A DNA stretch of 64,000 bases from Bryum argenteum (taxonomy: Eukaryota > Streptophyta > Bryopsida > Bryales > Bryaceae): the NCBI GenBank assembly GCA_037043015.1, contig CM073326.1, positions 10,796,345-10,860,344 on the forward strand, given 5' to 3'. Shown here one piece after another: positions 1 through 64,000 of this stretch. A model generated the notes under the pieces. That model was not told where the DNA came from. It made no database searches and saw only the letters and a list, made by a program, of their open reading frames with translations. The first letter of the stretch is position 1; each line of letters begins with the position of its first letter. The translations under genes were made by a program, and so were the position numbers.

Positions 1-151
1 ATGCAAAGAGGCATTGTTTTGTTATGGTCAATGCTTAGATAAGATCAACGTTTTTGTTTGTCCAAAAACGTTTATCTAATATAAGCACCGGTGTACTTTA
101 ATACACATTTAAGTTCCTTTCAAATCCACTTAGGCTTTTACGGGCTAACTT
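1..151. other. left flank of the CACTA element
   Basis: No gene or repeat is recognised here. The last three bases (149-151, CTT) are the left target-site duplication of the CACTA element that follows; the matching CTT lies at 5817-5819. Confidence 0.6.
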
Positions 152-169
152 CACTATAAGAAAACCCTG

Positions 170-420
170 TTTTTTGCGATGTCTTCTGTGATGTCTAATA
201 TATTTTGTGATGTCTTACTGTCTTAAAAGATGTCTTCGAAGACGGGAGGATGTCTGTACGTCTAATGGGCACATTTTGGATTGGAGGGGTATGAAGACAT
301 CACCAAACAAAAAGATGTTGGTGAAGACATGGATATCTTTGAAGACATCTCGATAGACATCAAACTGCCACGTTGGCAAGGGATTTTGGACCAGCAAGGT
401 AAAAACGACCAAAATTTACT
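170..420. repeat. Left subterminal GATGTC array of the CACTA element
   Basis: At least nine GATGTC or GACATC hexamers, many extended to GATGTCTA or GATGTCTT, occur in both orientations within about 250 bp. Their clustering next to the terminus fits transposase-binding subterminal repeats; that function is inferred from the superfamily. Confidence 0.7.
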
Positions 421-499
421 GGTAGATAGGGTAAAAAGCATTTCTAATGTTAAAAGAGTAGGTGAATGGGCAGCGGTTTTCAAAAGTAGAAAAAAAACA

Positions 500-575
500 T
501 CACACTACTTTTCTTTTTTTTTTTCTTTTTTTTTCTTTTCTTTTCTTTTCTTTTCTTTTCTTTTTTCTCTTTAAT
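500..575. repeat. T-rich (TTTTC)n microsatellite
   Basis: An almost pure T/C tract, mostly TTTTC and TTCTTT units, inside the CACTA element. The short frames crossing it are low-complexity artefacts. Confidence 0.85.
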
Positions 576-1295
576 GTTAAATTATTATGTGACGTGGCAA
601 TACTGAAAATACTAATTTTAGGCTATTCTCACTATTTTTTCATTGGTCTAATTTTTTTTAAATTAAAATATATAATTATATTTCAATAAAAAATATATTT
701 CGTAAATTCTTATTATATTCAAATAAATTATAATATTATAATTCTGTAATTTTTTTATGATTTAAAAATATTTAAATATTTGAAAAATATTGTACATAAA
801 ATATAATATCTATAAGATAACAATGGTGCTGAAAAATAGAATTTCAAAGTAAAAGTAATTTCGTGGATATTTAATCCTCAAAAAACACGTGTACATAGAT
901 TAAAAAAAGTTATTTACAGCACTTTATCTACATGGCAACAAAAACTCCACGTCGGACCAGTTGACAAGTCATACAACATTTAGTCGGATGTCTAACACGA
1001 TGTCCAACTTACCATAACTACAGTCAGGCATGAATGTCCGCGTAGACATCTACTGGGATGTATATGAAGATGTTTTGCACGACATCCTCCTAGACGTCAT
1101 TTACTAAAAAGCGGCAGTTCTTAAGGGTCTCTTAAAGAATAATATCAACTTTTTCTCTTACTGCTTGTCCTCCATTGGCGCGGGTCTCTGATTAGGCTCT
1201 GTCTCTAATAACCCTCAATCCTCGAATACTTAAAGAAAATATAAAAAGAAAATAAAAACAATAAATAGTATTTTTTGACTTACTTCAAGAAGGAA

Positions 1296-2268
1296 TTAAC
1301 CCCTAAACGTCCCTAGTGTCGAAAAACGACATTTTGGATGAAGGGCAGAAACTTTGAAGAGCCATAACTTCTTCATCCAAACTCCGTTTTTGACAAAATC
1401 ACTTGGGTTAGGTCACAAATCAAGTCTAGTTTATGTGGTAGAAATTTCAGACTCATAAAGTAAAGTATGAATAAATGGCATGGATTTTGGTGAAGGCAGC
1501 TTTTGTTTTTGGGTTTTCAAACATTTGGCATGTTTTACCATTGCATGCCAATTATGTGAAATCTAAAATAGTTTTTCATGATTTTTTTTTTTTTTTCATA
1601 GGTTTGATATTTAGATGCATCCCAACAACTTTGTAGTTGGAAGTTTTTTGATCTAAATAACTTTGGTATTGGCTTTGCAATGATGTTTTTACGATGAAAA
1701 AAGTGAAAAAATGGATGATTTTTGAAGAGCTATATCTCCTTCATCCACCGTTAGATTTTTACTTTATTTTTTGGGATGGATTCCAATTATAGTCTATTTT
1801 TAGTGGTAGAAATCTTGACCCAATCGAGGATATATTGAAGAAAAGGCATGAATTTGAGTGCGAGGGGTCTAGTTTTGGACTATTTTTCCTTTGTAAAATT
1901 TTTGGCAGTTTTCACGACTACAAGGCTACTATTTGAGCCAAGATTTTTTTTTGGTACAAGAGTGTCTTCGAGATGAAGATGAACAACTTTCTAATTGCTG
2001 ATTTTTTGATTGCAAATTTCATGTTGGTAGTATTTTCACTTCAAAGTGGAAATGATGATATTTTGTATCCTATTTTGCGCACTAATATGTTATGATCTCG
2101 CAATCTATGAGGTCCCATGAGTCAAGTTTTGGTCCACATGATCTACTACAAGTCTATTACAAGTTTGTACGGTTGAGATCTGAATAGCTTATCTTTATTT
2201 TCATCTATATCACTTTTTTTGAAAATGAGTTTTTGGCTAAAAATACCCCAAGGACGTTTAGGGGTTAA
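1296..2268. mobile_element. TTAA-bounded element, family T2, 973-bp copy
   Basis: The copy begins TTAA-CCCCTAAACGTCC and ends GGACGTTTAGGGG-TTAA, so it has about 13-bp perfect terminal inverted repeats immediately inside TTAA on each side. The interior is AT-rich and holds no ORF of note. A second copy lies at 14736-15389, and truncated inverted pieces at about 6175-6588 and 28855-29105. TTAA duplication with CCC-starting inverted repeats is the signature of piggyBac-type elements; assignment to that superfamily is an inference because no transposase is present. Confidence 0.75.
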
Positions 2269-2603
2269 ATATTATTGATTACTTAATGATTACTTATAGT
2301 CTAATGGCAAGATTATACATTACTCTATCATCAACAACGAATATTATACAAAATTAAAGCAAATTTACAAGAATTAGGAATTTATGAAAGTAGCTATTTA
2401 ATACAGTTTAGGAGACAATTCTAGAATAGAATTAGTACCATGAAAGTTAGTTGGAAAGTTAATTAGGGTAAAAATAGAAGGTAGTTAAGAGTTTGAAAGA
2501 GAGCCTATCACCATGGAAGACTATAAATAGTCTCATGATTGTAATTCCACACTTTTTCTATCGATAAAGATTATTTGATTTGTTGTGGAAGAAACTCTAA
2601 GAC

Positions 2604-3125
2604 TTACAATACGTGCTTTGTTGTGGAAAGAACTTTAAAGCATCTGGTATTTGATTTGTTGTGAGGGAAAATAAAAAACCTTTTATAGTTAATATGTTGT
2701 GGTTGAACCCCTGAAGATGTCATCAGATGTCTATGATAATGTCTGCAGGGATGTCTAAGATGACGTTCATGAAAATGTCTAACATGATGTTTATGAATAT
2801 GTCGAAAATGACATCTACGACAGCATCCAGAATCATTACAGGGATGATTTTCATTGACTTCAATGAATGAACAGAGGCGGCTAGGGTTTGTTGCCGCCGC
2901 CATAGTTAGATCATGAGACCTTTAAGTAGAATTAGAGGCCGCACGAAGCTCATTTTTGCCTTTATTTTTTCAAGGAGTTAGTGTTTGGAGTTTAGAGGCT
3001 AAGGTTTGCTTCTTCAGGTGGCTAGGGTTTGTTGCCGCCGCCATAGTTAGGTCATGAGATCTTCAAATGGAATTACAAAGCTCATTTTTGCCTTAGTTTT
3101 TCCAAGGAGTTAGTGTTTAAAGTAT
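2604..3125 (-). pseudogene. Possible captured gene leader, tandemly duplicated
   Basis: On the minus strand a good-context ATG at 2903 opens a frame starting MAAATNPSRLCSF, preceded and followed by sequence typical of plant gene starts (the AAACCCTAGCCGCC type). The same segment (GGCTAGGGTTTGTTGCCGCC, then a GTTAG-TCATGAGA stretch, then AAGCTCATTTTTGCC and GGAGTTAGTGTTT) recurs about 140 bp further on, at about 2876-2985 and 3018-3120. After some 35 codons the frame runs into the element's GATGTC repeats and becomes His/Arg-rich nonsense. Host exon fragments are often carried by CACTA elements, so I read this as a captured and duplicated gene start rather than a working gene. Confidence 0.35.
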
Positions 3126-4369
3126 AGAGGATTTCAAAATTGTTTCTTTTCAGTTTCAGAATGATTGTTAACTACAATAAGAGAATAGTATTTGTAGAAA
3201 TCCAGTAGCTCTCAAGAGTAGGTTTCCTTCTTCATGTGGCTAAGATTTCTTACTTAAGAGGTACTGGATTTCAAAAGCATCTTGTACAAGAAACTCTAGG
3301 ACTTGTAGTATTTGATTTTGTTGTGGAGGAAACCTAGTACTTGTAGTATTTGATTTGTTGTAGAAGATGTCTATGATGATGTCTGCAAGATGTCTTAGAG
3401 CATGTCTATGAAGATGTCTAAATGTGTTGATGAAATTATGTTTTGGAGGGTAAGACATAAGGGGTCGGGGCAGCAAAACAGGATCTGAGGCCGCGAAGCG
3501 ACATGCGTGCTTGTAGGTGAGTGGAACAGATGTATGCATAGATGTCTATAACGTTGTTTTTAATGATGTTTAGAAGGATGTCTGAAGAAATGTCTACGCA
3601 AATGTTTGCAAGAATGTCTAACTGTGTTGATATCTTGAGGTTAGAAAGTAAACCATCTCAACCTAGGTAGTGCAATTAAATGGAATTAAATCTGAATTTT
3701 TTTACCTTTACAAACCCTTCTTTAAATGCAGTTGATATTGGCCTATTGAATATGTGTAGCGGCGGGACATGCACATGACCATACGGGTATCGACAGCAAG
3801 CGATGGTAGTGGAGGGACTTACGGAGTTCACATTGTGGGTGCGTAGTATATCGTAGTTGTTGACAGGCGTATTAGTAAATACTCTAGTTTTGTGTTATCT
3901 GAGGTTTTAATGACCTAAACAATATATGTTTGACTCATACTTTTTGATGTGATAGTGTTTACAGTTGATGTTATGTGAGACGTCTGTGGATTACGGATCT
4001 GATGACTATATAAACATCTAAAAATATCATCCTAGATGTCCTTTCATATGCCCAAAAAACATCAATAGTAACATTGTTGCAAACATCATGTTTAACACAA
4101 AACGTTTACACCGATGTCCTACAGGATGTCGCTACAAACATCCGAGCAAACATCACAAATTTAATAAGGACATCAACCTAAACATCATTCTACGCACTGA
4201 AAACATCTTATAAGACATAAAAATTGTCTTCTAAGATATCTTGTAAGACATTGCATACGTCTCGCAAGACATCTTGTACAACATCTAAGATGTCTTGCAA
4301 GACATTTAAGTTGTCTTAACTGATGTCCAAAACTATCATGATAGGAGCATAAAACCTCCGCAATATGCT

Positions 4370-4605
4370 GACGTGGCATGCCACATCATTTTCTTGGGTC
4401 CACGTCAACTTTTCCCGCATGCCACGTCGAATTTTCTCGGGTGCCACGTCGGATTTTCTCGGGTCCACGTAGGATTCTGGCGCCGCCATGTCATCTTTCG
4501 TGGGACCATGTAAAATTCCACATCATGATGAATTTCATCCCCATGTGGCACTACCCGTCCACTTCAAGCTAATGTGTCATCTACGTGGCACCTATGTGGC
4601 ACACT
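4370..4605. repeat. GCCACGT-rich tandem degenerate repeat
   Basis: A run of units resembling GCCACGTCGGATTTTCTCGG, with further CCACGTC, CTACGTGGCAC and ATGTGGCAC copies. The core GCCACGT(C/G) equals the ACGT core bound by plant bZIP factors (G-box/ABRE-like). Whether it is functional is unknown; it sits within the CACTA element. Confidence 0.6.
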
Positions 4606-4640
4606 TTTTACCCTTCCAAAATTACCTTAACACTAGGACC

Positions 4641-4684
4641 GATACGCGTAACATATATGTTACGCGTAACATATGTGTTACGCT
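4641..4684. repeat. Palindromic GCGTAACATATATGTTACGC hairpin
   Basis: Two overlapping palindromes with units GCGTAACATATATGTTACGC and GCGTAACATATGTGTTACGC share a central GTTACGCGTAAC. A related single copy (GCGTAACTTATATGTTAC) lies at about 5023-5040. It can form a near-perfect stem. Confidence 0.7.
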
Positions 4685-5083
4685 TATAGGGCTGAAACAC
4701 ACCTATCTTTTTCTTGTGCTTTGAGCCTGAACCCTTGATGTTTCTACATCAATGGTCTGTATACATTGCCTAGCAACTATTTTGATTGATTAGACCTTGT
4801 TGATGTGGGATATGACCAACGACTTTGACCAATCAGAACTATCCATTTTGAACCATTTCCAGAATCTCATGGCGTACTCATTTCACTCCGTATGAGTGCA
4901 TCTAAAGTATGTTCTATTGGTATATTGTTGTTGTAGCTATTTTAGGCAAGTTGTTAGGAAGTGCTACATCAAAGTCTAAGTCATTTCGTGCAACCAATGA
5001 ACCTCCACCACCCTATGGATAAGCGTAACTTATATGTTACAGATATGGTAGCAATCGGTCCTAGTGTTAAGACATCTTCGATC

Positions 5084-5669
5084 TTAACCCCTAAAGATCC
5101 AAGAGGACCAAATCGGGCTTTTGCTATTTTGGGCAGCTTAGATGAATAGGTTAAAAGTAATATTTTTGCCTAAATTTTTTAATGGGTGCTCCCTATACTG
5201 CAAAGTGTACGTGGTAAAATTTACAAAGCCAAATTCCAATTTTTGAGTCTTCTACAACAATTCTTGGTTTGCGAGCCGAAGTGGGGCAGTTTAAATTTAG
5301 TATTTTTTTGAGATTTTTTTTTGGAAATATGTTCATGACCAAATCACTACTTAAGTTTCAAAGGGCCCCAAGTCAAAAAGTGTACCAATTTTACAAGGGC
5401 AGCCTCCAAAAGTGTCAAAAATAATCTCAACAATGCCCAAAAAAACTTCGTAGACAAACTTTGGATGTTATAATCTCTCAAATGGTAAACATCCAACGGT
5501 CAATTTTTATATCGGATACTGAAAATTGGCTTAGGTACAAGATCTTACGGTTGGAAGTTAAGAAAAGAATAAAAAAATTGTTTCGCACCCCTTGAAGTGC
5601 ATAGAGGTAGAGAATTGGAGTTTTGAGGTTTTAAGCTCCCAAAAACACCCAAGGATCTTTAGGGGTTAA
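5084..5669. mobile_element. TTAA-bounded element, family T4, 586-bp copy
   Basis: The copy begins TTAA-CCCCTAAAGATCC and ends GGATCTTTAGGGG-TTAA. It has no coding capacity. Its internal TTAA at 5351-5354 (context CACTAC-TTAA-GTTTCAAAGG) is exactly the position occupied by a T2 element in the sister copy around 14.7 kb. Partial copies occur at about 14180-14735, at 15390-15682 (inverted), and as tail pieces at 21888-21975 and 55484-55577. Confidence 0.75.
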
Positions 5670-5819
5670 GACATCTTCGTGTCTTTTTAGACGTCTGCTT
5701 AGACATCTGTTATGTCTAGGATGTCTTATCGTCTATAAGACATCCGAATTAATGTCTACATTGTCTTTTTAGACATTATTTACAACATCACTAAAAACGC
5801 AGGTTTTTTTATAGTGCTT

Positions 5820-6174
5820 CTACCATGCATTAGTTGGTGTCAATTTTTGTAAGTACTACAAGGCAGTGAAGGCACTTATATTGTGCCTCATAATTAAAAT
5901 TGTCTTTCCCCGTTGTCAGCAACACCCTAAATCACGTGGTTGAACCCACTTTCTCGTAGCACACAAGTCAAAAACTTAAATAGGTGTACTAGCTTGGAGG
6001 TCTTACGGTTGGAAGTATGAAATCTCAAACAATTTCACCAATCTCTTCACTTCTATACAACTAGGTCATTTGAGACTGTTGAGTTAATCCAATGAGGCTT
6101 AACATTTATACATCCTAGACTATTTTGAACCAAAAAACACATCTTCATAAAAAGTGTCACAAATGGAAAAAAAG
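5820..6174. other. Spacer to the right of the CACTA element
   Basis: The first three bases after the element at 5817-5819 are the CTT duplication. Beyond them I see AT-rich spacer with no gene, splice-compatible exon or recognised repeat. Confidence 0.5.
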
Positions 6175-6588
6175 GTAAGTTATATAGATTTCAATCTTAT
6201 ATTCTTGTAGTAAACTTAGTGTAAGTTATGTGGATCAATTTTTGAGTCATGGATTGCAAGATTATAACGTATCAGTGCTAAATAAAATTACAAGATTTCA
6301 TCATTTTTACTTTGAAGTGAAAATGTTCCTATAGAGTTATTGCAATGAAAATACCACCAATTAGTAAGTATTTACCTTCAACTCAATATAACACCCTTGA
6401 ACCAAAAGAAGCCATGAAAAAAATCTCTTTCTACAAATAATGGCCTTGCGGTGGTGAAAAGTGCTTCAAAATTGACAAACAAAAAAATGTCTAGAACTAA
6501 ACTATTCGATGAAAAAGTTATGGCTCTTTAAAGTACACCTTGTCATCTTCATTGTAGTTTTTCTACATTCAGCACATTTAGAGGTTAA
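6175..6588 (-). mobile_element. Truncated T2 (TTAA family) fragment, inverted
   Basis: Read on the minus strand this matches the T2 copy at 1296-2268 along most of its length with many mismatches. It keeps one TTAA-adjacent end (ATTTAGAGG-TTAA at 6585-6588) but lacks the other. Confidence 0.6.
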
Positions 6589-6844
6589 AGCCAATGCCAA
6601 TGGTTTACCATGATAACTTCCAAAATGCAACAATTACATATACCACTTCTAAGAACAAGGCAACCACTTTAATCTACCGGCCAACTCAAAAAAGGGCTTT
6701 GCCCGCCATCTCCCTATACTCCTTTTGACACATGATCTTACAAGCCCTTATCTTGTTATACAACTCCATAAGCCAACCTCTTACTTGTGATTAGTTAAAG
6801 AGTTTTATAATTTTATAGTCACTTGCGTGATTGTAGGAATAAGT

Positions 6845-7660
6845 GGCCCTTGATTTTATTTGGTAAAAAAAATTAAGTAACCCCTAGAGTTGACTAGCCT
6901 CAAAACTGCCAAAAAGTCTAAAATCTACCCTTTTTAAATGCGAGGTGAAAACTTTTGAATTTTTGATAAGATTTCAAGTATGTCAACGTATGATGTAGTA
7001 CCTAATTTATATATGTGTATGTGTACTAGACCCTTAAACTCAAATTTCACACCATTTGTGAGATCGTACTAATGTTTAAAATTGGAAATATAGCTTTTTT
7101 TTCTTATTGAAAAAAGGGTAAGCGATGTATTGAGGGCCAAAAAGACCTTGTTTGGAAGTAAAGATGAACTAAAGCTCTTCACAATTTTGTTTCTAGGTAA
7201 GATGTTTATGCAATTGATACTCTTATATGACCTACAGAAGCTAAGGAATTGCCTGATTATTTACACAAAGGAATGTTGAAATTCAATTACAAATGCTTGT
7301 CTCTCACAATAGGAAAGGCATGTGAAAAATTATTGAATCGGAAATCCGAATGGTGACATTATGCCTTGGTATCTCTTCTACAAGTACAAATTACCAAAAC
7401 TTCCAAAAAAAGTAAAATCTCAATTTTAATAAATTTTCAAAGTTTTTCTACAATCTTAAAGATATAGGGCAAATTTTGGAAATAAATGAGAATATACTGC
7501 AATCTTGGACAGATTTCACCATGCCCTTATAGTGTTTTGAAACTTTGACGTTGAATATTTGCTAAAGTATGAAAAATCTTGAAGTATAAATGGTCTTATT
7601 CAAAATATATAAGAAAATACCACAACTCACAAAAAATTCGATCTTGTAATTTAGTAATCA
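6845..7660. repeat. Dispersed repeat R1 (long copy)
   Basis: Related sequence recurs at about 18552-19140, 52300-52745 and 57592-58010. Shared landmarks include CACACCATTTGTGAGATCGT, GGTAAGATGTTTATGCAATT, AATCTCAATTTT...AATTTT and TTTTGGGCA...ATTTTGAGAATAAA. The copies are diverged and broken by A/T runs; no coding sequence is seen. The original element type is unknown. Confidence 0.6.
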
Positions 7661-7707
7661 AAAGCGTAAACAAGCCCTGGATGACCAAAATGTGGCTTCA
7701 GGCGACT

Positions 7708-7832
7708 TTAGGAGTTCAATACTCACAACCTTTACTTCAACTTTAGGAGTTCAATACTCACAACCTTTACGTCAGGAGTTCAATACTCACAACCTTTACT
7801 TCAGGAGTTCAATACTCACAACCTTTACTTCA
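7708..7832. repeat. Minisatellite, about 30-bp unit, four copies
   Basis: The unit AGGAGTTCAATACTCACAAC followed by CTTTACTTC is repeated four times with small length changes (one copy has an extra AACTTT). It gives the spurious repetitive peptide seen in frame 7692-7874. Confidence 0.9.
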
Positions 7833-8089
7833 AATTATAAGTGTCGAGACTGTATGAGGGCCACTTTGAGTTAGGGCTTTGGGGCTTGCCAAATCTCAAA
7901 CGGGAATTGACGTGGATTCTATCTTATGAATAGGGTTGTGGATTGGGTCTTGTAACATAAAGTGCATATGCCGAATTCTTAAGTCCAAATTGAAAGTTCT
8001 ACTTTGAATTGACCTTTCAAATGGACTTTATATTAGAGCTTCCGCCTAATCCGTGACAGCTTTATGGGTTTAGGACATGAGAAAACACG

Positions 8090-8370
8090 ATACAAGAAGA
8101 GCTGGAACTAGAAGAGGAACTTTGAATATAACCCAAAAGACACTAAGATTAAGAATAAGAGCATATACCAACACCAAGAGATGTGATTTAGGGCCAAGAG
8201 ATGCGTTGTCGAGACTGAGGTGGTCTTGACTCATATTTGTACTAGCTCAAAGGAAGGTTCTCTAGAACCTTTGACAACCTTAGATCTTTGTAGGAGCTTC
8301 CAAGAAACTTCTTGAAACTTTGAGAAGCTTCTGTAAACTTCAAGAACTTTCAAGAACCTTCCGGACCACC
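8090..8370. repeat. Dispersed repeat R3, copy 1
   Basis: This stretch matches 52076-52300 over its length (shared: CACCAAGAGRTGTGA, GTCTTGACTC, TACTAGCT, ACTTCTTGAAA). It is followed by a run of AGAACTTCAAGAA-like units at about 8290-8365. Type unknown. Confidence 0.6.
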
Positions 8371-8979
8371 TTTGTTGGAAGGGGTAACGCTTGACCCTAA
8401 CGCACTCGTGATAACCGTGCCACGAAACTTAACTAGGCTTCATGCTATGGTCCCCTGCGGGCTGTTTCCGCTATGGATTAGGAGGCTACCCAGGCGATAA
8501 TTTATTAACCTTCGCTGATCCAAACGCACACTAAATACGTTTCCCCTAGTACGTGGCTGTGACATTATCAGGCTTTGATTGGACCTTACAATGGAAAGTC
8601 TTTAGTTCTATCTAGAAGGCCGAAGATTAATAAAATGGGTCCTAAGTGTGAAGTGAGTCTTCATCTGATGTTGACCCGATTTTTAACTAGTTATTTCCGT
8701 TCAATAGTCTGCCAAGTCACCCCGAGACAGGAATAAGGAGAAGTATTTAGACCAAACCTTGATATAGAGCTCTTGCACCCGTACCAAGGCCCAAGTGAGC
8801 AATCTAATTACTCCAATTGGTCAATGATGCAAGGCATTCTTCTCAAGAGATTTTCTACTTCGGGGATACAAGAGGACTGAATTTAGTCGGCGTATTTGAA
8901 TTGGGATAGCACTGAAAGCTGCAGGTCTGCAAAGGCAAAGCACAATACCACCACCACCGTCATCATCGTCATCGTCGCC
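8371..8979. other. Unexplained spacer, more GC-rich than its surroundings
   Basis: The part at 8380-8600 is noticeably less AT-rich than its neighbours (CTGCGGGCTGTTTCCGC, GGAGGCTACCCAGGCG). I could not match it to a gene, an organelle segment or a repeat. An ATG at 8980 follows (see 8980-9755). Confidence 0.4.
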
Positions 8980-9755
8980 ATGGTGCGCCCTTACAAGCTC
9001 CATCGCCATATTGTTGCTGACTTGTTTAGCTATGGCGCCCCTTCAACCTCCATCTTCTTTTCCTCCTACACTAGCTTAGATCAACTGTCTGTACGAAGTG
9101 CTTTAGGGTTGCATCAGCTTCCCCCCATGCCCGTCTTTGCTTAATTCATCCATTTCGGACTTGATTCTCACACGCGGCCATTAGTTCCGCAGATTTTTAC
9201 CGCAATTGCTGCACAGTATCGATGCCAAGAGGACCGGTATTGATGATTCTTTGACGATTTGCGCTAAATTTAGGCGGTATATCGCTTCGAAGTTAGAGCG
9301 ATTACTGTACATTATTTCGGACGAGAAAGTAAAAGTGGGCATGGCTGATGACGTACAGCAGTAGCAAGGAGGAATGATACTTGCTGGCGGAGCGAAACTA
9401 TGAAAATCGCGGATTAGAGGTAATGCGTTTGATTTCGATAAGGTGGAGGTTTTGTGATCGCGGACGGTGTTGTTTTCTTGATTGAGTTCGGTGACCATGG
9501 CGAATTACAGGTTCAGTACTAGTATGATTCTTGATTAGAGAGGTTTGACGTTGCTGTCAGGCTTGAAAATGACGGAATTGACCGCACAAGAGGTTGCTTG
9601 CTGCTTTACGTGTATGGAAAGCAGTGATAAGGAATCCTCTTCTTTTATCGTACAGGACATACGACAAGGCTGAGAAGAATTATAAGTGCAAGAGTGTATT
9701 TCTGTTTTGCAGTGTGCCAGTTGTGGAGTCACCAATGCCACTGCCACAACTAGGT
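8980..9755. other. Region upstream of the BTB gene with weak coding signals
   Basis: Three unproved signals lie here. (1) Plus strand, an ATG in good context at 8980 (MVRPYKLHRHIVADLFSYG) runs 37 codons to a possible donor at 9091. (2) Plus strand, after a possible acceptor at 9191, a 57-codon frame (central part IDDSLTICAKFRRYIASKLE) ends at 9363; its phase does not match signal 1. (3) Minus strand, a 105-codon ATG frame covers 9181-9498. They overlap and cannot all be real. None resembles a family I know, and the stretch may simply be promoter and leader of the BTB gene. Confidence 0.3.
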
Positions 9756-11922
9756 ATGGCAGAGTGTATTTCCAAAGTGGAGACGACTACACGGCTTGCG
9801 CAATTGCGCGTGGATAACCTGGGAAGTGGCTGTTATCGTCGATCCGACCCGTTTAAGATCGGTCTTTGGAACTGGTATGCTCTCGACGGATGGCTTCGTT
9901 GTTTTCTCAATTGCGATCCGTCGATTTCAATGTAATGTTTTTCGATTATTTTCCGCATCTTTCTTGACCTATACTTGTCACATCTAGGTCTCGATGTACA
10001 CTAACTAGAATTGTACGAGCTTGTAGCATTTGTGTGTCGTAAGAGACTGGTTCTACTACTAGTTTGCGCTCTGCACTCCCCCTATGAAATTCCGGAAGTA
10101 CTAATATGCTGATGCACGGTCTTTAATAAAAACTGTTTTAGCAGTAAACCTGTACTGATCTACACTTCAGGAGTATAGGCAATTTTGTGATAACAGTGTT
10201 CCGATTGACGATCAGCTTACGAAAACTCGGCTATTTTCTAAAATTTGGCCATGTTACAACGCTTGTAGGCTTAGAGAAACGCCCGGGGTCAGGGCTGAGT
10301 TGCTTTTCCTTAGTTTGTAGTTGTGGTGTAAACTTCTTTTTTCTGTTCGCCTTTGTCATTTCATGTGGATAGCACTGGCTAAGATCAGTCAACAGAAAAA
10401 GTGAAGAGTAAGGGATTGTTTCATCAATTTCATTTTAGTGATTGGATTCTTCGGTTGATGTTGCACCTGGATGGAACAGACGAGGCCTCATTTGAATGTG
10501 TCGGAGTAGAACCCAGCACGGTAGTTGAGAAAGTGGGTATGGTATAGGGTTTATGTGTGATCATTTGTGATCAGTTCTGTTAGACATCATGTGTGATCAT
10601 GTGCTCCTACTTTTAAGAAGAGTAAGAACGGTTTGATGTTCAAGAGTGGGCGTGGCTCATATCTAAGCTGGTTAATGGAAACTTTGGAACTTATGAGACG
10701 CCATTCTTACAGGACAATTTTCATCGAGAAGAAGGCATCCCTCACGGTGCGCCTTTACCCAGAACATTGTCGCAAGGAGCAATCACCAATCGCTAGTTTC
10801 ACTGTTCGGATTCTGGTTCGTGGAGTTGATGGCCAACCTGTGGCCTCCAAAGATTTGACAGGTAAACCGACGTCCTTCATCTCCAATTCTATCTCCACAT
10901 CTTCGTCGCTCGAAGTTCATTAGCTTGATTTAGTTGTACTTTAAAGTAAGTGTTCGCAAAGTAAACCCTCGTTTGTAAAGCTAACTTCTGCGCATGGCAT
11001 GTGGCTGTTGACCAGTGAGTGACAAGTTGCTCCGAAGCTGCTCGGATGATTTTGTATGGCCATTAGACTACTCAGTAGCATACGGCAAATTCCTTGTCGA
11101 AGTTGAATTCCACGACTTGAAAGTTGCATCTTCGCCCGTGAGCTCTCTCCCCGAACTTCATGACTCCCTTCAAGGTTTAATACATAGTATGCTCGAGATC
11201 GAATTAAACCCTTCACAGATGTCTAATACCTTGGCCATGCATGTTTTGTCTATTGGATGTTTTTGTTACGGTGATTCTAGTTGAAATTGGTGAAACAATC
11301 AAATGTGCAGGGTGGCGAGCCGCATTCAATCTGGACAAGTGAGGAATACATACAAGCACAAGCCCAAGTTGGCTTATCCAAGTGCATCAGCAGGATGCTG
11401 GACGAAGGAATTCACACTGATGTGACAATTTGCACTTCAGATGGCAGTGTAGGTGCTCACCGAGCAATTCTTGCCGCACGATCCCCCGTGTTCGATTCCA
11501 TGTTCTCTCACGACCTAAGTGAAAAGCAATCTGCCACAGTCCATATCAATGACATGAACTTGGAGTCTTGTCGGGCGCTCCTCAGCTATTTGTACGGCAG
11601 TTTGAAGTACTCAGATTTTCGAAAGCACAGGATCGCTCTTGTGCGGGCCTCACACAAGTACGACATTGGGGATCTGAAGGAGGTCTGTGAAGCAAGCTTA
11701 GTGGACGACATTGACGGCAGTAACGTTCTCGCTAGGCTGCAACACGCATGGCTGTACCAGCTCAAGCATCTGAAACACGAATGCTTGCGGTATCTGCTGG
11801 AATTCGGTAAAATTCATGACCTGCGTGAAGAGTTCAATGCATTTCTGCAAGAGATTGACAAGGATCTTGTTGTTGAGCTCGTGCAAGAACAAGTTAAATT
11901 GCTCAAAATACACGGCTTGTAA
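9756..11922 (+). CDS. BTB/POZ domain protein of the At1g55760/At1g21780 type
   Basis: Four exons join cleanly: 9756-9874, 10713-10861, 11016-11137 and 11311-11922, all with GT-AG introns and matching phase, giving 333 residues, near the usual length of the plant family. The start at 9756 (MAECISKVETTTRLAQ) matches the family's N-terminus; frame upstream of it is not needed. Residues 1-130 form the conserved MATH-like front part (WNW at the exon 1/2 junction, then KKASLTVRLYPE, FVWPLDYS, GKFLVEVEF). A BTB/POZ domain follows at about 162-262 with HTDVTI, GAHRAILAARSPVF, MFSHDL and LLSYLYG, and then a BACK-like helical tail. Such proteins act as substrate adaptors for CUL3 ubiquitin ligases; the target is unknown. 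Introns are 838, 154 and 173 bp. No defect is seen. Confidence 0.93.
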
Positions 11923-12040
11923 ATTGTACATATTCCAAGTGCTATCTCTGCTTCTATGCATTAAGCACTTCGCTAGCTCACAATGTGCGAGAGATTGTCA
12001 ATGAGCACATTGATTAACAACGACGATGAAGTTATTTAGC

Positions 12041-12102
12041 CAACCTAAAGAACGGTGTGAATCCAATCTTTGGCACACCTAAAGAACGGTGTGAATCCAA
12101 TC
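12041..12102. repeat. Tandem duplication of about 31 bp downstream of the BTB gene
   Basis: CCTAAAGAACGGTGTGAATC followed by CAATCT occurs twice in direct repeat, separated by TTTGGCACA. It probably lies in the 3'UTR or just beyond. Confidence 0.8.
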
Positions 12103-12565
12103 TGGAGTTCTCCTCAGTTGCAGGAATAAAGAGTGTAAGCATATACCCTTAGGCAGGATTTCAAACTCTTGACAGTCCTTACTAACCTTGAGGGTCCATG
12201 AAGAGCCAATGACAAGTAATGTTTACGTATTGGATAGCTAGGATGTGGTAGTATGATGATTAGGGACACCAATTGAATTAAATTGCGATTGTCATTGCAA
12301 ACCCCTGAAAATAGAAAAGTCTCATGATTGGTCCTCGAAAGTAGGAAGATGAACATGGTGTCATGTTGGTTATATGGGATCATGCTTGATGTTCAAGGAC
12401 CACTTTAGTCATTTGGAGGTCACTAAAATAGGGATGAAATTGATGAAACTGTACTCGTGTCGATGTAACCGTACTAGGCCTTTGTTTTTTTACCTGTCTG
12501 CTTTTGCAGTATTGCTCTATATCAAGCATTGAATTATGCCATATTTCGTTCTTTCGAGCGGCTTA
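12103..12565. other. Spacer downstream of the BTB gene
   Basis: No gene, splice-compatible exon or recognised repeat is visible. It runs to the TTAA that flanks the first T1 element. Confidence 0.5.
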
Positions 12566-12935
12566 TTAACCCTTAAACGCCCATAGGGTCTGAAACGGGC
12601 AGCCCGAAATTGGATCACAACATTTTTTGGGCTTGGGCATCATGAATAGTGCACTTTTTGAACTTGGGCATCATGAATAGACCAATCAATGATGAGCTTG
12701 CAACCTCCTACAAGGTTATGTACAACCCCAACCTACCTACCACAATCCTTTCAAACCATAAAATCATACATACAAATTGTGATTTGAATTGTAAAATTTC
12801 ACTTTTTGAATGCATCATAAGACGGTGACCAGTTTGACATCAAAATATAAGTGAAAAATTGATTTCAGTGAGAGCTACAGAGAAGATTATGTTGGAATCA
12901 AGCCCCTCGGGCTTGCTTGGGCGTTTAAGGGTTAA
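12566..12935. mobile_element. TTAA-bounded MITE, family T1, copy 1 (370 bp)
   Basis: The copy begins TTAA-CCCTTAAACGCCCA and ends TGGGCGTTTAAGGG-TTAA, a 14-bp perfect inverted repeat inside TTAA. It carries a short internal direct repeat (ACTTGGGCATCATGAATAG at about 12632 and 12661). Three other copies in the window have 369-370 bp and high similarity. There is no coding capacity; this is a MITE-like non-autonomous element. Confidence 0.85.
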
Positions 12936-13224
12936 GGATATGCTACATAATGTTTATATTTTCCATTGTCCATTGACTTGAAGTTTTAGGTATGAGAATA
13001 TAGTGAGCAATAAAAGACAACAATGTTCTTGTAGTAGTTGTATGTAGACTGTTGCTTGATACAAAACTTGAGTCGCAAAAAGAAGATCTTCAAATTCTTT
13101 TACTTGTAGTATGTAGGTTCCCCGACGTAAATGGATATATGTCAAATTTTGAGTGTGTACAGTACTGATCTAGAGGTAAGTGTTGGCTACACTTTGGAAG
13201 AATCTCAAAAGAGGTAGAATATTT
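12936..13224. other. Short spacer between two T1 copies
   Basis: No gene or recognised repeat is visible. The 63-codon minus-strand frame at 12954-13145 has no recognisable features. Confidence 0.4.
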
Positions 13225-14072
13225 TTGTAACATTTAGTTGGTTAACCCTTAAACGCCTAGCTATACGGATTTGGGCAGCCCAGTATTGGATCACAACATC
13301 TTTTGCACTTGGGCATCATGAATAGTGCACTTTTTGAACTTGGGCATCATGAATGATCTAATCAATGATGAGCTTGCAACCTCCTACAAGTATTATACAA
13401 CCCCAACCTACCTACCACAATCCTTTCAAAGTACAAAATCACTCATACAAATTGTGATTTGAGTTCTAAAATTTCACTTTTTGAATGCATGAGAAGAAGG
13501 TGACCAATTTGACATCAAAATATTAGTGAAAAGTTATTGTGTTTGAGAGCTACAGAGGAGATTCTGTTGGAAACGGCCCCCTCGGGGCCGCTCAAGCATT
13601 TAAGGGTTAAAGCTCACAGCCCCCAATGAGGAGGTCGTGCGTTCTCCCCTCGTAGGTGCGGTGTTGACCACCATAGTTCACCTAACTATGGTGAGGGGTT
13701 CTTGGACCCCGTTGTATGTGTACCTCAAAGCCATCCACCCTCGAGAGGGGGAAGTAGTATTGTTCTACTTTCCCCTTGTCCAGTGGTCATCGGGATATTA
13801 GCATTACGAACCGACACTTCATTCACGCCGGCCCCTTAGAAAGGGACCGGAGTTTCTATCTATCTGTACCTCAAAGCCCTTGAGGGGGATATCATGTTGT
13901 GTATCTCTAAGGCACTAGTGGCTAGGTAGGAACTAGTGTACAGTAGTGTGTACCCCCAGAGGAGTTAATAGTCTCACCATTGGTGTGAAGACCTTCATCC
14001 AAGGATAGGTCAATCGTTCACTCTATTCACATCGGCCACTATTTAGGTTGGAGTTTATCTTCTCTGTAATAT
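13225..14072 (+). mobile_element. tRNA-derived SINE pair interrupted by a T1 element
   Basis: The sequence left of the T1 copy (TTTAGTTGG) plus that right of it (TTAAAGCTCACAGCCCCCAA) rebuilds a tRNA-like A-box region of the SINE seen intact at 17021. This is followed by a B-box-like GGTCGTGCGTTCTCCCC and the SINE body with CGGGATATTAGCATTACGAA and GGGACCGGAGTTTCTATC. A second, head-less and diverged unit follows from about 13855 to 14072. Confidence 0.7.
13242..13610. mobile_element. TTAA-bounded MITE, family T1, copy 2 (369 bp)
   Basis: Ends are TTAA-CCCTTAAACGCC and the diverged CATTTAAGGG-TTAA. The interior matches copy 1 (ACTTGGGCATCATGAATAG, CTACCTACCACAATCC, GAGAGCTACAG). It appears to have entered a TTAA inside the A-box region of a SINE. 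Confidence 0.85.
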
Positions 14073-14372
14073 TTCAAGGTAACAATTACCATGCAAATTT
14101 TGTTCTGGCAGGCTTGTTGGAGAGTGGTCAAAGGGAATCAATTCTAGAAAATGGGTAAAAGTTTGTGGGAGATTGGACCTTTTTCATAGTATTTTTGGGA
14201 CTTATCTTAGATTTGTAATTTGGATTAAAAGTTTTTTTTTCCCCTAAGATTTCTACAGGGTGCTCATTCTATTGCAAAGTGTCTGGTGGTAGAATTTGTA
14301 TACCAGATTCCAAAATTAAGACCTTCATCTAAAAGCTTTAGGTTTCAAATCTTGAAAATGCAGTTTAAGATA

Positions 14373-14417
<45 letters not shown>

Positions 14418-14735
14418 AAATTTTCTCTTAGAAAAATGAACCTCTTAGCGTGATTCCGGGTTCTAATAGGAACATTTTTATCTAGTAAATATCATCTCTT
14501 CATAAAGTGCTATATGAAGGGTTTTTTTAAAAAAAAAAAAAAAAAGCTTTTGAGACTCTCTTCATTAAAAAAAAAGCTTTTGAGACTCTCTTCATTAAGA
14601 TGCATTCAAAAATATTGTTATTTTTTTCCATAAGATCTTTAAAAAGGTGCATTATAATTTTAAAGTTGCACGTGGGAATCTTTGGGACCCCAAGGCCCGA
14701 CCATATGATTCATATGTTCATAACCGAAGCACTAC

Positions 14736-15389
14736 TTAACCCCTACAAACTTACTCCTAGGAATTTCAATTGTCTTTGATGAGTTGAATTTCAATTTGAG
14801 TCTATTTTGTACTCTGTCTGTCCCATTATAATTGTCTAGTAGGTTCTCTCAAATCTACCTCCCATCGTAGATTTGAGAAAACCTATTGGACAATTATAAT
14901 GGGACGAAGGGAGTATGATAGAAAGCTTAATAAAATTCAAGATTTTTTGAGTATATAGCATGGATTTTAGTAGAAGAGGTCTATTTTTGGACTACTTTCT
15001 TCTCTAGAATATAGGGTAGATTCCACCATTCTAGGCATTAATTGAGGCAAGAAAATTTTCTAGCATTGTTTTTTGGTTGTAGAGTGTTACTAATATAAAG
15101 GTGAACAACTTTCTAGTTGGTGATCTCTTTATTCCAATTGGTTTGCTGGTAGAATTTCTACTGCAAAGTGAAGATTCCGAACTTTTAATATCTAATTTGA
15201 GTACAAGTACATCATGTTCTTGGAATCTACAAGGCCTCATGGCTCCAAATTTGATCTAGATTATCTGTAGTAAGTCTGTTACAAGATTGTATAGTTAAGA
15301 TCTGAATGTCATACCTACATTTCCATTTATGACATTTCAAAGGAGATTTTGTTTTTGACTAAAAAGAGGTAAAGACATTTAGGGGTTAA
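14736..15389. mobile_element. TTAA-bounded element, family T2, 654-bp copy inside T4
   Basis: It begins TTAA-CCCCTACAAACTT and ends AAGACATTTAGGGG-TTAA, and its right half follows the 1296-2268 copy closely (CATGGATTTTRGT, GAACAACTTTCTA, GATCTGAAT). The left flank CACTAC and the right flank fit the T4 internal TTAA site read at 5351-5354, so the insertion point is directly visible. It contains a nested Stowaway-like MITE. Confidence 0.75.
14812..14913. mobile_element. Stowaway-like MITE, copy 1
   Basis: The 102-bp element is bounded by TA dinucleotides. Its right end, read inward on the minus strand, is CTCCCTTCGTCCCATTATAA, close to the CTCCCTCCGTYCC consensus of plant Stowaway (Tc1/mariner-type) MITEs. 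The left end is diverged (CTCTGTCTGTCCCATTATAA). The two halves form one long hairpin. It is nested in T2, which is nested in T4. Confidence 0.8.
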
Positions 15390-15758
15390 ATTTCATAGTG
15401 ACCCAAGTCAAATTACAAGTGATTTAGTAATGAAAATATTTCCAAGAGAAAAAGTCAAAAAAATGACCTCTTTAAGCTGCCTTGTTTCAGCTCGCAACCC
15501 AAGGATTGTCCTACAAGACTTAAAAATTGGAACTCAACTTTGCAAATTTTACCACATACACTTTGCAGTATAAGGAGCATCCATTAAAAATCTTAAGTAT
15601 AAATATTACTTCTAACCCCTTCATCTAAGGTGCCCAAAATTACAAAAACCTATCTTGGGTCTCAAGGAACTTTAGAGGTTAAAGTTGACTCGACAATTTA
15701 CCCACATCAAACTTAAAACTATTAAATCTTGTTCAATTTTAAGATTGTAATGGTCAAA

Positions 15759-16026
15759 TTAACCCCTAACTCTCCTTAAAACCCGAATCGGGTTTCGGAG
15801 GTTCCCGCAGGAGAAAAACTCAGCCAACTTTGACCATTATAATCTCACAAATGAGGAAGAATGAACGGTTCAAATTTGGTATGTGAGATGAATGTCAAGT
15901 GAACTTTGAGATCTTACGGTTGAATCTTTCAAATAATGCTTAGATTGAGATTTTTTGAGCTGAATCTAAGGGAAGGTCAAATTTTGCGACTTAGACCAAT
16001 TTGCAACAAGGAGAGTTAGGGGTTAA
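15759..16026. mobile_element. TTAA-bounded MITE, family T3, copy 1 (268 bp)
   Basis: Begins TTAA-CCCCTAACTCTCCTT and ends AAGGAGAGTTAGGGG-TTAA, a 15-bp perfect inverted repeat. The interior includes an AACCCGAATCGGGTT palindrome at the left. The copy at 22035-22302 has the same length in reverse orientation. Confidence 0.85.
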
Positions 16027-16439
16027 GCCAACGTTTTTCTTTCAGAAACTCCAAACAACCATTTTAGCTTCTTAAATTATGAGTCAATCTTCAAAACAAT
16101 TGCATTAATATCGTTCGAAATCTCTTGAATTGTTGAAAACTTTTACAATTTTTCTAAAAATGAAGATTTTCAATTGTGATATCTTACAACATAGGAAATC
16201 GAGTATATTCTTAAGAAACAAAAGAGACATTCTCTTCATTACCTTATCATAGATCTTGAGATGATTATTATGAAATCCATTTCTTTGTTAGAAATTTTAT
16301 ATATTTTGCACATGATACATAGGTGACACTCGTCATGTGATATTTGTTTTTTTAATCACCTTATATGTAGGGATATGCACATCATACACAAGTGACATTT
16401 GTGTGATATTCATATGTTAGCAAGGTGATATTATAGAGT
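16027..16439. other. AT-rich spacer
   Basis: No gene is visible. From about 16300 a degenerate GTGATA/TGATATT motif begins that continues past the SINE fragment to about 16760. Confidence 0.4.
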
Positions 16440-16765
16440 GTCCACCCTGAGAAGGGTTAGTAGTCCTATACCACTGTTGTTATGACATGTGGGCATACCA
16501 TCAAGGGTAGGTCGAATAGACACTATAACCACGCCAACCCATAGCGGTCTGATGTTCTTCCTCTTATTACCAAGGTGATAATTGGGTAATCTTCATATGT
16601 TACTTACATGATATACATGAGATACCCACATGGTAAGCAGATAACTAGGTGATACTTCTGGGATACTCATATGATAGTTGGGTGATAACTAGGTAATACT
16701 CACATGATACTTGTACGGTACCCAGGTGATAATTGGGTGATATTCATGTGATATTCTTCAGTATC
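16330..16765. repeat. Degenerate GTGATA(A/T) motif array
   Basis: The hexamer GTGATA and near variants (GATACTCA, GGTGATAAT, CATGATAC) recur many times, interrupted by a SINE fragment at 16440-16570. Clustering resembles the subterminal arrays of a DNA transposon, but no termini were found. Confidence 0.5.
16440..16570 (+). mobile_element. SINE 3' fragment
   Basis: It shares CCACCCTGAGAAGGGTTAGT, TGTGGGCATACCATCAAGGG, TAGGTCGAA and GTTCTTCCTCTTATT with 24008-24150, and more distantly with the 17021 SINE body. It lacks the tRNA-like head. Confidence 0.65.
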
Positions 16766-17020
16766 ACATGCATATCAATATCAAGATTTTTAACCTAAAT
16801 ATTTTTATATACTTCCGAATTCAAATGGGTAATTTGGAAACTTCACTTTATTGTTCTATTAAGGTCGGTGAAGAAACCCACCGGTCAAGAAATCAAGGGA
16901 AAATCTCGAATGTGATTGGTTGAAATTGATTCTCTTGAAATTAGATGTGATTGATTGAAGATGAAATTCTTGACCAACCAGTGAAGTTCTCCACCATAGC
17001 GTATAGTGTTACACTACAAA

Positions 17021-17461
17021 GGCACCACAAGCCTTGGCTTGGTGGTTGGGGCTCATGGCTCCCAACGGGGAGGTCGTGGGTTCTATTCCCCATGCCGGCG
17101 TGGTGCTCACTACTATAGTCCACCCAACTATTGTGGGGGTCCTTGGACCTTGTTGTATGGGTACCTCAAAATCCTTTGGGGGATACTATGTCAAGTATCT
17201 TCAAGGCACTAGTAACTAGGCTAAAAAGTAGCGTAGTTATAGTGTAGTATTGTTCCAATTTCCCCTTGTCCGGTGGCCATCGGGATATTAGCATTACGAA
17301 CGGACACTTCATTCACGTCGGCTCCACCCTCGAGAGGGGGGAGTAGTATTGTTCCAATTTCCCCTTGTCCGATGGCCATCGGGATATTAGCATTACGAAC
17401 GGACATTTCATTCACACCGTCCTCTTAGAAAGGGACCGGAGTTTCTATCTATCTATCTGTC
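17021..17461 (+). mobile_element. Full-length tRNA-derived SINE with duplicated body
   Basis: The head holds tRNA promoter-like boxes: GGCTTGGTGGTTGGGG (A-box-like) and GGTCGTGGGTTCTATTCCCC (B-box-like, about 34 bp on). The body contains a module (GTAGTATTGTTCCAATTTCC, then CGGGATATTAGCATTACGAA) present twice in tandem at about 17244 and 17343. The 3' end is GTTTCTATCTATCTATCTG. The flanks are ACACTACAAA (17011-17020) and ACACTGCAAA (17462-17471), a 10-bp target duplication with one mismatch. The long frames on both strands here are repeat artefacts. Confidence 0.8.
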
Positions 17462-17471
17462 ACACTGCAAA

Positions 17472-18551
17472 TAAAATAATGTCCAGTTTCATGCAAAGAA
17501 TAACCTAATGATGATAGTATACCAATCACAGTAATTATACAAATAGTGTCAAGATTGCCCACCGCTTCAATGTGTTGTCACATGAGAATCCCACTTACAC
17601 AAAGTTTCTTACCAATACCCGTCTTGATATCCGCCATCGTCAGTCATGCCCAGAAAACCGTAGCTGCTGCTGATTGTTGCCCTATGGTGCACAGACAGGC
17701 CGTTTCATTCAAGCTTTAAGTCACTTCAACACTGGTGACCAAAATTTTCCAAGCATGGGCACCCACCCAAATGCATGCAAATCGTGGCACCTTTTCACTG
17801 AATTTCGAACTAGAGTAAATATTTGCAATAGCCTCAGTACAATACGGTAATTCGATAGCCTGTTGTTGTCCTGGGACCAAGCTAGTATAGTATACATGTT
17901 GTACACACAGACAGCTGCCTAGCTAGAGTGCGGCCCACTTGCGATCGAAGTTGAAAGTATCAATGCAGTGAAAAGACTGAGGCATCTATTGGAGATCGCA
18001 AGAATCAAAGTTGCTATAACTTGTAGAACGAGTTTGGATACAGTACACACCAATTCATTGCTTTGAAAATGAAAGCAGGGTAACCTGCTCCTGTGGATTG
18101 GCTGATCGAGTCTGTACGTACAGTTGCAGTTGCAGTGCAGTATGACTCTCTTCTTCTTATAGCTGGCATGTTGTTGTTTCTGGGAATTGACTTCATTGCC
18201 AGAAGAGTGTCCTTTTTTGAGAGGCAGAGGAATTAAACCATTTCGGGAGAGGAATCTAGTCTAATTGTGGATAAGAATATTAATTCGAGTGATCACATGG
18301 CCAGCCAGCTTGTTGACCTGACCTTGGAAATACTGGATGCGTGTCCATCAGGGAAAGCACAGCAGTTGTAAGTACTCTGAAGATGATGAGTCACATGGAA
18401 ACCGGAATGAGTCAGAGACGGAATCAGGAATTCTGACTCATCAGTTCCGCCGAACTATGGAATTCAATATACTCTTTTAACGAAGTAAAGTTAGTTAAGC
18501 GTTAAGTAAGAAAAGAACCAAGGATTCTTTCTGAGCTTGTTTCAAGGTTGA
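17472..18551. other. Spacer without recognisable gene
   Basis: I see no splice-consistent exon chain. The base composition is more balanced than in the transposon clusters, and three TGA(G/C)TCA motifs occur near 18.4 kb. The approximately 60-codon minus-strand frames at 17721-17906 and 18014-18196 have no recognisable features. Confidence 0.4.
18387..18440. promoter_or_regulatory. Three TGA(G/C)TCA motifs within 54 bp
   Basis: TGAGTCA at 18387-18393 and 18408-18414 and TGACTCA at 18434-18440. This is the GCN4/bZIP-type core found in many plant promoters. No adjacent gene is identified, so function is open. Confidence 0.35.
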
Positions 18552-19140
18552 CGTTAACTCCTAAAGGTAGGCAGCCTCAAAATAGTCAAAATTGCCCTCT
18601 TTTGATTTGATGATGCAAGATGCAAATTTTTGAATTTGGACAAGTTTTGAATTGTGCAACCGTGAGATCTAGTACCTAGCTTGTACATGTACAAGTGTAT
18701 CAAATCTTAGATCCAAATTCCTCACCATTTGTGAGACCGTGAGGTTCAAAGTTTGAAAAATAGTTTTTTTCCATGTTGGAAAATGACAAAGTAAAGTTTT
18801 GGGGGCCAAAAAATTCCTCACCAATTTGTGAGACCGTGAGGTTCAAAGTTTGAAAAGTAGTTTTTTTTTTTTATCCATGTTGGAAAATGACAAAGTTAAA
18901 AAGTTTTGGGGGCCAAAAAAAACCATTTCGCATGGAGGCTCTTCAAATTCTTGTTCCTAGGTGAGTTAGGAACATGTTTATGCAATTTTTACCCTCTGAC
19001 GACTTGTAAAATCGATAGTAAGAGATGCTTGATTATTCACTTGGAGGTATACTGAAATTCAAATACAAAGGCCCATTTTCAACAATTGAAAAGGCGTGTA
19101 AAAATCATTGGATTGAAACCCAATGACTAGGGGTTAGACT
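18552..19140. repeat. Dispersed repeat R1, copy with internal duplication
   Basis: It matches 6845-7430 (AGCCTCAAAA, CACCATTTGTGAGACCGTGA, GGGGGCCAAAAA, TTATGCAATT, TGAAATTCAAATACAAA). A piece of about 80 bp around CTCACCAATTTGTGAGACCG is repeated twice (18720-18800 and 18812-18920). Confidence 0.6.
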
Positions 19141-19170
19141 ATTGTTACCCACTTGAAGTCTTGACCGGGT

Positions 19171-19592
19171 AATGGTTCCTGGTAGCTAACAGGGAGGCAC
19201 CAAAGAATCTATGGAGACCCTCCCAAGGGCTATTTGTTTAAGGTTTTGAATCTTGAAATGGGACATACGTGCAAATTACTCCAAGTGCATACTCCTTGAC
19301 AATTTAAACCAATACATTGAAAACTAGAGGGCTCCTTCACCCCTCCCCATCCTCCTTGGTACACTAAATTTGATAATTAGTGTTAGATTATTATAAGATT
19401 TGAAAATGCTATAAGTTTTGACTTTTGTTTAAAAAAATTTACCAAGAGCATTGATTCTGATACTATATAACGACCCCCATCTTGGCCAATACAGTGGGCA
19501 AAATTATTGAACAACAGTAAAAACTTATAACATGTTTATGTAAATTAGTATGTCTAACACTAATTATCAAATTTAGTGTAGCTGCTACCCAG
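19171..19592. mobile_element. Repeat R2 (GTAGC-ended foldback) split by a 217-bp MITE
   Basis: R2 ends are inverted repeats around GGTAGCTAACAGGGAGG and CCTCCTTGGTAGCTGC. Sister copies lie at about 24342-24548, 25083-25217 (inverted) and 27924-28256. In this copy the right end is split between CCTCCTTGG-TA and TA-GCTGCTACC by the element at 19362-19578. Confidence 0.7.
19362..19578. mobile_element. 217-bp TIR MITE with TA target duplication
   Basis: It has 26-bp perfect terminal inverted repeats starting CACTAAATTTGATAATTAGT and is flanked by TA on both sides (19360-19361 and 19579-19580). The unoccupied site, CCTCCTTGGTAGCTGC, can be read in the sister R2 copy near 24525. The TA duplication fits the Tc1/mariner superfamily, despite the CACTA-like first bases. 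The interior has no ORF. Confidence 0.85.
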
Positions 19593-21887
19593 TTGAAGCG
19601 ACATGTCTGCAAGCCCTTGTGGGGCAACTGCCGCAGACTGCCAAGTGTTGAGCTAAGCAGCATCTGCGTAAAAGTTCGTGGCAGCTACCAAGTGGATGGG
19701 TCTTCATCTTTTGACTACATGGATGGATGATCATTTCCAAACCTAGATTGATCGCCCCCATCGATCGCTGGTATCAGCCCCGGACTGAAATCTAAACTGC
19801 TACAATGAACTCTCGCCTCTGACGGACTTGCATTACAATCGAATCCCACACAATTCTACAGAAGCCGTTAAAATTCAAGCATTCTGGAGAGCACCCAGTC
19901 CATTGCATTTGTTCAAAGCATGTCTTCAAACGCTTCCCATTCGCTGAAAGAGGCAGCAAACATTGATCCCGATTGAGGATATAGTTCGACTTTTAAAAAT
20001 ACATCATTCTTGCATCTTTGCGCCACATTCTTGAAGCTTACCTGCGAGTTTTCCAACAAGTTAATATGTTGTGCTAGTCGTCTAAACTTAATTCGTCAGA
20101 GTGCACATCAAGAAGCTCACTGTGAGTGGCGATTAATTGCTTCACTTGCTTGTTGGATTTGTGGAGTATGCAGTCACAGGGATGGAATGCGCAGCAATGC
20201 AGGAGTAGCTCTGGAAATGATCGTATGTCTTGGAATTTGGGGACGCCACAATCTCCGTCGTGCAGAACAGGTCTCAAAGTCATGTGAATTTCGACCTGTT
20301 ATTGTCTAGATTAGAAATAGATATATAAAATTATCGATAATTATCAGTAAGCACTTCATAACTATGGATTCTCAAATGTTGGGTGTTACCAAGACACATG
20401 TTTCTTCACATTGGGGGCAACTTTGAACTGCCCAGATACGGTATTGACGATCAGCACGACAATGAAAGACCATCGTTAGGGCGTAACCCAAATCAGCTCT
20501 GAAACAGGAGGGAGGTAAATCGCCGAAGCGTGAGAAGAAGACTAGTGTCTTCATAGACTAAGTATGCCTACTCCACAAAGAAGAAGAGTAGAAGCTCGAT
20601 TGTCTGGAAACTCTTCCAAGGACACATTGAGTGAACACGAAGTGAACTTGTCTCGAAGCTCCTCCGATGATTAAGAAAGAAAGAAAGAAAAACAAAGAAT
20701 CTGCGGAAGAAACCTGAGCAACGACCACCGGTATGGTGGCTTACAAGCTAGGAAGGAAGGGAGGGGAGGAGGGCACTGAGCGGGAAAGCAGCAGGAGCAA
20801 TTATCAGAACCGAGCCTAGTTTGAAACGAAACGAGCCTTGGGGCCGGCGAAAACAGCTGAATTGTGGATGAGAATCAAGTCGCCTTCATCCGCTACGAAT
20901 CCTCACACCAAGCATCTCCCCCAGCATAAATAAAACAACAGTAGAACAACTCCAGTACAGTAAGTTTCTCTTTCAGGGCGGCTTGTGCGGCTCCACTCCC
21001 ACTTCACTTCACTCAACCTTGCCCTTATCATTTGAAAACGTACGAGCTTGACATTTTTACTTTATCCAACAAAAAAATTGAGCTCGAAGAAATTGCTTCT
21101 AACCCCGGTGAGAGGGTGTTCAGAACCACGGTAGTACAGTAGTAGGCCGTTAGACTTGTGTTACCAAATTAACTCTCGCACAGTCAACAGTGGAACTAGA
21201 GTTACAATGAAAAGCAGTGGGGCAACTGCCGCAGAAGACTGCCAAGTGTTGAGATTCTCCAGCTCGTCCAGCACAAAAATAACGATTCTTGAAGGCCCTC
21301 GACAATCAAGGAAGGGTAAGAACTGATTACTGATTTCAGGGCGGCTCCACTCCACTCCACTTCACTTCACTTCACTGCAACCAAGTGGATTGGATAGTTC
21401 GATCAGGGGACGCTTTGCTTCCTGCATTCAGACATGTGTCGATGCTACCAGCTCACCCCCTCCTCTTTCCGAATCAGCACACCCCCTATTTATTTTATTC
21501 TACTTTACACTGCCACTCTAACCTTCTGCTGGTGCTTGTCATGTGTTGTTTCCTGCCCTAGCTACACACAAAAAAAGAATACAAAAACCAAAACAAAAAC
21601 AAAAACAAAACAAAAAGAAGGTCTGCGTTACTCACAAGCGTCCCAATTTGGAGCAATCTAATCCAATCTTGGATAAACCACATCACTCACCTGTGCATTT
21701 CAAAAATGACACCTTCTGATATGAAACTCCCGAAATACAGAAGAGGTAGATTTGGATTATTTTGCAACCTACAACCCCAACCCCAGTTTCGTTAAAATGG
21801 CCTTATTCCGCGAAAATGGCAGTCAGAAACCATGTGACAAGCTTTTAAAAAAAAAAAAAAAAAAAAAGAAAAAGAAGAAGAAAAAAG
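19593..21887. other. Spacer with short duplicated host segments and low-complexity tracts
   Basis: No gene could be assembled. Two near-identical stretches of about 35 bp (core GGGGCAACTGCCGCAGA, then CTGCCAAGTGTTGAG) lie at 19619-19652 and 21217-21253. A CTCCACTCC/ACTTCACTTCACT segment is repeated at about 20974-21017 and 21335-21375. A TATA-like GCATAAATAAAA lies near 20924. Low-complexity tracts are (CAAAA)n at 21574-21618 and an A run at 21847-21867. The 99-codon frame at 20010-20309 shows no recognisable features. Confidence 0.4.
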
Positions 21888-21975
21888 TTCACACCCCCGA
21901 GAGTGCATAGAAGAAGATAATTGCAGTTTTGAGGTTTCAAGCTCCCAAAAAACACCAAGGAAAGTAAGGGGTTAA
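21888..21975. mobile_element. Tail fragment of a T4 element
   Basis: It matches the last 85 bp or so of the T4 copy ending at 5669 (AGTGCATAGA, TTTTGAGGTTT, AAGCTCCCAAAAA, AAGGGG-TTAA) and shares its terminal TTAA with the T3 element that follows. Confidence 0.65.
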
Positions 21976-22508
21976 CCCCTAAATTTTCCTTGTTGCAAAA
22001 TGGTTTGAGTCACAAAATGTGACCTCCATTTAGATTAACCCCTAACTCTCCTTGTTGCAAAACGGTCTAAGTCACAAAATTTGACCTTCTTTTAGATTAA
22101 GCTCAAAAAATCTCAATCCAAGCATTATTTAAAAGATTCAACCGTAAGATCTCAAATTTCACTTGACATTCTTCTCACATACCAAATTTGAACCGTTCAT
22201 TCTTCCTCATTTGTGAGATTATAATGGTCAAAGTTGGCTAAGTTTTTCTCCTTCGGGAACCTCCAAAACCCGTTTCGGGTTTTAAGGAGAGTTAGGGGTT
22301 AAGCTCAAAAAATCTCAATTTGAGCATTATTTAAAAGATTCAACCGTAAGATCTCAAAGTTCACTTGACATTCTTCTCACATACCAAATTTGAACAATTC
22401 ATCCTTCCTCATTTGTGAGATTCTTATGGTCAAAATTGACTGAGTAAGTTTTTCTCCTCCGGGTACCTCCAAAACCCGTTTCAATTTTTAAGGAAAGTTA
22501 GGGGTTAA
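21972..22508. mobile_element. T3 element interrupted by a second T3 element
   Basis: The outer copy starts TTAA-CCCCTAAATTTTCCTT at 21972 and ends AAGGAAAGTTAGGGG-TTAA at 22508. Without the insertion it is about 270 bp. It is cut at TTTAGA-TTAA, and continues with TTAA-GCTCAAAAAATC after the inner copy. The inner copy itself preserves the uncut version (TTTTAGATTAAGCTCAAAAA at 22091-22110), proving the insertion point. Confidence 0.85.
22035..22302. mobile_element. TTAA-bounded MITE, family T3, inner copy (268 bp)
   Basis: It has the same length as the copy at 15759-16026 in reverse orientation, with ends TTAA-CCCCTAACTCTCCTT and AAGGAGAGTTAGGGG-TTAA. It is inserted in an older T3 copy, so it moved later. 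Confidence 0.85.
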
Positions 22509-23668
22509 CAAGTTCCTTGGTCACGCCTTCATGTACAAACACAATATTGAACCCTTGAAGATGACAGAACCTATATATTCAAGATTGCAATGCCTATTCA
22601 TTGAGACCATTTCATTCCTCAACATTCATACGAGTTATTCACTCCCAAAGCTCTCACAAAGTACACTCACAAAGGGCAAGGAGCAAAAGTGCCCAAGATT
22701 TATTACCACATATATTTTCAAAGTCTAGTCAAAACCAATCAACTTGCCTTTGTAGAAGCTTAGTTAAAAACCCTAGCTAGCTAGAAACCAACTTTCAAGG
22801 GTTTAGGGTTTAAGCCATGATTGCATGCACCGAAGGGAAGGGAGTGTGGTGAGCCACAAGATAAGCACTCAACACTCATGAAAGGCTCCTCCAATGTGAT
22901 CATAGTGGGGATATGAGAGTCAAGGGGGGGGGGAGGGGGAGCCAGTACCATGGAAACACTTGATACAGGATCTACTATGTGGCCTGTAGGAATGGATCAT
23001 GGTAGATCATACAAGCACCATAGCTTTTTCTTTTCTTGCAACAAACAACAAACAGGTGGAGTCTCTCATGCCACTTGAAATTTGCCTGGTCACATGGAAT
23101 GGAAATTTCCCAAATCTGCTAGTTCCATTGCATTGGCTCCCCTTCCCTTCCATGCCCCGCTTTGCATCTCCTTCGTGCATGGCCTTGTTTTCGTGATAAG
23201 GAGTATGTGGGTGGCCCTTTCTTTCTTTCTTTCTTTCTAGCAACCTAACTATTTGGTCATATTGATTTGGTTGAGATAGATATTTGTACTTGACCATATC
23301 ACTCTTTTGCCTAACGTTGTACTTTGTGTGTCCGAAAGGTTCATTGTGTTATCATTTTGGAGGAGACGCTTTTGGAATAGCTTTGGTAATTATTTTTTTC
23401 CCAATGGGATTGATGATATGGGTGACTTTTTGCACGGAAAAAGCTAGAGCAACTATTGAAAGGGCGGTTCTTTGTATGTCTTTACCTTTAGTTACAAAAA
23501 CAAAGTAGTTCTAAGCCCTCAAAAACACAAAAAGTAGTAAGCAAGCATTTGATATGTGCAACAAGTATTCGTGTAAGTGGTTGCTTTACGGTGCTTCTAC
23601 TTTGTAGTAAGAAGCTATGATATTTTGTAAATCCTTCAATACCACAAATTACGCAACTAGCAATGAGG

Positions 23669-23699
<31 letters not shown>

Positions 23700-24007
23700 C
23701 AAAAATGATCCCATTGGCCACATCACAATGAGCAAGCTCCAACAAATTTTGCAATTTTGCAATTTGTTTTTGGTTAGCTCTTTTGTTGAGTCGTCCTTGT
23801 GAGACCTTGTGAGTGGATACTGGAAAAAGGAAGGAGAGGCATGTGAAGTGAAATTATGAAGTGTCAGAAAGTGTCTGTTGAAATCCAAAGTGTGGAAGAA
23901 GAAAAGATCCACACTTTTTGTTCCAATATCTGCATCATGGGACACTCTCTATTTGCACACTCGATCACCATTTAGCAGTTCAATAATAATAATAAGAGAT
24001 ACTTGCA
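22509..24007. other. Spacer with homopolymer and (CTTT)n tracts
   Basis: No gene is recognised. It contains a G run near 22925, (CTTT)n at 23218-23237 and a long T run at 23670-23699. The roughly 90-codon frames on both strands at 23007-23297, 23488-23754 and 23649-23945 are low-complexity or lack features. Confidence 0.45.
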
Positions 24008-24150
24008 TTTGCTATCGTAGTATCCACCCCGAGAGGGGTTAACTTAGTAGTCCTACGTCATTGTTGTTATGTCCTGTGGGCATACCGTCAAGGGTAGGTC
24101 GAACGGACATTTTATTCACGCCAACCCCACAAGGGTGTGGTGTTCTTATT
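24008..24150 (+). mobile_element. SINE 3' fragment
   Basis: It starts at CCACCCCGAGAGGGGTTAAC, contains TGTGGGCATACCGTCAAGGG and TAGGTCGAACGGACATTTTA, and ends in a TTATTTACTTATTATTTATT tail. It is a sister of the 16440 fragment. Confidence 0.65.
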
Positions 24151-24341
24151 TACTTATTATTTATTTATAACTTGCATTTGCATAAACTCAATTTGAACCT
24201 TTCTACCAAGTGCCACTATTCTCTATAACACATTTTAAATGTATTTACCATGTGGGGGGCAAAAGTAAAGTCCTCAATTTTAAGGATGCAAAAATGTGGA
24301 ATAATCTACTTTCTTGCATGGGGAGGGGAGTAGGCAGGGCA

Positions 24342-24548
24342 ATGGTTTGCGGCAACTACCAAGGAGGCACTCTAGGATCCTTCGGGACCTCCCAAGGCTG
24401 TTTTTGATAATATGAAATTCAAATTTGAGGTCTGTGACCCCCAGTTACTCTTGAAAGCCTACTCCTTGGCATTTAATGTCTATACATCAAAAAAATTAGG
24501 GGGCTCATTGCCCCTCCTCCATCCTCCTTGGTAGCTGCTACGAACGCT
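24342..24548. mobile_element. Repeat R2, intact copy
   Basis: It begins GGTTTGCGGCAACTACCAAG and ends CTTGGTAGCTGCTACGAACG, which form imperfect inverted repeats. Its right end carries the empty CCTCCTTGGTAGCTGC site used to define the 19362-19578 insertion. Confidence 0.7.
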
Positions 24549-24656
24549 TACCCGAGTAGGCATGCAATTTCTTGACTATTTGGCTCAGATATAATGACCA
24601 GTCAAATATAGATGTTCACCCTGTTTGCAGCTGAGTTGGATTTCACAAACTAAAAA

Positions 24657-24771
24657 TCTTAACCCCTAAAGGAAGATCTTGAGATTGAGTCAAAGTTTCA
24701 GTTTCTGTAAAAACGAAACAAAAAAAAAAACACGACCCTACACGAGCTTCTCTCTCCTTTAAGAGTTAAGC
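24657..24771. mobile_element. Short TTAA-bounded element or remnant
   Basis: It starts TTAA-CCCCTAAAGGAAG and ends CTCCTTTAAGAG-TTAA, a diverged version of the T-family ends with only about 110 bp between. It is probably a deleted T4- or T3-like copy. Confidence 0.45.
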
Positions 24772-25082
24772 AAAGACTATAGTAAGTGGCTCAGAAATTG
24801 CTCAAATTTTAGGTTGGCTAACATATTGAGTTCTTGCCAAGAAAATTGATTTTGGAAAACGCGCAAGGCAAGTAGGAGATTGGACCGACTCAATTATTCA
24901 TTTTGGATTAATATTGAATCAATTGTGAAGGGGAACCTCATAGGTGTATTTAAAACCACTTGGCCTTAAATATACACCATGATTACATTGATATTCAAAC
25001 CTGGAGACTATAATGTACCTCGTGCTTAGATAGGGCTGGTGATGTTGTGTGGGATCACCGTAAATCATTGCTATGAGTGTTT

Positions 25083-25217
25083 CTCGGGGGCAAGGGAGGG
25101 GGAGGGGTAAAGAGCCCCTAATTTTTTGATGTTTAGGCTTAAAATGCCAAGGAGTAGGCTCCAAGAGTAATTTGGGGCCGCAGTCCCCATCTTTGAATTC
25201 AAAATTATCAAAACAGT
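25083..25217 (-). mobile_element. Repeat R2, inverted partial copy
   Basis: On the minus strand it follows the central part and right end of the 24342 copy (CAAGGAGTAGGCT, GAGCCCCTAATTTTTTGATG). Confidence 0.6.
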
Positions 25218-26147
25218 ATCGCGGTCCAAATTAAAAATTCCAAGGATTCTGAAGAAAAAAAAATCCCATTAGCTGACGAGGGCTCCGATAAACGCTAGTA
25301 GCACTCTTTTAGAGGGGCCCTGTTGTGTGGGTTTTGTGCCACCTACTGCATGACTAAGATGAAGTTGTTGGTTTCTCCTATTATTGTTGAGATTTTTGGC
25401 ATAACACGTATAATTTTAACATGACTTTCTTCTTGCTAATTTTTGGCCTAGATCAGTGGTTGGGCTATATGAGGAATTTTACTTTACCTTCGCAGCAGGT
25501 TGTTACCTGTGTTATAGTAGATGATGATTCCACTTGCTCTATCATTCTACTATTTTTCCTTGTGCACGAAAATTGCTTGCACTGTTAACAATCCTCTAGA
25601 TTTCAACTGCTAAAGATTGCTCCACTATTAGCCACCTTACTATGGAAGAGTATTGACCAAGGTACTCAGAATGCCAAATGTGAGGTACAATGTCAAATTT
25701 GAATTGTTGGATGTGTAACATTGTCTTAATGAAATTTGGCTATCAATGTTTTCATTGTATCTCGATTATGAAATCATGTAAAAAACCAAATTGTTTTGGA
25801 TCTAAAGTAAGTATTTTTGCCATTGTACAAAATGAAATTTGACAATCAATGTTTTCATTGTATTTCACCCTAATTATGCAAAATGTGAGCTTATTCCCCT
25901 CATTTCTATTGTTTTTGCGTTCCACAACTATTTTTGTGCCCCACCAACAACTCCAACAACTTTTTCCTTTAAGGTACCGAAATATGTTTGTCCACCTTTG
26001 ATTTCTTCGAGCCATGAAGAGTTGGTATTTGGTAGAATTCCCTTCAAGTATATGTATACCTTAGGGATATGTCTCCATGTTTGAACAAATGCTTGTAAAA
26101 GATGAACATATTAAATTTGTACCTCATATGTCAAATATACAAGTATG
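25218..26147. other. AT-rich spacer
   Basis: No gene is recognised. A segment around TGACAATCAATGTTTTCATTGTAT (25740-25765 and 25842-25866) is duplicated about 100 bp apart, which explains the overlapping frames on both strands at 25752-26084. Confidence 0.4.
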
Positions 26148-26500
26148 AGCCAATAGAGATGTTGTTGCATAGTGACCTTCACTATGCAACAACAATAATT
26201 AATCTAGGGCCTTTCTTGCCACATGGACCCCATTAAGGGGGTGCCACATGGACCCCATGAGTGCAGTTTATTTTGTAAAATTTTATTCTTTGAGCATAGC
26301 CCCCAACCCTCTTGTACTTTCTTAGGGGAGGAAACAACTACAAATGATATGGCGCAAATCTGCTCCTCGAAGACTCCCCGCCCCCAAGACCCCCTACCCT
26401 CAAGACCTCCACCCCCAAGACTCCTCCCATACGCCCTCTTCTCCGCATTTTTAGATGTGCTTTGCGACCTGCATTCCACAAGAGATAGTGAGATTTTGGG
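26148..26500. repeat. Repeat R4, copy 1, with terminal hairpin
   Basis: It begins GAGATG followed by a perfect 33-bp hairpin whose arms read GTTGTTGCATAGTGA and TCACTATGCAACAAC. Then come CCACATGGACCCCAT repeats, AGCCCTCTTGTACTT-like sequence and a C-rich CCCCCAAGACTCCTCC run. It matches 56133-56460 throughout. The 139-codon frame at 26223-26642 is built on this repeat and is not a gene. Confidence 0.7.
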
Positions 26501-26533
26501 AGATAGTAAGCTTCATGATCATCCAAGTTCCAA

Positions 26534-26779
26534 TCATCCTTCAGTAGCTCCAACATCATATCCTTCATTAATTGCTACCTTCATCTCTTTATATGAAATT
26601 AAAGTGGATAGTAGAGTGTTTTTGTTGAAGTATCCATTGTAGTGCACTCTTAACCATTCCACCATGACATAAATTGGCCTTATTGCTCTAGTCACTTTTT
26701 TGACTATATATTTTGATTCTTGTGAAGTATGTATAGTACCTATGAGATAAACCTCTGCTTCATTAATTTCAAATTTCAA
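26534..26779 (-). pseudogene. Remnant of a TraB-domain protein gene
   Basis: An 81-codon minus-strand frame starting at an ATG at 26779 contains EAEVYLIGTIHTSQES, then a helix-like stretch (YIVKKVTRAIRP) and YVMVEW. This is the opening strand-helix-strand of the TraB/PrgY family (V-x-L-x-GT-x-H-x-S-x-E-S ... RP-x-x-V-x-x-E), which plants have in organelle outer-membrane proteins. The conserved E-L-C-x-x-R that normally follows is missing, the frame then loses similarity and stops, and no flanking exons were found. I read it as a decayed fragment next to repeat R4; a divergent exon is less likely. Confidence 0.45.
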
Positions 26780-27923
26780 ATTTAAGATTAAACCATCTAA
26801 ATTAGTTGAAATTATATGATGTTTTTTTAATTTTCATTTATCCACCAAGCTCCTTGCTTGTTAGCCTCTAATGTTTGCAATTCTTGCAAAGTCTATGCTT
26901 CATATTTTGGGTGGTTGATGAGATTACCAATTTTGGATAATATATTGACCAGGATTGCTAAACAATTTCACCATGGTTAGATATAACACTTTACCAACTA
27001 TTGCCTCCAATAGAAACTGACTTAAAACTTTCAATGACTTATTCTCAATAGTTACCAAGTTACACGTTTGAGACAATCCAAGTATTGCATATATGGTCAT
27101 TAAATTTTGCAATTGGCTTGGAGTGATATTAAACTGTAAAAATTTGATGTTGGAATTCAATTTGGACACATATATGAGCGGCACATACAATACCACAAGT
27201 TGGTAATAATAATACTTCAAGCAAGATCTCTTATCAAGGAAGTCATTTTTCTTGCTACACTACCAAATCCAAGTAGTGAAGAAAGATTCCTTCATACTTT
27301 GAGCAATGTTATCGGATTAGCATATGAGTGACTAGCTACAAGAAGCTAAGAAAGAGGCCTTATCTTCTAGAATATTCAATATCTCGTCAAAAAATCAATC
27401 CAAGAATCTGTATTTAATTTGTGGTTGCCTTAGGAAATATCGCTTGTAAACAAATATCCATGTTATGTTGAGTTTCCAACCAAAAATGCTTAAAATAAAA
27501 GCAAACACACATTTTACTTGTGAGAGTTTGAGTCATGTTCAAAAGATCTAGATGCATTACATATATAATACAACTTGTCTGCATTTTCCTAACTTTGGTA
27601 ATATATTCTCACATTTCAAAACAAGTAAGGGAGAGTGATAAAGAATAAATGAAGCTGTACCAATAATGGAGCACTAGGCTTCTTGACCTAGAGATACATA
27701 ATAGATTTACACTTCAACAATACCATGTACTCATCTCAAACATTATAGGGTGTCAAATTAGGGCATCATTTTATAAACACCTATTAGTCCACCTTCAAAA
27801 ATTCATAGCAAATTGTAGAAGAAGTCCAAAATTTATGAATCCACTTCAACTATCTTTCCACTTACTATCCCCATTCACAAAAATTACTAACACTGTCTAC
27901 TCACGAGAACTGAAATTTGAGGG
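26780..27923. other. AT-rich spacer
   Basis: No gene could be assembled. The 98-codon minus-strand frame at 26924-27220 is rich in Leu/Ile/Tyr as expected from AT-rich DNA and has no recognisable domain; it may be part of the same decayed locus as the TraB fragment. Confidence 0.35.
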
Positions 27924-28256
27924 GGCAATGGTTCGTGGTAGCTAACAAGGAGGCACCCTTGAATCTGTGGAGACCCCTTAAGATCATTTTTGATGAGGCC
28001 TATTGTCCCTAAATACTCTGTAGGCATACTCCTTGGCAATGAAAAGGAATTAGCCTTCAAGATTTTTACCACTTCTAGTTCATGTAAAACCCATCTCCTG
28101 TAAAAAAATCAGCCCCAAATTCCTATTTTTGATACTTCACTTAGCTTGACCTAAAGTGCAAAAACCTGAATAGGGTTTTAAGAAGAGTTAGGGGTTAAAA
28201 ACTAGGGGGCTCCCTTATCCCTACCCCATCCTCCTCGGTAGCTGCTACAAACTCTT
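27924..28256. mobile_element. Repeat R2 with a T3 remnant inside
   Basis: Ends are GGTTCGTGGTAGCTAACAAG and CTCCTCGGTAGCTGCTAC. Inside, AACCTGAATAGGGTTTTAAG followed by AAGAGTTAGGGG-TTAA at about 28164-28198 is the right end of a T3 element. Confidence 0.6.
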
Positions 28257-28854
28257 AGTACCCATTTTTGAGCACTCTCCCTTACTTACTACAAGAAGAT
28301 CAATGATTGTAGTGTGTGAAGCAAGCAAGGCACCCACCGAAAGACCAAGCAAACCCAGTGGCTCACTCATCAGTCCAATTTACAACATTATCAATCAAAA
28401 TAATTTAAAAACATTATGTGTATAGTGCATAGGATAATAGTTGGTGTACTTGTACGTGGATAATCAGCATGTTAGTTCCTTGGTTGTGGGAATTTTTTGA
28501 TTCCATTTGTTAGCTTTGATTCCCTTTGTTAGATTTTATAAAGGTTCCAGTTTCTTGGATGGGGTGTAAGAATATTCTTGGTTGGGGTGGCGACGTAGAG
28601 GATGACTGACCGCCTCGTTACAGTAAATTTGAAATAGTCTGGGTCTTTTTGTTGACCAAGTTTTTGATTGGTTAAATTTGCCAGTTTTGCCAAACGAAAC
28701 TTTTCAAAATATTCCCTAACCACTTTTTTCATCACGTTTTTGCCCACTTTTGCTTGTTCATACACTACAATACAACATTTCTTCAAAAGTAAGCGAAGGT
28801 CTTATCCAAATTCCTAAACCCACCCTTAATGCCAAGTGGGAACATACTACCTTG
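28257..28854. other. Spacer
   Basis: No gene is recognised. The 85-codon minus-strand frame at 28529-28786 has no recognisable domain. Confidence 0.35.
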
Positions 28855-29105
28855 ACCCCTATACGTCCTTGGGGGGTATTATTAGCCAAAAACTCACTTT
28901 CAAAAAAAGTGTTATAGATGAATATTAAGATAAGCGATCTAGATCTCAACCGTACAAACTTGTAATATACTTGTTATAAATCATGTGGACCAAACCTTGA
29001 CTCATAGGACCTCATAGCTTGCAAGATGATAACGTATTAGTGTGGAAAGCAGGCTACAAAATAACATGATTTTCTCTTTGATGTGAAAATACTACATTTT
29101 CGTTG
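28855..29105 (-). mobile_element. Truncated T2 fragment, inverted
   Basis: It starts with a T2 end lacking TTAA (CCCCTATACGTCCTTGGGG) and follows the 1296-2268 copy on the minus strand (CTCAACCGTACAAACTTGTA, TGTGGACCAAA, TGATAACGTATTAGTG). Confidence 0.65.
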
Positions 29106-29106
29106 G

Positions 29107-29220
29107 GAAGTTATGCTATGTTCTCACGAATTCGTCACAAAGTTATAACTTCCTGAGAACATAGCATAACTTCTTCTCAACAAATTATGCTATGTTCTCA
29201 ACAATTTCTTCATGAAGTTA
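29107..29220. repeat. Hairpin repeat around GTTATGCTATGTTCTCA
   Basis: AAGTTATGCTATGTTCTCA occurs first forward, then inverted (TGAGAACATAGCATAACTT), then forward again in part. The first pair can form a long stem with a loop of about 25 nt. Confidence 0.75.
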
Positions 29221-30055
29221 TTTGATGTACATAACAATGCAGGCAAGATCAAAATCATTGAGTGCATAATAGGGACATATTTTTATTCTCCCATTCTCTT
29301 GTTCTCCCTTCTCTTGTTTCAGGTTTCTCATTCCAACATTTTTCATTTCTCTCATTTTTTTGTCCACTTGTAAGGATCATAATTACTAATCTGGTTAGAA
29401 GATTCACCATGCACATTCTAATGGAGCACATTAGTGATATATTTTGTGGAGTATTTGGTTGGGACTTAAAGAGTCGCAAGAGGCATGCGAATGAATGCAC
29501 AACTCTTGGGCTTGGTGTGGAAGGCTTACTTCTATCAACTTATTGAGCCGCTTTTATAAAATGTGGGAGAGCATTCACCATCATAATTTCTGTTGGAAGG
29601 GCTTGAAAGGACTAAATTCAATAATGAACTCTGATCATTTGCTTGCCTTTGAACCAATAACATTGGTTGCCAACTTTTGCGGCGTGGCAATTTATGAAAG
29701 TTTGCTCTTGCTCGCCTAATCTTTGAGTGGTTCCAAAAGGCAAAGCGTGCCAATTAACTCACAATGATGTGGGAGATTAACCTCACACCAATTTATTGCG
29801 CCACCTCTAAGATTAAAGCCTCTACGGAAGTAACTTCCAATAAAAGAGTTGTAAAGGGAAAATAATGTAATTATGAACTTTGACAAGCGTAAGTCTCGAA
29901 ACCAATCACATTGGTTGTCAGTTGGTATTGTATGCCGTATTATGACATCTTGCGCTCACTTGCCTTATCAGCTGCACAAGTATGAATAGCTACCTAACAA
30001 TATCTTTTTCCATCTTAAAAAATAGTTGGGCTTAAGAATACTTTACGTGAAAAGC
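29221..30055. other. Spacer
   Basis: Overlapping frames on both strands occur at 29255-29753, but no frame shows a recognised domain or consistent splice signals. Confidence 0.35.
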
Positions 30056-30195
30056 CAAGCCCTTCATAGGGCCAATGGAGGGCAAATATTCTCTCATTTA
30101 ATTGGTTCATTTTTTGAAGTTTAACAACTGAGCCAATCACACAAGGGGTTTTTCTTTCCTCTTGTGGCCCTTGACATCCCATGTAAAGCGTCCCT
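30056..30195. mobile_element. Foldback repeat R5, copy 1
   Basis: The left arm (CATAGGGCCAATGGAGG...TTAATTGGTTCA) pairs with the right arm (GAGCCAATCACACAAGGGG...TTGTGGCCC). Sister copies at 53395-53530 and 53955-54095 share the layout and the flanking ATGTAAAGYG/ATATAAAGTG. Confidence 0.6.
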
Positions 30196-30995
30196 TGGCG
30201 TGGATTTTTATTTTTTAGCATTTCGAAATCCAAACAATTTAGGCTCAAGCATTTGAAAATGACAGAAAATCCTTACATGCATATCTTTTACATGCTAGGA
30301 GTTACAACTTCCCACTAATCAAGAAGTAGTGAGATGTGGCATATAACAAATTTATAAATAACCAAGTTGGTATACTGTAGAAATTTTTTAAAAAATTAAA
30401 GAAAAAACAAAAAAAGTAATAAAAAAATAAAAATAAAAATAAAGATTGCTTGATGTCACTTGGATTCTTTATGTAGAAAATAGAGTGGCTCAAATTCAAA
30501 AGTTCTAGGAGGTGGAGAAGTAACCTCATCTCAAAGCATCCCCAAGAATACGGTACTTCTCCCTAATAAGATGTTTTACCTATGAATACTTCTCTTGAAC
30601 ATGACGATATCCCAATTAGATTAGAAACTGAATGTAATATATTGCACACGCCTTCTCTTTCCCTTCCAACCAGAGTGCAAGAATTGTAAGCCATGGCCGC
30701 CTTATTGCTCAAGCAAATGGATTACATGTTGTCCAAAACACTCCAAGCCCCCTTTTCATTCTTGTTAAAATAAAACACAAAGCAATCCAAGGATAGGGAA
30801 AAGGGATACAATACTATTAGAGGGTTATTCTGAGTCAGCCCACCTAATCAAATGAAGCCACCAAATTTAAAAAAAAAGGGCAAAAATAGTTGTCACCCAT
30901 GTCTGTACAGTAGGTTAGGTGAAGCGTCTGTAAGTTACCTGGATATCCACAATTTCAATTGATCCACAATATGGATCAAGCACTGTACTCTAATA
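30196..30995. other. AT-rich spacer
   Basis: It contains an A-rich tract at 30388-30442. No gene is recognised. Confidence 0.4.
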
Positions 30996-31097
30996 TTCCC
31001 TCTTTCCCATTATGATTGTTAACTAGGTTCTCTCAAATCTACCTCTGAAGATAGATTTGAGAGAACCTGCTGAACAATTATAATGGGACGGAGGGAG
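30996..31097. mobile_element. Stowaway-like MITE, copy 2
   Basis: A 102-bp hairpin element flanked by TA (30994-30995 and 31098-31099). The right end on the minus strand reads CTCCCTCCGTCCCATTATAA; the left end is TTCCCTCTTTCCCATTATGA. Its middle (GTTCTCTCAAATCTACCTC) matches the copy at 14812-14913. Confidence 0.85.
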
Positions 31098-31322
31098 TAT
31101 GAAAAAGCCCTTAATTTACGGGGAGGGAGGGGCCCCTTGTAGAGTTGGATCTGGTATGGTAGTGAATATTCAGGGAGGGGTACGTATGAGTACTTTCTCC
31201 CCACAGAGGTGGGGAACAAATTGATTTTTAATTTGCTTAATTCCCCTGTTAAAGCGCCAGCGCACGCCGGGTGTGATCAAGAACCGACCCGGCCCGCTGA
31301 ATCGTCGGGTCGTCTCTCTGAG

Positions 31323-31328
31323 TATAAG
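31323..31328 (+). promoter_or_regulatory. Candidate TATA box of the CAPT-motif gene
   Basis: TATAAG within CTGAGTATAAGAGCTCC, about 240 bp before the ATG at 31567, in a locally GC-richer stretch consistent with promoter and leader. Confidence 0.45.
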
Positions 31329-31566
31329 AGCTCCCCAGCTCGCCTTACATCTCGCTTTGGATTTCTTCCACCTTTCTTTTTTCGGTTTGTGTGTGCTTCC
31401 TGGATCTGGTTTGGAGGATTCTGCGCCCGGCAGCCTGTGATGGACTTTTTTCTTCTCCTTCTGTAGCCTTTTGGAGTGAGATTTCAGCCGTTTTCGAGTC
31501 GTACGGGCGGGCGTGAATTCTTCTTCTTCTTCAAGCTTGTGTCTATCGAATTTGCTGTGTGTCAAG

Positions 31567-32063
31567 ATGCCTTGCCTGTGCGCTCCGACCTCGCACGCCG
31601 GCTCGTTCCGGTGCCGCCTTCACCGTTCGAATTCGTGGTCCGGCCGCTCCATTCCACGCCCCCGCATCTCGGGCTCCGACTTGGAGGTCTCCACTGCGTC
31701 ATTGATCGAGAATTCGCTTCGTCAAGACTCCCAAATGACCACTCCCACTCCCCCCGTGCCCGTGGCTCATCCTGTCGGTTCTTACCCTCCTCCCCGCTCA
31801 AGCCCGCCGAGAGGGAGTAGCCGGTTGCGGAACGTGGTGAGCTCTTCCGACGAGGAAGACGAAGTTATCACACCGCCATCTGTACCTCCCACGTAAGTCA
31901 CCTCGCCATTTGAAAAAAACAAAAGAAAAAAAGGACAAAAAAAAACACGCCGTTCACTGTTCTTTTCTTTGAGATCCAATGTTGGATTCTTGAATCCAGA
32001 ACGGATCTCCTTTTCTGTGGTTCTTGATTTTTCAAGAAGTCATATCCGTAGTCGTGACTGTTT

Positions 32064-32098
<35 letters not shown>

Positions 32099-32295
32099 GT
32101 TGTTGGAAAAGAGGCAGTAATGTTTTGGTTTTTGGTTTACTGAGAAGTTGGATTCGGGTGCTATGCAGAGAACGTATGGCGAACATGAAGATGGCCAGTG
32201 GCACCGGCGGAAGCTTTACATCGGCTCCAGGAGGGCGAGCAGCCATGTTCAGGATGCTCAGGACAGGTCAATCTCCGTCGAAGATTTACTCATAA
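31567..32295 (+). CDS. Small Ser/Pro-rich plant protein with CAPTxHxGSFRCxLHR motif
   Basis: Two exons, 31567-31892 and 32169-32295, join in phase (donor AC-GTAAGT, acceptor TATGCAG) to give 150 residues. Residues 3-20 read CLCAPTSHAGSFRCRLHR, the N-terminal hallmark of a family of short plant serine-rich proteins of unknown function. It is followed by a Ser/Arg/Pro-rich low-complexity middle (PPPRSSPPRGSSRLR), an acidic patch (SSSDEEDE) around residue 95, and a Gly/Met-rich C-terminus ending SPSKIYS. No signal peptide or membrane segment is apparent. The motif's two cysteines and histidines could bind metal, but that is a guess. The start is the first ATG of the frame and sits directly before the motif. 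The intron (276 bp) contains a T run at 32071-32098. Confidence 0.8.
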
Positions 32296-34690
32296 CGCAA
32301 CGCCCGTCGAGGTTTTCACGGTGTATGATAGTTTCGTTTTGTAATTAATTAGAAGAGGTCATGTGCCGTCCGGTGTCGGCACGTGAAATACACGCGTAAG
32401 TTTTGTATAGCTTCCGGGTTTCTTATTATTATACTTAGCGCGAACAACTTATGACTCGTGTTGTAAGTTTTATAGATGCCCTGGAAAAAAGGTCAATCAG
32501 AATCAAATCGTATATGGAAAGATGCTGTGAGATAAGCTTTTTCATGAGAAAAAGCTATGCGCGTTGAACATTCCACAGGTACATGCATATTCTTATATTG
32601 TGTACAGTATATACCCTTGTGCACATGTATATACACTTGTGCATGTAGGTTTCACACGGGAGTGAAGTGGATTGCCTTGGCATCGGTGAGAGAAAAGTCA
32701 GTTGATGGCACATGCTGAAGTTTGGAAATTTGCAACAAAGATACCCCCTGATCTTCAAGACTCAAGAACTGAAACCTTATCATCATCCGTGAGAGAGCAA
32801 GTACATGAAGTATTGAATCGGCAGCAAGTATGTCGGAGGAATTTTAACCTTGTGAAAAGTACGCCTGAATACACCACCCTGAAACAATGACGCTGTCAAT
32901 CTTCGAAAAAGTGCAAGGTTGATATGAAGTAATGTTGAAGAACACGCCAATACTGTGGCAGCTTTTTGCAGTGACAAACAAAACACTTTTAAAAAGAAGG
33001 CATGTTGAGCGGATCGTTCGAACATGAGCATACAGCGGCTGCGCTTTGGAACAGGCAAGATCTACAAGAAAGAATTGCTTGCATACCTAGGTCTGTGCTG
33101 GGGATAACTTTGCTATGTCGGGTAGTGATTATGTTCATGCTTGTGCCTTTTCTCCATTCAAATCTACAATGTACACTTATCATATCCTTTGTATGTTCTT
33201 AATCTACACCAATGTCGGCAAATAATATGTGAATTGACTTGAATTTCCAAGCACTGTTGTACATACACTCTGCTCATGGGGTGTAACAACTCTTTGTTGA
33301 CATGGTGATGCAAGATAGCTAATGTCAGTGTGTTACTGAGAACTGCAGTCAATTTGAAGTTAGAGCATGCTGAGACTATTATATCTGTTCATTTACCAAT
33401 CATATTTTTAACCACAAAAACCTGTGTATTTTGAAGGGCCCACTAGATGCCTCAGTGTTTACTTTTCTGAAAAGGATGTATTCAATGAAAAGGATGTATT
33501 CAAGACCATTGCGAAATTTGTGATGATCCAAAGTAGAAGGCATGCTACTTGTTATCTTGCGAAGTAAATGTGAGAGGAATGCAATAAAAACAACTAAAAG
33601 AATGATGGTCGATGAAGGCACAAAAACATTCATTTTGTGTGAAGCGATTGGACCTATTTCCCCTGTTGTGTGTAAGAATGGCTTTGGTGAGGTGGTGGTA
33701 CTTTGGTTTTGGTGAGGTGGTAGTACTTTGGTGAGGTGGTGGTACTCTATCGCCATTGGTGTGGTGATTGTGGATTAAACTGTGCAAGCTTGCATGGTAT
33801 TTATCGATTTGGGTTCATCCAACATTGGTATGGAGTTTGAGGATCCTGTTGAGTTGTTTTTTGTAGTTTTAATGATATGTGTTGATTCAATTGTCTTCTG
33901 CCCTTAAATTTATTAAATAAGATAAATAGTACTCACCCCATGGAAGGGAGAGGGATTTCAAATCAATACAAAAGTATTCCTAGCCATATGCATGTTACAA
34001 TGAACAAACTTACTCTTTTGAACAACGTTTAATTAAAACCATTGTAACTTCTTCCTGCAACCATTTTTCATGCGCAAAAAAATATGCATATTGAAAGGGA
34101 GGGCACTTTCGAGCACTTCCTCAAACATTTATGTGGCTTTTCCTCCGCCAAATTTTTGTTCCTTATTACTGCCCCATTGAGCTCCAAAATTTTGATAATG
34201 GTTGCCCCACTTGTCCACCATGCATTGCAATTTTAGACACCTCTTAATTCCAAATGCAATGTATGTGTTCCTTTCATCTATCTCTATCATTTATTAGTCA
34301 AGCCCAAATTTATATAAACCTTGGCGCTCTTGAACTTTAGAAGCTCTCTTTGCATGTTGTGGTCAATATTCAAAACAAGGTGGTGAGAGCTTAAACATTC
34401 AATCTCTCACAAGCAACAATGCAATTATATGATAAGTGAACTAACTTCAAGATCTTACGATTGGAATGTTTAAATCTTAAAACTTCTTGCCAATCTCTTA
34501 AAATTTGTACAAGTAAATTTACTAGCTTATGACTGAGTCGAAGAACTTGGGCGTTTGAAAATAACAATAATGAAACGTGAAACACATTTTTAGGAATTTT
34601 CAAATGTTTACAAACTCAAATGTTTACAAATTAATGGCTCAATAAAGTCACTACCACTACACTCGAGGTTTTCGTAGAACTCACCTTTCA
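32296..34690. other. Spacer between the CAPT-motif gene and MSH5
   Basis: It probably holds the 3'UTR of the upstream gene at its start. A 41-codon ATG frame at 32705-32827 (MAHAEVWKFATKIPPDLQDS) ends at a good donor (CAA-GTATGT) and might be an exon of a small gene, but no partner exon was found. A (TTTGGTGAGGTGGTGGTAC)n run of three units lies at about 33687-33750. The rest is AT-rich with no recognised gene. Confidence 0.35.
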
Positions 34691-35483
34691 CATCATTCGA
34701 GCGGGAAAGTCCGCGCAAGCTCTCGACTCGTCAGGTCGTTCTCCCTCACAAGCAGTTCTACAGATTCTTCGAGTTTAACTACCAGAGCGCGCTCAATTAC
34801 GGTGTGCGATGCTCCCTGAAGTACAAATCTATTGTAATTTCCAGATTTTGCGTGCAGCAATTGAGCGCGCTTGGCCGCATTTTGTGTACAGCACAAGCAC
34901 TGACAAATCTGTTCTTCCGGTGACACTTGTGCCTTCTTTGTTGCGCATTTGTATTCTCTTTCAGCTTGTTGCTACAGCTTGCTTGATTAATCTTATTGAA
35001 ATCCTGCTTGATTTTCGTGTGCTTGAAGACTGTTTTTGTTGTCGTAAACTACTGCCGTCTGTAAATTTAATTGAATCTGAGCAATGTTGACTTCTTGTGC
35101 GGTAATCGGTGTTTGAATTCGCGATCGAAAGCATTGTGAGCTTTAAACTTTATCGCTCTAAGGCGACGAAGCAGATGTCGCATTTTTGTTGCTCATCTAT
35201 GTCTTTATTATGTCTTTCAGCTCATAGTAATGGTCTGCTTGATCCTTGAATCCATGTTGATTTGATTTTTTTTTTTTTTTACTGTGGAGAGCGTGGCTGT
35301 CGGATGCTTTTATGGCGCTCGTAACGCTGATGACTTCAAATTGATGCGAGTTGCTATTGTAGATTGAGGTTCAATGTTTATTAGTAAACTCGTCTTTAGG
35401 TGCTTCTATCAATCTTTTGCTACTTTGCTCTTACTTGTCCAACGGTCATAGACAAATAAACAGCTTGTTGTATTGCAGTGAAG
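34691..35483 (+). promoter_or_regulatory. Probable promoter and 5'UTR region of MSH5
   Basis: GC content rises here. An acceptor-like TATTGCAG lies five bases before the ATG at 35484, suggesting a 5'UTR intron. A GAGCGCGCTCAATT motif at 34785 has an inverted partner (AATTGAGCGCGC) at 34859. No TATA box could be assigned. Confidence 0.4.
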
Positions 35484-38400
35484 ATGAGCTTTACATCCTC
35501 GCGCACGATTCGGAATGGCAGTATCTCTGTCGTTGACGAACTAAAGCTTGACAGGGAATATGAATCAAAGGTACGCTGTGTGACATAGGCTTAGCATTTC
35601 AAAAATATCACCTGTAGTGAGAATTATAGGTCCAGGGTGCAGTATTTGCAGGTCTAATGATGTCGTTACAGGGCTTACAAGCGTTTGAAACTCTATTCTG
35701 CTTGCTTTCTACTCCAGGTGTACATGGCGTGCATACTGCAGGGTAGCAAGTATGTTCTAATCCAACGCATCTAAACTTTGCTGCGATGGTGTTTGCTTGA
35801 TCTTCTTCGAAGAAAATTCTGTGAATCTTTAGCGTAATTTCTAACATATCGAGGCTTTCTCAAACAGATTAGGCATGGCATATTTTGACAAAGAAACAGA
35901 CGCTGTGTATGTTATGGAGACTTGGGAAAATGGAAACGAGGACTTCCCATCCATGCAGCTTAGTAAGTGGATTCTTCATCCGCATCTACAGGTCCTCGTT
36001 GACCAGCAATTATATTTACTTTGTCCTGTAATTGACGACTTTGAACTCGATTAATGCTCCAGAGTAGAATTTCAGTTTGAGTTTTCACTACAGTTAAGCT
36101 ACACTCCATGTTCGACCTTTGCGCCTTGGTCACGATATTTTCTTCCAAGCATTACTTGTTGTCAGGGCACCCTAGACGTCCTACCGATGCCTGTATCTAA
36201 CGTATCCGATTTGTGCTCCGCAGTCAAATACCAGGTATACTTCGTATCAGGTTAACAGAGCTTACTTATTGGCGGGCTGATTGAGGTCGGCTTGGCAGTG
36301 ACGAACGTTGAATGAAAGGCGCTCCTTCTGTGCAGGCTCAGCCTCTTGTCATTTACACCAGCACAAAAATGGATGACGCCTTTGTAGCTGCACTTCAGAA
36401 GAAGGGTGAGCCTGAAGGCAGAGCTCTGGCCATGCAACCTGATGGAAATGCTACGTTTCTGTTGATCGAACATGTTGAGCGTTCTTTCCAGATTATAGAT
36501 TCCAATTTGCACTTGTATGGTTCGATAGTTATGCTCAATGAGATCCCTCTGTATTGCATCAAATGCGTCCAGCCACTTTTGTTGAGGGAAATTGAAGCCT
36601 GTACTGAAACCACATATTTATGCGAACGAGCGAGTATCCACTTCAGCAAAGTGCGGAAATCGAATGTGTAACAGTGGTCTATAATTTGTTTGATGTCTAT
36701 TAGTCAAGGAAGAAGATGAACCGCATGAGGTGAAGATAGTCAAGAGTTCAATTTTCAGTTTTCACCAAGCACGACACAGGTACTCTGTAGATCTGCGTTT
36801 CTGATGTTCTGCTACGAATATTAATCAAGAAAGTGTTACTCTCCTATTTGAGCTTCACTTTAGCAGTGCTCCTATTATTGTCCTTTCGCCTACTTCGTTT
36901 CTCGACATTTCAAGACCGCTTCACAGTAGACCGAGAGAGACAATGATACCAAGGAATCTGCGTGTCAGAACCTGATCTCAACAAAAGTCTCAGAAGTGCA
37001 GTCCAATTTGAAGCTGCAGGTTCATCAGCTGGTCAGGGACATAGATGCCTTCGTCTGCTCCTTCGAATATTCGACGGTGTTCTCATGATATTCCTGAATT
37101 CTGTAGATTGGCTTTCCTGCGGGTTCCTGGAATGGAAGGCGATTTTAATGACAGCGAGAGGATGCACCTTGTGAGCTTTTCAGCATTCCTAGACCTCACT
37201 TCTCTGCTTCGACATTGAAAAGTTACCAAATCGCCAACAGCTTGAAACTTGCTATGCAATTCGTTACCATATCAAAACGCTGCTAAATTGTTCTGATCAC
37301 GATTGGTGCGGCAACTTATGCAGTTGGGTTCCATGATGAATCTCGATAGTGAGATGCAAATTCGGGTCGTCGGTGGCCTTCTTGCTATTTTACAGCGAGA
37401 AATGGTCATTGATGCTTCAAGTGCTGAAGAGCGCAGGATATCTCCTTTCAAGATTGAAAGTATATGCGAGCTCTCTCTGTATCCTTCAATGTGCAGGAAT
37501 TGCCTCTGACGATTGAAGTGATGATTTCAAGCTGCCTTCATTTTCAGTGTTGAGATATTTGTTCGGCTATCACCGGCACGATTCGATAAAACCTGGTTTC
37601 CAGTAACGAACCTTACGTCATCTAGTCCGACATTGCGCCAGGCACTGACCCTTGACATGCAGCAGTGATAGCTTTCTAAACATCGATGCCACAACCCACG
37701 ATGCACTGCAAATTTTTCTGGTGGATAAGCACGCCAGCTCGATGGGGATTGGAAAAGCGAAGGAAGGGTAAATAAAGCACTACTTTCTTTCTCCCTGCAC
37801 TTCGTTTCTGCTTTCGCCTTAACTTCATACAAGGTTTCTGCTGTTTTCGATACTGATTTTTGAATATGGAATGTTCCTGTCAGGTTTTCTTTATTTGGTC
37901 TCCTAAACAAGGTTTGCAATCATGCTTCTCGTAATCATTTGTCTGCTCCTTACTCTAGAAGGCTTAGAACGATGAGGACTGGAAACTACTTGCTGTGCCA
38001 AAGTGACACTTGATTGAGGCTACAAAAATCTTCACAGCTGACTTACACTTTGAGGCCATGGGGGCTTTTGAAATGAGATCGGGTTATCGGTCATTCAGAC
38101 GACTGCCCAATCATGAATAATGTTTTCTTCTTTCACGATTTTCATTTTGGCTTCTCTGAACAGTGTGTATCGCAACCAGGACGTAAGCTTCTAAGGTATG
38201 TGCTTCATTTGATTGATGTGTGAAGAAGACTGCTATCCTGTTTCTTTGAGCTCTCTTTTAGGGAGTCCCTAAAAACCATCAGTATGACTTAAGACGAAAA
38301 TGGTGTGGTCTGTGTTCTTTAGGCTATGGTTTCTGAGGCCGATTCTGGACTTGAACATTCTCAATGATCGGCTTGATTCAGTATCCTCTTCTGCGTTGAA

Positions 38401-41400
38401 CTTTTGATCGTTACTGAAAAAAAAAGGCCACGTATTGTACTCCTCAACATTGTTATTTCAGGTTTCAGCTTTCAGATGCTCCCAAGAGTTGGTGTCTGCT
38501 TTGCGGAGCGCATTGAAGCGCATTAAAGACATTCCTAAGCTTCTCAAGGTACCGGCGAAATAGAGTCCTTGTTCGCAAATTTCACCATTTAATTGGAATA
38601 TTGACGTATGTTGATTATCTACTCCTGGTCAAAAACCTCGTGAGTCATGCCGCAGTTGAGGTCAAGACTTTAAAGTTGAACTCTTTTCTGAACAAGGGTA
38701 GATATTCGAGCTGTGTCGTGCAGTGATGTGCTCGAGTCAAAATCCTTACTTGGCCTGGAAACCGCTTGATAATCATGATATTCGTGGGATCCTTCTAATG
38801 GACAGAAATTAGATTCGCCGTGCTCATTGGTGACCTCAAAGGACTGGGCGGTTTTCACAGAGGTATCTTACAAGGGCTATCCCTATAACTGTTGTGGATC
38901 AAAGGTTTGTGAAACTGCACGACCTCATTTGACAATGTGCAGAGTGTCAGTGCTCTTATCCATATTCGAGCATTGTTTGAGGTGGCGGTATCGCAGAGAA
39001 ACCAACTTCAAGTTTCTCTAAGTAGTCTTCAAATCGTCAAGAAGGTGAGACTGTTTTAAATTGCATAATCGGAATAGATCGTGGTTGTGCTCATACAGAC
39101 TCTCCCACCTGAGATGAATGGAGTAACAATGTGTTCATACATGGCCATTCAAGCATACATGAGTGACATACTTACTTGGCCAAGAGATTCCAATCGAATG
39201 CACTCTGAACTGTTGGGTTATCGTCTATTCTTTTTTAATGTGGAGAAAATTATTCGCGGTATTTGAGATCGCTGCTTTTGCTGCATTTGGTTGCTCAGGT
39301 TGCAACAAAAATCACCGAGGATCTCATCTACGTCAACGGCATGGTCAGATTTTGTCTTTGCCTGAGTTGATCGATCAAAAGTTGGAATTGAGAGAGATTC
39401 CAATTTCATGAGTTACCTGTAAAACCAGAATGTGGTAGAGGACTTTCTGCTTGATGACAAATACCTATCATAGATCGTCGACATTTTAAAGAATTATTGG
39501 CCACAGCATCCGCGAAAATTATTCCGGCTTTAAATAATCTTCAGGTAGCAGGTGTCATTGACATTGGTCAGAGATGTGGAGATTCTTCGGAAACGATGAT
39601 TGCGTATGGTATCTGTGACGAGGTGCTTCAATCACCCCGAAACTTGTAATATTTTAACCTGTGTATACACCGTCAGGCTCCGGCAATTCAGTTTTACTGA
39701 AATTTCAATGTCCAAATTCCGGAGCCATTCATCACCTGATACAATCTAACCTGCTCATGCGATCAGCTAGATGAACTCAAGAATATTTTTGAGGGTCTTC
39801 CCGATTTCCTAAATCAGGTACGCCATTACTTGATTCTAAGTAACGTTCAATCTATTGGCTGAGTAAACCTTGTCCGATGCCAGCTGAATTTGGCAGACAA
39901 GGTAACTTCATCGGATGCCTGCGTGGCTTGTTCAGGTTACTGCAGTTGAGCTGAACGCTTTGGGACTACAACTCAGCTGCAAGGAAGCTGCAATTTGTTA
40001 TATCCCTCAAGTTGGTAATATTACGATTTCCTCATTTAAATTGATCTCTATTACTGACTTTTGATAAACATACTGCTGAATCCAACAACTGTTGAAGTCC
40101 AAAAATAGGCACAGAAGACGCCTATGATGTTCATCATAACTGTTCACTATCTATGTCTAGGCTACCTGTTGCGCTTCGAGACAGATGTGCTTGACGAGTA
40201 TACCCTCGAGCGCCGTCCAGACATTCAGTTAGCTGTGAGTAACTAAGTTATCTACAGCCCCAACTAGAATACACCTCAATCTAAAAATTTTATACCTGCC
40301 CTTATCGATTCATTTTTCTGAGACCAGCAACGAGTGGTTCAAGTCACCTTCAATACAACGTTGGCAGTGCTTCTATCTTATTGTTAATTTCTGCTTCATT
40401 CCGCTCTAATCAGTGAGTGTTGATAGTAAAGTCTCTGTAATTTCCCAGTTCAAAGGAGGCATTGAGGGGGGTTATTTTTATCACACTTCGAAGACAGGAG
40501 AGCTGGATGAAGTAGTCGGTGACATCTTTCACAAGATCAAGGGTACGCTTGTTGATTGTTTGTGAGATTAGAAACGAAGACGTTCCTTCAAATGAATGTT
40601 GAGACTAGGACGATGATGTTCCAGTCACGCATGTCAATTAGCTACCAAATCAACTTGGGGGCATGTCAATTTGGGACGTAATCAGATATGGAGCAAGCCA
40701 TTTCGAGAGATTTGGAGCGCCGAGTGTTAGTTTATGCTTCGACGTTGCGCCAAGCTGCCGATGTGGCAGCAGAAATCGACTGGTATAATCTCTTCCTGAG
40801 CCCGATGCGGAAGTGTGTATTTACCTCAATCCACCACATGCAATAGTGGTCATCCTATCACGTGGACGCAGGTTGTTGTATCTTGTTCGTTGTTCAACGA
40901 GTAACGTACTGACCTGCTCAGATGTAAGAGAATTGTTGTAGAAGGCCTCTGTTGCATTTGGGTTAGTTAGTAATCGGAAATTGATACTCTGATCTTTTGC
41001 CTGTTCTGGTACATATTAGCCTCGTAGCATTGAGCATTGTGGCTCAGGACCAAAAGTACGTGCGTCCTGAATTTTCGGAGGACAACGTCGTCATGATAAA
41101 AGCCGGAAGGTGTGTGATATCTTTGTTTCCGACTTTTCAATTGGTTTTGGGCCACAAGAGTGCGTTAAGAGCAGCTCCCCCCTCCCGTCTTACTAAGGTT
41201 ATACTTGAGGTGCAGGCATCCACTCCAGGAGTGTACCGTCAACACGTTTGTACCAAATGACACCAAGATCGACGATTTTAGCGGTAAGCAATGTTTCGCT
41301 TGCTTCAGGCTTGCTGGGACTTGCGTGGGGTGTCAATCTCAACTTGTACCAACGAATTTCACTTCTTTATGTATACATTTTTGGGTATAATCTGATCGGC

Positions 41401-44079
41401 TACCCGGAAGTCAGATTGTTGAGTAGTGAGTTCTTAAAGCAGCTATTGAATTTGGTACCCGTTGAGCAGGACGTGTTAACATTATCACAGGCCCAAACTA
41501 CTCAGGCAAGAGCATTTATGCAAAGCAGGTTGATATCCAAAGAATATAGCTCTTGTTAAGTTACTCTCATGCTTTGCAAGCCCTGCTCTGTCTTGCAGGA
41601 TGTATAGTTGCTCCAGTCTCTGTTATATTCGGCTTGCATGAGATTTTAGCGGCATCCCTGCCGTGTATTGCAAATCTTACCGAACGGCGTACACTGAAAT
41701 CTTGTGTTCGTCTTCAGGTTGCTCTTATTGTGTTCCTGGCACACATAGGAAGCTTTGTCCCAGCAGAGTCGGCAGTTATCGGCCTCACTGACAGGTGCTC
41801 ATGTCAAAAAATTCGTGCACATCTGGTTTTACTCGTCAACACAATTTAAGTTGCTGGTTACATGGAATGAATTGAGCTTTACCTAGTCTCGGTGCAGGAG
41901 TGGACTGGTCGCGCGTAGTGGGATGTAGAGACAAGTGACACATCGTTCATAAGCAGTGTTTTATGCTCAAAGGATGGTCAGTTGCTTGAGTTTTGCAGAA
42001 TCTTTACGAGAGTCTCTAGCAAAGAGACCATCGCTGTTCAACAATCTGCATTCATGATTGATCTGCATCAAATTGCCTTTATGCTGCGGTAAGAGCCTTA
42101 GGAACATATTGTTATACTGGGATAAAATTGCATACGGAAGGCATGTATCAAATATATTCTGATAAGGTAGTATTAATTGAGCCGCTCACTACAGCTGTAG
42201 TTGACATGTAGAAGTGATGGATTTGGAACTTGGATGGTAAGTGATACTGACCTTTATTGAACCGCTAGACATGCCACTCCAAGGTCTCTGTGTATCATTG
42301 ACGAATTCGGCAAGGGAACTTTGGTCTCAGGTACGTTAACTTTTTCGTCAGAGTGTTCATAGCATTCATACTTGTTCTGGCATAAGTTGTGATATTGATC
42401 AGCTTGTGAGACTGTAGTTTGATTTTGAATTATGGAAACAAATAGCATGGAGTAATCCCCACATTTTTTGTACATAGATGGTGTGGGCCTCCTATGTGCA
42501 ACCTTGCACCAACTAGCTGCTGGCCATAAAATACCGCCTAAGGTTAGCCTACCTTTTAACATCCTCGTAGATAAACTCAGTAAGGAAGCTCCAGTAACCT
42601 TGGATAACTAATAGTCTATAATTCTCTCTTGGCGCAGGTTGTGGCGTGTACACACTACTGTGAAGTCTTCGATGAGAGTTATTTACCAAAGGTACTTCAA
42701 GAAGTATCAGACAGTTGTCAACCCGTTTTGATTGAGTCAGGGTCTTTCTCAAATGTCTACTGAGATTGACTTACTTCATTATGAGATTTGCATCAAATTC
42801 AAGCTCAGTATCTAGAACAATCTAACTATTGTACAAACTATGAACATATTATAACTCCCTGGTTATAGTCTCAGAACATCTCGTTTTACACCATGAGCGT
42901 CCTCGAGCCGGAGAAGAACGAAAATGTTGGTAGCACTGTGGACGAGATTGTTTTTCTTTACAGGTCTTAACTCCTCGACATGCTGACCAATTGTTTACGG
43001 GCTAACAATTTGATGTTTTGACTAGCGGGAAAGAATAAGTGGTATACGTCTTTCTGACTACTAGCAGTACTGCAGCTGTGTATGTAGACAACTGTTGATT
43101 GAGTTTTCCAAGTGCATGTGTTTTCAATGTTGATTAATCATGCTGTGAACGTTTATGCGCAGGCTAGTTCCTGGTCGTGTGGTTCCAAGCTATGGTAAAC
43201 TCTGAATGCCACTATCTACATGAGACAAACCGTGTCCTTGCTGAAGAAGGAACGACTGTCATTGATCAATGAAAGCTTGTTTGTAGATCTGGTGATTATC
43301 GTGGCAGATTAGATGAGAACTTCTTTGTTTAACATTTAAATGCAGCCTAGTTTATCACTGAAGCTTATAAATCCCCATTTCAGAGAATCTAAGCATAACT
43401 TTAAATGTTTGGCAGGTGTACGTTGTGCCGAGCTAGCAGGTACAATCGAATTTTTTGATTGATCAGGAAGTAACTCCATTGTTTATACCCGCCACGTTCA
43501 GAAGCCGAATATGCAACTTGAGCTCTACTTGTCAGGATTTGCATTGTCCAGAAATAGCTACTTCTACTTCAGAAGATTGTTAAAATTTCTTACTGCAAAT
43601 TCTTCAAACAGGTGTTCCTTCCGAGATTTTAGAGAGATGTGTTGAGGTTCTAGAATGCACTAGAGAAGGAAGGCCAATTGAACGCCTTGGAACAAAGCGG
43701 ACGACCGCCATGGACCAGATCTATAAGGTAAATTTAACTTTCGAGCGTGATATCTATAGTAATTTGCTCAATGTCTTCATCCACTGAAAATTTCAGTGGA
43801 GGAACAGACTAATGATTCTTTTGTCGAACACGATCATAATTTTGAGATTGATATACTTAATTCCTTTCTTTTGAAATGTTTGAGGCTGGACAGGGGCTGA
43901 TTTATGCCTTCGAAAAATCCTTGTAGTTGAATCATGGGACTCTTTTCTAGTTTTTGTCCAATGAAAGTGTCCATATTGAAACTACGCAGACTATGGGGGA
44001 GCAGCTGCAGAAATTCGACTGCGAGAAGGATGATGTGAATAAGTTCCTTACTGAGGTTTTTGAACTTTTCTCCAGTTAG
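35484..44079 (+). CDS. MSH5: DNA mismatch repair-family protein MSH5 (meiotic MutS homologue)
   Basis: With MSH4, MSH5 forms MutS-gamma, which stabilises meiotic recombination intermediates and promotes class I crossovers in the nucleus. I assembled 35 GT-AG exons in phase, giving 831 residues, close to plant MSH5: 35484-35570, 35718-35749, 35868-35962, 36224-36234, 36336-36405, 36704-36779, 37107-37170, 37324-37478, 37666-37767, 37884-37911, 38164-38195, 38323-38380, 38462-38548, 38806-38862, 38943-39044, 39299-39343, 39545-39622, 39767-39817, 39936-40014, 40161-40234, 40449-40542, 40686-40782, 41020-41109, 41216-41283, 41470-41528, 41718-41794, 41999-42088, 42269-42330, 42478-42542, 42638-42691, 42869-42963, 43163-43194, 43416-43439, 43612-43727, 43990-44079. 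Landmarks: LQGSKLGMAYFD near the N-terminus; VKSSIFSFHQARHR; LWFLRPILDL in the core; GGYFYHTSKTGELD; Walker A GPNYSGKS (585-592); QSAFMIDLHQ (638-647), where most MutS proteins have STFM; Walker B CIIDEFGKGT (661-670); VVACTHYCE (696-704). The C-terminus ends FELFSS. Exon 4 has only 11 nt. There is no frameshift or stop. Confidence 0.95.
36224..36234 (+). other. MSH5: 11-nt microexon of MSH5
   Basis: TCAAATACCAG lies between CCGCAG and GTATAC. It restores phase between exon 3 (ends CTT A) and exon 5 (starts GCT CAG), giving the conserved L-I-K-Y-Q-(A)-Q-P-L stretch. Confidence 0.8.
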
Positions 44080-44344
44080 TTTAGATCAGTCGCTCGAGAC
44101 TAGCCTTGCTTTCAGAGTGCTAATTCTGCTTAACTCAGCAAGTAGCACGGGCTTCTTATTCAGGATTAGATGTTCGGAGAGTTGTGTACTTTGAACATTC
44201 ACAAAGTTGTGATCCAAAGACTTGAAGCAGTGGGCCATGGAATCATTGTTGATGGAAGCCGTATGGGAAGTATATCGCTGAGTCTGATTTTAGTCTGTGA
44301 TTGTTGCAGTTTACTCCTTCTGTTGGTACACGATTGACTTACTG

Positions 44345-44404
<60 letters not shown>

Positions 44405-46050
44405 CCGTATACACACTCATACATAGTGATCAGCTGGTAGTGGTGGTAGTACATGCACGTGCCAGCATTCGAATTTGGCAGTACAATCATACTAGTGACC
44501 CCCCGTCAACTGTAGCCGCCGTGCTCTGATCAGTACTAGTACCGTGTAGCATCCATGCATGATGCTTTCTCTCTGTAGCAGTATATATGAAGCCCCGTGT
44601 GCACAGCGTGAGTGTGCGTGACAGTGGGAGCATTTCTACTGTGTGTCTGCTTTCATACCACTAAGTAAAAGCGTTTTGACTTTTGAACATTGTGTTGTCT
44701 TGTACTGCTTGTGAGTATGGCAAATACTCTGTCTGTTGAAGTCTGCTTGTGAGTATAGCCAATGCTCAGTTTGGTTGAAGTTCATGTCTGTTCATGTCTG
44801 TATCCTTCTAAAGTGATTCACATGTACTTCAAGGCTTTTGAGCTCTACAGTTGCCTTGTCTTGAAAACTTACCACAGCAGTACTGATGAAGTACCCTAGT
44901 AATATTGTGCATAAGGACAGCCAGTGCTAAACCAGTGTGTACATTGTTGCCGTAAAAGAATTTCATATACATGCAAAGATTTTTCAAACGAAGGAGCATA
45001 CTTGGCCTTCTAAACCGCAATTCTTGTTATCCCTACTTCAATTTCCAATGGCCTCTGTCTCATGTTCCAGATATAACTACTTACAGCCTACTTCTTGATT
45101 GGAGGTTCTAAAGTTTGTGTACAAATGGACTCTGAAAGCAATGTCTATGGGGTTTTTCAAGTTCATGCACATATTCACTTTGGAGGCTATGTCTAAGGAG
45201 ATGTCTACTCAAAGTTATGTGTTTGCATAGGCGAAATAATGTAGGTAGCAAAAGAATAAATATATCTGAGTGCTTATTTATCTACTGTGAATCAAAAAAG
45301 TTACTCTTATCGGGGGCTCTAATCCATTGTGGCACACACTTCAGTGTTCATCCTTGGTACATCAAAACTTTGAGGATAGCTTATATGTATTTCTTAGCAC
45401 TGAGGGATTATATGTATTTCTTAGTATTGAGGAATTATAGCCATGTGTGGTTTTCGGCACCCTTATTATGTTTTGGAAGCATTGCCCCCTACCAAAATCA
45501 TGCATTTAACACAATCGGGTGGGGCCATGTATCAATTTGACAATTCATGTGGGAAAAAAAAAACCCACAATTGTAAACACAAAGGAACTCATTACGCCAT
45601 GAGGATTCAAACTTGCGCCCTTCTTGCATTAAAGTAGGTAAGTACAATGTCACCTAACCTATTCGCCTAAGAGGCTCTGCACTTGACTCCCTTCGAAGTG
45701 GGGGTTTATCAATGGTAGTGTATGGGAGAAGGCAAGGCATGTGCATGGGAGAGGGTATAGCATGTGGAAGTACATCATCAATGGCAAAGCATGGGGCGAG
45801 TAAAAGAGGAGGCTATCAACAACCCCTAGTATACGTGCTCCAAAACACAGTGTACTCCCGTCGTTTAATCAAGCGAGATTTGCTCTATTCCATTCTCAAT
45901 AAAAGCAAGAATGTAAACAGGAATTATACCTTAGGAAAGCACACCTAGAAGGGAACTTCAAGTGTTGTACTAGGAGGAGCATCTACAAAGAACACAATGA
46001 ATAGATACTTATATCAATGGGGCAAAAGGACGGGGGACAAGCGAATATTC
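44080..46050. other. Spacer between MSH5 and the LysM gene
   Basis: It begins with the MSH5 3'UTR. A TATA-like GTATATATGA lies at about 44581, but no gene follows it. The 107-codon frame at 45217-45540 contains an imperfect internal repeat (LALRDYMYFLVLRNY) from a short sequence duplication (TATGTATTTCTTAG at 45384 and 45411) and has no recognised domain. Confidence 0.4.
44345..44402. repeat. (TA)n microsatellite
   Basis: An uninterrupted TA dinucleotide run of about 58 bp, some 265 bp downstream of the MSH5 stop codon. Confidence 0.98.
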
Positions 46051-46979
46051 TTTGAAATTACGTCCACGATGTCGGGTCTGGTACCGGGTCTCGCCGGATA
46101 TCAGTTTCTCGAGGTACCACCTTCATCTTCTTCACCACGCCGATGGCGAGGGCGCCGTCGGACCGGGCAATGGCGAACTCGTAGCATCCTCAACTGCACG
46201 CTCCCGCTCTGCTGATCCTCCGCTTCCTTGCGTTTCCACAAATCCACCCCGCCATCGCCAACGTCAGGTATCTACCGCTAATGCCTTTCCACACTGACCA
46301 CGAAGCAGTCACAAATCCGAATTCTGGAAGGATTTCCCTACTGTACCCTGCTGTGTATAGTGAATGTGCCTCACACTCCACTCACCCGGTCGATTCTACC
46401 TTCTTTTTGAGCTTCATTGAGCTCGCTATCTTAATTGACGGGTTTAGGGTTTGGCACGATTCAGCCCTATCATTATCCGTGCACGTTTGCTCTGTAAATT
46501 CCTACTCGTATCTTGTGCATTATCATCTCTTGGCAGCTGCACTACGTCCACTTGTCCATGCGATTTGATTGTTGTCGAGTAGTTTGCATTAGGAACCTCG
46601 ATTATTGAGAGCATTTTGATTGGACAATTCTATTTTTCTCGATCGGTTATATTCTGGTGATAGTGGTTACAGCATGGACTTAGCAATTCGGACTTAGCAT
46701 GTGTCGTGGCCTCTGTCATTGATTTTATCTCGCATATATTAGACTTCGTGGGAGTAAATGCAAGAACCGTCATTGTCATACAAAAAGAGGTCTGAGTGTT
46801 GTTCCTTGCAATCAGTTTGTTTGGCCTCTCTCTTATGCAGAAATAAGCTTCTATGTGTGACAGGAGCATAGGTTTCATGTTTTGTACCATCACATTCTGC
46901 ATGATATTTCATTCTTCTGGTCTCATTTGCATCGAGTCTATTCCTAAATTTTGTTTGCCTTTCAGAGGGGTAAGTAAGA
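46051..46979 (+). promoter_or_regulatory. Probable 5'UTR exon and intron of the LysM gene
   Basis: A GC-rich island at 46060-46267 ends in a strong donor (CGTCAG-GTATCT, intron from 46268). The matching acceptor is TGCCTTTCAG ending at 46965, 14 nt before the ATG at 46980. The island contains a 48-codon upstream ATG frame at 46069-46215 (MSGLVPGLAGYQFLEVPPSS) that ends before the donor, so it could act as an upstream ORF. Alternatively the island is the first exon of a separate small gene. Confidence 0.5.
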
Positions 46980-47969
46980 ATGGCAACGAACGCTAGCAAT
47001 GGCAGCCCTCGAGGACCATCACCACTTATATCCAAACCCTCGAGACCTTCCTTCAACAGAAGACGTGAGAAGGATGAGAATATGGCCAAGACTGTAGGTG
47101 TGGTCGTGGCTGGCGGTATTGCTTGGAGCTTGTTCAGATCCATCTCTGGATTCGGAACTGCACAGAAGGTGTTCTCTCTCTCACTTACTCCTATTCCTAT
47201 TCCTATTCCGGCAGTTTGTCCATGTTCCCCTTTTCTTGCCTGACCCTAGCTGTGATTTTTGCAGGGAAAGATGCACACGGTGAGCACGGACATCAAGTCT
47301 GACGTCAAACATGCAGTCAAGGAGGTGGAACAACAGAAGGAAGTAGTTCTCACTAGATCCCCCAAACTCAAGAAGAAGAATGGGAAAGGCAAGAGAATTG
47401 AAGTGAAGGATGGCGACACCTTGTATGGCATTGCTAGGAAACACAATGTATGTTTCCTTCTTCACCTTTCTTCCCGAACTTCTTCGAATGTATGCATTTT
47501 ATTCAGGGCTGCTCAACCTCACCCCTTCAACCCTATGTTCAGTCTTTCGATCACGAACAGTCTGATAACATCCTGGTCTCTTGTGTTTGAAAACACCAAA
47601 TGAACCTCAAACTACCTCCACTATAGTCCATAGTGGAGTTCAACGTACTCGCAAAGACCTTTGTTGTGTTGTAGGCAATAGTGTTCACCTGGAGAAGTGT
47701 TAGTAGTTTTCAATGGTTGATGGTATGTCTTGTGGGCATAAAGATTCAAGGATAGATTGAATAATCACTCTATTCATGTCAGCTTTAAAATGAGGATGGA
47801 GTTTCCTTTCTCTCTCTTTTGTTGATCTGGAATTGAACAGATGTATATTGATAAGCTGCTGGTTTGTTTGCAGGTATCTGTGAGTGCATTGATGGCATCG
47901 AACGGCATGAAAGACGGAGATAGCATATTAGCCGGAGAATTTATCACCATTCCGAAGGAGAAAGAGTAA
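46980..47969 (+). CDS. LysM-domain protein with a hydrophobic segment
   Basis: Three exons, 46980-47168, 47265-47447 and 47874-47969, all phase 0, give 155 residues. The N-terminal third is Ser/Pro/Arg-rich (GSPRGPSP, KPSRPSFNRRRE). Residues 38-55 (KTVGVVVAGGIAWSLFRS) form a short hydrophobic, membrane-like segment. A charged Lys-rich linker follows, and a single LysM domain occupies about 108-152 (IEVKDGDTLYGIARKHN, VSVSALMASNGM, DSILAGEFITIP) with the expected beta-alpha-alpha-beta pattern. LysM domains bind N-acetylglucosamine polymers. Small single-LysM plant proteins of this layout are known but their function is not settled, and the N-terminus is not a classical signal peptide, so an intracellular or organellar place is possible. 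Intron 2 carries a SINE-derived fragment. Confidence 0.88.
47680..47815 (+). mobile_element. SINE-derived fragment in intron 2 of the LysM gene
   Basis: GAGAAGTGTTAGTAGTTTTC, ATGTCTTGTGGGCATAAAG, TCAAGGATAGATTGAATAAT and CTCTATTCATGTCAGC follow the SINE body order seen at 16440 and 24008, with many mismatches. Confidence 0.55.
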
Positions 47970-49768
47970 CTTGATTAGGATATTGTACCAATATGAGATC
48001 CTACTGACCAATAATCAACGTCTAGGGTAGCAATCGAGGCTTGATCGATTCTTCTTTGTGGAGTATATATCCTCAAGAAATTTTCTACTTGATTTTTCTC
48101 AGGTGGTGAAAGAAGAAGCTAGTATATGTCAAGTTGAAGCAACTTTGTCACTGTTTGCAAGTATGATTTTGTAAGTGCAGGAAATTTTCAATTCTGAACT
48201 ACCAGGGATCGATTCTTGGGCCTTGTTCTCAAACTCAGGTGAGTGATTCATGCCATAAGCTTGCATGATATTCAATCTTCTATAGCCGTCTAGTATAGTG
48301 GCAAAGTATGTGATGGGCGGAGAGATCTCATACTTTAAGAATTATTTTTTGGGAAAGCTTTCTTCATTATGATTTGGGAGTAAAGCAAATGATGCAGTGT
48401 TAAACAGGATGATTTGTATCCGTCAACATGCACAAGATACTCTTTGCTAATGTGCAATCTATACATTATCATGTGTATCATTATATTGTTTCTATAGTGA
48501 TTATTCGACATTCTTCACAATAAATTTGATTCATTGTATCGAAGGTTAGAAATTGTTCATATTATTCTCTACTTGCCGATTCATTTGTTCTATATCATTG
48601 TATAGAAGGCTACAGATTATTCATATCATTCTATACTTGTTTCTAGAAGAATTCTTTTTGTAGAGTGATGGTTTTCTAGAAGAATCCTTTTTGTAGAGTG
48701 AGTATCATGTGTATGAAATTTGAAAATCACTTTACAAGAGGACATGTGTACTTCCATAACCTTGTATGCACCTATGTGATATACACTCATGGTTTGTAGA
48801 GGGTGCAATCATAAATTGTCAAAGGTGCAAATGACTTACATTAAAGTGAAACTTGTTCCTTTGATCAATTAGTATAGGAGAACGTAGAACCATATATCTT
48901 TGTAGTATGGAAAGTGATACCAAGTACATGGGATTTCTTTTCGCTACGGTTGGTTCTGAAGGAGTTAGAACCAACTCAATGGAAATATAGAATCGGTTTT
49001 GTACTCAAAAGTAGAGCGTGAAACAACTTTTTCAGATGGTCCTTCAACACATGATGTTCAAAAGTTAAATTGAGAATACATGATCAGTCTCAGTGAGTTA
49101 CTTCAGTACTGCAGAACTCATAATCGTGAAGTAATTCGCATCCTCAGTACTTATGTAAATCATGTTGTGCTCGTGCAATGTTTCATCGCCGACTATGTAC
49201 TGGTACAAACTTCGAACCTGTTTGCAGCTCTAGTATGTCGCCTTGAATACTGGTTGCTTTATTCGAAATCTCTCATGCCGAAATCTTCTCCCAATTTGTT
49301 TCCCGGTAATTAGTCGGTGCGGATAGAGCGAACTCGTCGGAGATTAGATCTAGTGCTACTGTGATGGCAATCAACGTGATCATTTACAACAGGTCACAGC
49401 AGTTTCTGGAATTTTCACGATATTTCAGGAAGCAAGGATTTCCGTTCAAAGTGTAACATTGCTCAAAACTCTCAAAATGGAAAATTCGATCCTGCGTTTA
49501 TGCATATTTGATTTCGATGGTGCTTAAAAGTCGACTGCTTGATATACATCGTTATTGTCAAGAATCAAACGCAGTTTTCAGTTTCAGAGATTGCCGTACC
49601 TATTGAGAGCCAGTTTGGAAATGGTGCTGCTCTGACCACAGAAATATACACATGTATATGCTCTAGAAGAAAGTTCTTACAATGATGTTCACAGCAATCA
49701 ATCGAATCAAATGAATTGCACATATTTGGAGCAGCAGACGCATGCGCTTGAGCTTTTGTATTCTCAAT
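47970..49768. other. Spacer between convergent genes
   Basis: It holds the 3' ends of the LysM gene (+) and of the unrecognised minus-strand gene. An AGAAGAATYCTTTTTGTAGAGTGA segment is duplicated at about 48644 and 48675. No other gene is recognised. Confidence 0.4.
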
Positions 49769-50694
49769 TTATGAGCGGCAGCTTGTCTTTGCAGGCAAGG
49801 ATCGATATACCTTGCCCTTGACCATGTCGAAATCCATCTTGATTCGAGACGTCGGCGGTGGAATCTGATCAGTACTTGACACATGATCCTGATCCACAGA
49901 ACGTTTCTTCGGCAGCTTCAATCTACTTCTTGCTTTCTGCACAAACATTAGATTGAATGATAAAATCATTAAGCTGTTGTAAAGCAACTAAAATCTTGTG
50001 CTATTCTAAAGTAATATTCTGTCAGGTGCAAGCATCGTTAGTTGCTAATTGAAATCACTGCAAATCCAATATCGAGAACAATAAAAAAAATTATAGCCGT
50101 TTCATTGCGCAAAATCAATCATGATGTACCTAGTTATCGATGAAGAAACAATTTGTGAATCTCATGAAAAAATGCCGAAGTGTGATAAAGATGAACATCC
50201 GTGCGAAACTTTCAAAGAAGATTACTGCGTGACTGTAGTATAAAATGTTTGAAATCAAGCCTTGATGAAACGTTCTCGCGATAGAATAGCACGGTTACAA
50301 ATGGCGCACATTGATGGACTTAGAGCCTCACGCACGGATCCCTGAAATAGATCATGCATCGGAAGCTGATCGAAAGAATCGGTGTACGTATCCATACCGT
50401 AATCTCTGCAGTGCTCTTCTTCAATGTTGTGGCGAGCATTGATGTGCCGGCGAGGATCTTGGCGGGAAAAGCAAGATTGGACGTCAACATCGCTGCAGCT
50501 CTAGTCTCTGTCTTCGTTGACGATGAAATGGAAATTGGTGCATGCTGAGCGGCTGCATCTTCCACCAACTTCTTCCAAGAAACGACCGTAACTTGATCAT
50601 GCATGAGCTCTACGAAGAACCGCTGCCGCTCCGACATGGCTCGATCCAATATTGCACAGATGAATAGAAGTTTGATTCGACCGGTACTCACTAA
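49769..50694 (-). CDS. Unrecognised plant protein, at least two exons, 5' end open
   Basis: Two minus-strand exons join in phase: 50694-50398 (acceptor TTGTTGTGCAG, donor ACG-GTATGG) and 49936 downwards (acceptor TTTGTGCAG). The first gives GRIKLLFICAILDRAMSERQ followed by FFVELMHDQVTVVSWKKLVE, then a Ser/Thr/Ala-rich stretch. The second gives a basic patch (KARSRLKLPKKRS) and SSTDQIPPPTSRIKMDFDMV. It may read through to a stop at 49769 (GKVYRSLPAKTSCRS) or be spliced at GGCAAG-GTATAT (49810). The helical, Trp- and Lys-containing first part and the basic region suggest a nuclear protein, but I know no matching family. The start is either the in-exon ATG (MSERQ, about 50637) or in an upstream exon not found. 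The fit of phases and splice signals is the evidence that it is real. Confidence 0.5.
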
Positions 50695-52075
50695 CTGCAC
50701 AACAAAGCCTTACTTAATTAACTGCTCCAACGATTGAGATTCAAATTCCGTAATGTGTTTCTCGTGTAATATGTAAGAAGCGAGCCGCCACGATATCATT
50801 GATCGACTTTAAGCGAGCAGGTGAAGCGCCCAGGCCTCAAATCAGAATTCTTCATGTACAAATCAGGCCTGTTAAGAAATTTTCGCCCTTGTCACCATTG
50901 ACATTTGACAGGAATGGCCAAGACTTCACTTCCCGGAGAGATCCTGGAGTCACATCCATCGACTCATCGCAAACTAAAAGATTTCATCCATCTACATTGC
51001 CTAATGAAAAAGAAGTGGAAGGATTCCATCCATCTAGAAAATAATCGAACTTGGAAATGAATGTCAATCCTGATGGCGGTGGTTTATTAATAGAAATGAA
51101 TTGCTTTCAACATCTTGTAAACTACGATACTTGTAGAAAATGGTGTTCAAAGTTTGTACATAGTTATGTGTAGTTATGTGTAGTTGAAATTGCTTATTTT
51201 TTTTCTACAACTTTGTGTCCTCCAACTAGCTTTGATTAGTATAGTACTATAGTAGGTCAACCTACACTAGTATTGGATTTGTCGAAAGTTGATGATAATG
51301 AACAATTGCAGTAATTGATTGAAGAATACCAAAAAAATAACCCATTTCATGTAATAATGGGCAGGTAATCAACAACAAATTATGAATACCATTTTCTACT
51401 AGTGCTCAAGGTCCTCTACATCTTATGTATCTTACTATTCAAATCCGGATTTGTGAACAAATCTAACCTTGATTTTGTAAGTACGCAGACATGTACAGAC
51501 TAACATCTCTCTAATGTTTACAAAGTGTCTCATATTCTTCTCCTTGGTAGACTTTTATATTAATTGTAGGAAAAACACTTGAAGTGTCTCAAAATACACA
51601 TAGGAGTTCAGAATTGCGCATCATACAAAGAATGTCCGAACTTGAGTAGGAGTCCTTCCACTTCCTTTTAGGCAATGTAGAAGCTCCTCTTGCACCAGTA
51701 GAAATTTCTCGTTTTATGACTGGGCTAAGTAATTTTAATCAATGTCATATGTACCAAAACTAGAGAAGATATGACTAGTGATATAAAATTTCTCCTTGTC
51801 AATTTCTTAAAATAATGCTTGGGTCACAATGACAAGTTTTCAATAAATGCCTGAAGTCTCATCTATTGATGTCATCTACCTCTTCCACCTCTTTTGTAGC
51901 TGCTGACATGGCTGATTTTTTTGCATGTTGCGTTCACCTCTGTAAATATGGCGGGATTGTCATTTGACATGGAAGTGAAGTTGGACTTGGGCAAGGGAGA
52001 GTAAATGACCTCTTGGTGAGTATTTTTGAGTTTATACTATAAGTGATATATGATAGTTTTAGAATAGGTGGAATG
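50695..52075. other. Upstream region of the minus-strand gene and spacer
   Basis: An 81-codon plus-strand frame at 50799-51044 contains a repeated RFHPS/GFHPS element (ATTTCATCCATCTA and ATTCCATCCATCTA). On the minus strand the same stretch has a frame with ESMDVTPGSLREVKSWPFLS that could be an upstream exon. Neither is proved. The rest is AT-rich. Confidence 0.35.
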
Positions 52076-52300
52076 ATAAGAGGGGCTTTAGATATAACTC
52101 AAAAGGGAGTGAGCTTAACAAGAAGAGTACACAACAACACCAAGAGGTGTGAGCTAGAGGTCCAAGAAATGCAATCTCGAGACTAAGGTTGCTGGTAGTC
52201 TTGACTCTTATATGTACTAGCTGAAACAAAGGTTCTCCAAAGCTTTCCACAACCTAACACCTTCTAAGATCTTCGAGGAACTTCTTGAAAACCTATAAAA
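52076..52300. repeat. Dispersed repeat R3, copy 2
   Basis: It matches 8120-8365 (AACACCAAGAGGTGTGA, CTCGAGACTAAGG, GTCTTGACTC, GTACTAGCTG, GAACTTCTTGAAA) and runs straight into repeat R1. Confidence 0.6.
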
Positions 52301-52745
52301 CTTAAAGAAATGCTTGATCTTTCACATGAAGGTATTCTCAAATTAAAATACAAAGGTCCAATTTCAACAACTGAAATTGCATGTAAAAAATTACTAGATT
52401 GAAAATCCAAACAATGTGATCATGCCTTACTACCTTAGTTATCTACATGTAAAGAAAAAAAAAAAAAAAAAAAAAAAAAAGGAAAAAAAAACCTCAAATT
52501 TTTGGTGAATTTGTGAAGTTTCTACATTTTTATCAATTTTGGGCAAATATTGAGAATAAATAAGCATATAGAGCAATTTGGGCAATTTTGGGTAAATTTC
52601 AAATAGTGTTTTCAAACTTTGACATTAATATCTTCTAAAGTACAAGGAATTTTGGAGCATGAGATAACTCTTCGAATAGCTATGAAAAAAGTCTAGAACT
52701 TGCAAAAGGTTTTAACTTCATGCAACCTAAAAATAGTAAGACATA
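52300..52745. repeat. Dispersed repeat R1, copy 3
   Basis: It matches 7250-7640 and 57715-57990 (GAATTTGTGAAGTTTCTACA, CAATTTTGGGCA, GAATTTTGGAGCATGAGAT) and contains an A run at 52448-52480. Confidence 0.6.
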
Positions 52746-53394
52746 GGCTACCAAAGTTGAATCAACTCGTGTCACGTGTCAAGCGGTTTGTGTTGAAGGG
52801 CATACAAATTCATGAATAATTTGAGAAATCGCTTATTGAGCCCATGTGTCAACGAGCTATTGGCATAAAACTCAAAAATATTTACAAAACACTCACCCAC
52901 ATTCACAAAACATTGTCGGTTTAAGAATATCTAGAAATCAAAATAAATATGAGACTCTTGAAAGTCTCAAAATGAATCCATTGAAAGTCTCATGAAAAGT
53001 CAATATCATCTTCACCATTCAAATTTTTGACCTTTCCTCTCAGTGGTCCTCCTTTCTTGTCCTTTACCTTTTGTATTTCTTGAGATTGTAACTGAAGTTA
53101 CTAAGATTGCTAAATGTGTACTTAAAATTATCAAAAGTTACTTGAAAGCTTGTAATTGAAATTACTAAAAATTGAGTTTGTGTAATTAATACAGTATTTG
53201 ATCATTGGGCGCCAAAGGACCCTTCATATTCTCATTATCATGATATGTGAAAATCATAATAATAAGTGAATAGAGGTTGTATAATTATCACAATATTTTA
53301 CTATTGTCTTATTAATCGACCCTTTCTATTCACATTATCATCATATGTGAAAATGAGAATAATGAGGAACGCTTTAGATGGGGATTTAAGCCAG

Positions 53395-53530
53395 GTAAGG
53401 GGCCAAAGGAGGCCAAACATTCTCTCAATGTGATTGGTTTTTTACTTGTAGTTCAAAAATTCACCAATCACGTCGGGAGGATTTTTTCTCTTCATCGGCC
53501 TCAAACTACGGATTCACACCCTATGTAAAG
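53395..53530. mobile_element. Foldback repeat R5, copy 2
   Basis: The arms GGGGCCAAAGGAGGCCAAAC...GTGATTGGTTTT and ACCAATCACGTCGGGAGG...ATCGGCCTC are inverted, as in the copy at 30056-30195. Confidence 0.55.
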
Positions 53531-53954
53531 TGTACTTGAGTAAAAATGGAGGTCGTGTAAATATCACGATATTTTTTTTTATGGGGTTGTCAAACAACCC
53601 TTCATGTTCTTATTACCATAATATTTGAAAATCACAATAATGAGTAAAAATGAAGGCCATCAAGATATCAAAGATTTTTATTTTTTTGTTTGCCAAATGT
53701 AGCCTAAAATGTTTCAACAATCCTTCAAACTAGAGTATTATAATTATAACAACCTCTTACACAAACAATTCTAAATCCCACTTTCCATGTCTCCTACACA
53801 CTTATCAATTTATGTTTTTTTCTCGCGACACTTCATCGAGTTGGTGCAACATAATTGATTTGGATCACAAAGGAATATATCTCTTCATAGCCAACTGAGA
53901 GACTCTTCACATTAAACTCAAGGACAACTTACCATAATCTAGATATTCTTTACA

Positions 53955-54095
53955 TGCACTGTCAAGAGACCCATAGGGCTGCAGGAGGACAAAAATCCTC
54001 TCACTAGGATTGGTCCATTTCTTGGAGTTTATAAAATAGACCAATCACAATTAGAGGATTTTTGTCCTTCCGCGGCCTCATGCACTACTTAACTT
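53955..54095. mobile_element. Foldback repeat R5, copy 3
   Basis: The left arm GGACAAAAATCCTCTCACTA-GGATTGGTC pairs with the right arm GACCAATCACAATTAGAGGA-TTTTTGTCC. It lies about 250 bp upstream of the PLATZ-like ATG. Confidence 0.65.
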
Positions 54096-54239
54096 TTCAT
54101 ATAAAGTGTATAAAAAACATCCTTCAAACTAGTACTGCCAAAAGGTTTTATCATCTTTTGTAATTTCTAACGTGGAAAAGTACCTTGTGAAATCTAAATG
54201 TTCTCCTTTCAAGACTAAGACGAAGGCTGCATCAACAAC

Positions 54240-54246
54240 TATATAA
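54240..54246 (+). promoter_or_regulatory. TATA box of the PLATZ-like gene
   Basis: TATATAA in the context CAACTATATAAGACC, 99 bp upstream of the ATG at 54339, a normal distance for a plant TATA box plus short leader. Confidence 0.7.
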
Positions 54247-54338
54247 GACCATCCTTCCCTAATCATTCTCCGCATTCAAGTTGCATCGCGCCAAGGTTGG
54301 GCGCTCCCTTTGCTTTTGTAGAACTCTTACTAGGGATC

Positions 54339-54917
54339 ATGGCCGCACCTAGTCATGATGTGGTAGGAGCTGTACAACCCCATGTACCTCTCACAGACGA
54401 AGTTAGGGCAGTATGGGAGGCTTTCATTGGGGCCGATTATCGTAGAGACACGTCTGTTGCTTGCATCTTCCAATGTAATGAGAGGAAGTGCAAGCGGTTC
54501 TTTTGTGTTCAATGCAGGGTTGGTGGGTTGTGTAAGAAGATGTTCGAGGGAGTTGATGCTCCTCACAACGGCCATCACAAATTGCAAGTATTCAAAACTA
54601 GCGGTTTTGATTCAGTAAGGAAGAAGGATCTACCGGAGTTTCTCAATCTTCACGAAGTTGCTGAGTACACATCAAACGAGGAGAAAGTGTGTTACTTGCG
54701 AAGGAGGGAAGCTACAACATCAGGGTATCGGATTCAGTGTGCGGGTTGCCACAATCACGTCTCTAATGCGAAGAATTTTCAACAAAGGCAACACAATGTG
54801 TTTTTTGCTAACGCTTGCTCGATTGAGTGTCTACTGGAGTACGATCTCCAATGTAAACCGGCGCAGTTTACTCATTGCAGGAAGCAACCTCACCCCACCC
54901 GAAGTCCTTTCTTCTAA
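54339..54917 (+). CDS. PLATZ-like zinc-binding protein
   Basis: An intronless frame of 192 residues; the true start is the ATG at 54339 (MAAPSHDVVG), as upstream frame has no ATG. PLATZ proteins are plant AT-rich-DNA-binding zinc proteins. Here a first Cys/His cluster spans about 42-80 (C42, C46, C51, FFCVQC at 54-59, C65, then HNGHH at 76-80), followed by the family's LQVFKTSGFDSVRKKDL-like strand region, a YLRRRE turn, and a second cluster CAGC (134-137) paired with ACSIEC (159-164). The order and spacing fit PLATZ, but the first cluster departs from the usual C-x2-H...C-x2-C pattern and the second spacing is wider (22 rather than about 10-11 residues). Family introns are also missing, so a retroposed or strongly diverged member is possible. 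A TATA box lies 99 bp upstream. It is probably nuclear. Confidence 0.72.
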   Translation: MAAPSHDVVGAVQPHVPLTDEVRAVWEAFIGADYRRDTSVACIFQCNERKCKRFFCVQCRVGGLCKKMFEGVDAPHNGHHKLQVFKTSGFDSVRKKDLPEFLNLHEVAEYTSNEEKVCYLRRREATTSGYRIQCAGCHNHVSNAKNFQQRQHNVFFANACSIECLLEYDLQCKPAQFTHCRKQPHPTRSPFF

Positions 54918-55483
54918 ATCTCTTATTGTTTACATGTGAGTACGATCTGTCATTCGTTTCTTTTCACATTTCATCTTTTTATCTTTCATTGTATAGAAGC
55001 TAGAAGCATGTTTTACAGCTTCTTTGGTTCTAAGTGTCAACATTTGTTTGTTTCCTTCCAAGGTCATGGCTGCGTAGGGACTTTAGGATGCCAAACTACT
55101 TCATTCAATGTTGGCATTGCTTGGTTGTCAACACGTCAAGGCGGCAAAATTAGGAACAACATGAAACATTGATTGTAGTGTTGCTAGAACGTACATAGAA
55201 GATGATAGCACGAATTGCGTCGCACCTTTGTGAAAGGATATTATTAATACTCCCATGGAATTGATGGAAGCCCTTGGCTTTTATGATCTTATTATAATAT
55301 TTGCACTGGACCTCATATTGTTTGCAATTCTATGTGACTAATGGGAATGTAAATGCCGAAGTAGTCAATGTAGCAAGAGTCTTAATAAAGACTTACTAAA
55401 CTATACATGTTAAATTAGTTTCTAGACTTAGCTTGTTTGACCTAAAAATAATAATAATAATAATAAATAAAAATTTAAAAAAA
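54918..55483. other. 3' region of the PLATZ-like gene and spacer
   Basis: No further gene is recognised. It ends in a (AAT)n stretch at about 55446-55468. Confidence 0.4.
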
Positions 55484-55577
55484 AATCACAACCCCCCAAG
55501 AATACATAGAGGTGAAGAATTGCAATTTTGAGGTTTCAAACATCCAAAAAGCACATAAGGATCTTTAGGATTTAAAC
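55484..55577. mobile_element. Tail fragment of a T4 element
   Basis: ATACATAGAGGTGAAGAATT, TTTTGAGGTTTCAAACA, then AAGGATCTTTAGGATTTAA match the last 90 bp of the 5084-5669 copy; the terminal GGGG-TTAA is mutated. Confidence 0.55.
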
Positions 55578-55649
55578 ATAAAATTTCTGTGCACCTCATT
55601 CATTATCGAGAGCTATAAAACTCTCTTCATAAGAATTGAGTATGAAGAT

Positions 55650-55752
55650 CCTCACCAATCTCCCCTTGTCCGGTGGCCATCGGGAGATTAGCATTACGAA
55701 CAGACACTTCATTCACACCGGCCCCTTAGAAAGGAACCGGAGTTTCTATCTC
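55650..55752 (+). mobile_element. SINE 3' fragment
   Basis: CCCCTTGTCCGGTGGCCATC, GGGAGATTAGCATTACGAAC and GGAACCGGAGTTTCTATCTC match the 3' module of the SINE at 17021-17461 with few changes; the head is absent. Confidence 0.75.
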
Positions 55753-56132
55753 ATCTGAAGATCCTCGTCTCATGATGGAATCAAGTGTGGAAAATGCGTT
55801 CAAGGGCTCTTTATCCTAAGGAACAAGATCTGTGATACATTTCCTTTTTTTTTATGAAAAGAAATCAGGCTTGTAACTTTAAACAGCACCTTGTTAGTCC
55901 TTTCAAGAAGGCCCCCCTGAGTTGCAGTTTGGCCTCCTGTCCATGCTTTCCTCATTATTGTCGTCAATCAATATAATATAATATTGCTAAAAAGGATGGT
56001 GATCATTTGTACAGTAACTGTAGACATGAAGTGGGTACAATGACTCTTTCCTTCCATTATAGCATTTGGGGTACTCACTAATGTGGTCCCTAACTATGAT
56101 CTTTCTTGTTACTTATATAATCGTTACCGAGA
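55753..56132. other. Spacer
   Basis: No gene or recognised repeat is visible. Confidence 0.4.
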
Positions 56133-56460
56133 TGTTGCTACATAGTGACCTTCACTATGCAGCAACATTAATTAATCAATCTATGTTCTCTCATGCCACA
56201 TGGACCCCATGAGCGCACTTTATTTGATAATTTTTTTCTCTTTGAGGCTAGCTCCAGCCCTCTTGTACTTGCTCAGGGGAGGAAGCAGCTACAAATAATA
56301 TGAGATAAATCCGCTCCCCCAAGACCCCTTACCACCAAGGCCCCTCGCCCCCAAGACTCCTCCAGCTTGACCCTTCCATACCCCCTCTTCTCTGGTTTTT
56401 AAGCCTTCATTTGCGGTTCGCATTCCATAGGCTTTACCGAGATTTTGGGACATAGTAATT
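56133..56460. repeat. Repeat R4, copy 2, with terminal hairpin
   Basis: It starts GAGATG with a hairpin (arms GTTGCTACATAGTGA and TCACTATGCAGCAAC) and follows the 26148 copy: CCACATGGACCCCATGAG, CCCTCTTGTACTT, AGGGGAGGAAGC, CCCCCAAGACTCCTCC and GAGATTTTGGGA. The 84-codon minus-strand frame is a repeat artefact. Confidence 0.7.
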
Positions 56461-57215
56461 TTGGAAGGCTGAGTATTCAAGGTGAATATTTGGAAGGTTT
56501 TTAAAAAAATGGGTTGGGGTGCAAGAAATCCAACCCTCCCCATGGTAGAGAGGTTGAGATTGGCCTATTTAAGTTTACACTAGGAGTTGGGGTCAACAAT
56601 ATTTTAACATACTCGTCCTTTCTTTTCATCTCCTCGATGACCATGTCAAGACAATGAGTGCACTTGAGGCACTTTTTTGTTCATGGGCCCGAGTGCCCGA
56701 TTGCATGCCACATGGGATGGATTGGCCTCTATTCTTCAATGGCCTTGGCCATAGTGTAAACTCACCCTAAAGACGTTGTGGTATTTTCATGCGCCATCAT
56801 AACATCATTTTTTGGAAGGCTTTATCAGCCTTATCAAGGCTGATAACCACCAACAATGCTCTTGTAGGTTCAAATCTATGTGATAACGCGGTGGCTACTG
56901 TCACGATAAATGCACAACCTCGTGCATTTTTTCCGAATAAGAAGGTAAATTGAAGTTGCAGCATCCGACCTTACTGCCGATATTGCAAACTGTGATCAAT
57001 TATGCAATTTAATGTTAGATTATGTATCTCTCCTAGCATATTCTGCACCATTCGCGGTCATTGGTTTTGCCCTCCAGACTCGCCCGAAGATCGCGTACGC
57101 TGCAGAATATGTCGGGAGAGGACCGTTCCGTCTAATACGATTCGATCACCTATGGTGTGTATGCATGGACCTTGTAATATAGCAGGGGCATGCATGAGTG
57201 GAATGGAAATGAACC
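56461..57215. other. Spacer
   Basis: No gene is recognised. A short duplicated AAGGCTTTATCAGCC/AAGGCTGATAAC hairpin lies near 56815-56847. Confidence 0.35.
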
Positions 57216-57585
57216 TTAACCCTTAAACGTTCATGGGGTCTGAAATGGGCAGCCCAAAATTGAATCACAGCATCTTCTGGACTTGGGCATCATGAATAGT
57301 GCACTTTTTGAACTTGGGCATCATGAGTGAACCAATCAATGATGACCTTGCAACCTCCTACAAGGTTTTGTACAACCCCAACCTACCTACCACAATCCTT
57401 TCAAAGCACAAAATCACTCATACAAATTGTGATTTAAACTGTAAAGTTTCTTTTTTTGAATACATCACAAGGAGGTGACCAGTTTGACATCAAAATATAA
57501 GTGAAAAGTTCATTACAGTGAGAGCTACAAAGCAGATTCTGTACGAAAAGAGCCCCTCGGGCTGTCTTGGGCGTTTAAGGGTTAA
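57216..57585. mobile_element. TTAA-bounded MITE, family T1, copy 3 (370 bp)
   Basis: Ends are TTAA-CCCTTAAACGTTCA and TTGGGCGTTTAAGGG-TTAA. Same orientation and length as copies 1 and 4. Confidence 0.85.
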
Positions 57586-57591
57586 ACTGGA

Positions 57592-58010
57592 AAGTCAAAC
57601 TGCCGTGGAACTACCGTTTTTTTTCATTGCGAGGTGAAATTTTCATTTTTTGAACTGTGAGATTTGAACGGTGAGATCATACCTTGCTATCATTTTTACA
57701 TGCACAGAAAACAAAACTTTCAGAATAAAAGGTAAAATCTCAATGTTTGGTGAAATTTTTAAGTTTCTCCGTTTTGATCAATTTTGGGCAGATTTTGAGA
57801 ATAAAAGAGCATACAATACATTTTGGGCAGATTTTGAGAATAAAAGAGCATACAATACATTTTGGGCAGATTTTGGATAGTGTTTTCAAACTTATCTCCT
57901 AAAGTGTAAGGAATTTTGAAGCATGAGATGACATTTCCGAAAGGTATGAAAAAACCCTACAACTTGCAAATTAAAGGTTTCAACATCATGCGATATATAA
58001 ATAGTATGTC
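57592..58010. repeat. Dispersed repeat R1, copy 4, with tandem 44-bp units
   Basis: It matches R1 at 7420-7640. Within it TTTTGGGCAGATTTTGAGAA followed by TAAAAGAGCATACAATACA is repeated in tandem between about 57781 and 57873, which makes the short repeated peptide WADFENKRAYNTF. Confidence 0.75.
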
Positions 58011-58906
58011 AGAGGCTGCCCCAAGTGACGGGCTAAGTGCACGGCAATAGGTGGTTTCACCATACCATGAAAGTGTACAACTCATCCACATTGGTGGGCA
58101 TGTGTCAGAATATGTGGGGGACCCAGTTGCCCAGGTGGGTGAGTGAGAATGTAGCTATCGAGCAAGTAACTGAATCCCGAAATCCGGCACGGGATTCAAA
58201 CCTTCCCAAAGCAGAAGGAGCTTCTGCAGTTAAGACTGGCAAGGGTACTGCATCCGGAGGTGCATTGCGAGTCCATGCACACAGAGCTAGCTATGGCGTC
58301 CACTGCCTTGTCAAATCTACAATACCACACAGCAACAACCCTAATGCTTCTGATTCATTGCTGCTCCTCCTGGTTCTACAATTAGAACCGCTTTGCTTTG
58401 CTTTCACTGCGTTACTCGATTGATCGCCCGCCCGTCGGCACTCTTTCCATGGCCACGATCGCCATCTCCACGCTTTCGTCGTGTTACTTGCTGCAATGCC
58501 AGCTTTGCACTCTGATCATGCCGTTCTAGCAAAATTACTACCAAATACTTAGTTAACGATCAGACAATTGTCTGAGCGACGGACCAATTCGGTACTGAAC
58601 TGTGTTCGATCAGATTGTCTGAGCGGCGGACCCCATCCGATGGCGGCACTAGCCGGTTACAGAGTGAAGAAGGTGGGGGCGTCAGATCCAAGCAAGTCTG
58701 TTCTGAGAGGTTTGTAGCAAGGATGTCGAAACATTGGTCGGAGTACCGCTAGGATAGAGTAATCGGGGTTGGGGAAATCTAGATATCAGGCGGGCAGGGA
58801 TGAGTGAGGTTGTCTCGGTTTGAACAATCTGGAGAATTTAAAGCGAAGTGGTGTTGTGATTGTGGTCTTGGTTCTACTCTACAATGTCGAGGTAGCAGTC
58901 AATGCA
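58011..58906. other. Upstream region of the GDU-like gene
   Basis: A 128-codon frame at 58037-58423 has no recognised domain. A CAGATTGTCTGAGCGRCGGACC segment is repeated at about 58561 and 58611. Directly before the GDU-like ATG the same frame is open from 58808 and codes a hydrophobic stretch (RSGVVIVVLVLLYNVEVAVN) but has no ATG. Confidence 0.4.
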
Positions 58907-59765
58907 ATGGAAGCGCCGATTGTGTGGAGAGGCAGGGCGCTTCTGGGTTCTGGGCATGCGCAAGCTCCGGGGCAAATGGTTGGTGCATCGGCTCCCGTAG
59001 CGCTGGTCAGACATGAGAGAACGCATTACCCGCTGGTGGCAGCGTTGCTGATTCTAATGGCGGTGGGCGTGGCTGCCATTTGCTGCTGCTGCTGGCGATG
59101 GGAGGGTCACATGCGATTACATGCTCGCCTTCGAGGCCACCACCATACGCGAGACCATTCCGACAGCAGTAGTCATCCTTCTTCTTCTTCATCATCATCA
59201 TCATCATCATCAACTTCTCAGGAATTTCGCAGCGCTCCTCCAAGGGTATGCAATCTCTCTCACTCTCTCTCACTCTCTCTCACTCTCTTCTCAATCCAAT
59301 TCGACGTTAACAATCCAGTGCTCAACCTGTTGATTCTGCACAAATTACCCTCAATTGGATGTCGTGTGTAGTAAGAACTCTTGTGATCTTTTTCCTCTTG
59401 TTTTCATTGTGTCATTTCTCAGACTGTCACGTGTAGTGAGATTAGTTGCACTTTTCTGTGCCGATCCTCAACCATTCACTCACTGAGTTTCTCGGCATAA
59501 ACCAACAGTCTATAATCCATGGCACTTTCCCTTTGTGTGTTTACCCGCTACTCGAAACCTACCATTTTTCATTATGCCAATCCCCCATTTTGACGTTGAT
59601 ATTGAACTGCAGGTATCATCTGTGTTAGTGCTGATGCCCGGAGACGACATTCCTCGGTTCATGGCGTGGAGCGTACCACAAGGATCCGCCCCTTCCATCC
59701 CTGAAGAAAAACCTCGTAAACCAACACAACAAGTGGAGCCTGACCTAAAAGTTGCCGATGTTTGA
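58907..59765 (+). CDS. GLUTAMINE DUMPER-like single-pass membrane protein
   Basis: Two exons, 58907-59245 and 59613-59765 (donor AGG-GTATGC, acceptor CTGCAG), phase 0, give 163 residues. GDU proteins are plant membrane proteins that raise amino-acid export and act with a RING ubiquitin ligase. Visible here: a short N-terminus, one membrane segment at about 41-63 (YPLVAALLILMAVGVAAICC then CCW), a His/Ser-rich linker with an 11-serine run from a TCA/TCT repeat, and after the intron the sequence VLVLMPGDDIPRFMAWSVP. That last part corresponds to the GDU VIMAG motif followed by D-x-P-x-(F/Y)-x-A. The motif reads VLMPG, so it is diverged, and the ACSYWR after the membrane segment is replaced by CCCCWRW. 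Typical GDUs are intronless; this one has an intron. The identification rests on layout plus the two motifs. Confidence 0.62.
59179..59290. repeat. Coding (TCW)n serine repeat and intronic CTCTCTCA repeat
   Basis: TCTTCTTCTTCATCATCATC and following triplets (about 59178-59214) encode the serine run; just after the donor the intron holds four CTCTCTCA units (59255-59286). Confidence 0.85.
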
Positions 59766-61852
59766 TATAGTTTCTGTTTGAAACAACATCGATCGATCGG
59801 CAAGGTATGTATGCTAGACAATGATATGACAATCGGGTAGAGTGGGTAACGTCAATATCTCAACTTGAAAACATGCACTGCAGTAGAAAGAGTAACATTC
59901 TGTGCCCCCCGCGTACCTCCCCAACTTACAAATCACAAGGGACACATGAAGCTCTTTAGCATGGGCTTTGATATATATGATTTTATATGCAAAAAGAGAG
60001 CTTATAATGTGCTATCATCATCCGGGCTATGCATATTTCTTGAAGCTCATGTCATCGCTGAATTCTGATGTGCGGAGCATGCTAATGTGTACCATGAACG
60101 GCTGTAGTAAAGTCGGAAGAAGATCGATGAGGACATCAAACCAACCCTCGATCGGTATCTTTATAAATGAGATGGTAATCTGATTCGTGGCAATACGCAA
60201 TGGTTGCCGTTTTGGCAAACACCCGTCGGATTGTGCTACCACTGTCGATAGTATCTTCGGCCTTCAGATTGTCGATCGGTCTTTAATGATGGTGCCATGC
60301 TTCCCGGAGCACGTCCCTCGAAGCAGTACAGATTGCGCGGTTGCTGTAAAGATTGCTTGCTGCCATTCACTTCGATCATTTTCTTCCAAGACAGCAGCAC
60401 CACTCCGTTTTCCTTTCATTGGCTTGTTTCATTGACGTTAGCAAGTTTTCCTACTACAGGTCTGTCAATGTGAATGTGGAGCCGCTCCATGTTACGATGG
60501 ACCATGTCGCCACCGCCAATGACAGTGATTCAATGCATTCAGATTCAGTAGGGTTCTATATTCGATCCGGGTACTGTGGACACGTAATCGGAGCATTTTC
60601 TCGTCGTGTGGCGAATCACAAATCATTATTTTTTAGGAAACAATCAGTTTGAGAGAGATGATTCCTAGAAATTTATCCGCATGACAGACTAGGACGTTCC
60701 ATGACCTCGGTCCTCGAAGTCCTTTCTTCCTCGTTGCACGCAGAGTTACGAGAAAACCTGAACCTCCACAAGCTTAGCAGGAAGCAGAACTGATTATCCA
60801 TCACCCGTCCATCCAGTACATTATTTCTCAACTTTCTTAAGATTAGTGTTCACTTTGAGTCACCATTGCAATCAATGTGGCTTTGTCTTCTTTTTTTCAA
60901 GCCACCAATTGCACCATTTCCAATAGATTCTTCCACTTGCAAGAAAGTATGCATGCTCCCACATTCAGTGTTATGGTTTGACAATTTAGAGATGTAACAA
61001 TATGATGACGTGTGCCATTTAGTGTTAACGTTTGTCACACCAATTAACAACTCGTGTGTAGTGGAAAGGTGGTTGAGTAAAGCTACAATTAAAGCCATAG
61101 TGGCACTTTTAAGCCATATTGTGCTATTCTGATTTTACTCGAACCACCTTTTCATTAGTGAAGTGTAGGGAATGGTATACAGCCTCAAGAGAATGCGTTC
61201 CGTCTAGTGTGGTTTGTAATCTTCAGAGGTCTTGATTGACAATGTAATTACCTTCTATGATCATGAAGTTTAGTAAGACAATCACTATCATATTTCCTTC
61301 ATGACGTTATATAACCAGGGCTTCATTCACGAACACATCTGCACAAAGTATTCACATAAGTTGGCCCAAGAAAGATTGTATTCAAAAGCTTTGAAGCACC
61401 ATCTCCATTTACAAAAATCTACGTTTTACTCACACACAAAGGTTTAATGTTGGTTCATCAAAATCTTACGAACTCTAAGGTGGACTGCTCATTAGGTTTG
61501 GGAAATCCATGATGAAGATGAAATTGTGAGTAATTTTTATCCAATGGGAAAGTACATGGATGACTAGATCAAGTGGAAGCATCATCAATTCTGGACCCTC
61601 CTGCAATTTGTTATGAATGTTTAAAGTTGAACTTGTAAGGTTCCGCAAATGGTGATCTAAAATTACACCCTAAAATCTCCACTGCTCTCAATGTACCTAA
61701 GGGATATCAGACTTCAAAGCTCTCAATGTACCTCTGGATTGAAAGCTCTCAGGAGCCATATCTGGCATTACATCAATTTCAAGTAGTCTACCTTATGCGT
61801 AATTCAGTGAAAGTTTGGTGTCACCTCGTCAAAATTGGAGCTATATACATCA
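59766..61852. other. Spacer downstream of the GDU-like gene
   Basis: The stretch 60050-60660 has balanced base composition and several 70-100-codon frames on both strands (for example 60353-60652), but no splice-consistent chain or recognised domain was found. From 60840 on the sequence is AT-rich. Confidence 0.35.
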
Positions 61853-62222
61853 TTAACCCTTAAACGCCCATGGGGTCTGAAACGGGCAGCCCAAAATTGG
61901 ATCACAGCATCTTTTGGACTTGGGCATCATGAATAGTGCACTTTTTGAACTTGGGCATCATGAATAGGCCAATCAATGATGAGCTTGCAACCTCCTACAA
62001 GGTTATGTACCACCCCAACCTACCTACCACAATCCTTTCAAAGCACAAAATCATTCATACAAATTGTGATTTGAATTGTGAAATTTCACTTTTTGAATGC
62101 ATTAGAAGAAGGTGACCAGTTTGACATCAAAATATGAGTGAAATGTTGAGTACAGTGAGAGCTACAGGGAAGATTCTGTTGGAATCATGCCCCTCGGGCT
62201 TGCTTGGGCGTTTAAGGGTTAA
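61853..62222. mobile_element. TTAA-bounded MITE, family T1, copy 4 (370 bp)
   Basis: Ends are TTAA-CCCTTAAACGCCCA and TGGGCGTTTAAGGG-TTAA, nearly identical to copy 1 throughout (ACTTGGGCATCATGAATAG, CAACCTCCTACAAGGTTATG, AACCTACCTACCACAATCC). Confidence 0.88.
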
Positions 62223-63069
62223 GGGCAATTGATGCAGTGCACCATGAGTGGCTTACACCAGTGCATGATTTACACTTCGAATATCTGTGACTCCACTGTC
62301 GCTTTATGTTGTTTGAGGTGGCAGATACGATTAGTTAAAGCTGCACCTGTGCAACGACTTTGGTCAACCTTTTATTTAGTATCTTTGGAGCTTAGGTTTA
62401 GTTTCTAGTTTCACACTCGAGCTGGATTGAAAAATGTCCAAGCTAACTGAACGTGAAAAGATAGGAGAGATACTGATCATTGAGATTCCTGATTCCTATT
62501 CAGGTACCTACAAGAAAAATCCACCCCAGCTCAACACCACAACAGAATTTTAAGACAAGGAACTTACATCAGGTCACCCCAGCTCAACACCACAACAGAA
62601 TTTTAAGACAAGGAACTTACATCAGGTCACCCCAGCTCAACACCACAACACAATTTAAGGCAAGGAACTTACATCAGGTCAAAGAACTCGATTCACAATC
62701 ACCAATGACAACAAAGACGATGAAAGTAAAGTAAAGTAGATGGGTTCACTTTGTCACCAGCTAGACATCAATATTACTTTTGACTTCCCTTGCCAGAATA
62801 ATATAGCCCCCTGTAACAGACTTGAATATAAACAAACACTATTCAAGCCATGGCATGCCAGAATCTTTAAGATACTATAGGAGTATTTTACTGTAAGTTT
62901 TAGTATCAGGGGATGGTCTCGCTAGCAAAGTACAAAATTACCTGAGGTTTCATAACCTGTCTGACAAATGGAAAAACAACATATGATTAACTTGCCCCTT
63001 AGCAAGTGAAAAATGGCTGTGCACTATTCCTTTCCTTGAAACTCCAGCTGCGTACTTGCTTGCAGACAG
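62223..63069. other. Spacer with a minisatellite
   Basis: Apart from the three-unit repeat at 62524-62681, no gene is recognised. The 3'UTR of the minus-strand gene at the right edge probably reaches into this stretch. Confidence 0.4.
62524..62681. repeat. Three tandem 53-bp units
   Basis: Units start CCCCAGCTCAACACCACAAC at 62524, 62577 and 62630; the third has small changes (CACAATTTAAGGC). They underlie the repetitive 84-codon frame at 62480-62734. Confidence 0.9.
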
Positions 63070-64000
63070 TTAACTGTACTGCAGCACATTGAGCCGGTCG
63101 GGTCGTTCGTTCATTCGGTCGGTCATTGCCGGTAGTTTGATGTCTTCGAGCGAGCGAGGCTTCGAGGCGAGATCCTTGCTCACCGCCAGAAACAGCCACA
63201 ACCGAGGCATCGATTCAGCACTCATATCTTCTGCAGAGTAAAACTTCCAACTGATTAAAATGAGTTAAGGACCTCAAATGGAAACCAAACAATTGATTGA
63301 ATCAATGATTGTAAGATTTCGAATTCTCATTATTCATTCAACCAAAACTTTGCTAGAAACAAAATTAGGTACGCAACCAAATAAGGTGCCTCTGCCTTAT
63401 TACAAGACAGTCACACTTTGATGACCCATTCGAGTTCAAAATACAACCTGCCAGTAGTGCCGAGAGAATGTACCTCATTGCGATGGAGCTGATGTCGAGC
63501 GATTATCCTGATTTTGAGACCTGTAGTGGTTGTCCTGCTTTCTGTACTGTCCTGTTCCTGAGTAAGAGTTTCGGCTGCCACAACCAAGAGTTATTGCCAT
63601 CAGCTACTGTTCAAGTTAGAGAATCTAAATGCTATGATCAGCTTCAATGCTTGAAAAGCTAAAAGCAGACTGCAATGAACCTCCATTCTGCTTACGAATC
63701 AGAAAAAGCTTAGCTCGTGAACTCAACATAGATCAGCAATTGAACAATCAAGGATCCAGAAAGCGTGTGATGGTTGTAAACCTGCTGGATTGTCTGCTTC
63801 CATGATAGCCAGCTCCTCTCGAACTGCCGTAGCTATTTGCCTCTGAATTTTCTGGAACAGATGAGGTGTTTCCGGTAGCGGAGCTGAAATCTTCACCAGT
63901 GGTGTTGCTACCACTGTCGGGTTTACCTCCACTATTCGTAACAACTGATTCGCTCCCTGCATGACCTCGGGATGCCGAATTTTGTCGGCCACTTCCAGAT
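63070..64000 (-). CDS. 3' part of an unrecognised gene, cut by the window edge
   Basis: Two minus-strand exons fit in phase. The first enters from beyond 64000 and ends at 63782 (donor GCAG-GTTTAC), coding EVADKIRHPEVMQGANQLLR, a hydrophobic/Pro stretch (VVATPLVKISAPLPETPHLF) and a helix (QKIQRQIATAVREELAIMEA). It stops at a phase-1 junction. The second, 63230-63070, follows acceptor TACTCTGCAG and continues G-AA GAT ATG as EDMSAESMPRLWLFLAVSKD, then SKPRSLEDIKLPAMTDRMNE and a stop after NVLQYS. Junction phase, splice signals and amphipathic composition support one gene, though an extra exon between them cannot be excluded. I recognise no family. The start lies outside the window. Confidence 0.5.

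Follow-up and report, generated by a model that had tools for sequence, protein, structure and literature searches.

TTAA-flanked MITEs probably mobilised by piggyBac-type transposases in a putative plant genome

TTAA-flanked families in the window

The window, i.e. the whole 64,000-nucleotide stretch of DNA that was analysed, hosts copies of TTAA-flanked families denominated T1 to T5, listed below with their degenerate relatives.

1296..2268, + strand: T2, TTAA-flanked MITE, 973 bp; TIR CCCCTAAACGTCC, 13 bp, perfect
4627..5070, + strand: T5, fifth TTAA-flanked family, 444 bp; ends CACTAGGACC; TIR CACTAGGACCGAT
5084..5669, + strand: T4, probable piggyBac MITE, 586 bp; TIR CCCCTAAAGATCC, 13 bp, perfect
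6121..6588, no strand assigned: degenerate T2 relative, right end GGTTAA
12566..12935, + strand: T1a, probable piggyBac MITE, 370 bp including both TTAA; TIR CCCTTAAACGCCCA, 14 bp, perfect
13242..13610, + strand: T1b, degenerate T1 copy, 369 bp; perfect TIR of just 8 bp
14916..15389, no strand assigned: degenerate T2 relative, right end GGGTTAA
15418..15682, no strand assigned: degenerate T4 relative
15759..16026, - strand: T3a, TTAA-flanked MITE, 268 bp; TIR CCCCTAACTCTCCTT, 15 bp, perfect
22035..22302, + strand: T3b, TTAA-flanked MITE, 268 bp; perfect TIR of 15 bp; orientation opposite to T3a
22299..22508, + strand: partial T3 copy, TTAA in common with T3b
28852..29095, no strand assigned: T2-relative fragment
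55505..55575, no strand assigned: T4-relative fragment
57216..57585, + strand: T1c, T1 copy, 370 bp; perfect TIR of 10 bp
61853..62222, + strand: T1d, T1 copy of an apparently recent burst, 370 bp; perfect TIR of 14 bp

The sizes given for T2, T3 and T4 in a preliminary description of this DNA, and their TTAA flanks, were recovered in the window sequence. T1 had been described as a 370-bp family of four copies, three of exactly equal length; three copies measure 370 bp and the fourth 369 bp. Perfect inverted ends of 13-15 bp, attributed to the four families, are found in six of the eight listed, the exceptions being T1c and T1b. The interval 12566-62222, to which the families had been assigned, holds T1 and T3, but T2 and T4 fall outside it. 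T5 (4627-5070) was absent from the earlier family list.

Pairs of TTAA-flanked ends that are perfectly inverted over 13 bp and at most 1200 bp apart occur seven times in the window, one of the seven being T5; 100 resamples drawn from a first-order Markov model each had none. The four T1 copies are 88-94% identical among themselves, T1b being 88-90% identical to the others. T3b is abutted on either side by partial T3 copies, and each overlap corresponds to the four bases TTAA. The window has 40 ORFs of 90 aa or more, and a Pfam scan of 14 of these identified one BTB domain, and a PLATZ-like and a DUF match below the cut-off, the former just below; eleven ORFs had no match. Neither Rfam nor tRNA searches found anything in the window.

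Transposase genes and assignment of the families

The genome-wide search for DDE_Tnp_1_7 transposases proposed in the preliminary description was positive, as genes encoding the PF13843 domain lie between TTAA-flanked CCCTTAAACGCCC(A) ends. At least 116 matches were found (116 scored of 775 candidates; best E 7e-82), and the same profile search found none in 14 control genomes. The matched core is stop-free in 93 of the 116. Across the 30 cores with the best scores, the catalytic D residues of the triad are conserved in 30, 29 and 30 sequences, and a fourth D in 29. A search for viral relatives, made on viral contigs with an 11-sequence alignment, gave 53 pattern matches, none of which was confirmed as a relative.

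Followed outward, seven of eight transposase loci proved to be complete TTAA-flanked elements of 4.5-5.4 kb (5199, 4950, 5412, 4469, 5049, 5286 and 4940 bp). Three of these elements have imperfect inverted ends, with perfect runs of 7, 8 and 8 bp, and about 19 of 30 transposase loci, inspected by eye, lack a CCC-type TTAA end in their 1.5-kb flanks. The core frame reaches at least 897 aa in only three complete elements (897, 915 and 1187 aa); in the other four it spans 514, 494, 477 and 662 aa, the 662-aa core containing a stop, and introns or decay are possible reasons for the short frames. The element at C1:23339974-23345172 encodes an 897-aa ORF (PF13843, E 1.4e-82) which matches the moth piggyBac structures 6x67/6x68 (E 2e-29) and piggyBat, 9c0f (E 8e-24). 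A C-terminal stretch of the CxxC...CxxC...H type was recognized by eye in this and related ORFs, and had no domain-model match. The N-terminal part of about 420 residues of the roughly 900-aa ORF has no Pfam or PDB match, and its 413-aa version found none among solved structures at E<=1.

At E<=1e-3, T1 matches three complete elements at both ends and one more at its right end. T1 and its partners have TIRs in common, and the subterminal sequence is unlike between left and right ends. The left 41 bp and the right 64 bp of T1a match ends of elements of autonomous type in the same orientation, and the right end of the element C2:27235192-27240240 is 95% identical to the right 39 bp of T1c; T1b did not match piggyBac element ends at E<=1e-3. 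The early assignment of T1 to the piggyBac type is thus borne out by orientation-specific subterminal sequence common to T1 and transposase-bearing elements. The same holds for T4, as both its ends are matched in a further piggyBac-bearing element. This TTAA-flanked element, C9:14630848-14635787, has its two ends matched by T4 positions 1-167 and 374-586, respectively (170 bp at 70% and 218 bp at 76% identity), with a PF13843 core, interrupted by one stop, between them. Shuffled queries gave no match in 20 rounds, for the T1 and the T4 comparison alike. T4-like MITEs are frequent near any locus, for instance beside L039 and L070, and chance placement has to be weighed; the two parts of the T4 match, however, lie on either side of the transposase and keep one orientation, a pattern that chance neighbours would not produce.

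Because piggyBac-bearing elements have matching ends, T1 and T4 are very probably non-autonomous piggyBac MITEs mobilised by endogenous piggyBac transposases, T1 by one lineage, T4, and probably T3 too, by another. PiggyBac is a 'cut-and-paste' transposon. By analogy with the moth element, the transposase would bind the left and right ends, excise the element via TTAA hairpins and rejoin it at another TTAA; the putative cysteine-rich domain may read subterminal palindromes, and T2 and T5 would owe their movement to related lineages within the superfamily. Among the first six complete elements, C2:21851246-21855714 and C6:14697972-14703257 match no window family.

The piggyBac label had been extended to T2 and T3 as well. 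For T2 it is suggested by TTAA and similar ends, for T3 by these and by sequence shared with the neighbourhood of transposase genes. An origin of T2, T5 or T3 from another TTAA-targeting superfamily, such as Sola3, which also targets TTAA, is unlikely. It draws on the CACTAGG ends of T5, and on the result that the loci examined yielded no transposase partner ending like T2 or T5. Against it, T4 and its piggyBac partner have ends (CCCCTAAAGATCC) similar to the CCCCTAAACG of T2, as does L035, beside a piggyBac core, at the one end found for it; its other end was not found. T3 has sequence in common with elements of T4 type and shares stretches of 29-119 bp with the 3' flank of five piggyBac cores (L020, L027, L028, L034 and L038); no element with both T3 ends was found beside the transposase loci examined. 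T5 ends start with CACTA, as would those of CACTA elements, which make a 3-bp duplication; a genome-wide count that covered ends with TTAA gave 89 T5 ends (control 6), and 38 pairs, of which 22 measure exactly 444 bp among those listed.

Recent movement and target site

At least 40 scored copies of T1 are 99-100% identical; they include the window copy T1d and lie on nine contigs within unrelated flanks. T4 is similar, with at least 40 scored copies, among them that of the window, at 99-100% identity. Judged from these identities, movement of both families is recent. Large-segment duplication, another source considered for near-identical copies, is rejected in view of the unrelated flanks. Recent mobility had been guessed from the equal length of T1 copies; this was right for T1d, but equal length alone is no proof, given the divergence of the window copies. 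That divergence would suit the reading of the families as old fossils, made near-identical by large-segment duplication or gene conversion, as would T2, of whose 40 scored copies (7604 first-look candidates) those other than the window copy are 94-96% identical to it, and the stops found in 23 of the 116 transposase cores. This reading is improbable in view of the near-identical T1 copies on nine contigs, of the T4 copies, and of the score of 258.4 bits common to six transposase loci.

The target appears to be strictly TTAA. The sequence TTAACCCTTAAACG was found 5,945 times genome-wide (2991+2954), and its reversed control four times (1+3). Variants lacking the first T, VTAACCCYTAAACG, are present at 261 places (114+147; control 73+61 = 134), a count about twice its control and not down to control level. 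The eighth base was allowed to be C or T, so that T2-type ends are covered too. TTAA is found on both sides in 28 of the 30 T1 loci compared, and the 20 bases flanking T1 at 30 loci hold at most 0.30 bits on the left and 0.48 bits on the right. At locus L068, T1 occupies a single unit of a tandem repeat, and adjacent units show the same site empty, with a single TTAA; at L041 the site is unoccupied in four related repeats. Among the matches listed, 9 of 18 secondary matches have exactly four bases in common with the adjacent match, which points to copies that landed in the TTAA at the end of older ones. In a TTAA context, comparing filled with empty sites does not by itself tell whether TTAA or TA was duplicated; TTAA is favoured because of the first-T variant counts and the enzyme type. 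TA, TAA or TTA duplications, which would have spoken against piggyBac, were sought genome-wide and none was seen. That PIF/Harbinger or Tc1/mariner MITEs, both common in plants, merely lie in TTAA contexts is thus extremely improbable, even if the TTAA palindrome leaves a TA duplication formally possible: PIF/Harbinger, with a 3-bp TTA/TAA duplication, is ruled out by the first-T variant count and the partner enzyme, Tc1/mariner (Stowaway), with a TA duplication and a free adjacent base, by the variant count, and for T1 both are refuted by the PF13843 domain encoded by elements with T1 ends.

Host and comparison with known systems

The presence of piggyBac 'in a plant' is plausible from the TTTAGGG repeats and the PLATZ-like ORF below cut-off. 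The superfamily is best known from animals, fungi and protists; derivation from a contaminant of this kind is nevertheless hardly credible, since the matches lie within megabase contigs, the window's own contig C6 among them. We are dealing with a known superfamily in an under-reported host. The chances seem evenly balanced that a land plant, perhaps a moss, here houses a living radiation of native piggyBac, with at least six transposase lineages featuring a long uncharacterised N-terminal part, about ten thousand TTAA MITEs derived from more than one lineage, and bursts so recent that elements may still move, in a DNA-transposon class unnamed in five-superfamily plant MITE surveys.

The Trichoplusia ni piggyBac (6x67, 6x68) has CCC-type terminal repeats, as here. 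It likewise shares the TTAA target, the DDD core, aligned over about 400 residues, and subterminal sequence unlike at the two ends; its C-terminal cysteine-rich stretch has a putative counterpart here, judged by eye. It differs in host, here probably a plant, and in the ORF, here about 900 aa with its N-terminal part of about 420 residues. The elements described here, of 4.5-5.4 kb, are also about twice as long as the 2,472 bp given in the excerpt of PMC10140906. PiggyBat of Myotis lucifugus (9c0f), the best profile match (E 8e-52), has the piggyBac core and differs in host, length and N-terminal part. Its ends are of CACTT type, reminiscent of T5.

Animal genetics makes heavy use of piggyBac, which enters plants only as a foreign tool. 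A native, probably still mobile plant piggyBac, if confirmed, would provide a home-grown mutagenesis and excision system and a host in which to study how plants silence piggyBac, and would imply that an entire class can escape plant repeat catalogues that recognise five TIR superfamilies. The earlier guess is in any case made concrete, as complete elements, their ends and dependent families can be named.

Among the entries listed in searches of open-access literature, and in the excerpts consulted, native piggyBac was not described for any moss or liverwort; earlier reports elsewhere are possible. A moss-genome paper (PMC10619864) contains only the word 'piggybacking'; the excerpts of a ciliate paper (PMC9942856) and of a plant-tool review (PMC10905368) have no bearing on native plant elements. 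PiggyBac-labelled MITEs are listed for angiosperms in the portion available of PMC10004981. They are similarly short, non-autonomous and placed by TIR and TSD; there they are named in a list, whereas here T1 and T4 have transposase-bearing partners with the same ends. The C-fern repeat table, in the excerpt of PMC6890710, reports 1,230 PiggyBac fragments, 0.00% of the assembly. The piggyBac label is shared with that land plant; here thousands of ends and complete elements were found.

TTAA-flanked families and their target site

The families T1-T4, brought forward in the preliminary description as TTAA-flanked repeats, were confirmed in the window sequence, T1 and T3 at the positions claimed. 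T2 and T4 lie within the window too, but outside the span to which the group had been assigned. Perfect inverted ends of 13-15 bp, attributed to all, are found in T1a and T1d (14 bp), T2 and T4 (13 bp) and both T3 copies (15 bp), but are reduced to 10 bp in T1c and 8 bp in T1b. At seven TTAA-flanked pairs in the window the ends are perfectly inverted over 13 bp, versus none in each of 100 Markov resamples. A fifth family, T5, accounts for one of these pairs.

TTAA-flanked elements of the window
1296-2268, T2
4627-5070, T5, CACTAGGACCGAT ends
5084-5669, T4
12566-12935, T1a
13242-13610, T1b
15759-16026 and 22035-22302, T3
57216-57585, T1c
61853-62222, T1d

T5 features CACTAGG ends, TTAA flanks and ACGCGTAACATAT-type subterminal repeats. 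An unrelated 132-nt dispersed repeat (13734-13865, 17224-17454, 55624-55755) is found also in five of the genome loci taken for comparison (L032, L051, L055, L057, L058). The window hosts in addition a BTB/POZ ORF (11281-11922, E 2e-23) and a PLATZ-like ORF (54297-54917), the latter below the Pfam cut-off (24.1 bits versus 25).

End patterns and control patterns were counted in the assembly (258.8 Mb, 25 contigs), in which the window occupies 10796345-10860344 of contig C6. The T1-type end TTAACCCTTAAACG occurs 2991+2954 times (reversed control 1+3), and variants starting with a base other than T (eighth base C or T) 114+147 times (control 73+61). The first T of TTAA is therefore required, as expected of piggyBac and unlike elements duplicating TA or TAA/TTA; duplications of the latter types are contradicted by this need. 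The T2/T4-type end TTAACCCCTAAA was found 7028+7164 times (control 90+82). If ends are mostly paired, both types together correspond to roughly ten thousand copies, an estimate drawn from end counts. T1-ended elements vary in size: among 23 pairs read from the end listing of contigs C1 and C2, eight measure 370 bp, six 242-243 bp and two 79-80 bp. The T5 end pattern TTAACACTAGGACC is rarer (43+46, control 3+3); 76 of the 89 can be joined into 38 pairs spanning 426-469 bp, with a length of exactly 444 bp in 22 (manual count).

Transposases and complete elements

A genome search for the DDE_Tnp_1_7 domain (PF13843), the check proposed along with the initial suggestion of piggyBac-type activity, gave at least 116 matches (all those scored, of 775 candidates; best E 7e-82). 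None of 14 control genomes was matched. A stop interrupts 23 of the 116 cores (manual count). The three catalytic aspartates are present in 30, 29 and 30 of the 30 best-scoring cores. Single-linkage clustering of these cores gives six groups at 50% identity; at 90% there are eighteen. A profile built from 11 cores matches both moth piggyBac and piggyBat at 9e-48 or better.

CCC-type TTAA ends are found by eye inside the 1.5-kb flanks of 11 of 30 transposase loci. Eight of the 11 were followed outward, and seven proved to be complete TTAA-flanked elements; at the eighth, L035, no right end was found within 2.5 kb.

Complete elements, with length and perfect inverted run
C1:23339974-23345172, 5199 bp, 13 bp
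C4:18396030-18400979, 4950 bp, 13 bp
C3:4050008-4055419, 5412 bp, 7 bp
C2:21851246-21855714, 4469 bp, 8 bp
C2:27235192-27240240, 5049 bp, 14 bp
C6:14697972-14703257, 5286 bp, 16 bp
C9:14630848-14635787, 4940 bp, 8 bp

The 897-aa ORF of the C1 element resembles, among solved structures, moth piggyBac (2e-29) and piggyBat (8e-24), and its C-terminus is, by eye, cysteine-rich in the piggyBac manner. The first ~420 residues match no Pfam or PDB entry, and are 48-63% identical to four other ORFs of the lineage; being conserved, they are probably coding. Stretches of ~400 residues, conserved within lineages, precede the core in several transposase ORFs (L010, L024, L033 and others); for that of the L010/L039 protein, neither Pfam nor the PDB gave a match. 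The 5199-bp element contains a minisatellite (L039:1414-1788), built of short units and open in several frames.

Relation of the window families to the elements

Eight T1-T4 copies and T5 were compared with the ends of the first six complete elements listed above (E<=1e-3). At the C1 and C4 elements, T1a, T1c and T1d all match the left and right ends in the same orientation. The 5049-bp C2 element is similarly matched at both ends by T1a and T1d, and at its right end by T1c; it carries at both ends the 14-bp repeat of T1, CCCTTAAACGCCCA. T1a and T1d also match the C3 element, with orientation again preserved, at its right end. Short matches in opposite orientation correspond to the inverted repeat itself. 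At this threshold no query matched C2:21851246-21855714 or C6:14697972-14703257, nor did T1b, T2, T3, T4 or T5 match the ends of any of the six; shuffled queries gave zero matches in 20 rounds. Among the parts shared by T1 and the elements are a left motif, GGGCAGCCC (4/6 elements), and two right motifs, GCCCnAGGGGC (exact in 3/6) and CTGTAGCTC (4/6). In moth piggyBac the cysteine-rich domain binds an internal palindrome near the ends (PMC7351741), and by analogy the shared motifs may serve the same purpose.

T4 is tied to the C9 element, the core of which (L028) carries one stop. A T4-like end lies in the right flank of this core, and the T4 left end on the other side. One end of the element aligns with T4 positions 1-167 (170 bp, 70%, E 3e-12) and the opposite end with positions 374-586 (218 bp, 76%, E 1e-31). 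The two alignments share one orientation and enclose the core, and the element has TTAA at either end. T4 from position 348 is found also, in the same orientation, 1.2-1.4 kb past the 3' end of cores L020, L027, L034 and L038; together with L028 they make up five of the 12 members of the largest core group at 70% identity, and belong to three closer sub-groups of it. Shorter stretches of T3 match the same region 3' of all five cores, and T3 and T4 may be sister deletion products. T4-like matches at L013, L021, L032, L039 and L070 are placed differently, and look like neighbouring MITEs. In this comparison T2 fragments were found in two places only (L021, L070), and T5 had no match. T1 and T4 are thus very likely piggyBac MITE families, and T3 is probably one as well; T2 and T5 are candidates by their TTAA flanks and inverted ends.

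Copies, recent movement and distribution

The best 40 scored copies of T1d (itself included), of 3032 first-look candidates, are 99-100% identical and full length, two stopping one base short, and are spread over nine contigs. TTAA flanks both sides in 28 of 30 T1 loci examined, the right TTAA having one changed base in the other two; with two more diverged copies in the same loci, one clipped by the locus end, the count is 29/32. Information content in the 20 flanking bases does not exceed 0.30 bits on the left and 0.48 bits on the right (30 loci). At L068 a T1 copy is inserted in a short tandem repeat, where it occupies one unit; both adjacent units have a single TTAA at the same site. The repeat around the T1 copy of L041 has relatives at L050, at L066 and in two window stretches; in these the site is empty, reading TTAA once and TCAA three times. 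Nine of 18 secondary matches listed for the T1-T4 searches overlap a neighbour by exactly four bases (manual count), the overlap produced when an element lands in the TTAA at the end of an older copy.

The best 40 scored copies of T4 are also 99-100% identical; other scored copies of T3 and T2 are 96-98% and 94-96% identical to the window copy, respectively. Scored copies stand at the top of thousands of candidates, and these values therefore reflect the age of the most recent bursts rather than of the families. The recent mobility earlier read from the equal lengths of window T1 copies does not follow from length alone, as these copies are just 88-94% alike, but holds for the dispersed T1d and T4 copies: their near-identity shows movement in the recent past.

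piggyBac had been described as best known from groups other than land plants. Plants are named as hosts without detail (PMC8086355, PMC10140906, PMC10813416), and a review lists PiggyBac as an angiosperm MITE superfamily (PMC10004981); piggyBac in plants is therefore not unheard of. A survey of 207 plant genomes assigns MITEs to five superfamilies, piggyBac not among them (PMC12550479); TTAA does not occur in its main text, and no occurrence of 'piggybac' was counted for the paper. Complete, numerous, recently active piggyBac elements with MITEs are, in the searchable literature, at least under-reported in plants.

Contig C1 (44.1 Mb, 17% of the assembly) is poor in these elements, with 94 of 5,945 TTAACCCTTAAACG ends (manual count of the listing), five of the 116 transposase cores and one of the best 40 T1 copies; T5, in contrast, has 25 of its 89 ends there. 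The contig might be a sex chromosome, contain few genes or be unusual in some other way. TTTAGGG arrays are abundant in the assembly (997+224, control 0) and, along with the PLATZ-like ORF of the window, make a plant host likely. Short interstitial arrays of this kind are dispersed along C1 (first 25.8 Mb listed).
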